64,000 nt of DNA from Jejuia pallidilutea (GTDB lineage: Bacteria; Bacteroidota; Bacteroidia; Flavobacteriales; Flavobacteriaceae): NCBI RefSeq assembly GCF_002973595.1, contig NZ_PVEO01000001.1, positions 496,001 through 560,000 of the forward strand, read 5' to 3'. Numbering within the stretch: position 1 is the first letter of the stretch; every line of letters begins with the position of its first letter. A program made the translations under genes and the position numbers. The notes beneath the pieces were generated by a model, which had not been told where the DNA came from, searched no databases, and saw only the letters and a list, made by a program, of their open reading frames with translations. Positions 1 through 64,000 of the stretch are shown one piece after another.

Positions 1-91
1 TATTAGATTGACAACCTACTATCAATAATATCATTAAAAAATTTAAAATATTTTTAATCATTGTTCAATTCATTAAACATTAAAACTACTC

Positions 92-1585
92 TTAATTGTT
101 GTAAAATGCTTCATTTATTTTAATGGTGTTTTTGAAGTTCCTAATAGTTGTATCCTCATCAATAACCAAAGCTTCAATATTTGCTATTTCTGCGAAATCC
201 TCAAGTTGTTCTACGGTCACATTTTCGCTGTAACAGGTATGGTGCGCCCCTCCACCCAATATCCATGCTGTACAAGCTGTTTCAAAATCTGGCAACGGTT
301 TCCACATGATTCTTGCAACTGGTAACTTTGGTAAATCTTCCAAAACTTCCTCGCCTACAGTTTTATTAATCAATAACCTAAAACGGTTTCCAAAATCCAT
401 TAAACCAGCAACCAATGAGTCTCCTGCTCTGCCATTAAATACTAAACGTACAGGATCTTCTTTTCCTCCAATTCCTAAAGGATGTATTTCACACGACGGT
501 TTATTAGTCGCCAAAACAGGATCAACCTCCAACATATGCGACCCTAAAACTCTTGGAGCAGCAGGATCTAAATGATAAGTATAATCTTCCATAAAAGCAT
601 TTCCGCCTTCTAGGCCACTTCCCATCACTTTCATGGCTCGTATCAGAGCCGCAGTTTTCCAATCGCCTTCGCCAGCAAATCCATAGCCTTTTTGCATTAA
701 ACGTTGTACGGCAATACCAGGCAATTGTGCCATCCCGTGTAAATCTTCAAACGTATTTGTAAAACCTTTGAATCCGCCGTCTTCTAAAAATTTTTCAAGA
801 CCTAATTCTATGCGAGCTGCTTCTACTAAAGATGCTCTGTTTTTCCCTCCTTCAAGTAGTGAATCTACCATGTTATATGATGATTCATATTCTGTCATTA
901 ACTTATTTATAGCGGCTTCTGGGATATTATTAATGACTTCAACTAAATCACCTACTGCATAGGTATTTACAGAAAAACCAAATTTGGTTTCTGCTTCTAC
1001 TTTATCGCCATCGGTTACGGCAACGAAACGCATATTATCACCAAAACGTGCGAATTTTGCGCCTTGCCAATCGTTCCAACCTGCTGCAACGCGCGTCCAA
1101 TCTCCAATTTTCTTTTGAACAGGTTCTGATGCCCAATGCCCCACAACCACTTTTCTATTTTTACGCAAACGGCTAACCATAAATCCAAATTCACGATCGC
1201 CATGCGCCGATTGGTTTAGATTCATAAAATCCATATCCATAGTATCCCACGGAATATCTCTATTAAACTGCGTATGTAAATGCAACATCGGTTTTTGAAG
1301 AGCCGTTAGTCCTCTTATCCACATTTTAGCAGGGGAAAATGTATGCATCCAAGTGATGATTCCGATGCAATTTTGTTCCTGATTGGCAGCTGTTAGCGTT
1401 TCATAAATCTCCTCAGACGATTTTACCGTTGGCTTAAAAATAACTTTAACGGGAATGTATGTCGAATCATGCAATGCTTTAACAATTTTTGTTGAGTTTT
1501 CTGCAACCTGTTTTAAAGTTTCTGGTCCATATAAATCTTGACTTCCAGTTATAAACCAAACTTCTTTTTTAGAAATATCTATCAT
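92..1585 (-). CDS. araA: L-arabinose isomerase
   Basis: Converts L-arabinose to L-ribulose in the cytoplasm, the first step of arabinose catabolism. The 497-residue protein has the usual AraA length. The catalytic residues of the family are visible: E306 in GEGDWK, the glutamate of FMEDYTYH, the histidine of GSHMLEVDP and the histidine pair of [11 protein letters not shown] near the C-terminus. It is the last gene of a minus-strand araB-araD-araA operon and lies 22 bp after araD. It sits at the left end of a sulfated-glycan PUL, which implies arabinose is one of the released sugars. Identity is certain from the motifs. Confidence 0.97.
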
Positions 1586-1607
1586 TTTTAAATGCTATTT
1601 TATTTGA

Positions 1608-2309
1608 TTATTGACCGTAATATGAGTTTGCACCATGTTTACGTTCATAATGTTTTTTAATTAATGAATCTTTTAATCTTGGAGCATTGGGATTAATTTG
1701 CTTTGTTAAATAAGCCATTTCTGCAATTACCTCAAGAACCTTACTATTATAAACCGCTTTTGCGGCATCTTTCCCCCAAGTAAATGGGCCGTGATTACCA
1801 ATGAGTATCATTTCCACTTCTTTATAAGAAAGTTGTTTATCTTTAAAACACTCTAAAATTTGAATGCCTGTATTGTGTTCGTAATTCCCTTCAATAAGGT
1901 CGTCTCGCATGGGTGGCGCACAAGGAATATCAGTCGTTAAATGATCGGCATGGGTGGTACCAAAAATAGGAATATCTAATTGCGATTGTGCCCAAGCTAC
2001 AGAATACGTAGCGTGCGTATGTGCAATGCCACCAATGTCTTCCCAATTTTTATAAAGAAAGGCATGCGTTTTAGTATCTGATGACGGTCTCATACTGCCT
2101 TCAATGACATTATTATTAAAATCGACAATAACAATATCCTCTGGCTTTAAAACCTCGTAGCCCACCCCACTTGGTTTGATGGCAAAAACACTATTTTTTC
2201 TATCAACAGCACTTACGTTTCCAAAAGTATATACCACTAAATTCAAGGCGTTTAACTGCATATTAGCCTCGTAACAGTCTTGCTTTAAATCTTTATATTT
2301 TGAACTCAT
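1608..2309 (-). CDS. araD: L-ribulose-5-phosphate 4-epimerase
   Basis: Epimerises L-ribulose 5-phosphate to D-xylulose 5-phosphate, which enters the pentose phosphate pathway. The 233-residue class II aldolase-fold protein matches the family length. The zinc-binding histidines are visible in GIAHTHATYSVAWAQ and in LIGNHGPFTWGKD, and the substrate-binding GNVSAVDR motif is near the N-terminus. It is the middle gene of the araB-araD-araA operon, 11 bp after araB and 22 bp before araA, so co-transcription is nearly certain. Confidence 0.96.
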   Translation of the reverse strand: MSSKYKDLKQDCYEANMQLNALNLVVYTFGNVSAVDRKNSVFAIKPSGVGYEVLKPEDIVIVDFNNNVIEGSMRPSSDTKTHAFLYKNWEDIGGIAHTHATYSVAWAQSQLDIPIFGTTHADHLTTDIPCAPPMRDDLIEGNYEHNTGIQILECFKDKQLSYKEVEMILIGNHGPFTWGKDAAKAVYNSKVLEVIAEMAYLTKQINPNAPRLKDSLIKKHYERKHGANSYYGQ

Positions 2310-2320
2310 AATTTATAGAT

Positions 2321-3985
2321 TTAATTTATAGATTCTATAAACTCACTTAACTCTGAATAGGAATTCATCAATAATTTATAGTATTCTATGGTTTCAATTT
2401 CAGGAAAATACTCCGCTTCAAAATCACTCCCCATGTGCTTACTTGCTTCAATGACATCTGGATATATACCTGCTGCCACCGCGGCGTAAATGGCCGCCCC
2501 CAATGCTGGAGCTTGATCCGATTTTGCTACTTTTATGGGTTTATTTAATACATTTGCTAAGGTTTGCATAATAAAAGGCGATTTCCTTGCTACACCTCCA
2601 ATACCAATAATACTATCTATTTGAACTTCTTCATCTTCAAAACGATCGACAATTTTTTTAGAACCAAAACATATCGCGTTAATCAATGCTTTAAAAATAT
2701 GCGGCGCTTTTGTGCCTAAAGACAAATTGGACATGGCCGCTTTTAAAGTTTGATTGGCATCGGGCGTTCTGCGTCCGTTAATCCAATCCAATGCTGTTGG
2801 AATACTCTCTGTCAAAGGAATTTGAGCCGCTTGCTCACTTAATACTTTTATAAAATTGGTTTCAATTTCTTCTTCTAGTTTCTTTTTTTGATCATTGGTA
2901 AGAATATCAGACACCAACACTAAATGCTCTATTGGCCAATACAAAACATCTTTGAACCATGCTAATACATCGCCAAATGCAGATTGTCCGGCTTCCAAGC
3001 CTATCCAACCAGGAATAACAGAACCTTCTACTTGACCACAAATACCTTTGATGGTTCTGTTTCCAATAATTTCTTTAGGCGATACCAAAACATCACAGGT
3101 GGAAGTTCCCATAACACGGACTAAAGTATTTTTATCGATTTTGGCTCCAACGGCTCCAGAATGTGCATCGAATGTCCCTACTGAAATTATTGTATTCGTT
3201 GTTAATCCTAATTTTTCTGCCCATGCGTTGCTTAAATTTCCTGCTACAACATCAGATGTATAGGTTTCTTCATAAAGCCGGCCTCTCAATTGTGATAAAT
3301 AAGGATCTAATTGTGACAAAAATGCTTCAGAAGGCAATCCGTTCCAATCCTCATGCCACATGGCTTTATGTCCTGCAGCACAGCGACTTCGTTTAAACGA
3401 TTTTAAGTCTTTATCTTCTATCAATAAATAGGTCATTAAATCGCAATGCTCCATCCAAGTATATGCTGCATTTTTCACGGCTTCGTCCTCTCTTACAATG
3501 TGCAGTATTTTTGCCCAAAACCATTCTGACGAATAAATACCGCCTTCATATTTTGTATAATTCACACCGCCCCAATTGGTCGCTAATGCATTGATTTCAT
3601 TTGCTTCATTGATAGCTGTATGGTCTTTCCATAAAACCATCATAGCATTTGGGTTCTCTTTGAAACCATCAACCATAGCAAGTGGTGTTCCATCTTTAGC
3701 TACAGGCACTGGAGATGAACCAGTGGTATCAACACAAATACCTTTTATGTTCGATGGATCCACCTGGGCTTGTTTTACAACGGCTTTTACCGTATTCTCC
3801 AAACCTTCAATATGATCTAATGGATGTTGACGGAACTGACTGATGGCTGCGTTACAGTATTTATTATCTACCCATCTTTGGTAATAATGTACACTAGAGG
3901 CCAACTCATTTCCAGAAGCTGTTTCAATGAGTACTGCTCTCACAGAATCTGAACCATAATCTAACCCTATCACGTATGTTTTCAT
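2321..3985 (-). CDS. araB: Ribulokinase
   Basis: Phosphorylates L-ribulose with ATP to give L-ribulose 5-phosphate. It is a 554-residue FGGY-type carbohydrate kinase; the N-terminal ATPase motif YVIGLDYGSDSVRAVL and the phosphate-binding CVDTTGSSPVPV segment are typical of AraB. The second domain carries the GGVARKSPFIMQTLANVL signature. It is the first gene of the operon and follows a 550-bp upstream region that carries one copy of the 22-bp palindrome shared with the PUL (4215-4236). This links arabinose catabolism to the neighbouring glycan genes. Confidence 0.96.
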   Translation of the reverse strand: MKTYVIGLDYGSDSVRAVLIETASGNELASSVHYYQRWVDNKYCNAAISQFRQHPLDHIEGLENTVKAVVKQAQVDPSNIKGICVDTTGSSPVPVAKDGTPLAMVDGFKENPNAMMVLWKDHTAINEANEINALATNWGGVNYTKYEGGIYSSEWFWAKILHIVREDEAVKNAAYTWMEHCDLMTYLLIEDKDLKSFKRSRCAAGHKAMWHEDWNGLPSEAFLSQLDPYLSQLRGRLYEETYTSDVVAGNLSNAWAEKLGLTTNTIISVGTFDAHSGAVGAKIDKNTLVRVMGTSTCDVLVSPKEIIGNRTIKGICGQVEGSVIPGWIGLEAGQSAFGDVLAWFKDVLYWPIEHLVLVSDILTNDQKKKLEEEIETNFIKVLSEQAAQIPLTESIPTALDWINGRRTPDANQTLKAAMSNLSLGTKAPHIFKALINAICFGSKKIVDRFEDEEVQIDSIIGIGGVARKSPFIMQTLANVLNKPIKVAKSDQAPALGAAIYAAVAAGIYPDVIEASKHMGSDFEAEYFPEIETIEYYKLLMNSYSELSEFIESIN

Positions 3986-4539
3986 AATCTGATTTTCTAA
4001 TAACTTAAATAAATTTAATGGACTTCAAAGCAATCAAACAAAAAAAACATATACACATGAAATACAAGTTCTTAACACAACAAATTGTCACTTTTATCGG
4101 TTTTTAACTAAGTAATTTTTTTTTATGTAAAAAAGAAACAAATTAATTTAAATCCATCAATTTAATTGTAGCACAATTTACTGGTATATTAATTTAGAGT
4201 CTAAGTCAAAAAAATCAAAAAACAAGTTTTTATTGAGTTAAAGACAATCACAATTATAGGAATTATCAAAATACATTCAATAAATGAAAAAAACGGATAG
4301 GCTTTTAAATGTTATTTTATGTTTATTTGAATATCCCTTTTTAAATAACAACTTAAATTAAAATGAACAACAACAAGCTTAAACCTCTTACTGCTAGACA
4401 ATATTACCGGTTCGGTTGTTCTCTGAAATGACTTAAAAGATGGGTATTCGTTCACATAATTTTGACATCCATACAAAAAGGTTAACAACCAACGAACCAA
4501 TAAAAGAAAAGCACAATTAATTCATCCAACTTATAAATA
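3986..4539. other. Divergent intergenic region upstream of araB
   Basis: This 554-bp region separates araB (minus) from the plus-strand Tat-signal gene at 4540. I see no convincing gene; a 62-codon open frame on the minus strand has no recognisable composition or neighbours. It contains runs of A and T and one copy of the PUL palindrome at 4215-4236, roughly 230 bp upstream of the araB start. I could not identify a clear TAnnTTTG box for either gene. Confidence 0.6.
4215..4236. promoter_or_regulatory. Candidate PUL operator, copy 1
   Basis: The 22-bp site reads TCAAAAAA, then CAAGTT, then TTTATTGA. It matches the copy at 27503 at 18 of 22 positions and has the same length as three other copies, all in intergenic DNA of this locus. 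A second TCAAAAAAA half-site lies just upstream at 4206. It is between araB and the 4540 gene and could serve either. Function is inferred from recurrence only. Confidence 0.45.
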
Positions 4540-5670
4540 ATGACTAAAGTAAACAGAAGAAAATTTATCAAAACCACGGCATCCGCCTCTGCTGCATTTA
4601 CATTGTTACCATATAGTTGTAAGATAATTGAGTCTCCATTTTCGAATAAAAATTTAAATCTGAAAGAAGTGCGTAATACTATTGGTCGTCATCTTAATCA
4701 TATTTTGGATAAAGACGGACCCTATGGAAGTTACCGCATAGGATTAAAACAGCGACCAGACCTGTACAGCTCATGTGATGTTGCACAAATTCGCACAATT
4801 TGGGGAGAAGACTTACATCAATCACTTTCAGAAAAACAACGGACAGAATGGGCAGATCACATCAATTCTTACATACAAAAACATCAATGGGATGGAAGCT
4901 ATTTTGATCGTTTGGGTCATTCCCCTCTTCATGGTAATGGTATGACGATTGGAGCTCTCGGAGTTCTTGGAGGCAAGCAGGCATTACCAGTAAAACTATA
5001 CGACAAATTCAATAGTCCGGAAAAAGTAATCTCTTGGCTGGAAAATATCAATTGGGCAAGACAATGGTCTGCCTCCCATCTTTTTTGGGGCGGAATTCAT
5101 TGTTATAGTATGAGTAAACATTGTACGGAAGATTGGTTAAACACCGTATTTGACTGGCTTGATCGAAACTTAGATGAGAAAACAGGTTGGTGGCGAAAAG
5201 GGATAGCCCATGACGACATACATCAGGCTCTGGGCGGAAGTGCTCATATTTTACCCATTTACCAACATAAAAATAGAGAATTTCCGTTTCCAGAACGGGT
5301 TATAGATAGTGTACTGGCTATGCAGTTACCCAACAAGCGATGGCTGCAACGGGAAGGTAATCCAGATTTAATGCATTATCTTGAATTGGATGCCCTGTAT
5401 GCATTAAAATATATGCAAGAGTTAGTACCCTATTATCGAAAATCAGATATTGAACATTCTGTGTATAAGTATGGCTTAGAGGTGATTAAATATTGGAAAA
5501 ATGAACAGGAAGCTCTTTTGGCGATGCACCCTCATCGCTTATTATCTGCGGTAGCAATATTTGGCTTACTACAATACCATCTTCCAGAAATGTTTTACGA
5601 TGACCGACAATGGACTGATATTTTTAGTGACATTCGGTTCTATAGAACGGATCTTGTTGAACGTTTATAA
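4540..5670 (+). CDS. Tat-exported protein of unknown function, probably alpha/alpha-barrel
   Basis: I do not recognise the family. The N-terminus has a twin-arginine signal (NRRKFIKTTASASAAFTLLPYS, split here as NRRKFIK followed by a hydrophobic stretch ending LLPYSCK), so it is probably folded in the cytoplasm with or without a cofactor and exported, possibly lipid-anchored at the Cys. The rest is rich in Trp, His and helix-forming stretches (HSPLHGNGMTIGALGVLGG, LFWGGIHCYSM, GWWRKGIAHDDIHQALGG), as seen in alpha/alpha-toroid glycoside hydrolases or lyases. It is the only plus-strand gene in the left part of the PUL and is convergent with the sulfatase at 5744. A glycan-active enzyme is a guess. 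Confidence 0.6.
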   Translation: MTKVNRRKFIKTTASASAAFTLLPYSCKIIESPFSNKNLNLKEVRNTIGRHLNHILDKDGPYGSYRIGLKQRPDLYSSCDVAQIRTIWGEDLHQSLSEKQRTEWADHINSYIQKHQWDGSYFDRLGHSPLHGNGMTIGALGVLGGKQALPVKLYDKFNSPEKVISWLENINWARQWSASHLFWGGIHCYSMSKHCTEDWLNTVFDWLDRNLDEKTGWWRKGIAHDDIHQALGGSAHILPIYQHKNREFPFPERVIDSVLAMQLPNKRWLQREGNPDLMHYLELDALYALKYMQELVPYYRKSDIEHSVYKYGLEVIKYWKNEQEALLAMHPHRLLSAVAIFGLLQYHLPEMFYDDRQWTDIFSDIRFYRTDLVERL

Positions 5671-5743
5671 CACTATTGAAATTATATCATATTATCCGAA
5701 CAAAATTTAAAATTTGAATACGCTTTCACTACCATTAACCTTT

Positions 5744-7456
5744 TTATTTAATTGTTATTGATTCTTTCAAGCGACCGTCTAATTGTGTTCTGAAAGCTTC
5801 AATTCGTTCCTTTTGGCTTTTATCTTTTGCGATGTTAGTCCATTCATTTGGGTCTACATCATGGTCGTATAATTCTTCAGCACCATTCTCATAACGCGTA
5901 TACCTGTACCTATTGTTCCGTAAAGAAAAATTGTGTGCTTTCTTTTCCCCTTGAACAATTTGTTTTCCATTTTCCACCCATTCTCCATAAGTAGCAATCA
6001 ATGCGGCATCAGGCCCTGACCAAGTATCAGTTTCTGGATTCTCTAAAAAAGGACGCAGTGAGAAACCGTCCAAAGAAGCCTGATTGGTATGCCTATTAGG
6101 CACATTGGAAATACCGCATAAATCGTTCAGCGTTGGATAGATATCTATTAAACTTACGGCATGATTAACGGTTTTTCCTTTTTGCTTGGCATTGGGCATA
6201 GCTATAATCAAAGGAATTCTACTGGACTCTTCCCAGTTGGTGTCTTTAAAATTATAATCTTTTTCGCCTAAATGAAATCCATGATCACTTGTAAAAACCA
6301 CAATGGTATTATCAGCATAATCACTGTTTTCTAATGCATCTAAGACTTTACCCAACTGGTCATCTGCAAAAGCGACACTTGCCAAATATGCTTGCATGAA
6401 TTTTTTCCACAGTAACTCTCCGCCTGCTCTCTTATATAAATCAAAACGATCAAAACCATATTTGCGTACATAATTTACAAAGTCCTGACAATCATCCAAA
6501 TCATTTTCCTTGTATGGAGGAAGTTGGATGTTTTCCAGCGGAAACATATCAAAATATTTTTTTGGCACAAACAATGGCGTGTGCGGTCTCACAAAACCAA
6601 CTCCCAAGAAAAAGGGGGCATCATGCTTTTCTTGAAGCTTTTTTATTGCCCATTGCGCTGAAAGTTCGTCTGGCATGGAATCTCTATGACGTTCATCTAT
6701 ATATTCAAACTTTGATGTCCCGTTATACCATCCATCAAAACCCGGAATATTCCTTTCAATATCTGGATCAAAATGAGGCACATCGGAAAGCGGACCAAAA
6801 CTGGTTTCCATGGAGGAGGCTATCTTAGCATGTTCGTCGGTAATAAAATTCGCCAAATACGCCATAGAAGGATGTAAAGTTTTTATAGTCTCACCATTGT
6901 AAACAAAAGGCCCATAAGAAGTTGGTTCGCCATAGGTACTTTGACCATTTTCATCAATCCATGTATTTTTGAAATCACCTTCAAAATGATGTAGCTTTCC
7001 AGTTCCATAAACTTGATATCCGTTGTTTTTAAAATGATCAAAAATACTCACAGCATCCTTAAGAACGGGACTTTCTTTCCAATGAATAAAATCCATTACC
7101 CCAGATTTATTAGGATAAATCCCACTAAATAAACTAGCACGTGAAGGTGCACATATAGGAAAGTTAGAATGTGCATTCATAAATAAAACACCTTCTTCTG
7201 CAAGCTTACTCATGTTTGGTGTATGGGCTTGGACACTTCCTCCCATACCTTCAACTACATCATTTAAATCGTCGCAGATAACAAACAAAACATTATACTT
7301 TTTTGAATTGATGGTTTCGTCCGGTGATTCCGCTACTTTAGTATTGTTGGAAACAACTCCTTTACAACCAAATGCAAAACAGATTATAAAAACACCTATC
7401 CAAATATTAATATTGGATTTTGTTGAAATATATATTTTTGAAAAGAAACCTTGCAT
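5744..7456 (-). CDS. S1 sulfatase, iduronate-2-sulfatase-like, lipoprotein
   Basis: Removes sulfate esters from a glycan after export. The 570-residue protein has a hydrophobic N-terminus ending in FAFGC, a plausible lipobox, so it is likely anchored at the cell surface or in the periplasm. The formylglycine signature CAPSRASLFSG is present with the modified cysteine at residue 102. The start of the fold, NVLFVICDDLNDVVEGMGG, is typical of iduronate-2-sulfatase-like S1 members, and TSDHGFHLGEKDYNFKD supplies metal-binding residues. It is the last gene of the minus-strand block, 4 bp after the sulfatase at 7461. No formylglycine-generating enzyme lies in the window. The S1 subfamily is not certain. 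Confidence 0.92.
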   Translation of the reverse strand: MQGFFSKIYISTKSNINIWIGVFIICFAFGCKGVVSNNTKVAESPDETINSKKYNVLFVICDDLNDVVEGMGGSVQAHTPNMSKLAEEGVLFMNAHSNFPICAPSRASLFSGIYPNKSGVMDFIHWKESPVLKDAVSIFDHFKNNGYQVYGTGKLHHFEGDFKNTWIDENGQSTYGEPTSYGPFVYNGETIKTLHPSMAYLANFITDEHAKIASSMETSFGPLSDVPHFDPDIERNIPGFDGWYNGTSKFEYIDERHRDSMPDELSAQWAIKKLQEKHDAPFFLGVGFVRPHTPLFVPKKYFDMFPLENIQLPPYKENDLDDCQDFVNYVRKYGFDRFDLYKRAGGELLWKKFMQAYLASVAFADDQLGKVLDALENSDYADNTIVVFTSDHGFHLGEKDYNFKDTNWEESSRIPLIIAMPNAKQKGKTVNHAVSLIDIYPTLNDLCGISNVPNRHTNQASLDGFSLRPFLENPETDTWSGPDAALIATYGEWVENGKQIVQGEKKAHNFSLRNNRYRYTRYENGAEELYDHDVDPNEWTNIAKDKSQKERIEAFRTQLDGRLKESITIK

Positions 7457-7460
7457 AAAT

Positions 7461-8990
7461 TTATTCTTTATCTATTATTTCTTGAATCATTTGATCCATT
7501 TTTTCAACCTGTTCCCTATTAGAACTTGCCACGTTAATTCTCTCTTCGGGGTCGGTTTCTAAATTATACAATTGGGGGTCGTGAGAAGCACCGCCTTCAA
7601 TACCTTTATTTGTATAATCGTTTAAAACCCTGTCTTTATCCATTGGCTGGATGTATTTCCATTTACCATCTCTGATAGAAAGTACAAACGACTCTTCTAG
7701 CATAGGGTGTGATGTTTGATTGGATTTTCCCAAAATAACATTTAAGATATCGTTACTATCCTCTGCTTCGTTTGAGTTTGGTGTATGGCCAACAAGTTTC
7801 GCCAGCGATGCATAAATATCTACTTGCGACCAGAGCGCATTATTTTCAGAAGTTTTTATTTTCCCCGGCCAATAAGTAATTGTTGGTACACGGGTACCTC
7901 CTTCAAAAGCGCTGTATTTTCCGCCTCTATAAATTCCAGATGGTTTGTGGTCGCCTAATTTTTCTATGGCAAAATCTTCATAACCATCATTAAGTACAGG
8001 GCCATTATCACTTGTAAAAATGATTAAAGTCTTATCTGCCAATTTCAACTTTTCAAGTTCTTTTACTATTTCTCCCGTTACCCAATCCATTTGGGCAATG
8101 GCATCACCACGGGGCCCCATACTACTAGCACCTTCAAAACGGGGATGTGGCAATCGAGGCACATGGATATCATGAAAAGAAAAATATAAAAAAAATGGCT
8201 GTTCTTTACTGGACTGAATAAAGTTTTTTGCTTTACCTGTCAATATATCAGGGAAATCTTCATCTTTCCATTCAGCGGAATACCCTCCTTTCATGGTACC
8301 TATTCTACTCACACCATTAATAATAGTGCCACTATGTTGCTCATCTGCCGCATAGCGCAATAATTCTGGATGTTTCCAGCCCGTTGGACGCGCTCCAATG
8401 GTGTCTGTTGTTTTATAACTTACTTCTAAAGAATCATTTTTGGAAAGATTGACTACTTTACCGTTTTCAGTATAAACAGCAGGTACTCTATCCCCTGTTG
8501 CCGGCAACAAGAAACTGTAATCAAATCCTATTTCATGTGGACCTGGTTTTAATGCTTTATTCCAATTGATATCGCCATTCCCTAGCCCTAAATGCCATTT
8601 TCCTATAACTGCAGTTTTATAACCTTCCGACTTTAGCATAGACGCTATAGTTGGAGTTTCTGGACGAATAAGTAAAGGCGCATCACCCGGAAGTATTTCT
8701 GCTTGTTGCCTAAAGGCATATCGACCTGTAAGCAAGGTATATCTTGAAGGGGTGCAAGTTGCAGCGGAACTATGAGCATCTGTAAAACGGACACCATTTT
8801 TTGCCAACTTATCAATATTTGGGGTTTTTACCCCTATTGCTCCATAACAGCTAACATCACCATATCCCAAATCGTCTACATAAAAAATGACAATATTGGG
8901 TTTTACTGTCGGTTTATCTTTTTTACAAGTCAGCAAAACAAATGAACCTAACAATAGAAATAAAGTTTTATATGATTTTATTAATCTCAT
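7461..8990 (-). CDS. S1 sulfatase, arylsulfatase A-like, lipoprotein
   Basis: A 509-residue secreted sulfatase. The N-terminus (MRLIKSYKTLFLLLGSFVLLTC) is a lipoprotein signal. Metal-binding VDDLGYGDVSCYGA is followed by the formylglycine motif CTPSRYTLLTGR, cysteine at residue 79, and then GKWHLGLG and TSDNGPVLNDGYEDF, which complete the S1 active site. It is separated from the next sulfatase by only 4 bp, so the two are translated from one message. The substrate is not readable from the sequence. Position after two GH2 genes suggests it acts on a sulfated galactose-containing oligosaccharide, which is inference. Confidence 0.93.
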   Translation of the reverse strand: MRLIKSYKTLFLLLGSFVLLTCKKDKPTVKPNIVIFYVDDLGYGDVSCYGAIGVKTPNIDKLAKNGVRFTDAHSSAATCTPSRYTLLTGRYAFRQQAEILPGDAPLLIRPETPTIASMLKSEGYKTAVIGKWHLGLGNGDINWNKALKPGPHEIGFDYSFLLPATGDRVPAVYTENGKVVNLSKNDSLEVSYKTTDTIGARPTGWKHPELLRYAADEQHSGTIINGVSRIGTMKGGYSAEWKDEDFPDILTGKAKNFIQSSKEQPFFLYFSFHDIHVPRLPHPRFEGASSMGPRGDAIAQMDWVTGEIVKELEKLKLADKTLIIFTSDNGPVLNDGYEDFAIEKLGDHKPSGIYRGGKYSAFEGGTRVPTITYWPGKIKTSENNALWSQVDIYASLAKLVGHTPNSNEAEDSNDILNVILGKSNQTSHPMLEESFVLSIRDGKWKYIQPMDKDRVLNDYTNKGIEGGASHDPQLYNLETDPEERINVASSNREQVEKMDQMIQEIIDKE

Positions 8991-9054
8991 AATTTAATAA
9001 TTTTGAATAAGTGATTGAAATATCTAAGGTGCTTTTAACTAATTTATCGAGTTA

Positions 9055-11148
9055 TTAGTTATAGTTCCATATAACCTGATCTTCAAATTTTTTAGATTTA
9101 TTTTGCCCCTTTACAACAATAGTATTCTCCCCCTTTTTTAATATAACTTCAGGAGAAATAACAATCCCACTTTCTGGTTTACCCGTACCAACTACTTTTC
9201 CGTTTAGATAAAATTTCACTTTATCAAGTGTAGTATATACCTTAATTTTAGTTTTGCTTTCAATGCGATTTTTAAACCTTCGCTCGGCGATATAAAGCAT
9301 AGGACTATCATTCCAATTGGCTTTATAGAAGTAGTAGGCGTCTTTTTTGGTTTTTCTATCTTCGGTAACCAAACCTTTATCGTTTAAACCATTTGTATCA
9401 CCTTCAGATCGATGTGCTGCTGCGACATCAAACATTAACCAAGCAAATTTCCCCCAAATAAACGGACGTTCTTTTAATTGCATCCAATAATCTTCATGAT
9501 ATTTTGTTTGCCACTGTTCTGGATGCCATTTACCAGCAGGTGCTGGAGCAACTAAAGAATCAGATTGATGATGTATGCTTGCTCCAGCTCCATATTCGCT
9601 AATCGCCATGGCTCTATTTGGAAACTCTTTGTGCCATGTATCTGCCCATTCTCCTATTTGATTTGTAGTGCTTCCGTATTTTGCTCCATACCATCCATAA
9701 TATTTATTAAAACCAATTACGTCTGTAATATCATTGTTATGGTTATCTTGATTACTTGCAACTATGGTTAACCTATATGGGTCTTCTTGTTTTGCTAGCA
9801 TATTTAATTCCTTGACATAATCATGCGGATCGTCACCTCTAATTTTAAGTTCGTTAAATAAGCCCCAAAAGAAAATACTGGGCCTGTTGTAATTTTGACG
9901 AATCATTTCTTTTAGCTGTTGTTTTCCGTTTTCTTTAAAGCCTTTAGAATTGATAAATCCAGGCCCCTCATAACCACCTGGCCCGACTTGTGGAATTTCA
10001 GTATAAACCACAACTCCTAAAGAGTCACACATATTATAAAATATTGGGGAATGCGGATAGTGGGCCGTTCTTATAGCCGTTACCCCCATATCCATCATAA
10101 TATCGAAATCTTCTTTATAATCTTCTTTTGTAAGTGCAGAACCTTTGTCTTTTTTGGCTTCGTGGTAACAAACACCTTTTAAGTCGTAATAAGCACCGTT
10201 TAGAAAGAATCCCTTATCTACATCAATTTTGTAAGAACGTAAACCTATAGGCTGCACCATACTATCTAAAACCTTGTTGCCTTCTTTTATAAATGTTTTA
10301 AATTGATAGCGGTAAGGATTTTTAACGCCATTCCATAAATGGGGGTTTTTAACCCGTATATTTTGACTCCAAACCGTTTTTTTATTTGCTTCTCCTAAAA
10401 GACTGGTAGTTTCAGAAACTATTTTCTTTCCGGTTGTATCCCAAATAGTGCTTTCAATGGTCAGATTTTTAGAAATATCAGACTTGTTTGCAATACTTCC
10501 ATGTATTTTTAAATCTGCTTCTTTAGCATCCACTTTTTCTTGAGATATAAAAACCCCTGAAGACCCATAATTGGAAAGATCAAAATGTATTGGGTTTTTA
10601 ATCAATAAACTTACTGGCCTATGAAGCCCACCGTAAATATTAAAATCTCCCACTAGTGGCATCACTTCTGAATCATAGGCATTATTCACCGATATTTTTA
10701 ACTCATTTTCTTTAGAAAAATCAAGAAAATCAGTAATATCAACTGTAAAACCCGTATAGCCCCCTTTGTGATGGTAAACATGTTTTTCATTTACAAATAC
10801 ATCAGTTACAGTTGCTGACGCATCAAATTTTAAAAAAAAGTGTTTTTTGCTATCATAGGAAGATACATCCAGCATTTTTTTATAAATCCCCAATCCTCTA
10901 TAATATCCCACATAGACCTCTTTAACGTCCAGAGCATTCCATGTATGCGGCAAAGTGACCGTTTGCCAGTTTGGTTTTTTTTGCATGTTGTGTTCGTAAC
11001 CTTTTACAAACTCCCAATTTTTATTTAAATCTATTTTTTGCGCATGTAACACGCTAACAGAAATTGTCAATAGAAAAATAAAAAAAATACAGATTTTAGA
11101 CTGTTTATATAAATCACACATGTTTATTGATTTCATATTAATTTTCAA
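9055..11148 (-). CDS. GH2 glycosidase, beta-galactosidase-like
   Basis: A secreted GH2 enzyme of 697 residues that should release a beta-linked sugar, most likely galactose. A signal peptide ends near VSVLHAQ. The jelly-roll sugar-binding domain (HTWNALDVKEVYVGYYRG), immunoglobulin-like domain and TIM barrel (GVCYHEAKKDKGSALT) follow in order. The acid/base is E433 in FFWGLFNELK and the nucleophile is E518 in ISEYGAGAS, so the enzyme looks active. Its start overlaps the end of the upstream GH2 gene by 11 bp, a sign of translational coupling. The exact sugar specificity cannot be settled by reading. Confidence 0.93.
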   Translation of the reverse strand: MKINMKSINMCDLYKQSKICIFFIFLLTISVSVLHAQKIDLNKNWEFVKGYEHNMQKKPNWQTVTLPHTWNALDVKEVYVGYYRGLGIYKKMLDVSSYDSKKHFFLKFDASATVTDVFVNEKHVYHHKGGYTGFTVDITDFLDFSKENELKISVNNAYDSEVMPLVGDFNIYGGLHRPVSLLIKNPIHFDLSNYGSSGVFISQEKVDAKEADLKIHGSIANKSDISKNLTIESTIWDTTGKKIVSETTSLLGEANKKTVWSQNIRVKNPHLWNGVKNPYRYQFKTFIKEGNKVLDSMVQPIGLRSYKIDVDKGFFLNGAYYDLKGVCYHEAKKDKGSALTKEDYKEDFDIMMDMGVTAIRTAHYPHSPIFYNMCDSLGVVVYTEIPQVGPGGYEGPGFINSKGFKENGKQQLKEMIRQNYNRPSIFFWGLFNELKIRGDDPHDYVKELNMLAKQEDPYRLTIVASNQDNHNNDITDVIGFNKYYGWYGAKYGSTTNQIGEWADTWHKEFPNRAMAISEYGAGASIHHQSDSLVAPAPAGKWHPEQWQTKYHEDYWMQLKERPFIWGKFAWLMFDVAAAHRSEGDTNGLNDKGLVTEDRKTKKDAYYFYKANWNDSPMLYIAERRFKNRIESKTKIKVYTTLDKVKFYLNGKVVGTGKPESGIVISPEVILKKGENTIVVKGQNKSKKFEDQVIWNYN

Positions 11149-14100
11149 GATTTGGTATTGGAACTAAAAGCATCTGAGCATCAGGAAAAACCGCTTCTTT
11201 TACAAAAGGGTTATACGTCTTTACAGTGATTAAATAATCATTCCATTGCTCTGCTTTGTATTTTTTAAGTTCTGGAAAAGCTGTGACAAGCCCCTTTTTT
11301 AAGTCGTTGCTCCATACCCGAAGGCTTTTATCTATGGTTCGCCTGTAATAATTCCCGATTTTATTTGGATCTGAGGTAAAACGCATATCCAAATAATCTA
11401 TTTTATTTTCATCGAGGTTATTTAAAAACTGAAGATCTTTTGGAGACATGACCATACCTTCCTTCATAATTTTATTCACCAAATATTCCTTCATAGTTTG
11501 CACATATTTTGGATGTAAATTTTGATTCTCTAAAAAACGTTCTACACTTCTATAATCATAAAACGATTCCAATAAAAAATTAAAATCATCGGCTATCAAC
11601 ACCCCTTTAAGCCTATAAATGTTTTCTGCATTTAAATCAACAAAAACTTGCATACCCTTACTCTCACTAGTAGCAGGACTTAAATTAGGGTTTCGTTCTA
11701 AAATTAGCTTTTTAAGTGACTGTTGGTATGTTTTCTTTTCTAAACCCTTAGGAAACTGAACGTTCTCGCGCACTTTTTCTATTTCTTCCAATCGATCTGA
11801 CTTTACAAACCAATTGGATTGTTTTTTTATTTTAGAAATATAATTCCCTTCTATTTTATTTTGAATAACTCCAAGAGAACGCTCATTTTCTCTTGCTTGT
11901 GTTTCTATACTACACGTGCCACTTTCAAGTCCAGGACTTTCAACTTTTAAAGTTATTTTTCCTGATTTCCCAGAACTTCTCACCATAGCTTTTATAGGTA
12001 AAACGGTATAACCTAATCCGTTTTTTGTCTCTATCAAATTAATATCAGAGATGTATGTTTCTGGTGTTACCAAACTTCCTTCTCCACTAATCGACCATTT
12101 TAAGTCTGGCGATGCGTGTAATACTTCGTTGCCATGGGCATCGTAGCCTTTTACTTCTACAAGAGTAACTTGCGACAAACTATTATCTACCATCGTTTTT
12201 TCGGGTATGAGGCGTAACGATTTTATTTCACTCGTCATTGGTAGTTTGTGCTCGTATTTTTTTCCATTTTTCCAGCCTATTGCTAATAAATCTTCATTTT
12301 TCACTTTAACCTTTTCAAATCTATTAACATAAAAGGACGTACTATCAGGATATTTAAAACCGATTTTTTCACGCCCAGAGTACAGTGCTAATGAATCGCA
12401 ATTACTATTAACTGTAATCGTTTTTGCTTCACCTAAAAATTGACTTCGCCATGTATCAGGTTGAATAAAAATAGTTGGTATGTTGGTATATAGTGCTTGG
12501 GTTAAATGATATACATACTTTGGATATCGAAAATAATCTACCCAACCTTTTGGGTTAGTATGTAACAATGGTGCTTGTTTATACTCCCTATCTGCTCCAT
12601 GGTCATTATATAACCATGTCATACAATTATCGCCCAAAATACCTCTTACACTTCCATCACGAACAATTGCTAAATCGTGTTGCCATTTTTCGGTTCCAGC
12701 CCATTGCCCATCCTTTGGATTAGGATTGATGCCTTCTGGCACATCTTTATCGATTTCCCAGCCTCTAACGGTTACTCGTAATAATTGTTCTAAATCTAAA
12801 TTATCACTATCGTGATCTATAAAATCTCCAGCATTTTCTCCTTTCCTTAGGTGAATGATTCTGGTAGTGTCTTCTGCTACAGCCCATTTTGAATCTGCGG
12901 CATTATTAGTTTCGTTCCCCATGCTCCAAAACATGATGCTAGGATGATTTCTATCCCTACGGATCATTTCTATAACGTTTTGCTGCTGAACCTCTTCACT
13001 AAAATTTAAGTTTTTGATATTAGGAACTTCTTCAACTGTTATAATCCCTAAACTATCAGACAATTCGTAAACATAAGGATCATTTGGGTAATGCGCATAT
13101 CGCATAAAATTATGTCCTAGATTCACTTTAATATCCAATATATCTTGCTTTGTCCACTCCTTTGGCATGGCATCGCCTACGTAAGGATATTCCTGATGCC
13201 TATTGGTACCCCTTATATTAATTTTTTCACCATTCAAATAGAAATCGTTGGTATCATAATCCCAATGAAAATGGCGTATTCCAAAAGTAGTCACCAAAGA
13301 ATCCACTTGCTTTCCATTACTCAACACACGACTCACCGCTTTGTACAAATGCGGATAATCGACTGACCAAAGCATGGGGTTTTCAATCTTATCAATAGTT
13401 TCTTGGATTCCTATAATGGTATCTTTTGAAATAGTAACATCAGACGTTATTTGCTTTATTTTTTCTCCATTTGGATCAAACACTTCTGTTTGAAGCTCTA
13501 TGTCTGCCGATGACTCTGTATTATTCTGTACAAATGTTTTTATTGCTACCGTCGCACTATTTTTACTAACTTCTGGAGTGGTAATAAATGTCCCTCCTTC
13601 ATGTTTATAACTTCCTTGGTATGGAATATTGATAGTGTTTTTAACGCTTAATCGCACATCTCTATAAATACCGCCATATATATTCCAATTTCCAGCCGTC
13701 ATTGGTGGAATACGATATGGGTCGCTCATTTTATTGCTTACCGCAACGGTTAAAATATTTTCTTTATTGAATTTCACATGTTTTGAAATTGGAACATAAA
13801 ACGATGTATAGCCTCCTTTATGGTCTCCTATAAAATTTCCATTGAGATAAATTCTGCAATATTTTTGCACACCGTCAAATTCCAATGACAGTTGTTTTTT
13901 TTCTAAATCAGCATCAATCTGAAAACTCTTTTTATAATAGCCCCAGCCATTAAACCAATAAGAATCATCACGCTCTGACGCCGAAGCTATAAATGGATGA
14001 ATTTCTCCAGTAGTTTCATAAGTTGACCAAGTATGAGGCAGCCCTACATTAAGCCACGTACTATCCTTTATTTCATTACTTAACAAGTCTGTATCAATAA

Positions 14101-14260
14101 TTTCAGAAGGATTGTAGGTAAACAGCCAATCTTGATTAAAGTTGACCTGATATCTTGAAGGTTTAGCCTCTATTCTATCTCTATTTGCTAATTGACAACT
14201 GTACATGAAGACGCCTACACATACAAAATTTAAGAAATGGTATAACTTTTTAATATTCAT
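11138..14260 (-). CDS. Large GH2-family protein, lipoprotein
   Basis: A 1040-residue GH2 family protein with a lipoprotein-type N-terminus (VFMYSC). The sugar-binding domain (PHTWSTYETTGEIHPF), immunoglobulin-like domain and barrel (RGTNRHQEYPYVGDAMP, NLGHNFMRYAHYPND) are recognisable. The acid/base is present as E450 in FWSMGNETNN. The usual nucleophile motif E-Y/F-G is not evident; the corresponding region reads GILGDNCMTWLYNDHGADRE. A long C-terminal part of about 350 residues carries immunoglobulin-like segments and a helical tail. It lies 13 bp after the propeller gene at 14274 and overlaps the next GH2 gene. It may be an unusual GH2 subgroup or inactive. Confidence 0.85.
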   Translation of the reverse strand: MNIKKLYHFLNFVCVGVFMYSCQLANRDRIEAKPSRYQVNFNQDWLFTYNPSEIIDTDLLSNEIKDSTWLNVGLPHTWSTYETTGEIHPFIASASERDDSYWFNGWGYYKKSFQIDADLEKKQLSLEFDGVQKYCRIYLNGNFIGDHKGGYTSFYVPISKHVKFNKENILTVAVSNKMSDPYRIPPMTAGNWNIYGGIYRDVRLSVKNTINIPYQGSYKHEGGTFITTPEVSKNSATVAIKTFVQNNTESSADIELQTEVFDPNGEKIKQITSDVTISKDTIIGIQETIDKIENPMLWSVDYPHLYKAVSRVLSNGKQVDSLVTTFGIRHFHWDYDTNDFYLNGEKINIRGTNRHQEYPYVGDAMPKEWTKQDILDIKVNLGHNFMRYAHYPNDPYVYELSDSLGIITVEEVPNIKNLNFSEEVQQQNVIEMIRRDRNHPSIMFWSMGNETNNAADSKWAVAEDTTRIIHLRKGENAGDFIDHDSDNLDLEQLLRVTVRGWEIDKDVPEGINPNPKDGQWAGTEKWQHDLAIVRDGSVRGILGDNCMTWLYNDHGADREYKQAPLLHTNPKGWVDYFRYPKYVYHLTQALYTNIPTIFIQPDTWRSQFLGEAKTITVNSNCDSLALYSGREKIGFKYPDSTSFYVNRFEKVKVKNEDLLAIGWKNGKKYEHKLPMTSEIKSLRLIPEKTMVDNSLSQVTLVEVKGYDAHGNEVLHASPDLKWSISGEGSLVTPETYISDINLIETKNGLGYTVLPIKAMVRSSGKSGKITLKVESPGLESGTCSIETQARENERSLGVIQNKIEGNYISKIKKQSNWFVKSDRLEEIEKVRENVQFPKGLEKKTYQQSLKKLILERNPNLSPATSESKGMQVFVDLNAENIYRLKGVLIADDFNFLLESFYDYRSVERFLENQNLHPKYVQTMKEYLVNKIMKEGMVMSPKDLQFLNNLDENKIDYLDMRFTSDPNKIGNYYRRTIDKSLRVWSNDLKKGLVTAFPELKKYKAEQWNDYLITVKTYNPFVKEAVFPDAQMLLVPIPNLEN

Positions 14261-14273
14261 TAAAGTTTAGAAT

Positions 14274-15656
14274 TTAAAATTTAGAAAAGAAGTTGGTTAA
14301 ATCTGCAATAAAAACTTGTCGATTACCATCTGGCGCTCCGTTGAAACAAACTTTATTATAGTCTCCACTCCATACAGGATGTGCATCTAACTTGCTTGCC
14401 CCCCAATATCTGCTCATTTTATAAGCTTGACCTAAATCAGTAAAAATGGTACAAACGGTATATTCTTTATCTTGAACAGTGTCGATTAAACGAATAGGTA
14501 CCTCTCCGTTTTCCAATGCCATTTTTTCAAAAGGATAGGCATCACTTATTAAAAAACGATTGTCATTCCTCATGGTAGGATGACCGCTGCCCTTTATGGA
14601 AGGTGCAAGTGTTTTCATTTCAGAGCCATCTGGTTTAAATTTACAAAACCTTAAATCTTTTGGCTTTTCGGGATTTGGCGCTAAATTCATAATGATGTGT
14701 TCCCCATCTGGATGCCAACTGGGATGATGGCCATTTCCCCAAACGTCTTTTGAAACAGCTTCTTTTACATTATTACCATCTGCATCACATGTAACCAAAG
14801 ACGCATTTCGCTTTTCTTTACCAAGATTGATACGTGACTCTTCTGGAAATGTACAGCGAAGTACTGACATGATTTTTGTACAATCGGCATTATATCTGGA
14901 TGAAAAGAAATAAAAATAACCTCCTTTAAAATAGTCACGGTCGCTGAGAACGGCTGATGCTTTTGAAGTGCTTAAAACGATTTCTTTAGTTCCATTCATT
15001 GAACTTTTCCAAATACCGTCTGTGTTTGAAACTTGCTGTGGTGGCCAAAGAATATTTTCTTTTTTACCATCTTTGGCTGGCGTACCGTAAGAGTATTGGG
15101 TAATATTCATATACTCCAAATAAGGGCCTATGACCGTTTCTTTGGAAGCATTGATATCATACATAGGCCCATCAAAACCAATGGTTTTTCCTGTTTCAAG
15201 ATCTATTTGAATCCCTACGGCATGTTCCTCATTTAAAACATCATTGGTATAAAGGTATTTATCGGTTTCTCCCCAAGTGACATAAGCCCCCATTTGGTAA
15301 CCCCAAACTTTTGTTTTATACACAGTTTTTATGGTTTGTTTTTTTAAATCAATAATACAAACCTCAGCTACATCTCCTAACACCGTTACTTTATCTTGGT
15401 AAGGAAATTTTGTAAGCGCCAAGTAACGACCCGATGGGCTCCATGGATTTACTGTGTAATACGTATTGCTATAAAAGCCATCATCAGGGGTCACTTTATA
15501 AACGTTTCCTAATGTTTTTCCTGGTCTGTAAATTTTAAATTCATAAGGATTACTTTCTTCAGAAAAATGAATATTTGAAAAAGACCAACAGCCTTGCATA
15601 GCTACTACGCCTAATATTCCCGCACTTGTTCTGCCAATAAAATCCCTTCTGTTCAT
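14274..15656 (-). CDS. Tat-exported oligogalacturonate-lyase-like beta-propeller
   Basis: A 460-residue protein with a twin-arginine signal (NRRDFIGRTSAGILGVVAMQGC) followed by a WD40/TolB-like beta-propeller. The pattern GNGHHPSWHPDGEHI, GSGHPTMRNDNRFLISDAYP and LDAHPVWSGDYNKVCFNGAPDG resembles PL22 oligogalacturonate lyases, in which histidines hold the metal. If it is a lyase it would cleave uronate-containing oligosaccharides to unsaturated products. It lies between a sulfatase and the large GH2 gene with gaps of only 6 and 13 bp. Other seven-bladed propeller lyases or hydrolases are possible alternatives. Confidence 0.75.
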   Translation of the reverse strand: MNRRDFIGRTSAGILGVVAMQGCWSFSNIHFSEESNPYEFKIYRPGKTLGNVYKVTPDDGFYSNTYYTVNPWSPSGRYLALTKFPYQDKVTVLGDVAEVCIIDLKKQTIKTVYKTKVWGYQMGAYVTWGETDKYLYTNDVLNEEHAVGIQIDLETGKTIGFDGPMYDINASKETVIGPYLEYMNITQYSYGTPAKDGKKENILWPPQQVSNTDGIWKSSMNGTKEIVLSTSKASAVLSDRDYFKGGYFYFFSSRYNADCTKIMSVLRCTFPEESRINLGKEKRNASLVTCDADGNNVKEAVSKDVWGNGHHPSWHPDGEHIIMNLAPNPEKPKDLRFCKFKPDGSEMKTLAPSIKGSGHPTMRNDNRFLISDAYPFEKMALENGEVPIRLIDTVQDKEYTVCTIFTDLGQAYKMSRYWGASKLDAHPVWSGDYNKVCFNGAPDGNRQVFIADLTNFFSKF

Positions 15657-15662
15657 TTCAGT

Positions 15663-17117
15663 CTAATTAAGTCCCAGGTTGTTGTATTTTATTTCAGGAT
15701 CATATTGAAAGAATGTTTTTCTCTTAATGCTATCCTGTTCAATTTCTTGTTTTAAAAGCGCGTTTAAATAATCACTTTTATCTTTTTCAGTTGAAATTAA
15801 ATTTTTTGTTTCGTAAGGATCCTGTTTTAAATTATAAAGCTCTTGTTTATCACCTAATTGAATAAGTTTATAATCCCCATGCCGAAGGGCATATTTATTG
15901 GGATATTTCCAATATAAAGTACGTTCGCTTTCTGCTTTATTCTTCTCTCCAAATAGTTCAGGAAGTATATTTTTACCATCCCACCCCATATCTTTACCAG
16001 GCACATATCCTGAAATATGAGCTAAAGTGGGTACCCAATCTACGGCGTGATAAATACCCTTAGCTACACCTTTCTTTATCTTTCCATTCCATATTACAAA
16101 CGCTGGAGTAAGCATCCCACCTTCATAAACCTCTTTTTTATAACCTTTATAAGGTAAATTGCTTCCTAATACAGGAGAGTCGGGAACATCGCCCGCAAAA
16201 TATTTTGTCCCCCTCCAACTTAAATTGCTCCAAGATTCATAACTACCATTATCTGATACAAATACAATAATTGTATTATCCAATTGCCCTATTTCTTTTA
16301 CTTTATCCACAAGTTTACCAATACTATGGTCCAAGTGACTTGTAAATGCTGCATAGCGTTGGTAGCTTTCATTTTTTACTGGGTCTTCATAAAAAATACT
16401 ATCGAGATAGGTCGCCATCCATTCCTCTTTCACCTGAATTGGAGTATGCACGGCAGTATAAGGCACGTAATAAAACCAAGGTTTCTTTGCAGCATCCATC
16501 CACTTTAAAACTTCATTGGTAATTAAATCGGTAGAATGGCCTTCTTCATCTACAAAGGCATCTTGTCTGTACCATGTTTTTGTATTTGGCAGTTTGTACT
16601 CATGTTCAAACTGTGTACAAGCACCATTTAGAAGTCCATAGGCTTTATCAAATCCGTGTTTTAATGGCCCCCACTTAAACTCAGACCCTAAATGCCACTT
16701 CCCTGAAATACCTGTTTCGTAGCCTTGTTGTTTTAAAATGTCGGCAAGTGTTGTAGTGCCTTCTGGAAATACTTTTCCATTATATGCCTTAGTTGCATGG
16801 TCTCCTAAACGACTTGGGTAATACCCCGTCATGAATGCAACTCTGGTTGGGGTACATTGTGGTGTTACGTAATGTTGATCTAGTTTTAATCCAGAACTTG
16901 CCAATGAATCAATTACCGGAGTTCTTATGTGGCTACCATGATAACCAACATCTCCCCAACCCATATCGTCAGCAACAATAAATAATACATTGGGCTTCTG
17001 ATTAGAAACACCTTGTTCTTCAACATCACTTTTATTTTTTTTTTCTACTGATTCTTTGCAAGAAAAGCACAAAATAAGAATTAAAAAAACAACATATTTA
17101 TTCATATAGTTATTCAT
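15663..17117 (-). CDS. S1 sulfatase with a CTPTR formylglycine motif, lipoprotein
   Basis: A 484-residue sulfatase with a lipoprotein signal (VFLILILCFSC). The active-site region reads VADDMGWGDVGYHGSHI, then CTPTRVAFMTGYYPSRLGDH with the modifiable cysteine at residue 88, then GKWHLGS. Threonine replaces the usual serine of CxPSR, which is tolerated in many arylsulfatase B-like enzymes. VSDNGSYESWSNLSWRG carries metal ligands. The start could also be the Met four residues later. It sits between the two Tat-exported propeller genes, 6 bp from the downstream one and 14 bp from the upstream one, so sulfate removal is probably coupled to their action on the same glycan. Confidence 0.92.
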   Translation of the reverse strand: MNNYMNKYVVFLILILCFSCKESVEKKNKSDVEEQGVSNQKPNVLFIVADDMGWGDVGYHGSHIRTPVIDSLASSGLKLDQHYVTPQCTPTRVAFMTGYYPSRLGDHATKAYNGKVFPEGTTTLADILKQQGYETGISGKWHLGSEFKWGPLKHGFDKAYGLLNGACTQFEHEYKLPNTKTWYRQDAFVDEEGHSTDLITNEVLKWMDAAKKPWFYYVPYTAVHTPIQVKEEWMATYLDSIFYEDPVKNESYQRYAAFTSHLDHSIGKLVDKVKEIGQLDNTIIVFVSDNGSYESWSNLSWRGTKYFAGDVPDSPVLGSNLPYKGYKKEVYEGGMLTPAFVIWNGKIKKGVAKGIYHAVDWVPTLAHISGYVPGKDMGWDGKNILPELFGEKNKAESERTLYWKYPNKYALRHGDYKLIQLGDKQELYNLKQDPYETKNLISTEKDKSDYLNALLKQEIEQDSIKRKTFFQYDPEIKYNNLGLN

Positions 17118-17131
17118 TATTAAAATATTAA

Positions 17132-18478
17132 TTAAATTTCAGATATAATAGATTCTATATCAATTTCGTAAATCTGCCTTTTGTTTCCGTTGTGTGTTGA
17201 ATCAAAGTACACTTTGGTGCCTTGCTGATTGCAACGTGGGTGCAAATCGCACCTAAACTCTCCTTTAAATGCTTCAGGTTCATAAAAACTTCCTAGTGTT
17301 ACTTTTTTACCTGTTGGCACATGGAATAAATATAATTCCTGTTTCCGTTCTTTACTTTGATAAGGATATGTATCATTGAGAATCCATTCATAATTCGTGT
17401 TTGGCACATAGGTATTATGGCCATTTTGTGTCATGGTATGCTCTCCTACAATTTTATAGTTTTTTGATTTGTCATTGAAAAGACAAAAGAACATATCCTC
17501 TCTATCCTCTGGTTGCGCCCATGCACAAATTTTATCATCGCCATTCCAAATAAAATGGGAGAATTTGCCCGAATCGTTAAGGGCATATAAATCTGAACCA
17601 TCTAAATTTACAGTCATGGCACGGGTTACGTATTTACTGTCCCCTATTAACTTTCCTTTATTGGCTTTTTGATATTCTTCTATGGTATAATAGGGCCTAG
17701 AACGGTTTAAAAAAATAAGCCTAGTTCCTGAAGGACTTATTAACAAATGATTGATCCAATGAAAATTATCAGCAACAGACCCTGATGGTCTGTCAAATTT
17801 TGCGACCTCTGCATAAGAAAGAATCAATTCGGACTCACCCGTTTCTAAATCTATTTTATAGATGCCACTATCTTTGGGCGCTTTGGTTTTGAATTCCTTT
17901 TTTCCATCGGTAGCATATCCGTAACCTGGCCGATAATATTGTAACCGTTCAAAATCAATTCCTAGGCCAAACTTGCCTTTTTGGCCTAAGGTATATATAG
18001 GCTTTGGCAGTATCTTTTTTTCTTCGGTTTCAATATCGTATAAAATGCTTACCAATTCGCCGTTTTCCCTTGTGTTCCAAACAACCTTGTTTTTGGTTCC
18101 TGGCACCCATTGCAGCATGCAAGCTTGTTGCCATCCCCATGCGTTAGAAGTTCCTATGGTTTTCCATTTGTTATTATTTTCCAAATCTATAAGCCCCAAG
18201 GATAATGAATCTTCCAAAGTAGGCGAACGAAACATATTGGGCTGTACTTCATTTGCTAAAGCATACTTTCCTGTAGCATCTATTTGAAATTTATCATAGT
18301 AGCCAAACCAATGCTGATTCGGTCCATCTGTCAGCTGTTTAACTTTTATATTTTCGGGAAAACAAGCAACTAAACTTGGCATCAACAACACCCCTAATCC
18401 CGCTGTTCCTGCTAATTTTAAAACGTCTCTTCTTGATATATTTTTCTTGTCCATTTGTGAATCTGATATAATTGCCAT
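17132..18478 (-). CDS. Tat-exported oligogalacturonate-lyase-like beta-propeller, second copy
   Basis: A 448-residue beta-propeller with a twin-arginine signal (KNISRRDVLKLAGTAGLG) ending in a possible lipobox LVAC. The initiator is probably the Met at 18454 rather than 18478. Propeller blades carry TQNGHNTYVPNTNYEWILND and EFRCDLHPRCNQQGTKVYF, with histidines placed as in PL22-type lyases. It opens the downstream enzyme operon. Upstream lie a TACATTTG box (18550-18557, minus strand), matching the Bacteroidota -7 consensus TAnnTTTG, and the palindrome at 18592-18613. It is a divergent paralogue of the propeller proteins at 14274 and 25657. Confidence 0.75.
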   Translation of the reverse strand: MAIISDSQMDKKNISRRDVLKLAGTAGLGVLLMPSLVACFPENIKVKQLTDGPNQHWFGYYDKFQIDATGKYALANEVQPNMFRSPTLEDSLSLGLIDLENNNKWKTIGTSNAWGWQQACMLQWVPGTKNKVVWNTRENGELVSILYDIETEEKKILPKPIYTLGQKGKFGLGIDFERLQYYRPGYGYATDGKKEFKTKAPKDSGIYKIDLETGESELILSYAEVAKFDRPSGSVADNFHWINHLLISPSGTRLIFLNRSRPYYTIEEYQKANKGKLIGDSKYVTRAMTVNLDGSDLYALNDSGKFSHFIWNGDDKICAWAQPEDREDMFFCLFNDKSKNYKIVGEHTMTQNGHNTYVPNTNYEWILNDTYPYQSKERKQELYLFHVPTGKKVTLGSFYEPEAFKGEFRCDLHPRCNQQGTKVYFDSTHNGNKRQIYEIDIESIISEI

Positions 18479-18549
18479 TAATTAACTGTTAAAAAATAAA
18501 TTTGTTGAACCATTACCTTTAGTTTGAAATTAATTGGCAGGACTGATTT

Positions 18550-18557
18550 CAAATGTA
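18550..18557 (-). promoter_or_regulatory. Candidate -7 promoter box
   Basis: Read on the minus strand this is TACATTTG, which fits TAnnTTTG, the -7 element recognised by the Bacteroidota primary sigma factor. It is about 70-95 bp upstream of the propeller gene at 17132 depending on the start used. A good -33 TTTG at the standard spacing is not present, which would fit a promoter that depends on an activator bound at the palindrome just upstream. Confidence 0.4.
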
Positions 18558-18591
18558 ATGCAAAATCATCATCAAGACTTCTTCTTATTAT

Positions 18592-18613
18592 TCAAAAAAC
18601 GGCACTTTTTTGA
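18592..18613. promoter_or_regulatory. Candidate PUL operator, copy 2
   Basis: A perfect inverted repeat: TCAAAAAA, spacer CGGCAC, TTTTTTGA. Its edge is about 35 bp upstream of the TACATTTG box of the operon starting with the 17132 gene, a position suited to an activator. It also lies just downstream of the susD terminator. It has the same 22-bp length as the copies at 4215, 27260, 27503 and 32783. Confidence 0.55.
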
Positions 18614-18689
18614 GGTAATGATTTACATTGTGCCAAACTTTGAAACAGGCAGTAGTTATAGGTTCTAATAAATATCCCATTTTTAAACA

Positions 18690-18732
18690 AAAAAACTGGT
18701 AATAAAATTGATTTTATTACCAGTTTTTTATT
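18690..18732 (-). terminator. Intrinsic terminator after susD
   Basis: The inverted repeat CTGGTAATAAAAT / ATTTTATTACCAG (18696-18708 and 18711-18723) is flanked by T-runs. On the minus strand it starts about 30 bp after the susD stop codon and is followed by a run of T, so it should end the susC-susD transcript before the downstream enzyme operon, which has its own promoter region. Confidence 0.8.
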
Positions 18733-18752
18733 TTAATGATGTAGTACTATAA

Positions 18753-20288
18753 TTACTCCCATCCAGTATTTTGAGTTAGGTTGTTGTTTGCGTCAATCTC
18801 ATTTTGTGGGATTGGAAAAGTTTCTGACTTCACGCCCCTATATGATGGGTTGTAGCCAGGTACATTATCGGCAATTAATCTCTGATACGCTTGTTCTACT
18901 TCTCCCCAACGTTTTAAGTCAAAAAAGCGTAAGCCTTCCATAGCCAATTCCACCCTTCTCTCATGCCTTACAATATCCCTTAACTCATCTTGTGACAAAC
19001 CTGTTCCTTCCACACTTTCAACAGTAGGCATGTTCACTCTTGCCCTAACTTGATTAACAAGGGCAGACACCTCACTTAACTGGTTAAGCTCTACAAGTGC
19101 TTCGGCCCGCATCAATAATACTTCAGCATATCTCATCACTATAAAATCCTGACCACCAGGCCGTGATGCCCTAGTGCCATTTGGATAATTTGCATTTCTT
19201 ATATATTTCTTTCTGGCATACGTAGTTGCAGTATTCCCTCTAAAAGGCCTATTAATATCTACTAAAAAAATATCACCTTTAAAATAAACGCTGGCATTTA
19301 AACGGGGATCTCTATTTTCCTGCTCTTTGGCAGGATTGAACAGGGGAGATACTGAAATTGGAAGCCCATCAATATTATAATAATCATCTACTAAATTTGG
19401 CATGGGTTGGTCGTCAACTTTTGGAATACCCGAAAAAGTTGCAGAAAAATTCTCTGTATTATCAGAAACACCTTCAACAAAACGCACAGAAAATATGATT
19501 TCATTTGAAAATTCACCTTGTTCTGTGAACAACTGCGCATAACTTGGGTTTAATGAATAGCCCAATCCCAAGATCTCAGTAGTAGCATCCAATGCTTTTT
19601 GATATTCTTTATTATACATATAAAATCTGGCCAATAGACCCAATGCCGCCCCCTTTGTGGCATAACCATACTGGTTCTCGGGGTATCTAACCGGCAACGC
19701 ACTTGCAGCTTTTATTAAATCTGCTATGATTTGATCTTTGATTTCTTCATAGGAGTTTTTTGGCACGTAGGCCTCATCTAAAGTCTGCACATTTAAAACC
19801 AAAGGTGCATTCTGAAAATATATAGCTATTTTTGTGTAAAACAAGGATCTTAAAAACAGAGCCTGCGCTAGATATTCATCTTTTTTATCTTGAGAAATCA
19901 CTGATTCTGGCATGGCTTCAATATTCTCTAGAGCTACATTGGCCCTTCCAATCCCCCTATAGCAAGCCGTCCAATAAAAATTGAAATAAAAATGATTGGG
20001 ATCTATATTACCTTCCATGTAAAAACCTGGTCCATTTCCTTTGTAGAAATTATAGGAATTATCACTAAAGACATCAAAAACAGCGGTTCCATGAAGCCCA
20101 TTCAAACTGCCACCATACATAATGGGATCTTGTAATACATCGTAAATCCCATTCAGACCCAATTGGGCATCTTTCTCTGTTTTCCAAAAATTTGATTCAG
20201 AGATGGCAGTCAAAGAGTCTCGGTCTAAAAAATCATCTGAGCAGCCTGTAAAAGCTATCGCAATAAGTAAAAATATTATCTTTTTCAT
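18753..20288 (-). CDS. SusD/RagB-family glycan-binding lipoprotein
   Basis: Outer-membrane surface lipoprotein of 511 residues that binds the target oligosaccharide and closes over its SusC partner. The lipoprotein signal ends in IAFTGC. SusD features are clear: SDDFLDRDSLTAISESNFWKT near the N-terminus, TPR-like helices in the middle, FIVMRYAEVLLMRAEALVELN, the arginine-rich RHERRVELAMEGLRFFDLKRWG and the typical ending FPIPQNEIDANNNLTQN. It lies 4 bp after susC, and a strong terminator follows it. It is intact, unlike the susD fragment near 31.2 kb. Confidence 0.95.
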   Translation of the reverse strand: MKKIIFLLIAIAFTGCSDDFLDRDSLTAISESNFWKTEKDAQLGLNGIYDVLQDPIMYGGSLNGLHGTAVFDVFSDNSYNFYKGNGPGFYMEGNIDPNHFYFNFYWTACYRGIGRANVALENIEAMPESVISQDKKDEYLAQALFLRSLFYTKIAIYFQNAPLVLNVQTLDEAYVPKNSYEEIKDQIIADLIKAASALPVRYPENQYGYATKGAALGLLARFYMYNKEYQKALDATTEILGLGYSLNPSYAQLFTEQGEFSNEIIFSVRFVEGVSDNTENFSATFSGIPKVDDQPMPNLVDDYYNIDGLPISVSPLFNPAKEQENRDPRLNASVYFKGDIFLVDINRPFRGNTATTYARKKYIRNANYPNGTRASRPGGQDFIVMRYAEVLLMRAEALVELNQLSEVSALVNQVRARVNMPTVESVEGTGLSQDELRDIVRHERRVELAMEGLRFFDLKRWGEVEQAYQRLIADNVPGYNPSYRGVKSETFPIPQNEIDANNNLTQNTGWE

Positions 20289-20292
20289 AGTA

Positions 20293-23200
20293 TTATAATT
20301 TAATGTTAAACCCTAAACTGTAAACTTTATAAAGCGGTGTGTTTTGATCTGAATCTGTTGAAGTACGTCTTTCTGGATCAAAATTTTCCATCTTAGTAAA
20401 TGTTAATAGATTTTGACCTGAGAAAAACACCCTAAGTTTATCAATACCAAATTTTTGGGTTACTAGTGTTGGGACTGTGTAACCAATCTCTAAATTCCTC
20501 AATCTCAAATAAGAAGCATCCTGAACGTAAAAACTGGATACAATCTCATTATTTTGACCCCCTACACGTGGTAAGGTTGTGGAAGGGTTTTCTGGTGTCC
20601 ATCTATCAATCCAATAAGATAGTGAGTTGTTTCTATCAAATGCAAAAGGTATCTGCCCATTGCCATTTAATATCCTATCCAGACCGCTAACACCTTCAAA
20701 TACCACATTGATATCGATCCCTTTGTAACTGGCATTGGCCACCATATTATAAATAAGCTCAGGATAAGGGTTCCCTATTACAGTCCTATCAAAGGCATCA
20801 ACCACACCATCAGGCGTTCCGTCAGGCCCAGACAAATCGGCATAACGCAAATCACCAGGAGCTGTCCTATTGTTTCCAAATTGCCTTGGTGCTTCGGCCA
20901 CTTCCTCTGGAGTTTGAAATACACCTAATGCCTGATAACCAAAATAGGCTCTAAAAGGCTCGCCAACCCTTATGATGGATTGTCCATCTATGGTTTCCAA
21001 CCCCCTATTACCTAAACTGGTAACCTCATTATCATCAAATTTGGTAAAACTACCGCCAATGTCATATTTAAAATCATTGATGGCCCCTCTATAGTTCAAT
21101 GAAAACTCCAAACCGCTATTGGTCATACTAGCCGCATTTTGTGCTGCCAAATTGGTTACACCAATTGTATTTGGTATGGGATATCTGGTATAGAGAATAT
21201 CCTTACTGTCCCTTTTAAAATAATGTGAGGTAATATTAAGTCTATTTTTAAATAGTCCAATATCTACACCAAGATCAAGTTGCTCTATACTTTCCCATTG
21301 AATTGTAGGATTAGCCAAACCAGTAAGTGCAACACCCCCAACAATTATATCGTTACCAAGCAAGTAATCAATGTTGGAGTTATAATTTTGCTGAAAGATA
21401 TAATTACCGATATCATCATTTCCAGTGACACCATAACTCGCCTTGAATTTCAATTCAGAGAGCCAGTTGACATTTTGGAGAAAATTTTCCTCACTAATAC
21501 GCCAAGCCACCGCACCTGAAGGAAAATCAGCATATCTATTGTTTGGACCAAACCTTGATGAACCATCTTTTCTTACACTAAAATCAAAGATGTATTTATC
21601 TTTATATGTATAATTCACACTTGTAAAGAAAGATTGCAATGAAAAGTCAGACGCCCCACCTGTGACTTCAGGATTTACAACCCCGCCACCATCAAACTCC
21701 TCAACACCGTTTGATGGAAAACCTTCAAGACGTCCGGTAAAACCATCGTTTTTGTTATAAATTACTGAATGACCCAATAAAACCGAAATACTGTGGTTAC
21801 CATTAAATGTTTTGGCATAGCGCAAAATATTCTCATTTATCAATCTATAATTGAATGACGAGGTATTGGTCAAGGAATTGTTAGGAAAATCATTGACCAA
21901 CTCACCCACATAATCAAAAACGCTATAAGAAGGCGAAAAGTTAGAAATATTGTTGAAATTCAAATTGACACTGCCACTGGTCTCAAAAGACAAGTCTTTG
22001 GTAATATCAAATTTTAGTCCAAGACGTTCTGCAATATTAATCTCATCATCTTCATAGTTCCCTCTAACTCCTCTAAATAGCGCATTTTCAATAGGATAAC
22101 TAAAGTTCACATTTTCATAAGAACCATCTACGATACCAAACTCGCCATTTGAATAATAAGCTGGTATGGTTGGTGCAGATCTTTGAAACTGGGTTATAAT
22201 GCCGTTGTTCCCGTTAATTGCATTTGCGCCTCCAGCTGGCCCCCTAAATTGCCTCCAATATGCATTGGTAACACTAGATAGCGTTAACCAATCTTTAATT
22301 TTAGAGTTCAAGTTCAAACTGAAATTATATCGTTTGGATTCAAATTTGCCTTTTACAACAGCTTCTTGATCCAAATAGCCAATAGACGCCCTGAACGTAG
22401 TTTTATCTGTGCCGCCAGAAAATGACAAATAATGGTTATGGATGGGAGCAGATCTTAAAATCTCATCAGACCACTTGGTGTTGGCATATCTATCTGGTTG
22501 CGAACCATCTAAAATAGCCTGAATATTTGCCTCGCTATATCGCAATGGGGCATTAAGACCGTTTGTATTAATATCTGCCTCGTTTTTTAAACGTGCATAA
22601 TTTGCAGCATCTAAATACTCTGGTGTTACCGTTACGCTTTGAAAACCGGTAAAGCCGCTATAATCAATCTGCAATGAACCACTTTTTCCTTTTTTTGTGG
22701 TTACGATGATAACACCATTGGCAGCTCTAGCACCGTAAATAGCACTAGCAGAAGCATCTTTTAAAACCGAAACACTTTCAATATCAGAAGGCGCCAAATT
22801 ATTGAATGCTGCTAAACCATCATACTGGATATTGTCAATTACAATTAATGGTGTAGCTCCGCCAAATGAACCAACGCCACGAATGGTAACTGAAGAGGCA
22901 TCTGCCCCTGGCAATCCTGATGCTTGCGTGATTTGAACACCAGAAAACTTACCATACATTAATTGGCCACTATTGGTAACAGGTTGGTTTACAACATCTG
23001 AAAACCTTACTGTTTCCACAGCACCTGTTTGGGTAATTTTCTTCTTTTCACCATAACCAACTACCACAACCTCATTAAGTGTAGCAATATCTTCACTCAT
23101 GCTTACATTAATGGTTGACTTATTGTTGATAAGAATTTCTTGTGTAACATAACCCACATAGGAATAGCGTAAAGCCTTAGAGCCACTACCTAGCTTAATT

Positions 23201-23430
23201 TGATAAGTGCCGTCAAAATCAGTAACCGCACCTACAGTAGGATTATTAACATCAACAACTGAAACCCCAGGTAAAGGAAGCCCATCTACAGCAGAAATAA
23301 CTTCTCCACTTATGACAATTTCACCCTGCTGAGCGTGTGATGTAAAATGAGTTGTTAAAAGCAAAAATGCAGACAAGAAAAACAAGGGGTACTTATTAAT
23401 CTTAAATTTTAAGAGTCGAATAAAATACAT
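20293..23430 (-). CDS. SusC/RagA-family TonB-dependent outer-membrane transporter
   Basis: A 1045-residue TonB-dependent receptor that imports oligosaccharides with its SusD partner. After the signal peptide (ending near HFTSHAQ) comes a carboxypeptidase-regulatory-like domain (GEVISAVDGLPLPGVSVV, AVTDFDGTYQI), the LNEVVVVGYG segment, then the plug with GARAANGVIIVTTKKGKSG and the C-terminal 22-stranded barrel ending in the aromatic-hydrophobic tail LGFNIKL. There is no anti-sigma-binding STN extension, so regulation through an ECF sigma factor is not indicated. It heads the susC-susD unit behind a 506-bp regulatory region. Confidence 0.95.
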   Translation of the reverse strand: MYFIRLLKFKINKYPLFFLSAFLLLTTHFTSHAQQGEIVISGEVISAVDGLPLPGVSVVDVNNPTVGAVTDFDGTYQIKLGSGSKALRYSYVGYVTQEILINNKSTINVSMSEDIATLNEVVVVGYGEKKKITQTGAVETVRFSDVVNQPVTNSGQLMYGKFSGVQITQASGLPGADASSVTIRGVGSFGGATPLIVIDNIQYDGLAAFNNLAPSDIESVSVLKDASASAIYGARAANGVIIVTTKKGKSGSLQIDYSGFTGFQSVTVTPEYLDAANYARLKNEADINTNGLNAPLRYSEANIQAILDGSQPDRYANTKWSDEILRSAPIHNHYLSFSGGTDKTTFRASIGYLDQEAVVKGKFESKRYNFSLNLNSKIKDWLTLSSVTNAYWRQFRGPAGGANAINGNNGIITQFQRSAPTIPAYYSNGEFGIVDGSYENVNFSYPIENALFRGVRGNYEDDEINIAERLGLKFDITKDLSFETSGSVNLNFNNISNFSPSYSVFDYVGELVNDFPNNSLTNTSSFNYRLINENILRYAKTFNGNHSISVLLGHSVIYNKNDGFTGRLEGFPSNGVEEFDGGGVVNPEVTGGASDFSLQSFFTSVNYTYKDKYIFDFSVRKDGSSRFGPNNRYADFPSGAVAWRISEENFLQNVNWLSELKFKASYGVTGNDDIGNYIFQQNYNSNIDYLLGNDIIVGGVALTGLANPTIQWESIEQLDLGVDIGLFKNRLNITSHYFKRDSKDILYTRYPIPNTIGVTNLAAQNAASMTNSGLEFSLNYRGAINDFKYDIGGSFTKFDDNEVTSLGNRGLETIDGQSIIRVGEPFRAYFGYQALGVFQTPEEVAEAPRQFGNNRTAPGDLRYADLSGPDGTPDGVVDAFDRTVIGNPYPELIYNMVANASYKGIDINVVFEGVSGLDRILNGNGQIPFAFDRNNSLSYWIDRWTPENPSTTLPRVGGQNNEIVSSFYVQDASYLRLRNLEIGYTVPTLVTQKFGIDKLRVFFSGQNLLTFTKMENFDPERRTSTDSDQNTPLYKVYSLGFNIKL

Positions 23431-23936
23431 AATTTTAATTTTAAAAAATTGGTTAATAATAGTTTTAGTGGTTTTTTTTTAATTGATTCCATAAACGCAA
23501 AGAGTGCTTTTTGTTTTAAAAATGCAATTGCATAGTGTTTTCAAACATTTATAATCCATAATCAGTCTGTTTCTTTAACTACAAATTTTACATAAAGAAA
23601 CATCTTATTAAGTCTATTTTCATTGGTTATTGGCTAATTTTACACTTTCTACGGTTATTACACATCTATTTATCTGATGCACAACCGCTTTAAAAAAGAA
23701 ATTAAAGCAGTAGCGGAATCAAATCTACAATTAATAACACTTTAACAATTATCATATTCTGTCAATAAATAGCATTATCTTGATTATTCAAGTATACTTT
23801 CTTGAAAATAGTGATAATTATGACAACACCTCAGTGAATAAGCTTAAATTGGATTGGAAATCAAGAAGCATCTTAATTTGCTGAGATAGAATAAAAAAGA
23901 GAATTCTTGTATAATATTTATCCTTATCATCATAAT
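23431..23936. other. Regulatory region upstream of susC
   Basis: No gene is visible in these 506 bp. They hold a perfect 9-bp inverted repeat with a 15-bp spacer at 23569-23601, a 20-bp site TTCAAG-N8-CTTGAA at 23787-23806, and the sequence GCAAAGAGTGCTTTTTG near 23499, which resembles the shared 22-bp palindrome but is shorter. The beta-helix gene at 23937 ends at the right edge of the region, so its transcript may read through into susC unless it is stopped. Confidence 0.55.
23569..23601. promoter_or_regulatory. Inverted repeat upstream of susC
   Basis: GTTTCTTTA at 23569-23577 and its exact reverse complement TAAAGAAAC at 23593-23601 are separated by 15 bp. The pair lies about 140 bp upstream of the susC start in DNA with no gene. 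The spacing is too wide for a small hairpin terminator and no T-run follows, so a protein-binding operator is more likely. Confidence 0.4.
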
Positions 23937-25568
23937 CTATGGTTTAATAGCTCCTATAAACTTTAAATTTTTGATTTCCTGATCCAGAATGTCATAAAAC
24001 ATGGTATGATTATTTTTTGCACCTATGCTGTTGCTGTCGTTCTGCATTTTCTGTATGAATATACCCTTAGAAACCAGCTCTATGTTATTTGGAATATAAC
24101 TTTCCAAACTTAACCCATTAGGGTTTAAAAACTTCGGATCGCCGTAAATGGGGTTGGTGTCGCTGGGATAGATATCCTCTGGCCAGCTGTCATGGGAAAT
24201 GAAAATATTATTACTAAAAAAAACATTCTTTACAATCTGATCTTTTACTTTTTCTGAACCATATTGGTCTTCCTCAACAAGTTTGGTTTTGCCATTGACC
24301 GCAAAAATGTTATTGGCAATTAAAATGCCATTGCTAGTTTTTTCAATTGCAATTTTTGGTGTATAGCTGCCATCTGTATAAATGGTATTGTTATAAAAAT
24401 AAGTATTTACCGGCCCCTTTTCTACACGGTGGTTTCCTTGGTAACCACTTAACCAGAAAATTTTACCTTCCTGAAAAGCACCGTTTTCATCCTTTACCCT
24501 CCAGCCATCATTTACGCTTACATTAAACCTATAGATACAGTTATAATTGTTGCCCAGTATTTCACAAAACCCTCCGGCATTATAAGCACTTAAATTGTAT
24601 TGAATGACAATGTTTTCGCAGTTATAATCAATATGGGCTCCTGTGGAATCCCCAGGGCCATTGGCAAAAAGAAATTTGTTCCGTTCGATAAGTACGTTTG
24701 AGGAGCCCCAAGTCCATAAACCGCTTCCACGACCCCATTTTCTCGAGTCGTCGTTACTTCCGGAATGTTTGACCACATTGCCTTCTACGTGCACGTCTTT
24801 CACTGAGGACATTTGAATACCAGGCCCTCCGGTAAATAGCACGTGGTTATTCAAAATCTCCACATCGTGAATGTTCCCGTTCTTTCCGGTAAGTTTAACC
24901 CCTGTATGACCTACATTTTGAACTTTTGTGTTTTCAATTTTTATTTTTGCAACGAAACCCTTTTCACAAAGGCTTTTTACCCGTATGCCCCAGCCATAGG
25001 CTTGGGTGCCGTTTGCGGTTCTAACCTCTTCAGCTCCTCTGACAAAGCCTTGGTTTTTATTGAAAATGTCATATATAAATAAGTCTTTAACCGCTATATG
25101 GTTCATTTCTCCAGTCTTTGAGGATGTGATCAAAATTCCGCAGGACATGGCATTGCTATTCAATTCCTGACCATGTCCGTTCCCTGTAATAGCCAAATTC
25201 TCAATGCTTACATTACTTGAGTTTTCAATAAGTATTCCGGTGTCCATCCCTTTAAAATCTATGATAGCTTTTTCCGTCTTCATAGCTTGACCTAACCATG
25301 AATGAGATAGGATTTTAATAGGTTTTTCTTTTGTTCCATCAGTATCAACAATTTTAATAGAACCAAAATGAACAACTTCTGAAGCAAGCAAAATCCTGTC
25401 ACCAGCTTTCAACTTGATGTTTTGAAGGGCGTCTAAGGTTTTGAATGCATCTACTTCAGTTAAACCAGTATTGGAATTTGACCCCGTTTTGGGATGGAAG
25501 TAATAATCTGTGGCATGGATATTTATATTGCCAAGTATCAAAAAAATTAAAAAGGAAAAGTGTCTCAT
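23937..25568 (-). CDS. Secreted right-handed parallel beta-helix protein
   Basis: Probably a polysaccharide lyase or glycoside hydrolase of the pectin-lyase fold. I prefer the Met at 25568, which gives a clean signal peptide (MRHFSFLIFLILGNINIHA), over the Met 15 codons upstream. The mature part begins DYYFHPKTGSNSNTGLTEVDAFKTL, a common opening of such proteins, and contains many short repeats of the N-x-h-x-N-N-x-h type (VEILNNHVLFTGG, NVLIERNKFLFANG). No catalytic set could be assigned. Located directly upstream of susC and downstream of a lyase-like propeller gene. Confidence 0.8.
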   Translation of the reverse strand: MRHFSFLIFLILGNINIHATDYYFHPKTGSNSNTGLTEVDAFKTLDALQNIKLKAGDRILLASEVVHFGSIKIVDTDGTKEKPIKILSHSWLGQAMKTEKAIIDFKGMDTGILIENSSNVSIENLAITGNGHGQELNSNAMSCGILITSSKTGEMNHIAVKDLFIYDIFNKNQGFVRGAEEVRTANGTQAYGWGIRVKSLCEKGFVAKIKIENTKVQNVGHTGVKLTGKNGNIHDVEILNNHVLFTGGPGIQMSSVKDVHVEGNVVKHSGSNDDSRKWGRGSGLWTWGSSNVLIERNKFLFANGPGDSTGAHIDYNCENIVIQYNLSAYNAGGFCEILGNNYNCIYRFNVSVNDGWRVKDENGAFQEGKIFWLSGYQGNHRVEKGPVNTYFYNNTIYTDGSYTPKIAIEKTSNGILIANNIFAVNGKTKLVEEDQYGSEKVKDQIVKNVFFSNNIFISHDSWPEDIYPSDTNPIYGDPKFLNPNGLSLESYIPNNIELVSKGIFIQKMQNDSNSIGAKNNHTMFYDILDQEIKNLKFIGAIKP

Positions 25569-25656
25569 GATTATTTGATTTTTATTTAACCCATCTTGAC
25601 TTTTTCTAATCAAAAATCATTAGCAAGGTTATGACTTGTTTAGAAGATTGCTTTTC

Positions 25657-26883
25657 TTAATCATCTGGAATCAAAACCATAAAGGTTTTAACTACACCAG
25701 AACCTACACATTTATTAAAATACAATCTTTTTCCATCTCTGGAAAATGATGGATTGGTATGAAAAGCTAAATTCCATGTAGTGTATTTATCATTTGAAAC
25801 CACATGTTGCCAAAAGGCTGTTGTATCCCCATGACGATAAAGCTTAAGTATCACGGGGTCATTACCGTACCAAGATTCTGATGCGAAATATTCTCTATCA
25901 TTTGAAGCACCAAGATGATTGCCAGAACCTCCTAAAGTTTCCAAATAATTGGTTCGCAAATCCCATCTTCGCAACGTATTGTCGTTTGTTTTTCCATCCG
26001 CTATTTGATTGTCATGCCCCATAATACTCTTATTATCATACCAAGAAAAATGCATAGGCTTCGGGCCAAAGAAGGTGGTTTTTCTAGTTTTTAAATCAAA
26101 TATTACCAAGTGTTTATAAGTTTCTGTTTTCGGTCCCACATTGAGGCGAAAAGCTATCTTCTGTCCATTGGGGGCATATTGCAAGTGTGAAATACTCCAT
26201 TTTTTTAAGGATTTAAAGTTGCTTGAATCGAAATAATCAACCAAACCTTTAAAGTCTTCAACATCTGCGATTTCTTTTTCATTGCCCACTTTATCTTTTT
26301 GATAAATTGTACTAAGTCCCGTTTGTTTTGAATTTGTTGAAAATAGTATGTTTTTATTGTAAGCATGGTGGCCTAAATGGCCTTTAAAAGCAGGAATTAA
26401 ATGTTTTCCATTTAAATTTACCATTCTGATGCTATCATCCTGATAAGCTATGGTTTCATTGTCAACCCACTGAAATTTAGAACCATTATGCACTTCTACG
26501 TTACTTATATTTGTTATTTTTTTGTGGCTAGAAAGATTTGTATTGCATATCCACAACCCTCCATTAACTTTTTCGTTTCTATCGTTTTTAGGAATAGAAT
26601 TAAATGTAACATAAGCTATTTTGCTGCCTTCAGGGTTTTCAGGAGTTGTATTATAATAACTGAAAGAAGAACTGCATCCCTTTGGCCCAACTCTTATAGG
26701 TTCACCACTTTTAATCTCACTAAAATTGATAGTATTGTTTTTTGTTTCAGAAGATTTATCGGTGTTCGAACTTTTACCACAGCTAGCTAATGCTAGAGTT
26801 AAAATAAACAATAAAAAGGAAATAAGAACAACCGAATAGTTGTAGAAATTTATACAATCAAAACTAAAAAAAAAATTTTTCAT
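25657..26883 (-). CDS. Oligogalacturonate-lyase-like beta-propeller lipoprotein
   Basis: A 408-residue lipoprotein (lipobox LASC) with a TolB/WD40-like propeller. It differs from the two Tat-exported relatives in using a Sec lipoprotein signal and in being shorter. Histidine-bearing blades (FKGHLGHHAYNKNILFS, GNHLGASNDREYFAS, LAFHTNPSFSRDGKRLYFN) are compatible with a PL22-like fold but the metal ligands cannot be assigned with certainty. It lies 88 bp upstream of the beta-helix gene, probably in one transcript. Upstream is a 770-bp region with two copies of the PUL palindrome. Confidence 0.68.
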   Translation of the reverse strand: MKNFFFSFDCINFYNYSVVLISFLLFILTLALASCGKSSNTDKSSETKNNTINFSEIKSGEPIRVGPKGCSSSFSYYNTTPENPEGSKIAYVTFNSIPKNDRNEKVNGGLWICNTNLSSHKKITNISNVEVHNGSKFQWVDNETIAYQDDSIRMVNLNGKHLIPAFKGHLGHHAYNKNILFSTNSKQTGLSTIYQKDKVGNEKEIADVEDFKGLVDYFDSSNFKSLKKWSISHLQYAPNGQKIAFRLNVGPKTETYKHLVIFDLKTRKTTFFGPKPMHFSWYDNKSIMGHDNQIADGKTNDNTLRRWDLRTNYLETLGGSGNHLGASNDREYFASESWYGNDPVILKLYRHGDTTAFWQHVVSNDKYTTWNLAFHTNPSFSRDGKRLYFNKCVGSGVVKTFMVLIPDD

Positions 26884-27259
26884 AATTTAATTTAACATTT
26901 TACAAGCCCGTGTATGATTCAAAAGATTAAAGTTTTTGAGATTGGATTATGAATATTTTCTATAGTTTTAATACACACAATTCCATATCTATATTTGCTG
27001 TCAGCCCTGCTTTTTTTTAATCCATGGTATTCAAATCTACCAAAGTATTAACTGAATAATCGACTAATTTTTTTAGCTAGAAGCTATTCACTAAGTTGGT
27101 CTTTAAATTTCATGTATTTTCAGAATAAAAAGATTATCTGCGAATATTTACTGGAATACTGCTGATTAAAAACACATTTGACTCTGCATTATGAAAATAT
27201 AGTTTTCAAGATAGATACAAAAATACTGGCGTCATGATAATTAAGCTACTGCTTTTGCA

Positions 27260-27281
27260 TCAAAAAATAACACTTCTTTGA
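27260..27281. promoter_or_regulatory. Candidate PUL operator, copy 3
   Basis: Reads TCAAAAAA, TAACAC, TTCTTTGA, one mismatch from a perfect inverted repeat. It lies about 380 bp upstream of the propeller lipoprotein gene at 25657 and shares length and layout with the other copies. Confidence 0.5.
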
Positions 27282-27502
27282 TGGAAACTAAAAGAGAAAA
27301 GTAATTTTAGCACATATAATCTCTTACAAAACAAAAAGAACAAGGAAATCAAATAGGTATCCCTGCTCTTTTCAAACTAAACTAAACTAAACATTTTTAA
27401 TCCTTTTCAAGAATACAATATTCTTATACTTTACAACTAAATCCATTCAATGGATGAACACAAATGTACCAACTAAAGCTGCTAAAGACTACTGTTAATT
27501 AT

Positions 27503-27524
27503 TCAAAAACCAAGACTTTTTTGA
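27503..27524. promoter_or_regulatory. Candidate PUL operator, copy 4
   Basis: Reads TCAAAAAC, CAAGAC, TTTTTTGA. It shares the 22-bp length with the other copies and lies in the same intergenic region as copy 3, 222 bp further from the 25657 gene. Confidence 0.5.
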
Positions 27525-27560
27525 TTTAAAAAAAATGTTTGGACGCTATTTTCCTTTAAG

Positions 27561-27592
27561 AACAAAAAAAACAAGGTTGTTATCACAACCCT
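27561..27592 (-). terminator. Intrinsic terminator of the 27651 gene
   Basis: On the minus strand the stem GGTTGT-GATA-ACAACC is followed by TTGTTTTTTTTG. It lies about 60 bp after the stop codon of the beta-helix gene at 27651, the expected place for an intrinsic terminator. Confidence 0.75.
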
Positions 27593-27650
27593 GCTCTTTT
27601 TTAAAACTAAGCATATATCTATTTAAGATTTTGCAGTTAGATAGCAACTA

Positions 27651-29495
27651 TCAACGTATCTCCAAACCTTGGTTAATAGGAATTGACAAAGTATTATCCT
27701 TTTTCCTGAATATGCCTTTCGGCCCTGGAACCTGATTTAATTGATAGATGTTTTTCTCAAATTTCCGGTTTGGGAATGTTATTTCAATTCGTTTGGGATT
27801 CTGAGTGTTCTGATGCGGTACTATTTTTAAATCCATCTCTACAATTTGGATGTGTTTATTCCAATTTGGGTTGATTTCGTCTGGATGCTCAAACATCGCA
27901 TTATGTTTTTTTGACACATAATTATAATCAATGATATTGTCCGTATCTTTCATACTGAAAATAGTATCCGACGCGATGATAATATTGCTAGCAATCACGT
28001 TATTTTTCATTTGCGCCAATTTGCCAAACATTCTTCTTTCTGGATGATAACTCATCCGTATGCCACTTTTTCGGGCATTAACCACCAGATTATTTACAAC
28101 AAGCAAACTATCACAATCGTGTTGATAAATACCACTACTAGTACTTTCAACAACAAAATTATTATCTACCAAGTTTCGTTTTACAGAGCCTTCCATAAAA
28201 ATAGCACCGAACATGGAATTGGTATTTTGAATGAAATTATTGGTACAGCGTGAGTTTACATTCCCGTAATCCATCCAAATACCCGAACCAAATTTGGTAT
28301 CAATTATCTTATTGTTTCTAATGATGGTATTTATGTTGTGATGTGTTTTAATGGCTGCATTTTCAAAATATTTTTCAACGGGATAAAATGCATTCCTTTC
28401 TAAATAATTGTTTTCTATTATGGTATAATAAATGGCATTACCCGCCAAACCACAAATTCCATTGTCCAAAAAGGTATTGTTTCTAACTATATGGTACCCT
28501 GAAATCTCTGGCTTTGCCTTTGTCCAATGTCCTATACCTATATCTACCCCAATGCCATTGGCCCACTGTACCGTATTGTTTTCAATAATCCAATGATGGC
28601 CTGCATTGGTGGACAGCAATCCTTTTTGGTCAATAGGAAATGGATTTCCTCCTTTTTCAAAGGTGAAACCTTTTATTTTTATGAATCCAGTACCGACTTC
28701 TTCTGGAGCAAAACACTGTTCTCTAGTTGTTATTTCTATATCCAAAGCATTTGGATTGATGCCTTCTGCTGTTTTTAAATGTATGGTCAAGCCATCATCT
28801 TCTACCCAAAACACGGTGTCTTCTTCAGATTCTGCCAAATCTTTGTAATTGGGCACTTGTGTTATTCTGTTACCTTCAATAAACATCAAGCCTCTTTTTA
28901 AAGCGAAATATTGCCCCATCCCATCCAGGTTAAAAGCATTTCGCTGGGATTTTGCTAAATGAGAAAACATCCAAGAAGTTAGATTGATTCTTGCAAATGG
29001 ATTCCCTTTTTCAAAATAGGAAAACGGTATTTTTGCAGACCACACACGTTTTTTAAGCGTTTCACTTTTTATTAAACTCTTTTTAAACAAATCAATGTCT
29101 GGCTGGCTCCAATTTGTAATTAATTTTTCTGCACCTGTAATAATTACTTTTTCGTTTGGCGCAGCTTCATAACTAATCATGGCTTCATCACTTTCTCCCC
29201 CAAAACGTGGTGTTACTTTCTCTCTATAAATACCTTCTTTAACTATTACTTTTTGCTTTGGTTTTACAACTTCCGCTGCTTTGCCAATGGTTTTAAATGG
29301 TAATTCAAAAGTTCCTGGACTATCATCTGAAGCTTTGGGGTTATTGGTATCTACATAATATATTTTTTCATATTTGGTGTTATCTTTCCATGTTTCCAAA
29401 GCAGTACCATCTGGAAGGGTATTATCATTTTTTATTTGGGAAAACCCCATAAAACCCTGAAATACCAAACAAATTATCAATACAAGTTTTTTCAT
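27651..29495 (-). CDS. Secreted right-handed parallel beta-helix protein, second
   Basis: A 614-residue protein with a Sec signal peptide (CLVFQGFMGFSQ). It opens with KIYYVDTNNPKASDDSPGT and LPFKTIGKAAEVVKPKQKVIVKEGIYREKV, the classic start of pectin-lyase-fold proteins, then has a non-helical insert (about residues 120-260) and a long run of N-x-h-x-N-N repeats (HWIIENNTVQWANG, YTIIENNYLERNAF, LLVVNNLVVNARKSGI). It may be a hydrolase related to GH141-type beta-helices or a lyase; this cannot be settled by reading. It lies 27 bp after the sulfatase at 29522, so the two form an operon, closed by the terminator at 27561. Confidence 0.8.
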   Translation of the reverse strand: MKKLVLIICLVFQGFMGFSQIKNDNTLPDGTALETWKDNTKYEKIYYVDTNNPKASDDSPGTFELPFKTIGKAAEVVKPKQKVIVKEGIYREKVTPRFGGESDEAMISYEAAPNEKVIITGAEKLITNWSQPDIDLFKKSLIKSETLKKRVWSAKIPFSYFEKGNPFARINLTSWMFSHLAKSQRNAFNLDGMGQYFALKRGLMFIEGNRITQVPNYKDLAESEEDTVFWVEDDGLTIHLKTAEGINPNALDIEITTREQCFAPEEVGTGFIKIKGFTFEKGGNPFPIDQKGLLSTNAGHHWIIENNTVQWANGIGVDIGIGHWTKAKPEISGYHIVRNNTFLDNGICGLAGNAIYYTIIENNYLERNAFYPVEKYFENAAIKTHHNINTIIRNNKIIDTKFGSGIWMDYGNVNSRCTNNFIQNTNSMFGAIFMEGSVKRNLVDNNFVVESTSSGIYQHDCDSLLVVNNLVVNARKSGIRMSYHPERRMFGKLAQMKNNVIASNIIIASDTIFSMKDTDNIIDYNYVSKKHNAMFEHPDEINPNWNKHIQIVEMDLKIVPHQNTQNPKRIEITFPNRKFEKNIYQLNQVPGPKGIFRKKDNTLSIPINQGLEIR

Positions 29496-29521
29496 TTTTA
29501 TTTACACTTTTAGTTTCTATT

Positions 29522-30955
29522 TTAATTTAAAGGAAATTCTTTTGAAGGCGTTCGTCCATTTATCATGATGTTTTTTAGGTCTTCAAAAACTTTTGGATGT
29601 TCTTTTATTACATTGGTTTGTTCCTCTATTTCGTTGTTTAAGTCATACAATTCGTAAGTATCGGCTTTATGAAGATATACCAATTTCCAATTTCCTTTTC
29701 TAACAGCTTGTTTGTTTCCTTGTGCTGGAAACTCCCAATATAAAAAATCATGGTTTTTCTGTTTTTCTGTTTGTGATAAAAGGGTTGGCAAATAGGAAAT
29801 ACCATTGGTAGGACAATCCAATTTTATACCTGCAATATCTGCACACGTTGGCATAAAATCCCAAAAGGCTGAGACATGTTTTGAAGTAGTACTTGGTTTA
29901 ATGGTCTTTGGCCACCAAGCAATAAAAGGCACGCGTACACCGCCTTCATAAAGATCTCGTTTTAAACCCTTGAAAGGTTTATTGCTGTCAAAAAATTCTG
30001 GATCAACTTCGCCTTCGGCATGCGGCCCGTTATCACTGGCAAAAATGACTAAGGTGTTTTCTTCAATACCTTTAGATTTTATCATTTTTAAAACTTCGCC
30101 CACATAATTGTCCAATCTAGTAATTGCAGATGCTTTAGCTTTTTCAACTTCGGGCCAGTTTTCGTTTTTGTATTTCTCGACATCTGGTACTTCCATGCCG
30201 TGTTTGTTTTCTTCTAACAACCAAAACTCGTTGTTAGCATGCGGAATGGTATAAGCCAAGTATAAAAAAAATGGTTTATCGCTGTTTGCATTCGTTTCAA
30301 TAAAACCTAGGGCTTCCTCTGTAAATAAATCATTGGAATACAATGCTTTGTTTGTAGAAACTGACCCCAAACCTTTGGCATACCCTTTTTCTGCCATGAT
30401 TATTTCATTTGGCAACATAACTTTTTCATTATTTCTCCATAGATAATCCGGATAAGAATTATGAGCCCTTATATGGTTTAAGTACCCATAGAAATAATCA
30501 AAACCTTGTTTGTTGGGTGTTCCTGTGGTTTCTGGATCTCCTAATCCCCATTTGCCAATAATTCCCGTATAGTATCCTGATTTTTTCAACATTTCGGCAA
30601 CGGTTACATCTTCGGGACGCAAAGGAAACGTTTCTGGTATGGGATCATTCCCTCTAATATAAGAATGCCCAGTATCCATCCCTGTTAACAAAGAGGCACG
30701 TGAAGGACCACAAACTGCAGATCCCGCATAATGGTCTGTAAACTTCATACCTTCTTTTGCCATACTATCAATATGCGGTGTTTTTATATCTTTTTGCCCA
30801 TAACAACCAATGTCTGCATACCCCAAATCATCAGCAAGAATATAAATGATATTGGTTTTATTTTCATATTGTGTTACTGTTTCGAAAAACTTTGTTTTTT
30901 CTTTACAATTGGCAAATGAAAATACTATAATGAGGAGTGCTAGAGTTTTATTCAT
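29522..30955 (-). CDS. S1 sulfatase, arylsulfatase-like, lipoprotein
   Basis: The Met at 30955 is preferred because it begins a clean lipoprotein signal (MNKTLALLIIVFSFANC), whereas a further-upstream Met at 31048 would add 31 unlikely residues. The protein carries ILADDLGYADIGCYGQ, the formylglycine motif CGPSRASLLTGMDTG with the cysteine at residue 82 from this start, GKWGLGDPETTG and ASDNGPHAEGEVDPEFFDS. This is the fourth sulfatase of the locus and differs clearly from the other three around the active site, so it probably attacks a different sulfate position. It heads a two-gene unit with the beta-helix gene at 27651. Confidence 0.92.
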   Translation of the reverse strand: MNKTLALLIIVFSFANCKEKTKFFETVTQYENKTNIIYILADDLGYADIGCYGQKDIKTPHIDSMAKEGMKFTDHYAGSAVCGPSRASLLTGMDTGHSYIRGNDPIPETFPLRPEDVTVAEMLKKSGYYTGIIGKWGLGDPETTGTPNKQGFDYFYGYLNHIRAHNSYPDYLWRNNEKVMLPNEIIMAEKGYAKGLGSVSTNKALYSNDLFTEEALGFIETNANSDKPFFLYLAYTIPHANNEFWLLEENKHGMEVPDVEKYKNENWPEVEKAKASAITRLDNYVGEVLKMIKSKGIEENTLVIFASDNGPHAEGEVDPEFFDSNKPFKGLKRDLYEGGVRVPFIAWWPKTIKPSTTSKHVSAFWDFMPTCADIAGIKLDCPTNGISYLPTLLSQTEKQKNHDFLYWEFPAQGNKQAVRKGNWKLVYLHKADTYELYDLNNEIEEQTNVIKEHPKVFEDLKNIMINGRTPSKEFPLN

Positions 30956-31087
30956 TGTACTAAATTTAAACTTCAAAAGTATTATTAAAAATTGTTTTTG
31001 TAAAAACAGCATGTTGCTGTAGAGCTGATTATTATAAAAAAGCTCCAAGAATTCATAGCGTTTTTTACAAACTCAATTTATCGCTAT

Positions 31088-32605
31088 TTAATCATTAATG
31101 TTTGTGTTTCGTTCAATTTCCTGCTGTGGTGATTTCCAAACAATGGACATATCGTTATAAGGAATATCTCCCCTATCTCTATCTACCGCTGGAATATTTC
31201 TTTTATGTGCAATCAAGAACATCAAACGTTTTCATTCAAAAGACAATTCTTTCATATACTCATTATCAATGTGCTGTTGGGTAATCGTTCCTGTTAACGG
31301 TAACAGACCTGCTCTTTGTCTTAAAATATTAAGATTGGTTCTTGTTTTGGCATTATCTGAATTTAACAAAATGATTGCTCTCATCAAATGGAATTCTGGA
31401 GAACGAAATGCCGTATAGTTAGACACTAGTTTATCAAATTTAAAACATCACACATTATAATCATCTACATAATCATTTTTAAAAGCGGGGTCTTGAACTT
31501 TTTCATAACGTTGGAAATTTCCCCCTAGGCAATTACTTTCTTGCCCCCTATATTGACCAAAAACATAATAGCTGGGTTTTTCTCCGCCTTGAGAAGCCGT
31601 AAAAAAATATTGTTGATACATGGATGTGTTGATCATTTGGTTAACCCAATCATTATTGGTATTTTGGTAAATATTCAATGACTCAAAACGGCTCAATTGC
31701 CTTAAATCAAACAAAAGCGGGCCCAAAGGCTTAGGATTAGGTAATCCATCATTAGTTAGGGCTTGCTTAATCACACCTCTCCATTGGGGACTATTTGCCA
31801 ACTCGACCATATTGATGGGTGAGTTTATACCAGGTTCAATATTAAAACCAAAAGTTGATTTACCCGATTTACAAGATTTTGTAGTGATAAGGACAACACC
31901 ACTGACACATCTTGAACCATAAATAGCGGTTACTGAAGCGTCTTTCAAAACCGTAAGGCTTTCAATATCCTGAGAATTAATGGTGGTGTTAAAAGCTCCT
32001 GTTAACACTGGAATACAATCAATCAAAACCAGTGACTCTGTAATGGCCGTAATGGAGTTTATCCCCCTAATTTGGATTCTGCTTGCAGTATCTGGAGCAC
32101 CTCCAGACGTTTTAATTTGAAGCCCTGAAACGATTCCTTGTAATGCTTGCTCAAAAATTGGAGCAGATATTTCCCTGATTTGATTAGATTTTATTGTTAA
32201 AATGGCAACACTATTTTCTCGTTTGGTTTGAGTTCTGTATCCTACGATGACAACTTCATTCAATTGTTGGATATCTTTCTCAAGTTGTACATTAATTGTT
32301 GTTTGACCAGAAACTACAAGCTCTTTTGATACATACACCACATAACTAAAAACTAAAACAGATGAATTATCAACATCTATGGAATATGCGCCATCAAAAT
32401 CTGTTTGCTCTCCATTTGAGGTACCTTTTTCAACTACTGTTGTACCCGGCAAAGGCAAATCAGAAGGCTCTGTAACAATTCCTGTGACAATCTTCTCTTG
32501 TGCATTTATATTCACAAGAAAGGCAAAAAACATGAATGCTGTAGCCATACATCTACAATAACTATCAACATCATGTTTTAAGATTCTAAATAGAATTTCT
32601 TTCAT
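31088..32605 (-). pseudogene. Chimeric susC-susD remnant with two in-frame UGA codons
   Basis: One reading frame of 506 codons runs from 32605 to a TAA at 31088 and is broken only by TGA at 31448-31450 and 31232-31234. The first part is the N-terminal third of a SusC: regulatory-like domain, LNEVVIVGY and the plug with KDASVTAIYGSR. The last part is the C-terminus of a SusD: FRSPEFHLMRAIILLN, LNILRQRAGLLP, KELSFE-stop-KR and an ending DIPYNDMSIVWKSPQQEIE. The junction is near FQRYEKVQDP. A deletion has therefore joined the two genes. Several conserved plug glycines are Cys or Val. It is a second, dead susCD pair of the PUL. Confidence 0.85.
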
Positions 32606-32948
32606 GAATTTTGTTTTTTTAGTTAGTGTTTATTTGATTATTTTTTACTGTATAACATAGTCTACTCTAAAACAAAATCATAATTTGATTGCTATGAAAG
32701 CTAATATCTGTTTAAGAATTTGTTAAAAAATGTATGATGGTAAAAGTATCTGGAAAGAATATTAAATACTTATGCTTAATTTTCAAAAAATAGCACTTTT
32801 TTGATTTCCTATGTTAAAATGAAAAATTATTTGTTGATTTAACCCGATTTTTAGTTTTCACGCCAGATAAAATAGCTTTTTGAGAACAATAAAAACCAAA
32901 TTAAGTAAGGTACTATCACTAAATAATTTACCCAAAAAATATAAAACA
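32606..32948. other. Divergent intergenic region between dead susC and dead fucP
   Basis: No gene is visible in these 343 bp. They hold one copy of the PUL palindrome at 32783-32804, about midway between the two divergent pseudogenes, so it could have controlled both when they were active. No clear TAnnTTTG box was found for either. Confidence 0.6.
32783..32804. promoter_or_regulatory. Candidate PUL operator, copy 5
   Basis: A perfect inverted repeat: TCAAAAAA, TAGCAC, TTTTTTGA. It is nearly identical to copy 2 (18592), differing only in the spacer. It lies 178 bp upstream of the susC remnant and about 145 bp upstream of the transporter pseudogene, which suggests that both belonged to the same regulon. 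Confidence 0.55.
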
Positions 32949-33766
32949 TGACTAATCAAAAATCATATCGTTCTTCGTTCATCTTATTAACTGCTTTATT
33001 TTTTTATGGGGATTTATTACTGTTCTTGTAGATTATTTAATCCCTAGGTTACGTGAATTGTTCACTTTGACTTATTTCCAAGCAGGCCTGGTTCAATTTG
33101 CCTTTTTTGGCGCTTATTTTTTATTACCTGTCCCAGTATCTTTCAAAAATAGGCTATAAAAAAGGAATTGTTTTGGGATTATTGACAATGGCAATAGGCT
33201 GTTTGTTGTTTTACCCTGCAGCTTCATACCGTGTTTTTGGTATTTTTATTTTGGCATATTTCATTTTGGCAGCAGGCATGACCGTTTTGCAAGTTGCCGC
33301 CAATCCTTTTGTAGCCGTATTAGGATCATAAGATAGGGCTTCAAGTCGCTTAAACCTTTCACAAGCATTTAATTCATTGGGAACAGCCATTGCACCTAAC
33401 ATTGGTCCGTTGTTTATTTTGAGTGATGTCATAAAAAATAAAGATGAAATTGCAATATTGGATACTTCTGCAAAAGAAATATATCTGAGTTCAGAAGCCG
33501 CCGCAGTACAGAAGCCATTTTTGGGCTTAGCAATATTCATTACGTTTACAGCACTTATTTTTTTGTTTTCTAAATTACCAAAAATGATTAGTAAGGAATT
33601 AACTGGAATCTACATTGAGGCTTTCAAAAACAAAAAACTCAAGCAAGGGTGTTAGGCATATTCTTTTATGTGGGAGCCAAAGTAGCCATAGGTAGTTATT
33701 TGGTTAACTATTTTCTGGACATGAACCTTGTTACCCTAATTAAGGAAAACAACATAATGAAGGATC
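32949..33766 (+). pseudogene. FucP-type MFS sugar transporter pseudogene
   Basis: Remnant of a sugar:proton symporter of the FucP/GluP group. It starts MTNQKSYRSSFILLTALFF, where a run of seven T (one short) shifts the frame; the next frame gives WGFITVLVDYLIPRLREL and [21 protein letters not shown] second shift near 33125 leads into [14 protein letters not shown] and [15 protein letters not shown], then a TAA at 33329 sits where GAA is expected, followed by DRASSRLNLSQAFNSLGTAIAP. The part IFFYVGAKVAIGSYLVNYFLDMN follows in another frame. The gene is cut at about 33766 by the ISAon1-type element. It would have imported a monosaccharide from the PUL. Confidence 0.85.
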
Positions 33767-33817
33767 AATCTCAAAAGTTGCGTGCGAATTGAAAGTATAG
33801 TTTGATATTTGCAAAAA

Positions 33818-34090
33818 AATTAAGCACTGGAATTATCTTTAGACCTACTGAAATTACTATTACCAGAATTAGTGGTTTCCCATTTTGATATTCCTAACCA
33901 TTCTATAGAGCAAGATGCTGTTCACCTATATTTTGAGGAGAAAAAAGATAGTCCTAAAGAAGAAAAGCGCCGTAGATGGCTTGATAAAACAACTTGGCAA
34001 GTTGTTCAAAGAGATTGGAATCTAGTAGCACAGGGAACTCTAATGACCAGCGAGTTCGCTGCTTTTTTAAAAGCACTTGGTCAGTACTAA
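33818..34090 (+). pseudogene. ISAon1-type transposase N-terminal region
   Basis: The frame reads ELSLDLLKLLLPELVVSHFDI, NHSIEQDAVHLYFEEKKD, EEKRRRWLDKTTWQVVQRDWNLVAQG and ends FLKALGQY-stop. This is the small first product of ISAon1-type elements. No proper start codon was found: a stop lies in frame just upstream at about 33818, so the 5' end seems damaged. The next frame takes over at 34077 by a +1 shift. Confidence 0.65.
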
Positions 34091-34718
34091 GCCCAATGAC
34101 TGCCATACCATAGGTGAGTTTTATAACGTTGATGGCAAAAAACTCAGCAGACAATACAGGGACTATCTTAGCGAGTTTAAAAATTGGAAACAAAAACCCC
34201 ACGCCAAACAATGGCTTGTCTTTCCTGAAAACATGGGCAGGCATTTGTCCATTGATGAGACAGCACTCTCCAAAGGAGAACTCTATACCATAATCACCAA
34301 TAAAAAAGCTAAAGGAAAGAAAGGGGCCATAGTAGCTATATTGGAAGGCACCAAGGTGGAATCTATCATAGAACAGCTCCTTAAAATACCAAAACCTCTT
34401 AGAGATAAAGTCAAGGAGATTACTATTGACATGGCTAATTCCATGAAAATGATTGCTAAAAAATGTTTTCCCAGAGCCATACAGGTTACAGATCGTTTTC
34501 ATGTCCAAAAACTAGCTTTAGAGGCCTTGCAAGATATTCGAATAAAACATCGTTGGGAAGCTATAGGTCAAGAAAATGATCAGATTAAACTAACTAAAAA
34601 CAAACAGAACATAAACCAGCAACCTTTGACAATGGCGATACAAGAAAACAACTCTTGGCTCGAAGTAGATACCTACTCTACAAAGCTCCCAATAATTGGA
34701 CGCAAAGCCAATACTTAA
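34077..34718 (+). pseudogene. ISAon1-type transposase, 5' part of catalytic frame, broken
   Basis: Open for 213 codons but only the first 175 or so are native sequence: PNDCHTIGEFYNVDGKKL, GRHLSIDETALSKGELYTI and VTDRFHVQKLALEALQDIR. Near 34600 the frame is lost; the native frame continues as PATFDNGDTRKQLLARSRY and ILFEQYPDIKKAYNLA until it meets the IS110 left end at about 34774. It continues on the far side of IS110 from about 36008 to 36336, again with a frameshift. It cannot make an active transposase. Confidence 0.75.
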
Positions 34719-34773
34719 GATCCAAAATACTTTTTGAACAATACCCCGATATTAAAAAAGCCTATAACCTTGC

Positions 34774-34976
34774 CCTTAGATTAGCATCAATAAATAAAAT
34801 ATAATTAAATTTAAAAAGGACAGAGTGAACTTATATCCCTAGCTAGCGATCAAGAGCTGTCTTGCGTATTAGTCTCGGTCCTTTTTTTATACTACTTAGA
34901 ACTATATAGAATTTCAGATAGTCCTTATTAAAGGTCTTAGTTTAAGTAGCATTTTTTAATTTCTAAATCTAAAGTT
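34774..34976 (+). ncRNA. Candidate IS110 bridge RNA region
   Basis: In IS110 elements the non-coding left end can encode a bridge RNA that pairs with target and donor DNA (shown for IS621). Here the 203-bp left end contains an inverted repeat, AAAAAGGAC near 34815 and GTCCTTTTTTT near 34879, enclosing about 60 nt of potential internal loops. One loop contains CTTGCG, which also spans the reconstructed insertion point in the host element (CCTTGCGCAAGG). Six matching bases can arise by chance, so the guide assignment is tentative. Confidence 0.4.
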
Positions 34977-35969
34977 ATGAATTTTAAGGAAGTAATTAGT
35001 ATTGATATTAGTAAAAACACGATTGATGTTTGTGTCCACCTATCTCAAAAGAGCACGGAATTTACAAACACAAGCAAAGGTGTTAAAAGGTTTTTGAGCT
35101 GGGTTAAGCGTGATTTAAAAGATATATCTGAGGTGCTTTTTGTTTATGGGCATACAGGAATGTACTCCCATATACTCACAATTATTCTTCAGGAAATGAA
35201 TTGCCATTATTATGTTGCTCCCGCACTCGATATCAAGCGTTCCATGGGTATTGTTAGAGGAAAAGACGATAGAATAGATGCTAAACGAATTGCCTTATAC
35301 GGTTACCGTTTAAGGGAGGAAATCATCCCTATCACGGTATGTTCTAAATCAGTAGAGGCACTTAAATCCCTAATGACTCTAAGATCAAAACTGGTCAAAC
35401 AACGTGCAGCTCATAAAAGCACCTTAAAGGAGCAAAAAAGTATTTATAAGTCTAAGGATTTTAAATTTATTTTTGAGACACAGCAAAGAACAATACATTA
35501 CCTAACTAAACAGATAAAGGCTATTGAGCAGCAAATGGAGGAGCTTATCAACAGTCAAATGGCCCTCAAGGTTAATATGGAGTTAATGCTATCCATCAAG
35601 GGAGTTGGTAGACAAATGGCTACTACAATGCTTATAGTTACAGAGAACTTCACAAAGTTTGATAACTCTCGTAAGTTTGCCTCATACTGTGGTATCGCAC
35701 CGTTTGCTTACCAATCAGGTACAAGTATAAAAGGCAGAAACAGGGTGTCACCGCTTGCTAATAAGAAGATTAAGTCCCTGATTCATATGTGTGCAGTAAG
35801 TGCCATACAACATAACCCTGAAATGAGAATGTACTATCATAAACGTATCGAGAATGGAAAAAGTAAAATGGGCACACTAAACATTATTAGAAATAAATTG
35901 ATTGTCCGCATCTTTGCGGTTATACAAAGGCAAACACCATATGTAGATACTTTAAAGTTTGTGGCTTAA
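34977..35969 (+). CDS. IS110-family transposase, possibly inactive
   Basis: A DEDD recombinase of 330 residues with an N-terminal RuvC-like domain and C-terminal transposase_20 domain. Visible active-site residues are D10 in ISIDISKN, D98 and D101 in GKDDRIDAKR, and S247 in GIAPFAYQSGTS. The glutamate expected before HTG (usually EHTG or EATG) is glycine: the protein reads VYGHTGMYSH with G58 encoded by GGG. A single base change from GAG would explain this. The reading frame is otherwise intact with typical SIKGVGRQMATTM helix-hairpin-helix sequence. It may be newly inactivated. Confidence 0.9.
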   Translation: MNFKEVISIDISKNTIDVCVHLSQKSTEFTNTSKGVKRFLSWVKRDLKDISEVLFVYGHTGMYSHILTIILQEMNCHYYVAPALDIKRSMGIVRGKDDRIDAKRIALYGYRLREEIIPITVCSKSVEALKSLMTLRSKLVKQRAAHKSTLKEQKSIYKSKDFKFIFETQQRTIHYLTKQIKAIEQQMEELINSQMALKVNMELMLSIKGVGRQMATTMLIVTENFTKFDNSRKFASYCGIAPFAYQSGTSIKGRNRVSPLANKKIKSLIHMCAVSAIQHNPEMRMYYHKRIENGKSKMGTLNIIRNKLIVRIFAVIQRQTPYVDTLKFVA

Positions 35970-36340
35970 ATTTTAACAAAAATTTATTTGGTCGAATCAT
36001 AGAATACGCAAGGACTGAGAAACATATTCAATACGGCAACTTCTATACAAATAGCATATACTAAATTGGCACATTGGTATAAGGACGTAGAACAAACTGG
36101 ATACAAGGCATTCAATACTATAGCAAGTACAATAACCATAAACTACAGGTCAATTCTAAATTACTTCATAAATCGAAGCACCAATGCCTCGGCGGGAATC
36201 CTTCAATGCCAAAATAAAAGCCTTTAGAAGCCAATTTAGAGGTGTCAGAAACGTAGAATTCTTTCTCTTTAGATTGACTAAAATTTTTGCATCAACACAA
36301 CTATTGGTCTTGACCCCAGTTTACTTCACGTTATGAGATT

Positions 36341-36505
36341 AAAGATCATCTATTTTTATTCAAATCACTAACACGCAAAAAAATTAACTACTGAATAAAA
36401 TAATTGGTTTTGATATTAAATCTCATCATTCTAAATTGAGCCACAAAAAATAACAAAATGTTGTACCTATGTTGTACCCGTGTCTTTTTTCAGTGTGTTT
36501 TTGAA
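36341..36505. other. Unannotated strip between IS and tRNA-Leu, with 11-bp-period direct repeat
   Basis: This strip contains two copies of GTTGTACC (36460-36467 and 36471-36478) spaced by one helical turn, which look like binding sites for a recombinase arm domain. An open frame of 63 codons starting in this strip runs through the tRNA gene and is not real. Otherwise no feature is seen. Confidence 0.4.
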
Positions 36506-36537
36506 ATAAAAAAGCCGAAGAGAAATCTTCGGCTTTT
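36506..36537 (-). terminator. Intrinsic terminator of tRNA-Leu
   Basis: Perfect stem AAGCCGAAGA / TCTTCGGCTT with a GAAA-type loop and a T-run on the minus strand. It starts three bases after the tRNA-Leu 3' end, the expected position for ending the tRNA transcript. Confidence 0.85.
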
Positions 36538-36539
36538 AG

Positions 36540-36621
36540 TGCGGGTGAAGGGACTCGAACCCCCACACCTTGCGGCATTAGATCCTAAGTCTAACGTGTC
36601 TACCAATTCCACCACACCCGC
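36540..36621 (-). tRNA. tRNA-Leu(UAG)
   Basis: The minus strand folds as a complete 82-nt class II tRNA: acceptor GCGGGTG / CACCCGC, D arm TGGAATTGGTAGACA, anticodon stem TTAGA / TCTAA with loop CTTAGGA and anticodon TAG, a long variable arm (TGCCGCAAGGTGT) and T arm GGGGGTTCGAGTCCC. It is intact. A second, truncated copy lies upstream of it at 36651-36694. Confidence 0.95.
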
Positions 36622-36650
36622 ATTTCATAATTTTAACACTAATAATTAGG

Positions 36651-36694
36651 TTAAATCCTAAGTCTAGCGTGTCTACCAATTCCACCACGCCCGC
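36651..36694 (-). pseudogene. Half tRNA-Leu remnant
   Basis: The minus strand repeats the 5' half of tRNA-Leu with a few changes: acceptor 5' strand GCGGGCG instead of GCGGGTG, the same D arm, and the anticodon arm with CTAGA in place of TTAGA. The variable arm, T arm and 3' acceptor are missing, so it cannot form a tRNA. It is 5' of the intact gene and is either a deleted tandem tRNA or a scar from an integration event. Confidence 0.8.
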
Positions 36695-36794
36695 AAAAGG
36701 ACTGCAAATATAATCAACATTTTTAAATTGCAAACTTTATAGCACCAAAAAACATTCTTTTTTATACTTTTGAATACAACCATAAATATATCGC

Positions 36795-38186
36795 ATGAAT
36801 ACTATTACCTCTTATATAGAAAATAATAAAGAACGATTTGTAAACGAGCTTATAGAATTACTCAAAATACCATCTATTAGTGCCGATTCTGCATTTAAGA
36901 ACGACGTACTAAAAACAGCCGAAATTATTAAAGTTAGCCTTGAAAACGCAGGATGTGATGCTGTTGAAATTTGTAAAACAGACGGCTACCCTATTGTTTA
37001 CGGTGAAAAAATAATTGACAAAAACCTTCCAACCGTTTTGGTTTACGGCCATTACGATGTACAACCGCCTGATCCTTTAGAACTTTGGAATTCTGCCCCA
37101 TTTGAACCAATTATTGAAAAAACCGAATTGCATCCCGAAGGTGCTATTTTTGCTCGCGGTGCATGCGATGATAAAGGACAAATGTATATGCACGTAAAAG
37201 CGTTAGAATTTATGACCTCTACCCATCAGCTGCCATGTAATGTGAAGTTTATGATTGAAGGCGAAGAGGAAGTTGGTAGTGCTAATTTGGCAACTTTTGT
37301 AAAAAACAACAAAGAAAAGTTACAAAATGATGTAATCCTTATTTCCGACACTGGCATGATTGCCAAGGACGTACCCTCTATAACAACAGGATTACGAGGG
37401 TTAAGTTATGTTGAAGTAGAGGTAACAGGCCCTAACCGCGATTTACATTCAGGACTATATGGGGGTGCGGTAGCAAATCCTATTAACATCTTATCTAAAA
37501 TGATTGCCTCGCTTCATGATGAAAACAACCACATTACTATTCCTGGGTTTTATAACAAGGTAGAAAACCTATCTGAAGAAGAACGTGCTGAAATGGCCAA
37601 AGCCCCATTTAATTTAGATGCTTACAAAAAGGCTTTAGACATAAGCGATGTTTATGGCGAAAAAGGCTATACAACCAACGAACGCAACTCTATTAGACCC
37701 ACGCTGGATGTAAATGGCATTTGGGGTGGCTACACTGGCGAAGGCGCCAAAACCGTAATTGCAAGTAAAGCCTACGCTAAAATTTCTATGCGCTTGGTAC
37801 CACACCAAGACTGGGAAGAAATTACTCAGCTATTTAAAACACATTTTGAGAGTATTGCCCCAGATGCTGTAAAAGTTAAAGTTACACCTCACCATGGTGG
37901 TCAAGGTTACGTAACACCAATAGATAGTATTGGTTATAAAGCAGCCTCTAAAGCGTACAAACAAACCTTTGGCAAAACTCCAATTCCTCAGCGCAGTGGA
38001 GGAAGTATTCCTATAGTTTCTCTTTTTGAAAAAGAACTAAAAAGTAAAACTATTTTAATGGGATTTGGTCTAGATAGCGACGCCATCCATTCACCAAACG
38101 AACATTTTGGAGTTTGGAATTATTTAAAAGGCATAGAAACCATCCCGTATTTTTACAAATATTTCACGGAATTAAAAGCCAAATAA
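36795..38186 (+). CDS. M20-family metallodipeptidase
   Basis: A cytosolic zinc dipeptidase of 463 residues. The metal site is visible: H86 and D88 in VYGHYDVQPPDP, the bridging aspartate in ARGACDDKGQMYMH, E-E in MIEGEEEVGS, and a C-terminal histidine in DAIHSPNEHF. The dimerisation domain (GPNRDLHSGLYGGAV) is present. No signal peptide. A decayed copy of its first 50 codons lies at 39040, on the far side of the Lrp-type regulator, so this region has been duplicated. Confidence 0.93.
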   Translation: MNTITSYIENNKERFVNELIELLKIPSISADSAFKNDVLKTAEIIKVSLENAGCDAVEICKTDGYPIVYGEKIIDKNLPTVLVYGHYDVQPPDPLELWNSAPFEPIIEKTELHPEGAIFARGACDDKGQMYMHVKALEFMTSTHQLPCNVKFMIEGEEEVGSANLATFVKNNKEKLQNDVILISDTGMIAKDVPSITTGLRGLSYVEVEVTGPNRDLHSGLYGGAVANPINILSKMIASLHDENNHITIPGFYNKVENLSEEERAEMAKAPFNLDAYKKALDISDVYGEKGYTTNERNSIRPTLDVNGIWGGYTGEGAKTVIASKAYAKISMRLVPHQDWEEITQLFKTHFESIAPDAVKVKVTPHHGGQGYVTPIDSIGYKAASKAYKQTFGKTPIPQRSGGSIPIVSLFEKELKSKTILMGFGLDSDAIHSPNEHFGVWNYLKGIETIPYFYKYFTELKAK

Positions 38187-38400
38187 CCGTAAATACTTGT
38201 TAATGATTCTATCGCAAGAATACAGGCCATATTATAGTTTAATTCAAAAGACAGTCTTCAGGTTTTTATTTTTATACTTCTTAATTTAATTTTATGATAT
38301 TTTTCTACCGCCCTCATTTGACAATCGATAAACTCCATTAAAATGGAAGTTGATCTTTACGCTATCGACAGACAAAAGAAAAATTAGGTCTCAAGAGTAA

Positions 38401-38877
38401 TCACAAACAAAAAATAGAATTTTCCTTTACAGGATCCACAACAAATGAGCTTTGTATTGTTGCAATACCATCAACAACAGATAGTTTTTCATTGATGAAA
38501 TGATGAAATTCAGAAATATTCCCTACCACAACTTTTAATAGAAAATCAAAATTTCCTGAAACATGATGACACTCCATTATTTCAGAAAGCAAGCAACTTT
38601 GCTCTTTGAAGTTATCTAATAGTTCTTTTTGATGCTTCAGTAAAGAAACTTGGCAATATGCCAAAACATGTTTTCCAATTTTATCTCTATCGAGAAGAAC
38701 AACATGAGATTTTATAACCTGTTGTTGTTCTAATTTCCTAATCCGCTCATAGGTTGGTGTAACGCTTAATCCAACTTTACTGGCAATTTCCTTAGTGTTT
38801 TGTTTAGCATTCTTTTGAAGTTCCATTAATATTTTTCTGTCGATTTTATCCATACAAGATTTTTTTTCTGAATTCAT
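38401..38877 (-). CDS. Lrp/AsnC-family transcriptional regulator
   Basis: A 158-residue regulator with N-terminal winged helix-turn-helix (IDRKILMELQKNAKQNTKEIASKVGLSVTPTYERIRKLEQQ) and C-terminal RAM ligand domain (HHVSGNFDFLLKVVVGNISEFHHFINEKL). The real start could be the Met at residue 9. It binds DNA as an oligomer and usually senses an amino acid. It is divergent from the transporter gene at 39217, with the dipeptidase remnant between, so it probably regulates that transporter or itself. Confidence 0.9.
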   Translation of the reverse strand: MNSEKKSCMDKIDRKILMELQKNAKQNTKEIASKVGLSVTPTYERIRKLEQQQVIKSHVVLLDRDKIGKHVLAYCQVSLLKHQKELLDNFKEQSCLLSEIMECHHVSGNFDFLLKVVVGNISEFHHFINEKLSVVDGIATIQSSFVVDPVKENSIFCL

Positions 38878-39039
38878 ACAGTCTCAAAATACAAAATAGT
38901 TCAAAATCACTGTATTTTTCAAATATAAAAATATATTTTCTGTATTCATATAAAAAATAGATTTTAAAACTATTTAATAGTAATTTTACAGCTTTAACAA
39001 CACAAAGAAGAAGACTCAAAATAACTTTGAATTTTATTT

Positions 39040-39195
39040 TTGGATACCATTAAATTTTACATTGAAGAAAATAAACAACGGTTTTTAGAGGAGCTTATTG
39101 AACTTCTTAAATCCCCCTAAATAAGTGCAGATTCAGCTTAACAAAAATGATGTTTTAAAAACCGCAAATACCATGCTTTAAAAGGCTTGAATACA
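39040..39195 (+). pseudogene. 5' fragment of a second M20 dipeptidase
   Basis: The frame LDTIKFYIEENKQRFLEELIELLK matches the first residues of the dipeptidase at 36795 (MNTITSYIENNKERFVNELIELLK). It then continues SP-stop-ISADSA-stop, with the IPSISADSAF segment of the intact gene broken by two stops, and DVLKTANTM after a frameshift. The start codon is now TTG. Similarity fades near 39190, just before the transporter gene. Confidence 0.8.
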
Positions 39196-39216
39196 ATTAA
39201 TCACTAAGAACCCTAT

Positions 39217-40077
39217 ATGAGAAAAAGATACACCTCTAGTCTTGCAACGCTTTTATTCGCTGCACTTTTAATTAGTACTTCTGGGTCTTTAGGTAAATTC
39301 ATAAACCTACCTATACCTGTTATAACTTGGTGGCGTTCATCATTGAGTGCCCTATTTCTTTTTCTTTTTTGTAAAATTAAAAAAATAGATTTAAAGATTA
39401 AATATAGGAGAGACCTTATCACAATCCTTTTAAGCACTATACTTTTAGGCATTAGTTGGATATCTTATTTCTATGCCTTAAAACTCTCTAATGTTGCTTT
39501 GGGAATGTTATCTCTATTTACATTTCCGGTTATAACTGCATTTTTAGAACCCCTATTCAGCAAAACCAAGCTCAGCTCAACACATGTTATTCTCGGAATA
39601 ATAGTACTAGCTGGAATTTACATTTTAGCACCAGATTTTGATTTTAAAAACACTTATGTGAAAGGCATTCTTTTTGGCGTTTTTTCGGCGGTTTGTTATG
39701 CTCTTAGAAATTTAATGTTAAAACCATATGTTTCAAATTATCATGGTTCGACCTTAATGACCTATCAGACCCTATTTCTAACCATTCTGCTCATTCCAGT
39801 AATTTTCTTGATGGATACTGTGAACACTACAGAACAGCTTCCAAACTTGATAATTCTGGCTCTTATTACAACGGCTATTGGCCACACGTTATTTATAATG
39901 AGTTTAAAACATTTTTCTGTTAGTACAGCAAGCATTATTGGAACAGCACAACCCATTTTTGGGATTATAATTGCTTTTTTATTCTTAAATGAATCTCCAT
40001 CAATCAACACCTATATTGGCGGAACACTCATCCTTGGAACGGTGATTATAGAAAGTATTCGGTCTAAAACAAACTGA
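39217..40077 (+). CDS. EamA/DMT-family transporter
   Basis: A 286-residue inner-membrane protein with about ten predicted transmembrane segments in two EamA repeats (LLISTSGSLGKFINLPIPVITWWRS and FGVFSAVCYALRNLMLKPYV). Members export amino acids or metabolites. It is divergent from the Lrp/AsnC gene, an arrangement seen for amino-acid exporters controlled by the neighbouring regulator. Substrate unknown. Confidence 0.88.
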   Translation: MRKRYTSSLATLLFAALLISTSGSLGKFINLPIPVITWWRSSLSALFLFLFCKIKKIDLKIKYRRDLITILLSTILLGISWISYFYALKLSNVALGMLSLFTFPVITAFLEPLFSKTKLSSTHVILGIIVLAGIYILAPDFDFKNTYVKGILFGVFSAVCYALRNLMLKPYVSNYHGSTLMTYQTLFLTILLIPVIFLMDTVNTTEQLPNLIILALITTAIGHTLFIMSLKHFSVSTASIIGTAQPIFGIIIAFLFLNESPSINTYIGGTLILGTVIIESIRSKTN

Positions 40078-40151
40078 TTTTTTCCTGAATATTGTAACAA
40101 AACACCAGCTTTAACGTTCTAATAGTCAATCAATCAAAAAACAAACTTAGT

Positions 40152-41252
40152 ATGTTAAAGCGATTTTTTATCATTTGCTCTGGGGCAGACTCCACTATTC
40201 TAGAAAATTGTTCATCTGGAGAACAAAATAAATATGCAGGTATTGGCGCAACCGTTTTCTTTACAGCCGTTATGGCTTTTATTGCTGCTGGTTATGCACT
40301 TTACACTGTTTTTAACAACTTATTTGCTGCCATATTTTTCGGCTTAATTTGGGGGTTATTAATATTCAATCTAGACCGTTATATTGTTTCTACTTTAAAA
40401 AAAACAGGTAATGCTTTAGATGAATTTATTCAAGCAACTCCACGAATTATTTTAGCTGTAATTATTGCTATTGTTATTGCAAAACCCTTAGAATTAAAAA
40501 TCTTTGAAAAAGAAATTAATCAGGTATTACTTGAAGAAAAAAATGCAATGACGCTAAATAATAAAGCACAATTAGCTGAACAATTTACACCAGAAATAGA
40601 AGTATTAAACACACAAATAAACAACTTACAAAACGAAATTACTTCCAAAGAAAATGAAGTAAATAATTTATACAACACCTATATTTCTGAAGCCGAAGGA
40701 ACTGCTGGCACAAAACTTCTAGGAAAAGGCCCAGTTTACAAAGAAAAACGCGAAAAACACGATGCGGCATTGGCTGATTTGCAAATACTTAAAACCGAAA
40801 ACAAAGCAAAAATTCTTGCTGCGGAAACCAAAATTGCCGAATTACAAGGCGATTACAATACACAAGTAGTGAATACCCAACCTATAATTAATAACTTTGA
40901 TGGATTAATGGCCCGCATAAATGCCTTAAACAAATTGCCATGGTTGCCATCGTTTTTTATATTCTTATTGTTTTTAGCTGTAGAAACCGCTCCAATATTT
41001 GCAAAATTAATATCACCTAAAGGCGTTTATGATTTTAAATTGGAGGACGAGGAAGATACCGTTAAAAATTTAATGCTTCAAAACAAACACCAAAGAGCAG
41101 CTTTACTTAATACAGAAAACACTCTTAACGATAATGTGTACTCCAATATAGAAAACAACGAAGAACTGTACGCTTATAAAAGCAAAAAGGCTCGCGAATT
41201 ATTACAAATGCAAGCCGACGCTTTTTATAAAAAACAGAAATCTATTTTATAA
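40152..41252 (+). CDS. DUF4407 family membrane protein
   Basis: A 366-residue protein with four predicted transmembrane segments: two near residues 30-85, one near 95-115 and one near 260-285. Between the third and fourth lies a coiled coil (NTQINNLQNEITSKENEVNNLYNTYI and LQILKTENKAKILAAETKI). The N-terminus SGADSTILENCSSGEQNKYAGIGATVFFTA is typical of DUF4407. Function is unknown. It is monocistronic and convergent with the STAS-like gene, two bases away. Confidence 0.85.
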   Translation: MLKRFFIICSGADSTILENCSSGEQNKYAGIGATVFFTAVMAFIAAGYALYTVFNNLFAAIFFGLIWGLLIFNLDRYIVSTLKKTGNALDEFIQATPRIILAVIIAIVIAKPLELKIFEKEINQVLLEEKNAMTLNNKAQLAEQFTPEIEVLNTQINNLQNEITSKENEVNNLYNTYISEAEGTAGTKLLGKGPVYKEKREKHDAALADLQILKTENKAKILAAETKIAELQGDYNTQVVNTQPIINNFDGLMARINALNKLPWLPSFFIFLLFLAVETAPIFAKLISPKGVYDFKLEDEEDTVKNLMLQNKHQRAALLNTENTLNDNVYSNIENNEELYAYKSKKARELLQMQADAFYKKQKSIL

Positions 41253-41253
41253 A

Positions 41254-41535
41254 TTATGCCATTGCTTCGTTGGCTTTAAAATGCTCGTAAAGCGCTTTAC
41301 AGCCCAAACCCACAATAGATAATTCTTTATTATCCCTTAAAGATTTTGTATGAAAATCTGCAAGCGCATTTACACCAAAGCGATCTACGGTTTGCAACTC
41401 TTCAATACTAATAGTTAGCGCATTATACTTTTTGTATGCTTTTAACAATTCAGCTTGAAATATGCCTACATTATTTTTGTTAAGTACACCTTTTAATTTA
41501 ATAAAATTATTACAAGAAATTATATTTAAATCCAT
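41254..41535 (-). CDS. STAS-like small protein A
   Basis: A 93-residue protein with beta-alpha pattern like anti-sigma-factor antagonists: LKGVLNKNNVGIFQAELLKAY, ALTISIEELQTVDRFGVNALADFH, ELSIVGLGCKALYEHFK. In phosphorylated STAS proteins the segment after the fourth strand is D-S-S-G; here it is D-R-F-G, so no phosphoserine is available. A tandem paralogue lies at 41691. A role in membrane or partner-switch regulation is possible but unproved. Confidence 0.7.
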   Translation of the reverse strand: MDLNIISCNNFIKLKGVLNKNNVGIFQAELLKAYKKYNALTISIEELQTVDRFGVNALADFHTKSLRDNKELSIVGLGCKALYEHFKANEAMA

Positions 41536-41690
41536 ATCATAAATTGTTTACACCGATAAATTTGGGGTTTAATCGATTTATTTCGCAATAAATATAGTAA
41601 AATATTTTAAATTTCTTACGCAATAAAACACCAAGCATGTTTTGTTACATAAGTATTTACTAAAAAAAGCTAATAATAATTAGCAGCAGG

Positions 41691-41969
41691 TTACGCTGCT
41701 TCGTATGTTTTAAAATGATCGTAAAGTTCTTTACAACCTAAGCCCACAATAGACAGTTGAATGTTGTTTTTAATAGATTGCGCATGTAAGTCTGCAAGAG
41801 CATTAACGCCATGTCTATCTACACTTTCTAGAGCCTCTACACTAATAGTAAGTACTTTAAATGTTTTAAAAGCTTTTTTAAATTCTTTCTGAAACACTTC
41901 AACATTACTTTTATTTAGCGTTCCTTTTAATTTGAAGAAATTATTGCAACTGGTAATTCTTAATTCCAT
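41691..41969 (-). CDS. STAS-like small protein B
   Basis: A 92-residue paralogue of the protein at 41254, with the same layout (LKGTLNKSNVEVFQKEFKKAF, VLTISVEALESVDRHGVNALADLH, QLSIVGLGCKELYDHFK). The site of the phosphoserine is D-R-H-G. Both genes are preceded by similar sequence, ATAAATTTGGG followed by TTAATCG (41556 and 41992), so the duplication included the upstream region. The proteins are conserved enough to be under selection. Confidence 0.7.
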   Translation of the reverse strand: MELRITSCNNFFKLKGTLNKSNVEVFQKEFKKAFKTFKVLTISVEALESVDRHGVNALADLHAQSIKNNIQLSIVGLGCKELYDHFKTYEAA

Positions 41970-42187
41970 AATACATAAATTTTTAATTCAACAATAAATT
42001 TGGGCTATTAATCGTCTGGTAATGATGTAAATATAGTTAGTAAAAACAAAAAACCTTTTATTTTTCGATAAATAGATTTTTACTTAGGTTGAACGTCTTA
42101 GTGATGTCAATTTCATCGATGACTAACATTTTTGACATGATTTTTTTATTACTTTTACCAATAACACTTTTGAAAAACATAGCGATT

Positions 42188-42619
42188 ATGAGAACATTTT
42201 CTATACTTTTTTTTCTTTTATCATTTAGCCTTACCTATGCCCAGGCCAATAAAGACGCCGATGTTAAAGCTATTAATAAAGTACTGAAACAACAACGCAT
42301 TGCTTGGTCTAATAACGATATTGAAGGCTACATGGAAGGCTATTGGAAAAATGATGCTCTAGCATTTTATGGCAATAAAGGTGTTACCTATGGTTGGGAA
42401 AATACTTTAGACCACTATTTAACCTACTACCCAACCGCAGCCTATACCGGCAAGTTAAGTTTTAAAATAAACGCTGTAAATAACATTGCACCAGATGCCT
42501 ACTATGTTTTGGGTGAGTATCACATTAAGCGCGATATTGGTAATGCAGATGGCATTTTTATGCTAGTATTTAAAAAGATTAATGGCGAATGGAAAATTAT
42601 TGCTGACACTTCGGTATAG
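42188..42619 (+). CDS. Secreted NTF2-like (DUF4440/SnoaL-type) protein
   Basis: The Met at 42188 gives a clean signal peptide (MRTFSILFFLLSFSLTYAQ); an upstream Met adds 33 residues with no clear role. The mature part, IAWSNNDIEGYMEGYWKNDALAFYG to GIFMLVFKKINGEWKIIADTS, is a single NTF2-like fold of about 140 residues. These bind small ligands or act as isomerase-like enzymes. The partner or ligand is unknown. It is monocistronic. Confidence 0.82.
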   Translation: MRTFSILFFLLSFSLTYAQANKDADVKAINKVLKQQRIAWSNNDIEGYMEGYWKNDALAFYGNKGVTYGWENTLDHYLTYYPTAAYTGKLSFKINAVNNIAPDAYYVLGEYHIKRDIGNADGIFMLVFKKINGEWKIIADTSV

Positions 42620-42755
42620 TTTTTAGCCATTTTTGTTTATGTCGCGAATATATACGTTAATTAATTTTATTAGAAAAAAGGGTATTGTGTTTGTTGCTGT
42701 AATTGAACTCAAATTTTAATTTTCAACATTAAAACGAGTCGATTATTTTTGTAAT

Positions 42756-42893
42756 ATGAAATACAGTTATAAAGTAATACTCATGATAATTCTGGCGGCC
42801 ATAACCATTAATGGTTTGGTAACAGGTAAGTATTTATTTTTAGTATTTATGTTTCCGTTAGGTCTTGGTTTTTTTAATAAGAAAGACCCTTAG
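42756..42893 (+). CDS. Small membrane protein of 45 residues
   Basis: ATG at 42756 to TAG at 42893 encodes MKYSYKVILMIILAAITING followed by GKYLFLVFMFPLGLGFFNKKDP. It has one or two hydrophobic segments and a charged tail, so a small inner-membrane protein is plausible. It is directly followed by the PhnA-type gene on the other strand, convergent. Length is short and no homologue is recognised. Confidence 0.5.
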   Translation: MKYSYKVILMIILAAITINGLVTGKYLFLVFMFPLGLGFFNKKDP

Positions 42894-43472
42894 TTAGGTT
42901 TTCTTAACATAGGCTGTAATAATAACAATTTGTTGTCCACCAACTTTACCTTCAATATAATCTGCATTCTCAGGGTCTAAACGAATATTACGGACTGCTG
43001 TACCTTGTTTTGCTACCATGCTAGACCCTTTTACTTTAAGATCTTTAACCAACACTACGGCATCTCCATTTTCTAAAATAACGCCATTAGTATCACGATG
43101 AATAATTCTTTCGCTCTCGTCTTTGTCCTCTCCTGTTGCCCTAGCTAAAGCCAAAGCATCATCATCTAAATACATCATATCTAACAAATCTTTTGGCCAC
43201 CCTTCGTTACGAAGTCTTTGCAGCATTCGCCATGCCATAATTTGTACAGCAACATGCTCACTCCACATGCTATCGTTTAAACAACGCCAATGGTTAGGTT
43301 TCATGTCTTCATCGCCATTTATTTGATCTAAACAGGTTTTACATACCAAAATAGCATTATCCACACTATCGTTTAAAGATGGCGGAATAGTATATTGTGC
43401 TAAATTCTTTGTAGACCCGCATAATTCGCAAGTAGTGTTACTTCTATCTTTTAAAGTTTGTAGTACGCTCAT
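42894..43472 (-). CDS. PhnA (YjdM)-family zinc-ribbon protein
   Basis: A 192-residue cytosolic protein. The N-terminal zinc ribbon (CELCGSTKNLAQYTIPP and CKTCLDQI) is followed by a helical segment (DMKPNHWRCLNDSMWSEH) and the C-terminal PhnA domain (DTNGVILENGDAVVLVKDLKVKGSSMVAKQGTAVRNI). Named after phosphonate operons but not proven to act on phosphonates; no phn genes lie nearby. Gene is monocistronic. Confidence 0.9.
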   Translation of the reverse strand: MSVLQTLKDRSNTTCELCGSTKNLAQYTIPPSLNDSVDNAILVCKTCLDQINGDEDMKPNHWRCLNDSMWSEHVAVQIMAWRMLQRLRNEGWPKDLLDMMYLDDDALALARATGEDKDESERIIHRDTNGVILENGDAVVLVKDLKVKGSSMVAKQGTAVRNIRLDPENADYIEGKVGGQQIVIITAYVKKT

Positions 43473-43512
43473 TAAAATTGGTTTGCTATTGCAATAATAG
43501 GTTTTTTTAAGA

Positions 43513-43890
43513 TTAAAAATTGGATATATTTTTCAATTGTTCCTGCATCTTTTTGGTCATACCTTTTACTACCATATTGTAAGAATGGTCTATAAGATCT
43601 TTAATAAATTCAGGTTTTAGTTCGCCTTTATAAATACATATAGTGTTCCAATGTTTGTTACTCACATAAGGGCCTGCATAAATACTTTGGTAAGTAGCAC
43701 GAAGCTCCATGGTGTAGTCCGGATCGCATTTAAGGGTAATGGTAGCTTCTCCTTTATCCCATAAACTTAAATGTGCTAAGAGGAACATTTTATTTAATAC
43801 TTTAAAAACCAACGTGCTTTCATCAAAAGGAAAACTCTCTGATGTTCCTTTTTTACTCAAGCAGTAGGCCCTTATTTGTTCTATGTTCAT
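43513..43890 (-). CDS. MmcQ/YjbR family protein
   Basis: A 125-residue protein with the CyaY-like fold of the MmcQ/YjbR family: IRAYCLSKKGTSESFPFDES, VLNKMFLLAHL, TITLKCDPDYTMELRATY and KHWNTICI. Some members bind DNA through a double-wing motif. Function in this organism is unknown. It follows the REP-like repeat at 43912 and is 40 bp before the PhnA-type gene. Confidence 0.88.
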   Translation of the reverse strand: MNIEQIRAYCLSKKGTSESFPFDESTLVFKVLNKMFLLAHLSLWDKGEATITLKCDPDYTMELRATYQSIYAGPYVSNKHWNTICIYKGELKPEFIKDLIDHSYNMVVKGMTKKMQEQLKNISNF

Positions 43891-43911
43891 TGTTCGCTGT
43901 TAATTTTTTTT

Positions 43912-44000
43912 GGGCGTTACCACGCTTTGGGCGTGGTCGGGCTTTCACTACTCAATCCCTCCTACGTCGGGGATTTCAAACATGCCGTTCAATCCCTAAC
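43912..44000. repeat. REP-like palindromic intergenic element
   Basis: A structured, G+C-richer patch. The outer stem GCGTTA / TAACGC encloses a hairpin CCACGC-TTTGG-GCGTGG and a second pair ATCCC / GGGAT. Similar GGGCGTTACC-type sequences are scattered in flavobacterial intergenic DNA. It separates DUF4230 (44029) from the MmcQ/YjbR gene (43890). Copies elsewhere in the genome cannot be checked from this window. Confidence 0.55.
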
Positions 44001-44028
44001 GCGAACACATCCACCAAAAAACACGTTC

Positions 44029-44637
44029 TTATTCCACCAACTTTATATCTTCAGCTTCAATTTTTAAAGCAGTATAATCTAAAGTCCAGCCAATAGTTTC
44101 AACTATGGTTTCTATTAATAAAATTGTTTCTAAAACTTCTTGTTGTGCTATTTCAATTAATCCACTTTCAGGAATTTTAGCTCTTATATGTACTTTAGCC
44201 TCGTTGTGCAAATCGGTTAAATCGTTTGCTTCAAATCTATTAAAATAACCATCGGATTTATCATAATAATTCAAGTTTGTTTCGATGGATAATACTTCGG
44301 GCTGCGGAAAATGCTCTAAAATAATTTTCTTTTTATAATTATCTGCCTTTAATTTTATTTTAGACAAATCGTATCCCACATGAGCCTTTGCGTTAATAAT
44401 TACCAGTGCTTTTTTTCTACTGGAAATTAATTTTAAAAACCGCTGTTTTACATCTTCATAATGGTAAATTTCAGCAAAATCGCCTTCAACGGTAATAAAC
44501 TTGCACACTTTTTTAATCTTGTTTAATAAAATGGTAGATTGTGTATTTACCAATTGTTTATTCTTTATAGATTTTACAATGGTAACTACAGCAAGCGTTA
44601 CTAAAACGGTAATAATTATTGCAATAAACACCTCCAT
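44029..44637 (-). CDS. DUF4230 membrane-anchored protein
   Basis: A 202-residue protein with one N-terminal transmembrane segment (MEVFIAIIITVLVTLAVVTIV) and a soluble domain recognisable as DUF4230 (CKFITVEGDFAEIYHYEDVK, LVIINAKAHVGYDLSKIKL, FNRFEANDLTDLHNEAKVHIR). Function is unknown. It starts one base from the stop of the cyclase gene at 44638, so the two are co-transcribed with HemW upstream. Confidence 0.85.
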   Translation of the reverse strand: MEVFIAIIITVLVTLAVVTIVKSIKNKQLVNTQSTILLNKIKKVCKFITVEGDFAEIYHYEDVKQRFLKLISSRKKALVIINAKAHVGYDLSKIKLKADNYKKKIILEHFPQPEVLSIETNLNYYDKSDGYFNRFEANDLTDLHNEAKVHIRAKIPESGLIEIAQQEVLETILLIETIVETIGWTLDYTALKIEAEDIKLVE

Positions 44638-45387
44638 TTATTCAATTATTTTATATAAGATAGGTTTACTTGGCGCTGCATCGTTTTCAAAGGGTGCTAT
44701 TTGTAAATTTAAAAAATACTCACCATCTTCAACAGCATTTGGCACATAAATAAACTCTGTTATAGTGGCGTCCATCCTTAACTTGCCTTTGGTATTCCAA
44801 AATGCATTATGCGACAATAGTTGGCATTCGTCTTTTTCCTTATCTACACTGGGCAAGTCTATTAACAAATGCTTAATGTTTTTTTGTCTTAAATATTCTG
44901 TAGCTTCTTCTAACAAATATGTTGGGTTGGTGTTAGAATATTGTTTTGATAATTTTTCCTTTGTATTGGGAATGGTACGTATTACAACAGCGTCGCGCTT
45001 TTTGTTTCCTAAGGCAAACTGAATTTGTTTTTTAGAAATCACAAAATCGCCTTTGAGCTTTTCTGGTGCAACCGTTATTACCTCAGCTAAAAAGAAAAAC
45101 TGTTTTAAATTTTGGTTTATGGAATGTACTTTTTCTGTAATATGCCCAACGCATTCGGTATGTGTACCATGTGCATGCGGATTAAACATAATGTTATTAA
45201 AATTTATACAGGCACCATCTTTTACCGTTGCCACCCAATCGCCTTCTTTTACGGGCTCAATTTTAGGCGCATCAACATACCAAGCATTTACATTGTTTGT
45301 TGATGCTCTTAACGGCATTGATATATCTAAAGGTTGCGATAAATCTATCTGTAACTTTCTGGAATTGTATTGTATTGTTGCAATCAA
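44638..45387 (-). CDS. Cyclase-family metal-dependent hydrolase
   Basis: A 249-residue protein of the kynurenine formamidase/cyclase family. The metal-binding motif is HAHGTHTECVGH, and DLSQPLDISMPL opens the fold. Family members hydrolyse N-formylkynurenine or related cyclic amides and esters; the substrate cannot be stated. It overlaps the end of HemW by 4 bp and ends next to DUF4230, forming a three-gene minus-strand operon. Confidence 0.85.
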   Translation of the reverse strand: MIATIQYNSRKLQIDLSQPLDISMPLRASTNNVNAWYVDAPKIEPVKEGDWVATVKDGACINFNNIMFNPHAHGTHTECVGHITEKVHSINQNLKQFFFLAEVITVAPEKLKGDFVISKKQIQFALGNKKRDAVVIRTIPNTKEKLSKQYSNTNPTYLLEEATEYLRQKNIKHLLIDLPSVDKEKDECQLLSHNAFWNTKGKLRMDATITEFIYVPNAVEDGEYFLNLQIAPFENDAAPSKPILYKIIE

Positions 45388-46562
45388 GATAAATTAATTT
45401 TAAAAAGGCTAGATGCGATACCATCACTTAAAAATTTGCCTTTTTTAGTGATTAATAATGTGTTACCATCAATATACAATAAATGTTGATTTATAAAAAT
45501 TTCAGCTTGCTCCAAAAGATATTTTTTGTAATTCAATCCAAAATCTGTTTCAACTTTGTCTAAAGAAACACCCCAAATAGTTCGTAACCCTGTCATAACA
45601 TACTCATTAAACTTATCGGTTTTAGTAAGGGTTTCTGTTTCTAATGGGAGAACATTTTGCTGAATACTTTTTATGTATTTTGTGTTATTAGACACATTCC
45701 AACTGCGTTGGTCACCAGTAAACGAGTGGGCAGATGGCCCAATGCCCAAATATGGTTTCCCTTGCCAGTATGCTGAATTATTTGCACTAAAAAAATTAGG
45801 TTTGCCAAAATTAGAAAGCTCATAATTTACAAAGCCTTTGTTTTCTAAAATTTCAACTAGTATTTGAAATTGTGCTTGAGCCGCATCGTCGTCTACATTT
45901 TCTATAATGCCCTTTTTAATAAAAGACTCTAAAGCTGTTTTAGGCTCTACCGTTAAAGCATAACAGGATAAATGTGGTATATTATACGATAACGCTATGT
46001 TTATATTTTCCTCCCATTGCTTGTTACTTAAACCAGGAATACCATAAATTAAATCGACCGAAATATTTTTAAAATATTGCGTAGCTTCTAGCAAACAATT
46101 TTTAGCTTCTGTAGCGTTATGGGCACGATTCATGAGTTTTAAATCGCGTTCAAAAAACGATTGAACGCCAATGCTTAAACGATTTACTTTTGAATTTGAT
46201 AACGCCTTAATTGTTGCGCTTGTTAAATCGTCTGGATTTGCCTCAAGCGTAATTTCTGGATCTTCTACAACCTTAAAATTTTTATAAACGGCATCAATTA
46301 ACATATGTAACTCCCCTACCGATAATAAGGATGGTGTGCCGCCACCAAAGTAAATAGTTGCTATAGTTTTATTTTGAAGTTCGCTTTTTCTTAGCTCAAG
46401 TTCCTTAACTAAACATTGTATAAGTGTTTCTCTCTTTTTCAATGAGGTTGAAAAATGAAAATCGCAATAGTAACAAGCCTGTTTACAGAACGGGATGTGG
46501 ATGTAGATACCCGAAGAATCTGCTAGCCTTCCCGAAGAAGAGCAACTCTTACCAACACTCAT
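45384..46562 (-). CDS. hemW: HemW-type radical SAM protein
   Basis: A 392-residue radical SAM enzyme. The [4Fe-4S] cysteines are C26, C30 and C33 in PFCKQACYYCDF. This CxxxCxxC with IYIHIPFC is the hallmark of HemW, a haem-binding chaperone often mislabelled as a coproporphyrinogen oxidase. The catalytic GGGTPSLL and RLSIGVQSFFERDLKLMNRAH segments and the HemN-type C-terminal domain are present. The first 17 residues (MSVGKSCSSSGRLADSS) are unlike the family; they may be a REP-derived extension or a wrong start. The gene overlaps the cyclase gene. Confidence 0.9.
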   Translation of the reverse strand: MSVGKSCSSSGRLADSSGIYIHIPFCKQACYYCDFHFSTSLKKRETLIQCLVKELELRKSELQNKTIATIYFGGGTPSLLSVGELHMLIDAVYKNFKVVEDPEITLEANPDDLTSATIKALSNSKVNRLSIGVQSFFERDLKLMNRAHNATEAKNCLLEATQYFKNISVDLIYGIPGLSNKQWEENINIALSYNIPHLSCYALTVEPKTALESFIKKGIIENVDDDAAQAQFQILVEILENKGFVNYELSNFGKPNFFSANNSAYWQGKPYLGIGPSAHSFTGDQRSWNVSNNTKYIKSIQQNVLPLETETLTKTDKFNEYVMTGLRTIWGVSLDKVETDFGLNYKKYLLEQAEIFINQHLLYIDGNTLLITKKGKFLSDGIASSLFKINLS

Positions 46563-46662
46563 TTTTTTGATTTTTTTAAACTAAATACTATGTTATTCAT
46601 AAATACAATATCATTTAAAGAGATTCTGTTTTGCAGAAATGACAACTAAACGGTTAACAAAA

Positions 46663-47220
46663 TCAATCTTTTTTCACTCGAGATTCGTTTTGTTTTACAA
46701 AACTAGCCCAACCAGAGTAACTTTTACCCACCTCTATTCTACCAGAGTTATAAAAATGACAAACAGCTGCTGCTAAACCATCAGTAGCATCTAAGTTTTT
46801 TGGCAATGTTTTTAACCCGAGTAAACTTTGCAACATTTTGGCAACTTGCTCTTTGCTGGCATTTCCGTTTCCTGTTATGGCCATTTTTATCTTTTTAGGA
46901 AGGTATTCCGTTATTGGAATTTCCCTGCTTAATCCCGCAGCCATGGCAACACCTTGCGCTCTTCCTAACTTTAGCATACTCTGTACGTTTTTGCCGTAAA
47001 AAGGTGCTTCTATGGCAATTTCATCGGGGTTGTGCGTATCGATAAGTTCTATGGTGCGTTCAAAAATTAGTTTTAGTTTTAAATAATGGTCGCTGTATTT
47101 TTTTAGATCCAATTCATTTAACTGTATAAACGTCATGGTTTTCCCCACCACTTTTATGAGTCCGAAACCCATAATAGTTGTACCTGGATCTATACCTAAA
47201 ATAATTCTTTCTTTTTGCAT
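46663..47220 (-). CDS. ruvC: Holliday junction endonuclease RuvC
   Basis: Resolves Holliday junctions. Starting at the Met at 47220 ([20 protein letters not shown]), it is 185 residues, the usual length. D11 in GIDPGTT, E in [11 protein letters not shown] and the C-terminal [12 protein letters not shown] supply the acidic active site. This start overlaps the stop codon of the upstream barrel gene as TAATG, which is a translational coupling signal and a reason to prefer it over the Met seven codons upstream. Confidence 0.95.
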
Positions 47221-47858
47221 TAATCGCCACAAAAATAACAACCGCTGAGCGAAATAGACGCACCAAAGGTTACTGTTAATAAATTTTCATTAAACGCTCC
47301 AAAACCAGTTGAAACAGGGTTAAACGCTTTTCCAAAACCAAAAATGTAAGAACCGTCCAGATAAAGTGTTAAACGATCTGAAATACCGTAGTGAAATTCT
47401 ATGCCACCCATTGTATTTAAAAACGACACATCATTATTTCCATAATTTCCCAAAGGATTAACCATGGTAAAACCTGGTCCTGCATGTAAAAATGTCCCTA
47501 TTCGGTTTGAAAGCGGTAGTATTCGCGATGCATCGTATACTAACTGCAGATTAATGCGAGAGTAGTTTAATTTAAAATCGTTAAACGCCGCTTCGTTAGA
47601 AATTCTACTAAAACCATAATCTAGCTTTGCGCCCAAAACAGGTTTAAACATATATTGTAAACCTAAACTTACCGTTGGAAAATTAACCGACTTTCCCTTA
47701 AACCCCTGAACAAAACCGTTACTAGAAGGACTATTAATTCCCAGTGCAATTTGTGCTTTTAAAGTGCTTGTATCTGTTTGAGCTACAGCCGAATATAAAC
47801 CTAGAAGACTGCAATACCAAATAACTATTAATTTAAGCATGTTTGTTTTTGGGTTCAT
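47220..47858 (-). CDS. Outer-membrane beta-barrel protein
   Basis: A 212-residue protein with a signal peptide ([21 protein letters not shown]; a Met at 47840 is the likely start). The rest has the alternating pattern of an 8-stranded OmpA-like barrel: [57 protein letters not shown] and a Phe-rich tail. No OmpA peptidoglycan domain is present. Role is unknown. It is upstream of ruvC in the same operon. Confidence 0.8.
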
Positions 47859-47882
47859 AAGGAGTTAAATGGTTAATTTGCA

Positions 47883-48860
47883 TTGCTAAAAACTATGCAT
47901 TACGCGCTTCCATACAAAACTAAACAATTCTTTTTTGTGCTCATTAAATTAAGCATTGTACTTGGTGCAGGTTTTTTTATTTACCATAAACTAGTTAATA
48001 ATTCTGATTTAGATGTTAGTAGTTTTATTCAATTTACTTCACAAAACAGCGTTTTTTCATTAAGAAACACCGTTTTATTAGTCGTTTTATCTGTTCTCAA
48101 TTGGTTTTTAGAAACTTTAAAGTGGCAGCATTTAGCATCTGAAATTAAAAAAATTAACTTTAAAAATGCCTTAGAACAAAGTTTAGGAGCTCTCACCGCA
48201 TCATTATTTACACCAAACCGAATTGGCGAATATGGTGCAAAAGCTATGTATTATACTGCGCATTTAAGAAAAAAAATAATGTTAACAAACTTATTAAGCA
48301 ATATGCTACAAATGAGTATTACTTCAATTTTTGGCATTATTGGCTTTAGTGTTTTTTTACAGAAGCACAATATAGGTGTAAACTATAATAAAATTTCACA
48401 ATTTTTAATTGTTGTATTTTGTGTTGTTCTGGTAATTCTATTGGGATTTTTGCAAAATCGCTTTAAAATAAAGGGGTGCTCTACAAAACAAACAAGAGCC
48501 TTTTTATTCCATTTTCCAAAACAAAAATTATACTTAGGGTTTTTGCTGTCGCTAGCGCGCTACATTGTGTTTTCGTTCCAATTCTTTTTGTTACTTTATT
48601 TTTTTAAAGCAGATTTCTCGTATTTAGAAGCTATAACCGCAATTACCTCTATGTATTTATTGGTCTCTATAATACCTTCAATTTTTATTTTTGATGTCGT
48701 AATAAAAGGAAGCGTTGCCGTATATTTATTCTCTTTTTTACAAATTAACGAACTTATAGTTTTAAGCAGTATTACAGTAATGTGGCTATTTAATTTTGTG
48801 CTCCCAAGTATATTTGGAAGCTATTATGTAATAACATTTAAACTCCCCAAAAACATTTAA
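47883..48860 (+). CDS. LPG-synthase-like (UPF0104/AglD-type) membrane protein
   Basis: A 325-residue protein with about eight transmembrane segments of the lysylphosphatidylglycerol synthase transmembrane family (NWFLETLKWQHLASEIK, LGALTASLFTPNRIGEYGAKAMYY, LLVSIIPSIFIFDVVIKGSVAVYLF). Such proteins often flip or assist glycolipids. The glycosyltransferase gene begins one base after its stop, so the two are a functional pair, probably acting on a polyprenyl-linked sugar. Confidence 0.78.
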   Translation: MLKTMHYALPYKTKQFFFVLIKLSIVLGAGFFIYHKLVNNSDLDVSSFIQFTSQNSVFSLRNTVLLVVLSVLNWFLETLKWQHLASEIKKINFKNALEQSLGALTASLFTPNRIGEYGAKAMYYTAHLRKKIMLTNLLSNMLQMSITSIFGIIGFSVFLQKHNIGVNYNKISQFLIVVFCVVLVILLGFLQNRFKIKGCSTKQTRAFLFHFPKQKLYLGFLLSLARYIVFSFQFFLLLYFFKADFSYLEAITAITSMYLLVSIIPSIFIFDVVIKGSVAVYLFSFLQINELIVLSSITVMWLFNFVLPSIFGSYYVITFKLPKNI

Positions 48861-48861
48861 T

Positions 48862-50001
48862 ATGGTAATTTTAAGTATTAGCATCGCCATTCTATATTTA
48901 GCTGTAATAGCCGCCTTTACTTTTGGTTTTGATAAAGTAAAACCGTTTAATTTAAGTGATGTTGCAGCAAAAACCAGGTTTTCGGTAGTTGTACCTTTTA
49001 GAAATGAAGCTGAAAATTTACCGCAATTATTAAAATCTATAACAGCACTAAACTATACTAAACAGTTATTTGAAATTATTTTAGTTGATGATGATTCTGA
49101 TGATGATTCGGTAAAAATCATCAAAGAATTTATCGATACTATTTCAACAGAAATAACTAAAACCAATATATCTTTAATTACAACTAAAAAGACCTCTACC
49201 TCGCCAAAAAAGGATGCCATTACCACAGCAATAAAAGCTGCAAAATATGAATGGATTATTACTACAGATGCAGATTGTATAGTACCAAAATTTTGGCTGG
49301 ATAGTTTTGATGAGTTTATACAGAACAGAAAACCTACTTGTATTGTTGCACCAGTAACTTACATAGAAGATGGTACATTTTTAGGCAGGTTTCAATTACT
49401 AGATTTATTTAGTCTTCAAGGAGCTACCATTGGTGGTTTTGGACTAAAAAGACCCTTTTTATGTAATGGTGCAAATTTTGCGTATACCAAAAGTGTTTTT
49501 AATACACTAAACGGATTTGAAGGCAATACAAATATTGCTAGTGGTGACGATATTTTTTTACTAGAAAAAATTATAAAAAAGTACCCAAACAACGTTTATT
49601 ATCTAAAATGTGAAAAAGCAATAGTCTTTACAAAACCGCAGCATACGTGGCAACAACTTATAGAGCAACGTGTGCGTTGGGCAGCCAAAACAAGTGCCTA
49701 CAATAATTGGTTTGGCAAAGTAACAGCCTTAATAGTTTTTCTAACCAATTTTTTAATAATTCTTCTCCCCTTTCTTGCGGTACTAGGCCTTTTTAACCTT
49801 AAAATTTGGGTTTATATTTTAGTTATTAAATTACACATCGATTTTTTACTGCTTTATAAAACATCAGCTTTTTTTAATCAACGGCGTGCCTTCAAAAGTT
49901 TTTTAACTAGTTTTTTCCTGTATCCGTTTCTTACTAATTATGTTGCTTTACGTTCTGTTATTAAAGGCTACCAATGGAAGGGACGTACTTTTAAAAAATA
50001 G
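48862..50001 (+). CDS. Family 2 glycosyltransferase, membrane-anchored
   Basis: A 379-residue GT2 enzyme. The nucleotide-sugar site is visible as VVVPFRNEAENL, LVDDDSDDDSV and the DxD-like TTDADCIVP. The QQLIEQRVRWAAKTS segment is the QxxRW motif of processive GT2s, and the C-terminus has two or more transmembrane segments (IVFLTNFLIILLPFLAVLGLF). The sugar and acceptor are unknown. It pairs with the upstream LPG-synthase-like protein. Confidence 0.88.
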   Translation: MVILSISIAILYLAVIAAFTFGFDKVKPFNLSDVAAKTRFSVVVPFRNEAENLPQLLKSITALNYTKQLFEIILVDDDSDDDSVKIIKEFIDTISTEITKTNISLITTKKTSTSPKKDAITTAIKAAKYEWIITTDADCIVPKFWLDSFDEFIQNRKPTCIVAPVTYIEDGTFLGRFQLLDLFSLQGATIGGFGLKRPFLCNGANFAYTKSVFNTLNGFEGNTNIASGDDIFLLEKIIKKYPNNVYYLKCEKAIVFTKPQHTWQQLIEQRVRWAAKTSAYNNWFGKVTALIVFLTNFLIILLPFLAVLGLFNLKIWVYILVIKLHIDFLLLYKTSAFFNQRRAFKSFLTSFFLYPFLTNYVALRSVIKGYQWKGRTFKK

Positions 50002-50117
50002 TTTGCCAAAAGCACTTTAGCAACATCTTTACATAAAAATGTTAACCTTTTTTCCACACCATACCATGCTATATTATTATTGGTAATTTTATGGAAACTA
50101 TAAAACTAAATCCTATT

Positions 50118-50594
50118 CTAATTCACTTTAATAATCAAGGGCAATTCAAATTCTGAAGTTACGTGTTGCCCGCGCTTTATAGCAGGAAAAATTTCTGGAA
50201 GCGTATCTAAGCTTTTAAACAATAGCGCCTCTAATTCGGGAATTTCCTGTTGTGTAAGCGCATCCATTTTTGCTTCAAGAAGTTTAATTTTTCCAGTATT
50301 GGTTACAGTCATTTTTAAAACTAAGGTGTCGTTAACATCCTTGGTAACCACAATCATTTGCTTTTGGAGGTATGCCGTAATGTTTGAGGTTAAGGTGTAT
50401 TGAAAGCAGTCTTTTTTATCGGTTTTAGAAGTTAAACTATCGCATACAGTAAATGTTGGATATGTATCCACATCATCCCAATTAAACGTTTGCAACTCTT
50501 CTTTTAAAATAGCATCTGAAGACGTTTTTTTTACGTTGAAATACTCACATGAAATGATAGTAAAAACAAAAACAATAACAACAAATTGCCTCAT
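50118..50594 (-). CDS. Lipoprotein with TonB C-terminal-like domain
   Basis: A 158-residue lipoprotein (VFTIISC lipobox). The C-terminal half reads LVLKMTVTNTGKIKLLEAK and PAIKRGQHVTSEFELPLIIKV, the energy-transducer TonB-like beta-fold, without a proline-rich linker or transmembrane anchor. It may bind or regulate partners rather than energise transport. It is downstream of the BlaI-type regulator, 90 bp away. Confidence 0.7.
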   Translation of the reverse strand: MRQFVVIVFVFTIISCEYFNVKKTSSDAILKEELQTFNWDDVDTYPTFTVCDSLTSKTDKKDCFQYTLTSNITAYLQKQMIVVTKDVNDTLVLKMTVTNTGKIKLLEAKMDALTQQEIPELEALLFKSLDTLPEIFPAIKRGQHVTSEFELPLIIKVN

Positions 50595-50684
50595 AGATTT
50601 CTTCTGAAACTGAAAAGTACAATTTTTTAAAATTATATGTGAAATTTATTTGAAGATATGGCCAACTTTAATTTCAATCTTATA

Positions 50685-51074
50685 TTAGTCTGTCTTTTTT
50701 TGTTGATTTTTAAATTGCTCTTCTTTATTTATCTCCTTTAATACAGCTTCTAAATCTTTAATATCCATATCGTTTTTCTTTACAAAAAAAGATACCATAC
50801 TCTTAAACGAACCCTGAAAATAATTGTCTACTAACTTATTTATAGACTGGTTACTATAATCTTGTTTTGCAACTAGTGGAAAATATACATGTCCTTTTCC
50901 TTGCTTCTCATAATTTACAAAGCCCTTATTTTCTAAAATTCTAACGATGGTAGAAACAGTATTATAGGCTGGTTTCGGTTCTGGTAACTCATCAATAATT
51001 GCCTTAACATTAGCCTTTTTAAGTTGCCATAAAATTTGCATGATATCCTCTTCTGCTTTGGTAAGTTGTTTCAT
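50685..51074 (-). CDS. BlaI/MecI/CopY-family transcriptional regulator
   Basis: A 129-residue winged-helix repressor: TKAEEDIMQILWQLKKANVKAIIDELPEPKPAYNTVSTIVRILENKGFVNYEKQGKGHVYFPLV is the canonical BlaI/MecI DNA-binding domain, followed by the dimerisation helices. In this group such regulators normally pair with an M56 sensor peptidase; no such gene is adjacent here, and the neighbour is the TonB-like lipoprotein at 50118. Confidence 0.92.
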   Translation of the reverse strand: MKQLTKAEEDIMQILWQLKKANVKAIIDELPEPKPAYNTVSTIVRILENKGFVNYEKQGKGHVYFPLVAKQDYSNQSINKLVDNYFQGSFKSMVSFFVKKNDMDIKDLEAVLKEINKEEQFKNQQKKTD

Positions 51075-51212
51075 TTTTTACGGTTTAAATCATATTCAAC
51101 TAAATACTTAGTTCAACAAATATAACTAAAATTTTAGTTTAAACTAATTTGTTAGTTTAAAATGTAACAATATTATTATATGTGCGTCTAAACACTAGAA
51201 CAAATACATTTT

Positions 51213-51716
51213 ATGGATATTATTTTAATTATTATTGGAGCATTTTTCACGCTCCTTGGTATTCTTGGTAGTTTTTTACCTGTGTTGCCAGGACCAATTA
51301 CTAGTTGGGTTGGTTTACTTATACTTCATTTAACTGAAGCTATACCAATGCATACTACTTTTTTGGTGGTTACATTCATCATAGCTGCCTTAATTTGGAT
51401 ACTGGATTATATTATTCCTGCCATTGGCACGAAACGCTTTGGCGGTTCTAGATACGGTATGATAGGTACAACCGTAGGATTAATTATCGGATTGATTGCG
51501 CCAATACCTGGTGGTATCATCATAGGCCCATTTGTTGGAGCGTTAATTGGCGAGTTAATAAACAAAAACGATTCTAAAACTGCTGTAAAAGCTGCATTTG
51601 GTTCGTTTATTGGTTTCTTAACCTCCACATTTTTAAAGTTTGTTGTAGCAATAATATTTCTTGGACTTTACATTGGAAAACTATTTGAATACAGCGATAT
51701 TCTTTTTAAAATTTAA
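51213..51716 (+). CDS. DUF456 membrane protein
   Basis: A 167-residue membrane protein of the DUF456 family: about five hydrophobic segments with glycine-rich repeats (ILGSFLPVLPGPITSWVGLLIL, YGMIGTTVGLIIGLIAPIPGGI, GPFVGALIGELI). Function unknown. It is divergent from blaI with a 138-bp region between. Confidence 0.85.
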   Translation: MDIILIIIGAFFTLLGILGSFLPVLPGPITSWVGLLILHLTEAIPMHTTFLVVTFIIAALIWILDYIIPAIGTKRFGGSRYGMIGTTVGLIIGLIAPIPGGIIIGPFVGALIGELINKNDSKTAVKAAFGSFIGFLTSTFLKFVVAIIFLGLYIGKLFEYSDILFKI

Positions 51717-51728
51717 TGAAAAGAAGAA

Positions 51729-51757
51729 GCCCTGTGGGTCTCTCACCTCCACAGGGC
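51729..51757 (+). terminator. Hairpin downstream of DUF456 gene
   Basis: Perfect stem GCCCTGTGG / CCACAGGGC with an 11-base loop begins 13 bp after the DUF456 stop. No T-run follows directly, so it may be a weak terminator or a processed 3' end. Confidence 0.45.
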
Positions 51758-51860
51758 CTGTAAATTGCTATTATCAACAAAAAAAATCGAGGGATTAATT
51801 AATCTGATATGTTGACTGTACAAAGTTAGTTATTACAATTGTCTTTGTGCTGTGGAAAAA

Positions 51861-51913
51861 CCGTAACAGAAGTGAGGGTAACTCACAAACCCCAGTAAAA
51901 ACAAGGGTTACGG
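51861..51913. other. Structured intergenic element
   Basis: CCGTAAC (51861-51867) pairs exactly with GTTACGG (51907-51913) and encloses a hairpin GTGAG-GGTAA-CTCAC (51872-51886) and a possible AACCCC/AGGGTT pair. It lies in the convergent gap between DUF456 and the response regulator. It could be an RNA fold or a palindromic repeat. Orientation is unclear. Confidence 0.35.
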
Positions 51914-51977
51914 AGCATAAAAAAGTAAAATGTTTTTAAAAAAGGTGCTTTTTATAATTAATTAAAACACTATTATT

Positions 51978-52658
51978 TTAAATAAACCCTTTTTTTCGTG
52001 CTATATTCAACAACGATTCGTCTTGACCATCCTCTATGTCGAAAAGCTCTTTTAATTGTTTTTTCCTTTTTTCAACAGCACTTAATGAAATGTCTAAATG
52101 CGATGCTAAATTTTTTGTTTTTACACCTTGGGACAGCAAATACAATATCTTTCTGTTTTTATCATCGATTACAATATCGCTAGTTATAGATTTTCTAATA
52201 AAACTATTTACTGTACCGCTATAAAAGGGAGGATTATTTAATACTGCTTGAAAAGCACTTGCCAATTCACTAGACGTTAAATCGCTTTTTATCAAGAAGC
52301 CTTCCGGATCTATATTTTTTATGATGTTGTGAATTCTAAAAGATTCGTTAAACATGGTAAGAATAATAATTTTTGCATTTGGTAAAACTTTACGGGCATA
52401 CTCCGCTAAATCTTCCCCAGAATTCATCCTGCCATCTGTAGAAGGTGGCAAGCTTATATCTACAAAAAGTAAATTATAAGGTTCGTTAAGTTTTACAGAC
52501 GCATCCATATATTCAATAGCCTCATCGCAGTTGTTGGCTATATCTATATTTAATTGTTGATAATCTCTTTTTGTAAATTGTAATGTGTTTTGATAGCCTT
52601 CTATAATAATAGGATGATCGTCTATCATTAGTATTTTTATATTCTCAATCTTAGACAT
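51978..52658 (-). CDS. LuxR-type response regulator
   Basis: A 226-residue regulator. The receiver domain has IDDHPIIIEGYQ, the phosphoacceptor D67 in LLFVDISLPPS and TMFNESFR; the C-terminal domain is a LuxR-type HTH (LLSQGVKTKNLASHLDISLSAVEKRKKQLKELF). It lies 4 bp downstream of the sensor kinase gene, so they form one two-component pair. Target genes are unknown. Confidence 0.93.
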   Translation of the reverse strand: MSKIENIKILMIDDHPIIIEGYQNTLQFTKRDYQQLNIDIANNCDEAIEYMDASVKLNEPYNLLFVDISLPPSTDGRMNSGEDLAEYARKVLPNAKIIILTMFNESFRIHNIIKNIDPEGFLIKSDLTSSELASAFQAVLNNPPFYSGTVNSFIRKSITSDIVIDDKNRKILYLLSQGVKTKNLASHLDISLSAVEKRKKQLKELFDIEDGQDESLLNIARKKGFI

Positions 52659-52662
52659 AAGT

Positions 52663-54501
52663 TTACAGGTATTTGGTTGGGACCTTTATTCTTACTGTTG
52701 TTCCTTGGTTTTTTTCAGATTTTATGTTTAAACTTCCATGTACCTCCTTAATTCTGGCATTCATATTTTTTAAACCAATGCCAGATTTAGATTTGGCAAC
52801 ATCAAAGCCAATACCGTTATCTTTTACGGTTAAGCAAATTACATTATTTTCTAGTTTTATGCTAATATAAACAGAAGTAGCACTAGCATGTTTATGTATG
52901 TTGTGAAGGGTTTCTTGTAATATTCTGTAAATATGTATCTTGGATTTGTTTGAAACACCATCCCAATGTATAGCGTCATCATGTTTTAAATCATATTCTA
53001 ACTTGTATACGGCAGTTTGTGTTTCTACCATGGCCTTTAGGATGTCTACAAATCCAGAACCCGATACAAAATCGGTATTTAATTCATGAGATACTTTTCT
53101 TATATCCTCTTCAATGGTTTTAAGTTCGTTTATATACTGCTCGCGTGTTTTTATAGCTTCAACAGAGTTACTCATATTTAAACTATCTAAGCTTAGGCGT
53201 GTACCAAAAAGCCTACCCAAAACACCGTCGTGAAGTTCTTGTGAAATACGTTGCTTTTCAAAAGCTCTTGCTTCCTCTATCTTTTCGTGTTCACCAAGCA
53301 TTAGGTTGTATATTTCTTCGTTGGCTTCTTGTTGCTGTTTGGTAAATTGTAACTCTTTATTTTTGGCACGTTGTGTTATTATAATGTAAACAAATAAACC
53401 AGCTACAAGTAAAGTTATAGATATAATGGCAAGCCACATACGCTCTCTGGCAATCTTAACATTTTCTTGTTCTATTTGTTGAGTTTCAAAACGAATTCTA
53501 GCCGACTTATTTCTTATTTTTCGTTCTGCTTTTTGTAGGCTATCATTTAACTCAACGTATGCTTTTAAATGCTCCGCAGCTTTTTCTCCCTCTTCTATTT
53601 TTGATAACAGTAATAAGGATTTCAACAAATCGTCGTTAGCATAATTTTCAGAAATATCTTTTGCTTTGTATGCATAATATTTGGCCGAATCTATTTTATT
53701 TTTCGCTTTGTAGAATTCAGCTAGATGCTGATTAATAATAATTGAATTATAGGTATCATCAATACTATCACTAATCTTTAATGCTCTGAGGTAGAGTCCA
53801 GGCAATTCTTCATGATTATTAGAAAGAAATAAGGCATAAGCATAATTACCTAGAGCGAGCACATGAAGTTCTGGATAATTATTTATTAAACTCTTGTTGT
53901 TATATATTATATTGTATGTTTCAAAAGCTAAATCAAACTTACCAGAACGCCAGTAAGCCTTAAGCATATTGTTTAGAGTTAAGCCAATACTCCTTTCGAA
54001 ATCACCTTCAAGTGTTCTTTTTATGGAAAGCGATTTCTCTAAATACTCTATTGCATCGTCAAATAAATCTAACTCGTCAAAAACTATACCCAGGCTGTTA
54101 TAAATATATGCTTTATACTTTCTTACTTCGTTGGTTTGTACAAGTTCATCAAGTATCGCTATGGCTTCAAATAAAGTTACTTCGCTACCAGTATAATCTT
54201 TGTCGTTTGTTTGAAGTACGGCTATTCCAAATAATGTTCTAGCTAATTCAAATCGTGAGTTGTATTGCCTAAATACTTTTTCTGCTTTTTGATAATAAAA
54301 ATATGCACTATCTTTTATTAATGAAATTTGATAATAATTTCCTACCCTATAATGCTGTTTGGCAATATTTAACGAATCTGATGTCTTTATTTTAGAAATC
54401 TGACTATGTACTGAATCTATTTTTTTTTGAATATCTAAGTCTTGAGCAAATAAACTGCTACAAGAAATAAATAACGCAAAGAAAAAAATTTTGAAATTCA
54501 A
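52663..54501 (-). CDS. TPR-containing sensor histidine kinase (HisKA_3 type)
   Basis: A 612-residue kinase. A signal peptide (FFALFISCSSLFAQ) leads a periplasmic tetratricopeptide-repeat region (YRVGNYYQISLIKDSAYFYYQKAEKVF, YNSLGIVFDELDLFDDAIEYLEKSL), then one transmembrane segment (MWLAIISITLLVAGLFVYIII), a HisKA_3 dimerisation domain with H424 in QELHDGVLGRLFGTR and a HATPase domain (LHNIHKHASATSVYISI, NGIGFDVAKSKSGIGLKNM). Partner is the regulator at 51978. The input signal is unknown. Confidence 0.93.
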   Translation of the reverse strand: MNFKIFFFALFISCSSLFAQDLDIQKKIDSVHSQISKIKTSDSLNIAKQHYRVGNYYQISLIKDSAYFYYQKAEKVFRQYNSRFELARTLFGIAVLQTNDKDYTGSEVTLFEAIAILDELVQTNEVRKYKAYIYNSLGIVFDELDLFDDAIEYLEKSLSIKRTLEGDFERSIGLTLNNMLKAYWRSGKFDLAFETYNIIYNNKSLINNYPELHVLALGNYAYALFLSNNHEELPGLYLRALKISDSIDDTYNSIIINQHLAEFYKAKNKIDSAKYYAYKAKDISENYANDDLLKSLLLLSKIEEGEKAAEHLKAYVELNDSLQKAERKIRNKSARIRFETQQIEQENVKIARERMWLAIISITLLVAGLFVYIIITQRAKNKELQFTKQQQEANEEIYNLMLGEHEKIEEARAFEKQRISQELHDGVLGRLFGTRLSLDSLNMSNSVEAIKTREQYINELKTIEEDIRKVSHELNTDFVSGSGFVDILKAMVETQTAVYKLEYDLKHDDAIHWDGVSNKSKIHIYRILQETLHNIHKHASATSVYISIKLENNVICLTVKDNGIGFDVAKSKSGIGLKNMNARIKEVHGSLNIKSEKNQGTTVRIKVPTKYL

Positions 54502-54546
54502 GGTAATTGTTCATTTACCTCAAATGTATTTATAATTTATCGAATT

Positions 54547-54580
54547 AAAAAAAAGACCCCAAGAATTAAATCCTTGGGGG
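54547..54580 (-). terminator. Intrinsic terminator after the 50-residue lipoprotein gene
   Basis: Stem CCCCAAG / CTTGGGG around an AT-rich loop, followed on the minus strand by TCTTTTTTTT. It lies 23 bp after the stop of the small gene at 54603 and before the sensor kinase, so the two are transcribed separately. Confidence 0.85.
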
Positions 54581-54602
54581 CTTTAAATTTGTTTAATGGA
54601 TT

Positions 54603-54755
54603 TTAGTTATCATGTCCATTTCCACCTGTTGGCGGCATTTGTAGTTCCATTTCTGTGTTTTCTAATAGATCATCTTCGTTTAAATCTTGTTTAACACAAG
54701 AGGTTAAAGATGCAAATAATACTGCTAAAATCAATGTAATTTTTAGGGCTTTCAT
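54603..54755 (-). CDS. Small lipoprotein of 50 residues
   Basis: ATG at 54755 encodes MKALKITLILAVLFASLTSC, a clear lipoprotein signal with lipobox LTSC, then VKQDLNEDDLLENTEMELQM and a Gly/Asn/His-rich tail ending PPTGGNGHDN. It has its own terminator. It is too short for a fold of its own and could be a surface or peptide-like signal. It is upstream of the TPR sensor kinase, which makes a link possible but unproved. Confidence 0.75.
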   Translation of the reverse strand: MKALKITLILAVLFASLTSCVKQDLNEDDLLENTEMELQMPPTGGNGHDN

Positions 54756-55119
54756 GTATATTCAATTTTAATTAATAATTATTGTGTGTTACATTTTTGG
54801 CATCAATACTTTAACACAAAAGTGTTGATGAAGGGAAAAAATGGAATAATTAATTAAAATCGAATGCATAAAAGCAAATGAGCTATTATATTTTGAGGGA
54901 ATTTAGACCGAGGGGGTCAAAAAAAGGATTAATTAAGCTTTAATTTGAGCAGAGGGATAAAGTGCTCTAAAGCATGGCTAAATTACATTCAACAGACATA
55001 ACAAATACAAAATAATCGATGAAATGTAATTTTAATCGATGAAATACATAGTTTATCGGTAATGTATGGGCAATCCTGTGTTTAAAAAAAAGCGTATTAT
55101 AAAATGTTAATTTACAATA
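54756..55119. other. Intergenic region with inverted and direct repeats
   Basis: No gene is visible in these 364 bp. They contain an 11-bp inverted repeat ATCAATACTTT / AAAGTGTTGAT (54802-54829, one mismatch) about 50 bp upstream of the small lipoprotein start, and two copies of ATCGATGAAAT at 55015 and 55035 spaced by 20 bp. Confidence 0.5.
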
Positions 55120-56127
55120 TTATAAAGTAGACTTATTCTTTACTAAGGTAGTTTTAACGATTTTGGTGGAGTATTCTTCTAGGTTTCCTGTTTTGTTTTC
55201 AAGACGGTTTATAAGTAATTCGGCTGCTTTTGCCCCTATTTTTTTTGCATGTTGCCGAATATTAGTTAATTTAGGAACAGAATGGTAAGATGCGGATTTG
55301 CTTGAAAACCCTACAACAGAAATATCTTTTGGCACTTTACGCTTAAAATTTCTGGCCATGTTAATTGCTATTACTCCAGAAGAACTATCGGCAGCAACAA
55401 CACCATCAATAATCTTATCTTTCTTTTTGTAAAGACGTTTAATTTTTTGTTGGGCATCCTCATTTTTTTTAATTCTAAGAACTTCTGGCTCTAGGCCTTC
55501 TTCTAAAATGGCTTTATTATAACCGCGTTCCCTTAATTTACCTACGCTAATATTATCTATATTACTAATGAAAACTATGGTTTTTCTACCTTCTGCCATA
55601 AGACTTTTTGTGGCATTATAAGTAGCTTCAAAATTATCTACAATAACTTTATCGCATTTTACATCGTGTGCTACCCTATCGAACATTACTATAGGTAAAC
55701 CTTCCTTTATGGTTTCCTTAAAATGGTTAATTTCGTTTTTGGTTTGGGTTTCTTCGGCTATACTTAAAATAAAACCATCTACACTACCATTGGCCAAAAG
55801 TTGCAAACTTTCTTTTTCTTTTTCTAAAGATTCGTTAGATATACATGTCATAATATTATATCCATGTTTGTTCGCTTCTCGTTCTATACCAAAAAGCACT
55901 TTAGATAAAAAGTAATTAAGAATATCTGGAATAATTACGCCTATGGTTTTTGTTTTATTTTGTTTTAAGCTTAACGCAACCTTATTGGGTTTGTAATTAT
56001 ATAGTTTAGCTAATTCCTTAACTCGTTTTCTTGTTTCCTCACCTATTTCCTCGCTATCGTTTAGCGCTTTAGAAACAGTTGAAATAGAAACATTTAACTC
56101 TCTAGCAAGTTGTTTTAAGGTTACCAT
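55120..56127 (-). CDS. LacI-family transcriptional regulator
   Basis: A 335-residue regulator with N-terminal LacI helix-turn-helix (MVTLKQLARELNVSISTVSKALNDSEEIGEETRKRVKELAKLYNYKPNKVA) and periplasmic-binding-protein-like effector domain (TIGVIIPDILNYFLSKVLFGIEREANKHGYNI and VDGVVAADSSSGVIAINMARNFKRKVPKDISVVGFSS). It probably senses a sugar. No sugar gene is adjacent; targets are unknown. Confidence 0.93.
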   Translation of the reverse strand: MVTLKQLARELNVSISTVSKALNDSEEIGEETRKRVKELAKLYNYKPNKVALSLKQNKTKTIGVIIPDILNYFLSKVLFGIEREANKHGYNIMTCISNESLEKEKESLQLLANGSVDGFILSIAEETQTKNEINHFKETIKEGLPIVMFDRVAHDVKCDKVIVDNFEATYNATKSLMAEGRKTIVFISNIDNISVGKLRERGYNKAILEEGLEPEVLRIKKNEDAQQKIKRLYKKKDKIIDGVVAADSSSGVIAINMARNFKRKVPKDISVVGFSSKSASYHSVPKLTNIRQHAKKIGAKAAELLINRLENKTGNLEEYSTKIVKTTLVKNKSTL

Positions 56128-56259
56128 ATGGGTTATACATTAATTAAATTTGCCTCACAAAAGATAATCGTTAAATTTTAATATTAGAAATGTAAAGCAA
56201 AAATTTTATTCAATATTTATAGCGTAAAGAAAAACTATAAATTTAAAATATCAAATAAA

Positions 56260-56958
56260 TTAATTTTTTAAAGTAATTTTTACAACACCATATACGCCCC
56301 TTGCCCCATAATATGCGGCATTTGGTCCTTTAATAACTTCTATAGATTTCACTTCAGAAGGTATAATGTTACTAATATCTAAAAAAGGAACATTGTCAAC
56401 CAATAATAATGGTTCGGTTGAGTTGCCTGCATTTGTAGTTGATGTTGTTGCTCCTCTAATGTTAATACTTGTGCCTGTAACCGAAACACCAGCAAAAACA
56501 CCTTCAATAAGTTGGTATATATTATTGAATCCGTTTAAGCCTCTAACACCTTCAAAATCTACTTTACCACTACTTTTTCTCAATGGTTTTCCAAACCCCA
56601 TTTCGTATAATTCTTTAGTATCTAGAGGTTTAGCTTCATCTGAAAAAGCAAAACTTACTTTTTTCTCGCCAGAATAGCTCAAACTTAGAATGCCGTGGTT
56701 AGGAGAGTAGGCAGTAATTAATTTAGTATTAGGATGAATTTTTAATTTATATTCTCCCTTTCTGTTGGTACGTGTTTTTGTTTTAACAGAATCTACATAT
56801 ATGTAAACGCCGCTTAAAGGGGTGTTGTTAAAATCTTTAACCAACCCTGTTATGGTTTTACTTGCCGCGTCTTTATTTTTATTCTGAGCGCATAAAGAAA
56901 GGGTACTAAAAATAAATAAAACGGATAGCACTATTAATTGTTTTGTTTTCATAAACAT
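56260..56958 (-). CDS. Stand-alone TonB plug-domain protein
   Basis: A 232-residue secreted protein with a signal peptide (VLFIFSTLSLCAQ), a carboxypeptidase-regulatory-like domain (ITGLVKDFNNTPLSGVYIYVD, TNRKGEYKLKI) and a TonB plug domain (YQLIEGVFAGVSVTGTSINIRG, PLLLVDNVPF, SIEVIKGPNAAYYGARGVYGVVKI). It ends before any beta-barrel begins, so it cannot form a transporter alone. No barrel gene or frame-shifted barrel lies beside it, so it is a complete protein of this type rather than a pseudogene. Confidence 0.82.
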   Translation of the reverse strand: MFMKTKQLIVLSVLFIFSTLSLCAQNKNKDAASKTITGLVKDFNNTPLSGVYIYVDSVKTKTRTNRKGEYKLKIHPNTKLITAYSPNHGILSLSYSGEKKVSFAFSDEAKPLDTKELYEMGFGKPLRKSSGKVDFEGVRGLNGFNNIYQLIEGVFAGVSVTGTSINIRGATTSTTNAGNSTEPLLLVDNVPFLDISNIIPSEVKSIEVIKGPNAAYYGARGVYGVVKITLKN

Positions 56959-57066
56959 AAATATACAAAATACTCGCTATACAAACAATTTTATAAACTG
57001 CTGCTAAACAAAAAAGCATCCCAATCTTCTTGTTAAGAAAAAAGGAAAGCTTTCCATTGGTTACCT

Positions 57067-57181
57067 CCCGAAGCTACGGGATGGTAAACTACATTCCCGA
57101 GCAATTCGGGAACAACACAACTTCGTAATACTAAAAAAGCCCTAATTTCTCAGAGCTTTTTTACTCCCGATAGCTATCGGG
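57067..57181. repeat. Cluster of CCCGA...TCGGG palindromes
   Basis: Three palindromes lie in 115 bp: CCCG-AAGCTA-CGGG (57067-57080), TTCCCGA-GCAAT-TCGGGAA (57094-57112) and CCCGATAGCTATCGGG (57166-57181). They are just downstream of tRNA-Asp. Such short palindromes recur in flavobacterial intergenic DNA and may be mobile or structural. Confidence 0.6.
57133..57162 (-). terminator. Terminator of tRNA-Asp
   Basis: AAAAAAGC / GCTTTTTT stem with a 14-base loop; on the minus strand it ends in a T-run. It lies 24 bp after the 3' end of tRNA-Asp, with one CCCGATAGC palindrome in between. Confidence 0.65.
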
Positions 57182-57185
57182 ATTG

Positions 57186-57259
57186 CGGTCTGGACGGGAC
57201 TCGAACCCGCGACCCCCTGCGTGACAGGCAGATATTCTAACCAGCTGAACTACCAGACC
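57186..57259 (-). tRNA. tRNA-Asp(GUC)
   Basis: The minus strand forms a 74-nt tRNA: acceptor GGTCTGG / CCAGACC, D arm TAGTTCAGCTGGTTAGAA, anticodon stem-loop CTGC-CTGTCAC-GCAG with anticodon GTC, and T arm GCGGGTTCGAGTCCCG. All arms pair well, so it is intact. Confidence 0.96.
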
Positions 57260-57386
57260 GTTGCGTTATTGCGGTTGCAAATATACACGCCTTTTTTTAT
57301 ATGTCAAATGTTTTTTTAAGTTTTTTGAATAAATTTTAAGCTAATTAGTTTTTTGCTATTATTTATCCTAAAATGACTAAAAGATT

Positions 57387-58316
57387 TTATTTGAATTTTT
57401 GGCGTTCTACCATATATGTTGTTAAAACAGAATTAAAATCTTTATTAATATCTGCTTCAACATATTTTATCTTGTACTGGCCACATTTTAAACGTAATGC
57501 TTCAAAATAAGAAGCTACCGATTCACTATAATTCGCCTTTATAGTATCTGCATAAAGGTTAATATGCTCTCCTGTTTCTACATCAATAAAGCGCTTGGGG
57601 TTATTATCAAAATTAAACTGTATCTCTTTTTCTTTATCAAATACATGAAACAGGACTACTTCATGTTTATTATACTTTAAATGTCTAAGTGCTTCAAATA
57701 ACCTTACCTCATCTTCAGAGGTTTGAAACATATCTGTAAACAAAAAAATCATAGAGCGCCTATGAATCTTTTCAGCTATTTCATGCAAATACTTATAAGT
57801 TTCTGTTTCTTTATTTAAAGGTTTGGATATTACAGCAGCACTCAAATGATTCAGTAACATTTGATGATGGCGCTCACTTCCTTTTTCTGGCGCGTAATAA
57901 TCATAATTGTCGCTGTAGATACTTAAACCTACGGCATCGCGTTGTTTTTTTAAAATTTGCATTAAAGATGCAGCAGCCAATACTGAAAATCCTATTTTAT
58001 TTAGGCTATTAATTGAAAAAGATTCTAATTTAGGATAGTGCATGGAGCTACTATTATCTAGTATAATATGACACCGCAAATTGGTTTCATCATCATACCG
58101 TTTTGTGTAGAGCTTATCTGTTTTGGCATACAACTTCCAATCGATATGTCGTGTACTTTCGCCCCTGTTATAAATTTTATGTTCGGCAAATTCTGCAGAA
58201 AACCCATGAAACGGACTCTTATGCATACCAGCAATAAACCCTTCAACCACTTGTTTTGCAAGTAATTCAAGGTTTTTAAAACCTTCGGCTTTATTTAGTT
58301 CTGCTTGTAAATTCAT
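57387..58316 (-). CDS. DUF58-family protein
   Basis: A 309-residue cytosolic protein of the DUF58 family: DWKLYAKTDKLYTKRYDDET leads to a vWA-like domain with the metal-binding motif HIILDNSSSMHYP (D-x-S-x-S). Such proteins occur with MoxR AAA+ ATPases; none is present in this window. The start matches the family opening LQAELNKAEGFKNLELLAKQVVEGFIAG. Confidence 0.9.
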   Translation of the reverse strand: MNLQAELNKAEGFKNLELLAKQVVEGFIAGMHKSPFHGFSAEFAEHKIYNRGESTRHIDWKLYAKTDKLYTKRYDDETNLRCHIILDNSSSMHYPKLESFSINSLNKIGFSVLAAASLMQILKKQRDAVGLSIYSDNYDYYAPEKGSERHHQMLLNHLSAAVISKPLNKETETYKYLHEIAEKIHRRSMIFLFTDMFQTSEDEVRLFEALRHLKYNKHEVVLFHVFDKEKEIQFNFDNNPKRFIDVETGEHINLYADTIKANYSESVASYFEALRLKCGQYKIKYVEADINKDFNSVLTTYMVERQKFK

Positions 58317-58329
58317 AAGAGTAAGAGTT

Positions 58330-58346
58330 CCTCCCCTTCAGGGAGG
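58330..58346. repeat. Short hairpin between DUF58 and clpP genes
   Basis: CCTCCC-CTTCA-GGGAGG is a perfect six-pair hairpin in the 46-bp gap between the two genes. It resembles common flavobacterial short palindromes and may act as a weak terminator of the clpP message. Confidence 0.4.
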
Positions 58347-58362
58347 TTATGTGGGGTTTTGC

Positions 58363-58902
58363 TTATAACACCTTGTCCACTATGCCATAGGCCACAGATT
58401 CTTCTGCACCCATCCAGTGGTCGCGGTTAAAATCTTTCATCACCTTTTCGAAAGTCTGCCCACAATTATCTGCTAAAATTTTCGCGCTCAACTCTTTTGT
58501 TTTTAAAATCTCTTGTGCTGTGATTTCAATATCGCTAGCTTGCCCACGTGCACCACCACTTGGTTGATGAATCATTACTCGCGCATGTGGCTGAATAAAA
58601 CGCTTACCTTTGGCTCCAACCGACAACAAAATAGATCCCATAGAGGCTGCCAAACCTGTGCATATTGTTGACACATCGCTTTTTAGAGACTGTATACAAT
58701 CGTACATGGCAAAACCAGAGGTTACGTAACCTCCAGGACTATTGATATACAATTGAATATCGGCAGTTTCTAAGGCATCTAAATACAACAACCTATCTAT
58801 TACGTGTTTAGCCGATTTATCATCTACCTGCCCCCACAAAAACACTTTACGTTGTTCTATCAACTTACTATCTATTGCATCTTGTATTTTTAACTTGCTC
58901 AT
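58363..58902 (-). CDS. ClpP-family serine protease subunit
   Basis: The Met at 58902 is the likely start; a Met seven codons upstream is less probable. The catalytic triad is visible: S87 in GLAASMGSILLS, H112 in ARVMIHQPSGGARG and an aspartate in FNRDHWMGAEESVAYG. INSPGGYVTSGFAMYDCIQ is the oligomer contact. At 179 residues it lacks a propeptide. It degrades proteins with a Clp ATPase. This may be a second ClpP in the genome. Confidence 0.92.
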   Translation of the reverse strand: MSKLKIQDAIDSKLIEQRKVFLWGQVDDKSAKHVIDRLLYLDALETADIQLYINSPGGYVTSGFAMYDCIQSLKSDVSTICTGLAASMGSILLSVGAKGKRFIQPHARVMIHQPSGGARGQASDIEITAQEILKTKELSAKILADNCGQTFEKVMKDFNRDHWMGAEESVAYGIVDKVL

Positions 58903-58983
58903 ATTATTATATTTTATAAACAACTAAAATAAAAAAAGGTTTGCCATAACAGCAAACCTTTTTAACTTTCTTTTCTTTTTCTA

Positions 58984-59301
58984 TTATAGAAGCGCATCAA
59001 TCGCGTCTGTATAAGCATTTTTAGGTGCTACACCCACTTGTCTTCCAACAACCTCTCCGTTTTGAAATACTAAAACAGTAGGTATGTTGCGCACACCATA
59101 TTTGGCTGCAAACTCTTGATTAGCATCAACATCTACCTTACCAACTACAGCTTTTCCTTCGTATTCATCGCTAATTTGCTCAATTACCGGCCCAACCATT
59201 CTACAAGGTCCACACCAAGCAGCCCAAAAATCGACCAATACAGGTTTATCACTCTTTAATACTGTTTCCTCAAATGTTGCATCTGTTATTTCTAATGCCA
59301 T
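58984..59301 (-). CDS. trxA: Thioredoxin
   Basis: A 105-residue cytosolic thioredoxin with the redox site WCGPC (C30, C33), the DFWAAWCGPCRMVGPVIEQI helix and the cis-proline in VRNIPTVLVFQNG. It reduces protein disulfides with thioredoxin reductase. It lies between dnaE and clpP. Confidence 0.96.
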   Translation of the reverse strand: MALEITDATFEETVLKSDKPVLVDFWAAWCGPCRMVGPVIEQISDEYEGKAVVGKVDVDANQEFAAKYGVRNIPTVLVFQNGEVVGRQVGVAPKNAYTDAIDALL

Positions 59302-59507
59302 AATATATGTGTTTAATAAGTTCTTAATTCTTTTTGTTTTACAAATTTAGTCAAATAATTTTCCAAAGCTTACAAACTGTTAATTTGTTTTAACTATAGT
59401 CTTATTGCTTAAGGTTATTTAAAGGCGTATTGTTATTTTAATATTTTTAGCAGCCTTCATTTTTAAAATTGTGCATTGTTTAATAATTGTTGTTTCGTTA
59501 AATGTTA

Positions 59508-62500
59508 TTAATTTAACTTAAATCTTACATCCTGATCCCTAAGCTCATTCAACAATTCCTGAGACACCTTTACTTTTTGCCTTCTACTAGGCATGGTTAA
59601 CTTCATTTTTTCTTTAGTATCGTATACTAAGAAATTTAATGCTTGGTTTCCAGGGTGCATATGCAATAACTCTTTTAAAGCTATTATTTTTTGCTCGGTT
59701 AAATCTTTTATATCTACCTGTATTGATAATTTTTTGGCATACTGCTCCATGACATCGTGTAATAGCTGGAAACTATTAAACTGCAATCGCGGATCACTCT
59801 TTTTACCTGTATCTTTATTCACCCACCCTTCGCGCACAAAAGTTTTAACAAACACAAAGTTATTCTGAAGTAAAAAGTGCCTGAATTTTAAATACTCTTC
59901 GCCAAAAATTCTAAACTCGTAACTATCGGTATAATCTTCAATAGTAAATAATGCCCAACCTTTTCCTTGTTTACTTACACGATGTTGCACATCGGTTACT
60001 ACACCACCAAACACTAACTCTCGGTTTACATATGGCCCTAAATTATTGAACATGCCAACCGTAGCATTACAAAAGGTTTTCATTTCTATTTTAAAATCAT
60101 CTAACGGATGACCCGAAATATATACCCCTACCACTTCCCGTTCTTTACTAAGCGTTTTCATGGTTCCCCATTCTTCGCATGGTGGCACTTCGGGTTCGGG
60201 TATTTGCACGTCACTACTTTCACCAAACAGACTTACCTGCGCAGAATTCTCGTTTTCCTTGTACTTCTGTGCGTATTTAATGGCTTTTTCTAAGAAGGTT
60301 ATACCATCGCCATCATCGTGAAAATACTGTGCGCGATGTGTATCTCCTAATCCGTCGAAACCTCCGGCGAGTGCTAAATTTTCGAATGCTTTTTTGTTGG
60401 CCGCACGCAAATCGATACGTTTTGCTAAATCGAATATAGATTTGTAAGGTCCGTCTTTCTTTCGGTTTTCCACAATAGTCATAACCGCTCCATGCCCCAC
60501 ACCTTTTATGGCCCCCATCCCAAAACGTACGGCACCATCTTTGTTAACCGAAAACTTATAGTAACTTTCGTTTACATCCGGACCTAAAACATCTAACTTC
60601 ATACGTTTACATTCTTCCATAAAGAAAGTAACCTGCTTAATGTCGTTCATGTTATTAGATAACACAGCAGCCATATATTCCGCAGGGTAATGCGCTTTTA
60701 AATAGGCCGTTTGGTAAGCTATCCACGCGTAACATGTAGAGTGCGATTTATTAAAGGCGTAACTTGCAAATGCCTCCCAGTCTTTCCAAACCTTTTCTAA
60801 TATTTTTGCATCATGCCCGTTTGCACTGGCTTGCTCAATGAATTTTGGTTTCATTTTATCCAACACCGCAATTTGCTTTTTTCCCATGGCTTTACGGAGT
60901 ACATCGGCTTCACCTTTGGTAAAATCTGCCAGTTTTTGGGAGAGTAACATTACCTGCTCTTGGTATACCGTAATACCATAAGTTTCTTTAAGGTATTCCT
61001 CCATGGCTGGCAAATCGTACTCAATTTCTTCATCGCCATGTTTTCTTCGTACGAAACTTGGAATATATTCCATTGGTCCCGGACGGTAAAGTGCATTCAT
61101 TGCAATTAAATCTTCGAATACCGTTGGTTTTAAATCGCGAAGGTGTTTTTGCATACCGGGAGATTCATATTGAAACACCCCAACTGTTTCCCCTCTTTGG
61201 AACAATTCATAAGTTTTTTCGTCATCTAGAGGAAATGTCTCTGGATCGAGTTGAATACCGTGTTTTGCTTTCACAATTTTTACGGTGTCTTTAATAAGCG
61301 TTAAGGTTTTTAAGCCTAAGAAATCCATTTTTAAAAGACCTGCCGATTCTACTACCGAGTTGTCGAATTGCGTAACATACAAATCAGAATCTTTTGCTAC
61401 AGAAACGGGTACAAACTTGGTAATATCGTCTGGTGTTATGATTACACCACAAGCATGAATTCCTGTGTTTCTTACAGAACCTTCTAATGTTCTGGCGAGG
61501 TTTACGGTTTCGGCCTGTAAATCGCTACCATCGGCGATATTTAAAAGTTCGTTAACTTTTTCTAAATCTTCGGCTCTAAATTTCTTTCCGAGTTCCTTTT
61601 CATCTAAACCAAAAATCTTTCCTAGTTTAGACATGGTAGGGATTAGTTTTGCTATCCTATCTGCATCAAATAGCGGTAGATCTAGTACGCGTGCCGTATC
61701 TCGAATGGATGATTTTGCAGCCATGGTACCATAGGTAATAATTTGCGCTACTTGGTTTGCACCGTATTTTTCAATCACGTAGTCCATAACACGACTTCGG
61801 CCTTCATCGTCAAAATCAATATCAATATCGGGCATACTAATACGGTCTGGATTTAAGAAACGCTCAAAAAGTAAGTCGTACTGTAACGGATCTATATTTG
61901 TTATCCAGAGGCAATATGCTACTACCGATCCTGCTGCCGAACCACGCCCCGGACCAACGGACACATCCATATTTCGAGCCTCGCGAATAAAATCTTCAAC
62001 AATTAAAAAGTATCCTGGATATCCTGTATTTTCTATAACACTTAACTCAAAATCGAGTCGTTCCCTTACCTCGTCAGACAGTTCTTCGCCATAGCGTTTT
62101 TTTGCACCTTCGTAAGTGAGGTGTCTTAAATAGGCATTTTCGCCTCGTTTACCGCCATCAACTAAATCTTCTTCATGCTTAAATTGTTCTGGTATATTAA
62201 ACGCAGGCAGTAAAACATCTCGCGCCAATTGAAATGCTTCTACTTTATCTACAATCTCCTGTACATTTATAATAGCTTCAGGAATGTCTTTAAAAAGCGC
62301 TTTCATTTCGTCTGAAGACTTAAAATAGTATTCTTGGTTAGGTAACCCGTAACGGTATCCTCGTCCGCGACCTATAGGTGTTGCTTGTTTTTCACCATCT
62401 TTTACACACAATAAAATATCATGCGCATTAGCATCTTCTTGTTTTCTATAATACGTATTATTTGATGCTACCAACTTAACATCGTGTTTTCTGGCAAGTT

Positions 62501-63893
62501 TTATTAAAGTGGGATTTACACGATTTTCATCTTCTTGATTATGGCGCATAAGTTCTACATACAAATCGTCTCCAAACTCATTTTTCCACCATAAAAGCGC
62601 CTCTTCTGCTTGATTTTCACCTATATTTAAAACCTTACTTGGCACTTCTCCATATAAATTACCTGTAAGTACAATAATATCTTCTTTGTATTGTTGAATG
62701 AGTTTTTTATCTATTCTTGGTAAATAATAAAATCCATCTACAAAAGCATGCGACGAGAGTTTAGCTAAATTATGATAGCCATTTTTATTCTTTGCTAGAA
62801 GTACTATTTGGTACCCATTATCTTTTCTAGTTTTGTCGGTATGATCTTCACATACAAAAAACTCACAACCAACAATTGGTTTTATTAATTTGGCGTTTGT
62901 AGTTTCACCCTTTTCTTTTGCCTCTTCAATTTTAGATTTTATGCCGCTGTTTACTTTATTTATGGCATTTACAAAATGAAACGCGCCCATCATATTAGCA
63001 TGGTCTGTTAATGCTACTGCAGGCATGTTATGTTCTGCTGCCGCACTTACCAAATCTGAAACACTCATAGTAGATTGCAGTACCGAAAACTGCGAATGGT
63101 TGTGTAAATGCACAAAATTTACATCGGCTAAATCTGAAACATTTTGCTTTATTTCTTCTGAAGAAATACTAGATTTACTCTTTTGGAGACGCTCCCTAAT
63201 TTTGGCACTTTCCCTTTTAAGGTTAATGTGTTTTAACCCTATAAGCTGAATAGTTTCTGGGTTTGCTTTTTTGAAATTCTCGAAGTAATTGGGCTGAACA
63301 TCCAGTTCTTCTTTAGTATACGCCTCTAAACGAATTAATTCTAAAAAACAACGTGTGGTAGCCTCAACATCGGCTGTTGCATTGTGCGCTTCGGCAAAAG
63401 GCTCGTTAAATAAAAATTCATGAAGCTCTGTTAATGTTGGCAATTTAAATTTACCATAACGCCCTCCTGGAATTTGGCACAAACTTGCTGTGTGTTCGGT
63501 ACATGTATCTAAAACAGGCAATTCCTGTAGTGGGTTTGCTACATCACCACGCACGAATTCGGCTCCCATAATATTTAAATCGAACTTTACGTTTTGCCCT
63601 ACCACAAACTTGGTTTTACCCAAAGCCTCATTAAATTTTTCTAAAACCTCAGCTAGCGGTACGCCTTGTTCTTGTGCTAATTCTGTAGAAATACCATGGA
63701 TTTTCTCTGCATCGTAAGGAATGTTAAATCCATCAGGTTTCACCAAATAATCTTTACTCTCTATACAATTGCCCATAGCATCGTGCAATTGCCATGCAAT
63801 TTGTATACACCTTGGCCAGTTGTCAACATCTGTAATTGGCGCGTCCCAACGCTTTGGTAAACCTGTAGTTTCTGTATCGAAAATTAAGTACAT
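59508..63893 (-). CDS. dnaE: DNA polymerase III alpha subunit with N-terminal exonuclease domain
   Basis: The replicative polymerase, 1461 residues. An N-terminal DnaQ-like exonuclease (about 1-210) has FDTETTGLP with D6 and E8 and HNATADVEAT. A PHP domain follows (VHLHNHSQFSVLQ, about 260-268). The palm carries PDIDIDFDDE at about 688-697 with the catalytic aspartates, and VGPGRGSAAGSVV precedes it. Fingers (ACGVIITPDDITKFVPV), helix-hairpin-helix (RAANKKAFENLALAGGFDGL) and an OB fold (FGGVVTDVQHRVSKQG) complete it. The fused exonuclease makes it longer than E. coli DnaE and could supply proofreading in cis. Confidence 0.96.
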   Translation of the reverse strand: MYLIFDTETTGLPKRWDAPITDVDNWPRCIQIAWQLHDAMGNCIESKDYLVKPDGFNIPYDAEKIHGISTELAQEQGVPLAEVLEKFNEALGKTKFVVGQNVKFDLNIMGAEFVRGDVANPLQELPVLDTCTEHTASLCQIPGGRYGKFKLPTLTELHEFLFNEPFAEAHNATADVEATTRCFLELIRLEAYTKEELDVQPNYFENFKKANPETIQLIGLKHINLKRESAKIRERLQKSKSSISSEEIKQNVSDLADVNFVHLHNHSQFSVLQSTMSVSDLVSAAAEHNMPAVALTDHANMMGAFHFVNAINKVNSGIKSKIEEAKEKGETTNAKLIKPIVGCEFFVCEDHTDKTRKDNGYQIVLLAKNKNGYHNLAKLSSHAFVDGFYYLPRIDKKLIQQYKEDIIVLTGNLYGEVPSKVLNIGENQAEEALLWWKNEFGDDLYVELMRHNQEDENRVNPTLIKLARKHDVKLVASNNTYYRKQEDANAHDILLCVKDGEKQATPIGRGRGYRYGLPNQEYYFKSSDEMKALFKDIPEAIINVQEIVDKVEAFQLARDVLLPAFNIPEQFKHEEDLVDGGKRGENAYLRHLTYEGAKKRYGEELSDEVRERLDFELSVIENTGYPGYFLIVEDFIREARNMDVSVGPGRGSAAGSVVAYCLWITNIDPLQYDLLFERFLNPDRISMPDIDIDFDDEGRSRVMDYVIEKYGANQVAQIITYGTMAAKSSIRDTARVLDLPLFDADRIAKLIPTMSKLGKIFGLDEKELGKKFRAEDLEKVNELLNIADGSDLQAETVNLARTLEGSVRNTGIHACGVIITPDDITKFVPVSVAKDSDLYVTQFDNSVVESAGLLKMDFLGLKTLTLIKDTVKIVKAKHGIQLDPETFPLDDEKTYELFQRGETVGVFQYESPGMQKHLRDLKPTVFEDLIAMNALYRPGPMEYIPSFVRRKHGDEEIEYDLPAMEEYLKETYGITVYQEQVMLLSQKLADFTKGEADVLRKAMGKKQIAVLDKMKPKFIEQASANGHDAKILEKVWKDWEAFASYAFNKSHSTCYAWIAYQTAYLKAHYPAEYMAAVLSNNMNDIKQVTFFMEECKRMKLDVLGPDVNESYYKFSVNKDGAVRFGMGAIKGVGHGAVMTIVENRKKDGPYKSIFDLAKRIDLRAANKKAFENLALAGGFDGLGDTHRAQYFHDDGDGITFLEKAIKYAQKYKENENSAQVSLFGESSDVQIPEPEVPPCEEWGTMKTLSKEREVVGVYISGHPLDDFKIEMKTFCNATVGMFNNLGPYVNRELVFGGVVTDVQHRVSKQGKGWALFTIEDYTDSYEFRIFGEEYLKFRHFLLQNNFVFVKTFVREGWVNKDTGKKSDPRLQFNSFQLLHDVMEQYAKKLSIQVDIKDLTEQKIIALKELLHMHPGNQALNFLVYDTKEKMKLTMPSRRQKVKVSQELLNELRDQDVRFKLN

Positions 63894-64000
63894 TCTTTAT
63901 GTTTATCGGTTGATTTGTTTATTCGCTTAGAGCAAAAACGAAGTGTATAAAAATACATAGAAATATCACTTTTTTTTAACCAAGTTATCAAGAGTTTTAA

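Follow-up and report, generated by a model that had tools for sequence, protein, structure and literature searches.

In Bacteroides, the AraC-type operators of hybrid two-component systems (HTCS) lie before PUL genes and consist of half-sites that follow one another in tandem along the same DNA face, with a mean period of 21 bp (PMC3878776); statements on the cited papers refer to the parts of each that were covered. The arrangement that we propose here resembles these operators in its putative tandem half-sites, about 21 bp apart on one DNA face before PUL genes, and differs in that the nearby regulator is free-standing, without kinase or periplasmic sensor, and in that the distal half lies inside a palindrome. 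In Zobellia galactanivorans, CgrA (ZGAL_3159) is an AraC-family positive regulator of the carrageenan regulon (PMC5698469). Like the candidate regulator here, it is a free-standing AraC protein, and its regulon serves a sulfated glycan in a marine flavobacterium and includes genes for oxidative sugar catabolism, a likeness in kind; the parts of that paper covered here describe no operator. BtAraR, of the NrtR/Nudix type, resembles the present case in controlling araBAD-type genes, and differs in being a repressor of another protein family that loses DNA binding on arabinose, with a 21-bp semipalindrome and GTGT-type contacts (PMC4666351). The Crp-like BT4338 of Bacteroides, a proposed activator, has a 22-bp palindrome, wwwTATGTTnTAnAACATAwww, which is like ours in length and in its location before sugar operons, and unlike it in letters, in its global scope and in that no second block is described in the parts covered (PMC3878776). 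The genes with the shared element, some broken ones among them, look like one sugar regulon of a familiar kind. In the openly accessible part of the literature searched, we met no operator for a free-standing flavobacterial AraC protein and no name for the palindrome, which the sequence-only reading had also failed to recognize.

The window, that is, the whole stretch of 64,000 nucleotides from Jejuia pallidilutea that was analysed, contains a 22-bp palindrome of the form TCAAAAAM-N6-TTYTTTGA at positions 4215, 18592, 27260, 27503 and 32783, as had been described from the sequence alone. The fit is exact at the last four positions and has one mismatch at 4215; a count by eye confirmed that 18 of 22 bases are identical between the copies at 4215 and 27503. 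The five sites are real and beyond chance. With up to two mismatches, the 22-mer had 13 strand matches in the window compared to a shuffle mean of 2.1, a number reached in 0 of 100 shuffles. No such match was found past 32804, and the restriction to the PUL half of the window was thus upheld. The second and fifth copies had been called perfect inverted repeats, which is true of their 8-bp arms, whereas over the whole 22 bp 9 of 11 positions pair. In the whole genome (4.11 Mb), matches with 0–1 mismatch were located at eight distinct places, six within C1:489,662-528,804 and two outside the island: an inter-ORF site at C1:747,614, and C5:121,517, which falls within an ORF resembling a trp-pathway gene by eye. 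Matches with up to two mismatches were no commoner than those of a reversed control (72/74 versus 77/86), and the 22-mer alone is therefore a weak descriptor.

The six strong copies, two of which are located left of the window in the same island, are all on the minus strand and align ungapped over 81 columns. Each contains, in this order, the 22-bp block, a second conserved block and, at a distance of exactly 34 bp downstream, a -7 box of the TAnnTTTG type (Table 1). The core AGTGCTA is asymmetric and faces the downstream gene in all six, which shows that the element is not a simple dyad operator; G9-T10 is invariant in seven of seven copies, while the mirror positions vary. We consequently rejected the earlier proposal that the 22-mer by itself makes up the operator, given the equally common reversed control, the single orientation of the strong copies and the asymmetric core; the conserved unit is 64 bp long and asymmetric, with the second block between palindrome and promoter. 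Loose 22-mer matches at C1:747,614, C1:605,525, C1:222,309 and C4:332,616 displayed neither a second block nor a -7 box at +34 (by eye).

The mean column identity of the alignment is 71%, with the blocks kept and the spacers varying in letters, not in length. This conservation, and the recurrence of the element before non-orthologous genes in other genomes (see below), make it hardly credible that the copies are dispersed-repeat remnants or duplicated promoters without regulatory meaning, as might be suggested by the 243 bp between the two strong copies at 27461 and 27218.

The geometry is rigid. A box TACATTTG had been noted about 35 bp from one site; the box is present, and the regularity was understated, since TAnnTTTG (at most one mismatch) is found on the minus strand, at exactly +34, in five of the six palindrome-found sites (approximately 1e-6 after allowing for offsets). 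The one miss is 4215, and the copy at C1:473,337, with two mismatches to the 22-mer, was left out of this palindrome-only test. Counting all eight strong or weak copies of the genome, seven have the box at +34, and the araB copy has TAAATTGT, which is two mismatches off TAnnTTTG and fits TAnnTTGY, another type of -7 box in F. psychrophilum. The -7 box of that species extends from -12 to -5, by which transcription would be expected to start about 5 bp below the boxes at 18550, 27218, 27461 and 32741. No consistent -33 TTG was seen by eye in the alignment columns of the element-bearing promoters. The fixed position overlapping the -33/-35 region is as expected of an AraC-type tandem operator, and the earlier suggestion of an activator-type site is supported.

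A repressor site would not need a fixed 34-bp spacing, which is one reason why we consider it very improbable that the palindrome is a repressor operator, for example for an NrtR/Nudix-type AraR as in Bacteroides with arabinose as effector. Although araBAD belongs to the island and a site precedes araB, this copy is among the two weakest, and the BtAraR oligonucleotides carry AGTGT/ACACT-type sites with other letters. The AGTGT-N-ACACT semipalindrome was not found here; the left half resembles AGTG and the right half is TTTTTTGA. The Bacteroides Crp-type palindrome was also rejected as the identity of the 22-mer, based on its letters.

Table 1. Promoter elements and genes in the window (positions within the window).
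Feature	Position	Strand	Basis
L-arabinose isomerase (araA)	92..1585	-	AraA Pfam domains
araD-like class II aldolase family	1608..2309	-	PF00596
FGGY kinase, araB-like	2321..3985	-	PF02782/PF00370
Weak composite promoter upstream of araB; 4215 palindrome, 34 bp, TAAATTGT	4173..4236	-	PWM 21.4, rank 7/414,012 positions behind 6 training sites
Tentative divergent copy toward gene at 4540	4266..4329	+	PWM 12.1, first below weak sites; TTTATTTG at right spacing
Likely operon below 18592 site	5744..18478	-	ORFs, Pfam, NCBIfam (NCBIfam scores below curated cut-offs)
Sulfatase-like genes of this operon	5744, 7461, 15663	-	Pfam/NCBIfam (NCBIfam below curated cut-offs)
GH2-like genes of this operon	9055, 11138	-	Pfam/NCBIfam (NCBIfam below curated cut-offs)
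Two propeller-like secreted proteins of this operon	14274, 17132	-	By eye; unmatched in Pfam and NCBIfam
Strong composite promoter upstream of genes 18478 to 5744; block 18592-18613, second block, TACATTTG	18550..18613	-	64.4 bits; leave-one-out PWM 44.6
susD-like gene and susC	18753..23430	-	TIGR04056 889 bits (susC); SusD model 67 bits, below cut-off
Weak composite promoter before susC-susD; exactly spaced TAGATTTG	23720..23783	-	PWM 20.4, rank 8/414,012; 11.7 bits, E 0.014 in window
PD40-type protein and beta-helix protein below 27260/27503 sites	23937..26883	-	Domain search
Strong composite promoter; TATTTTTG	27218..27281	-	56.3 bits; leave-one-out 23.9
Strong composite promoter, upstream of 27218..27281 copy; TACATTTG	27461..27524	-	64.3 bits; leave-one-out 46.6
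Truncated susC below 32783 site, only plug and carboxypeptidase-like domains	31448..32605	-	PF07715, PF13715
Strong composite promoter of broken susC; TACTTTTA	32741..32804	-	58.4 bits; leave-one-out 42.6
Broken FucP/MFS-like permease remnant, divergent from susC	32956..33652	+	Frame pieces with stops; FucP by eye

The strong copies are confined to the polysaccharide island, in agreement with the earlier claim, and are not scattered over the genome. A scan of the own genome returned the six training copies at 55–64 bits and a next best match at 15.7 bits, with no comparable element beyond the island among the 150 of 6181 first-look candidates that were scored; since only this part was scored, weak copies may have been missed, as also in the family genomes (11 candidates each). 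With the ungapped 64-column PWM, the leave-one-out scores were 24–47, followed by the araB copy, the susC copy and the divergent copy at 4266..4329, which could be chance. When the window alone was searched, the araB copy reached 12.2 bits (E 0.0095); in the genome-wide gapped search it ranked 13th, within noise (E 0.31). The susC copy was absent from the five sites described earlier, and was not among the matches listed in the genome-wide search. The catabolic operons nearest the regulator reached at most 9–10 PWM points. The proposal of a single regulon that includes araB and the broken genes is supported.

The candidate regulator is an AraC-family gene at C1:465,177-466,058, approximately 30 kb left of the window's left edge and 7–63 kb from the sites. 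The protein of 294 amino acids has two HTH motifs (PF12833, 92.9 bits; PF00165, 75.7 bits with two stretches) and an N-terminal AraC_binding domain with a marginal pass (PF02311, 23.6 bits versus a cut-off of 21.1). Between C1:396k and C1:678k, no AraC-type domain other than its own was found. An HTCS with an AraC-type domain and 21-bp direct repeats, acting from elsewhere in the genome, would have the same period and activator role, and the genome contains eight places with the Y_Y_Y sensor. However, none of these is located in the island (C1:428k-560k), the nearest on the contig being at C1:394k and C1:677k, and the related loci hold araC and no recognisable HTCS in the stretches viewed. An HTCS inside the island was thus rejected, and one acting from outside seems improbable.

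The palindrome is likely to form the half farther from the promoter box in a composite activator promoter, consisting of tandem half-sites that overlap the promoter and are predicted to be bound by a free-standing AraC-type activator. The AraC-family protein would bind two tandem half-sites about 21 bp apart, the first being AGTGCTATTTTTTGA, inside the palindrome, and the second and weaker one approximately ARCAKWAGTMTTTA, covering the -33 region. From a fixed distance of 34 bp to the -7 box, the protein would recruit RNA polymerase to promoters without a consistent -33 TTG, and the sulfatases, GH2 enzymes, susCD and araBAD would be switched on together. The island near the regulator encodes an AKR/SDR, a lactonase, an enolase-superfamily dehydratase and an FAH-hydrolase, a set that we take to be an L-fucose-like oxidative route, and the effector is probably a sugar of this set. 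A rigid promoter grammar tied to one regulator would allow regulons to be read from sequence.

The self-match of the half-site peaked at a lag of 21 (72/160, other lags 36–63; best of 15 lags). A stricter test of PWM self-similarity with column shuffles gave no significant sign of a direct repeat (best score -9.3; mean of the shuffles -8.7). Upstream of the own araC gene, a half-site pair at lag 21 was found that 1 of 500 shuffles reached. The pair was absent upstream of the araC gene in genome G020 (235/500 shuffles reached the score). At locus L099, lag 21 was reached in 9/500 shuffles upstream of araC, with other lags higher, and in 11/500 between the two araC genes, with another lag higher. 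Upstream of the homologue in genome G225, the score was reached in 0/500 shuffles, driven by one half-site, and another lag was higher.

The element and the AraC gene occur together in two outside genomes. Among 397 genomes of the family, the best non-own operator match was in G020 (30.7 bits, followed by 23.5; 11 candidates were scored in each genome), as was the best non-own AraC homologue (62% identity, 389 bits; next 233), and the two are 3.4 kb apart on one contig. Operator matches at E<=0.01 were obtained for 113 of the 397 genomes, own included; all except own and G020 were at most 23.5 bits and were taken as noise, the letters being viewed for eight of them and the surrounding genes for two. 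AraC-family homologues at E<=1e-20 are present in 292 of the 397, own included. The second case is an Allomuricauda MAG with araC at 60%, where the operator PWM reached 19.9, rank 1 of 26,676 positions of the locus (next 9.6). The support for pairing outside the own genome comes from these two loci. Among 12 genomes of the own genus, the operator was above noise (others at most 21.6 bits) and AraC above 35% identity in the own genome only, the 11 relatives being without both. When the AraC protein was compared with 395 genomes of the order, matches at E<=1e-60 came only from the own genome and G203 (40%). No composite promoter was found in eight loci around AraC homologues with 34–40% identity, the best match, at 12.7 bits, being a single half-site some 50 bp before the G225 araC homologue. 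The recognition-helix regions are near-identical in the two orthologues and not in eight homologues of 34–40% identity. The target genes in the outside loci are not close orthologues (susC 32–40% over part, GH88 33%), while FAH (77%), lactonase (57%) and SSS (78%) are, so that the conservation is at the regulon level. Hence, neither of the two patterns named beforehand as counter-evidence was seen: strong copies are not spread over the genome, and the element is present in two related loci.

The palindrome could instead be bound by a symmetric dimer, for example a LacI-type protein (55120-56127) or an unlinked regulator, with an AraC-type or other factor on the second block. Three copies have 8-bp arms of perfect symmetry, and a LacI-family gene is present in the window. 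A LacI operator would be expected to keep its dyad symmetry through the core and to lie close to the gene of its regulator. Neither a symmetric core nor a copy near the LacI gene was found, as the six strong copies have an asymmetric core in the same orientation and no copy with up to two mismatches lies past 32804. In addition, no recognisable LacI-type protein was seen by eye among the ORFs of at least 80 amino acids in G020 (C52:1-20000 of 28,429) and L099. We therefore consider binding by two such proteins unlikely. Also unlikely is the related idea that the 64-bp element is an AND gate, with a symmetric dimer on the arms and an AraC-type activator on the asymmetric core and the -33 block. 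If so, glycan degradation, arabinose catabolism and the broken transport genes would fire only on two agreeing signals, and the regulons of free-standing AraC proteins could be called throughout marine flavobacteria from one promoter grammar. The symmetry of the outer arms is genuine, and an AraC half-site does not need it.

Six leader stretches of 135–332 nt (27260, part of 27503, susC, C1:473,337, 32783 and araB) were read by eye in three frames for lost ORFs, and nothing convincing was found. The site at 32783 is located between the dead susC and dead fucP genes, as had been noted, with the truncated susC on the minus strand from 32605 and the MFS/FucP-like remnant at about 32956-33652 of the plus strand. 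A strong candidate activator site is retained in the promoter of this broken susC gene, suggesting that the decay is recent or that the site has been kept.

The sequence-only reading had described the palindrome TCAAAAAM-N6-TTYTTTGA at 4215, 18592, 27260, 27503 and 32783, and all five sites were found at these positions. The window held 13 strand matches of this 22-mer with at most two mismatches, compared with a shuffle mean of 2.1, and none of 100 shuffles reached this number. With zero or one mismatch, the 22-mer occurs at eight distinct places in the 4.11-Mb genome, six of which lie within C1:489,662-528,804 (C1 is the contig containing the window, which occupies C1:496,001-560,000). Over the whole genome, matches with up to two mismatches were not commoner than those of a reversed control, and the palindrome is therefore real but a poor descriptor. 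It is also the wrong unit of regulation, as the conserved stretch extends far beyond it.

Six copies, located on the minus strand and oriented toward the downstream gene, could be aligned without gaps over 81 columns: 18592, 27260, 27503 and 32783 in the window, and C1:489,662 and C1:473,337 to its left. In each copy, TCAAAAAAGTGCTATTTTTTGA is followed by four poorly conserved bases, a second block of approximately TWARCAKWAGTMTTTA, some 15 further poorly conserved bases and finally TAnnTTTG, with at most one letter changed. In Flavobacterium psychrophilum, TAnnTTTG has been mapped as the -7 box of the primary sigma factor, alongside a second type, TAnnTTGY (accessible text of PMC9723704). All six strong copies have the box 34 bp from the palindrome. 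Among the six sites found by the palindrome alone (the original five and C1:489,662), the box is present at this offset in five (approximately 1e-6 when corrected for the full set of offsets tested). The exception is 4215, the araB copy, where TAAATTGT fits the second type. The core is asymmetric, with G9 and T10 invariant in the six copies and in a copy from another genome of the family, G020, while the mirror positions vary. The suggestion of an activator-type site serving one regulon appears right in kind.

A genome-wide gapped search with a model trained on the six copies scored these at 55–64 bits and the next best at 15.7 bits; nothing comparable was seen elsewhere in the genome among the 150 of 6181 first-look candidates scored. 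An ungapped 64-column matrix was applied to 414,012 positions in 207 kb of fetched sequence, which is part of the genome on both strands with slight overlap. The leave-one-out scores of the six copies were 23.9–46.6, followed by two further sites (Table). The gapped search of the whole genome placed the araB site 13th (E 0.31) and did not list the site before susC, and both therefore rest on geometry and place. The next matrix scores were 12.1, 10.1, 9.4 and 9.4. Three of these matches are correctly oriented and lie before ORFs (window 4266 on the plus strand, an ALDH gene in locus L027 and an AKR gene in locus L020) and the remaining one is inside an ORF; the four are tentative further copies.

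Table. Additional promoter sites and other regulators in the window.
Feature	Window position	Matrix score	Remark
araB promoter	4173-4236	21.4	next below the six copies
New site before susC	23720-23783	20.4	
Lrp-type protein	38401		right of AraC-family gene
Response regulator	51978		right of AraC-family gene
LacI-type protein	55120		right of AraC-family gene

An activator-type site is placed between a truncated susC (window 31049-32605), with SusD-like C-terminal scraps in broken frames behind it by eye, and a stop-interrupted FucP/MFS-like permease gene on the opposite strand (window 32956-33652). In the minus-strand gene run below the strong site at C1:473,337, a sulfatase-like gene is split into two overlapping ORFs (L023:2084-2935 and 2926-3603; C1:470,083-471,602) and is apparently another decayed gene.

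Among the ORFs read in C1:428k-530k, one transcription factor was recognised, the probable regulator: an AraC-family protein (C1:465,177-466,058) with domains PF12833, PF00165 and, weakly, PF02311. Its gene is 7–63 kb from the composite sites, and of the 17 places in the genome with AraC-type domains it is the sole one between C1:396k and C1:678k. The LacI-family regulator adjoins a truncated TonB-dependent receptor with a plug domain (window 55120-56958), away from the main island. AraC-type activators of PULs are already known as a kind, for example CgrA of the carrageenan regulon in Zobellia (accessible text of PMC5698469). Three features are distinct here: the putative regulator is free-standing, the distal half of the operator is palindromic, and the promoter grammar can be read from the sequence. 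The letters of the operator differ from those of the BtAraR operator (PMC4666351) and the Bacteroides Crp-type palindrome (PMC3878776) in the accessible parts of these papers, and the operator was not met in the open papers searched.

The element recurs in two related loci. In a scan of 397 family genomes, own included, with 11 candidates scored per genome, the single clear outside match was in G020 (C52:7190-7233, 30.7 bits), upstream of susC and with TACTTTCG at exactly +34. The best outside AraC match in the same genomes was a 282-aa open frame on the same contig (C52:10643-11497), 3.4 kb from this operator and 62% identical (389 bits, 233 for the next). The second locus came from the GTDB collection, in which a scan picked out an Allomuricauda MAG (L099) with tandem araC genes (L099:10001-11786; 60% and 52% identical to ours). 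There the operator lies before a GH88-type gene and has the highest score among the 26,676 positions of that locus. The recognition-helix regions of the two orthologues matched our AraC at 18/20 positions each, and at 19/23 and 20/23; the second L099 protein gave 15/20 and 20/23, and eight homologues of 34–40% identity 8–11/20 and 10–15/23. The composite promoter was not found in the loci around these eight.

The target genes are not closely orthologous to those of the outside loci (susC 32–40% over part, GH88 33%), whereas the catabolic neighbours are close (FAH 77%, lactonase 57%, SSS transporter 78%, enolase-superfamily 55%, AKR 47%), and thus the operator has been kept by the regulon rather than as one inherited promoter. 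Among 12 genomes of the genus, both the operator above noise and an AraC above 35% identity were confined to our own, consistent with acquisition of the island in one piece; it looks as if this gain was recent. M20-type-peptidase-like genes at window 36795-38186, to the right of the island, and at L088:13372-14757, the latter 1.9 kb past the G020 araC, are 66.5% identical, hinting at a shared insertion place.

Bacteroides HTCS proteins, which have AraC-type domains, have predicted direct-repeat motifs with a mean spacing of 21 bp (accessible text of PMC3878776). The self-match of the half-site AAGTGCTATTTTTTGA likewise peaks at lag 21 (72/160 positions in ten copies, weak ones included; 36–63 at other lags). 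A column-shuffle test of the composite element gave no support for the repeat, and tandem half-sites therefore stay a reading. In front of our own araC gene, 1 of 500 shuffles reached the half-site pair at lag 21; a strong single half-site before a 39% homologue in family genome G225 was matched by none of 500. The 500-shuffle test was ambiguous in L099 and negative for a pair in G020. We propose that an AraC-type dimer would activate by occupying two places, the distal half within the palindrome and the second block, which covers the -33 region. The island encodes an oxidative set (SDR, FAH hydrolase, amidohydrolase-type lactonase and mutarotase), which we take to resemble the non-phosphorylating L-fucose route, and a sugar of this set is the probable effector. 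The broken FucP-like permease fits an L-fucose-type effector.

ISL3-type and IS110-type transposase genes, assigned by Pfam, border the island on its right (window 34077-35969). Further left, genes resembling those of a mobile element by eye (relaxase, coupling ATPase, ParB and SSB; L028:2309-18121, C1:430-446k) directly adjoin uronate catabolism genes; of all the genes in this stretch, the mannitol-dehydrogenase-type protein was the one tested.
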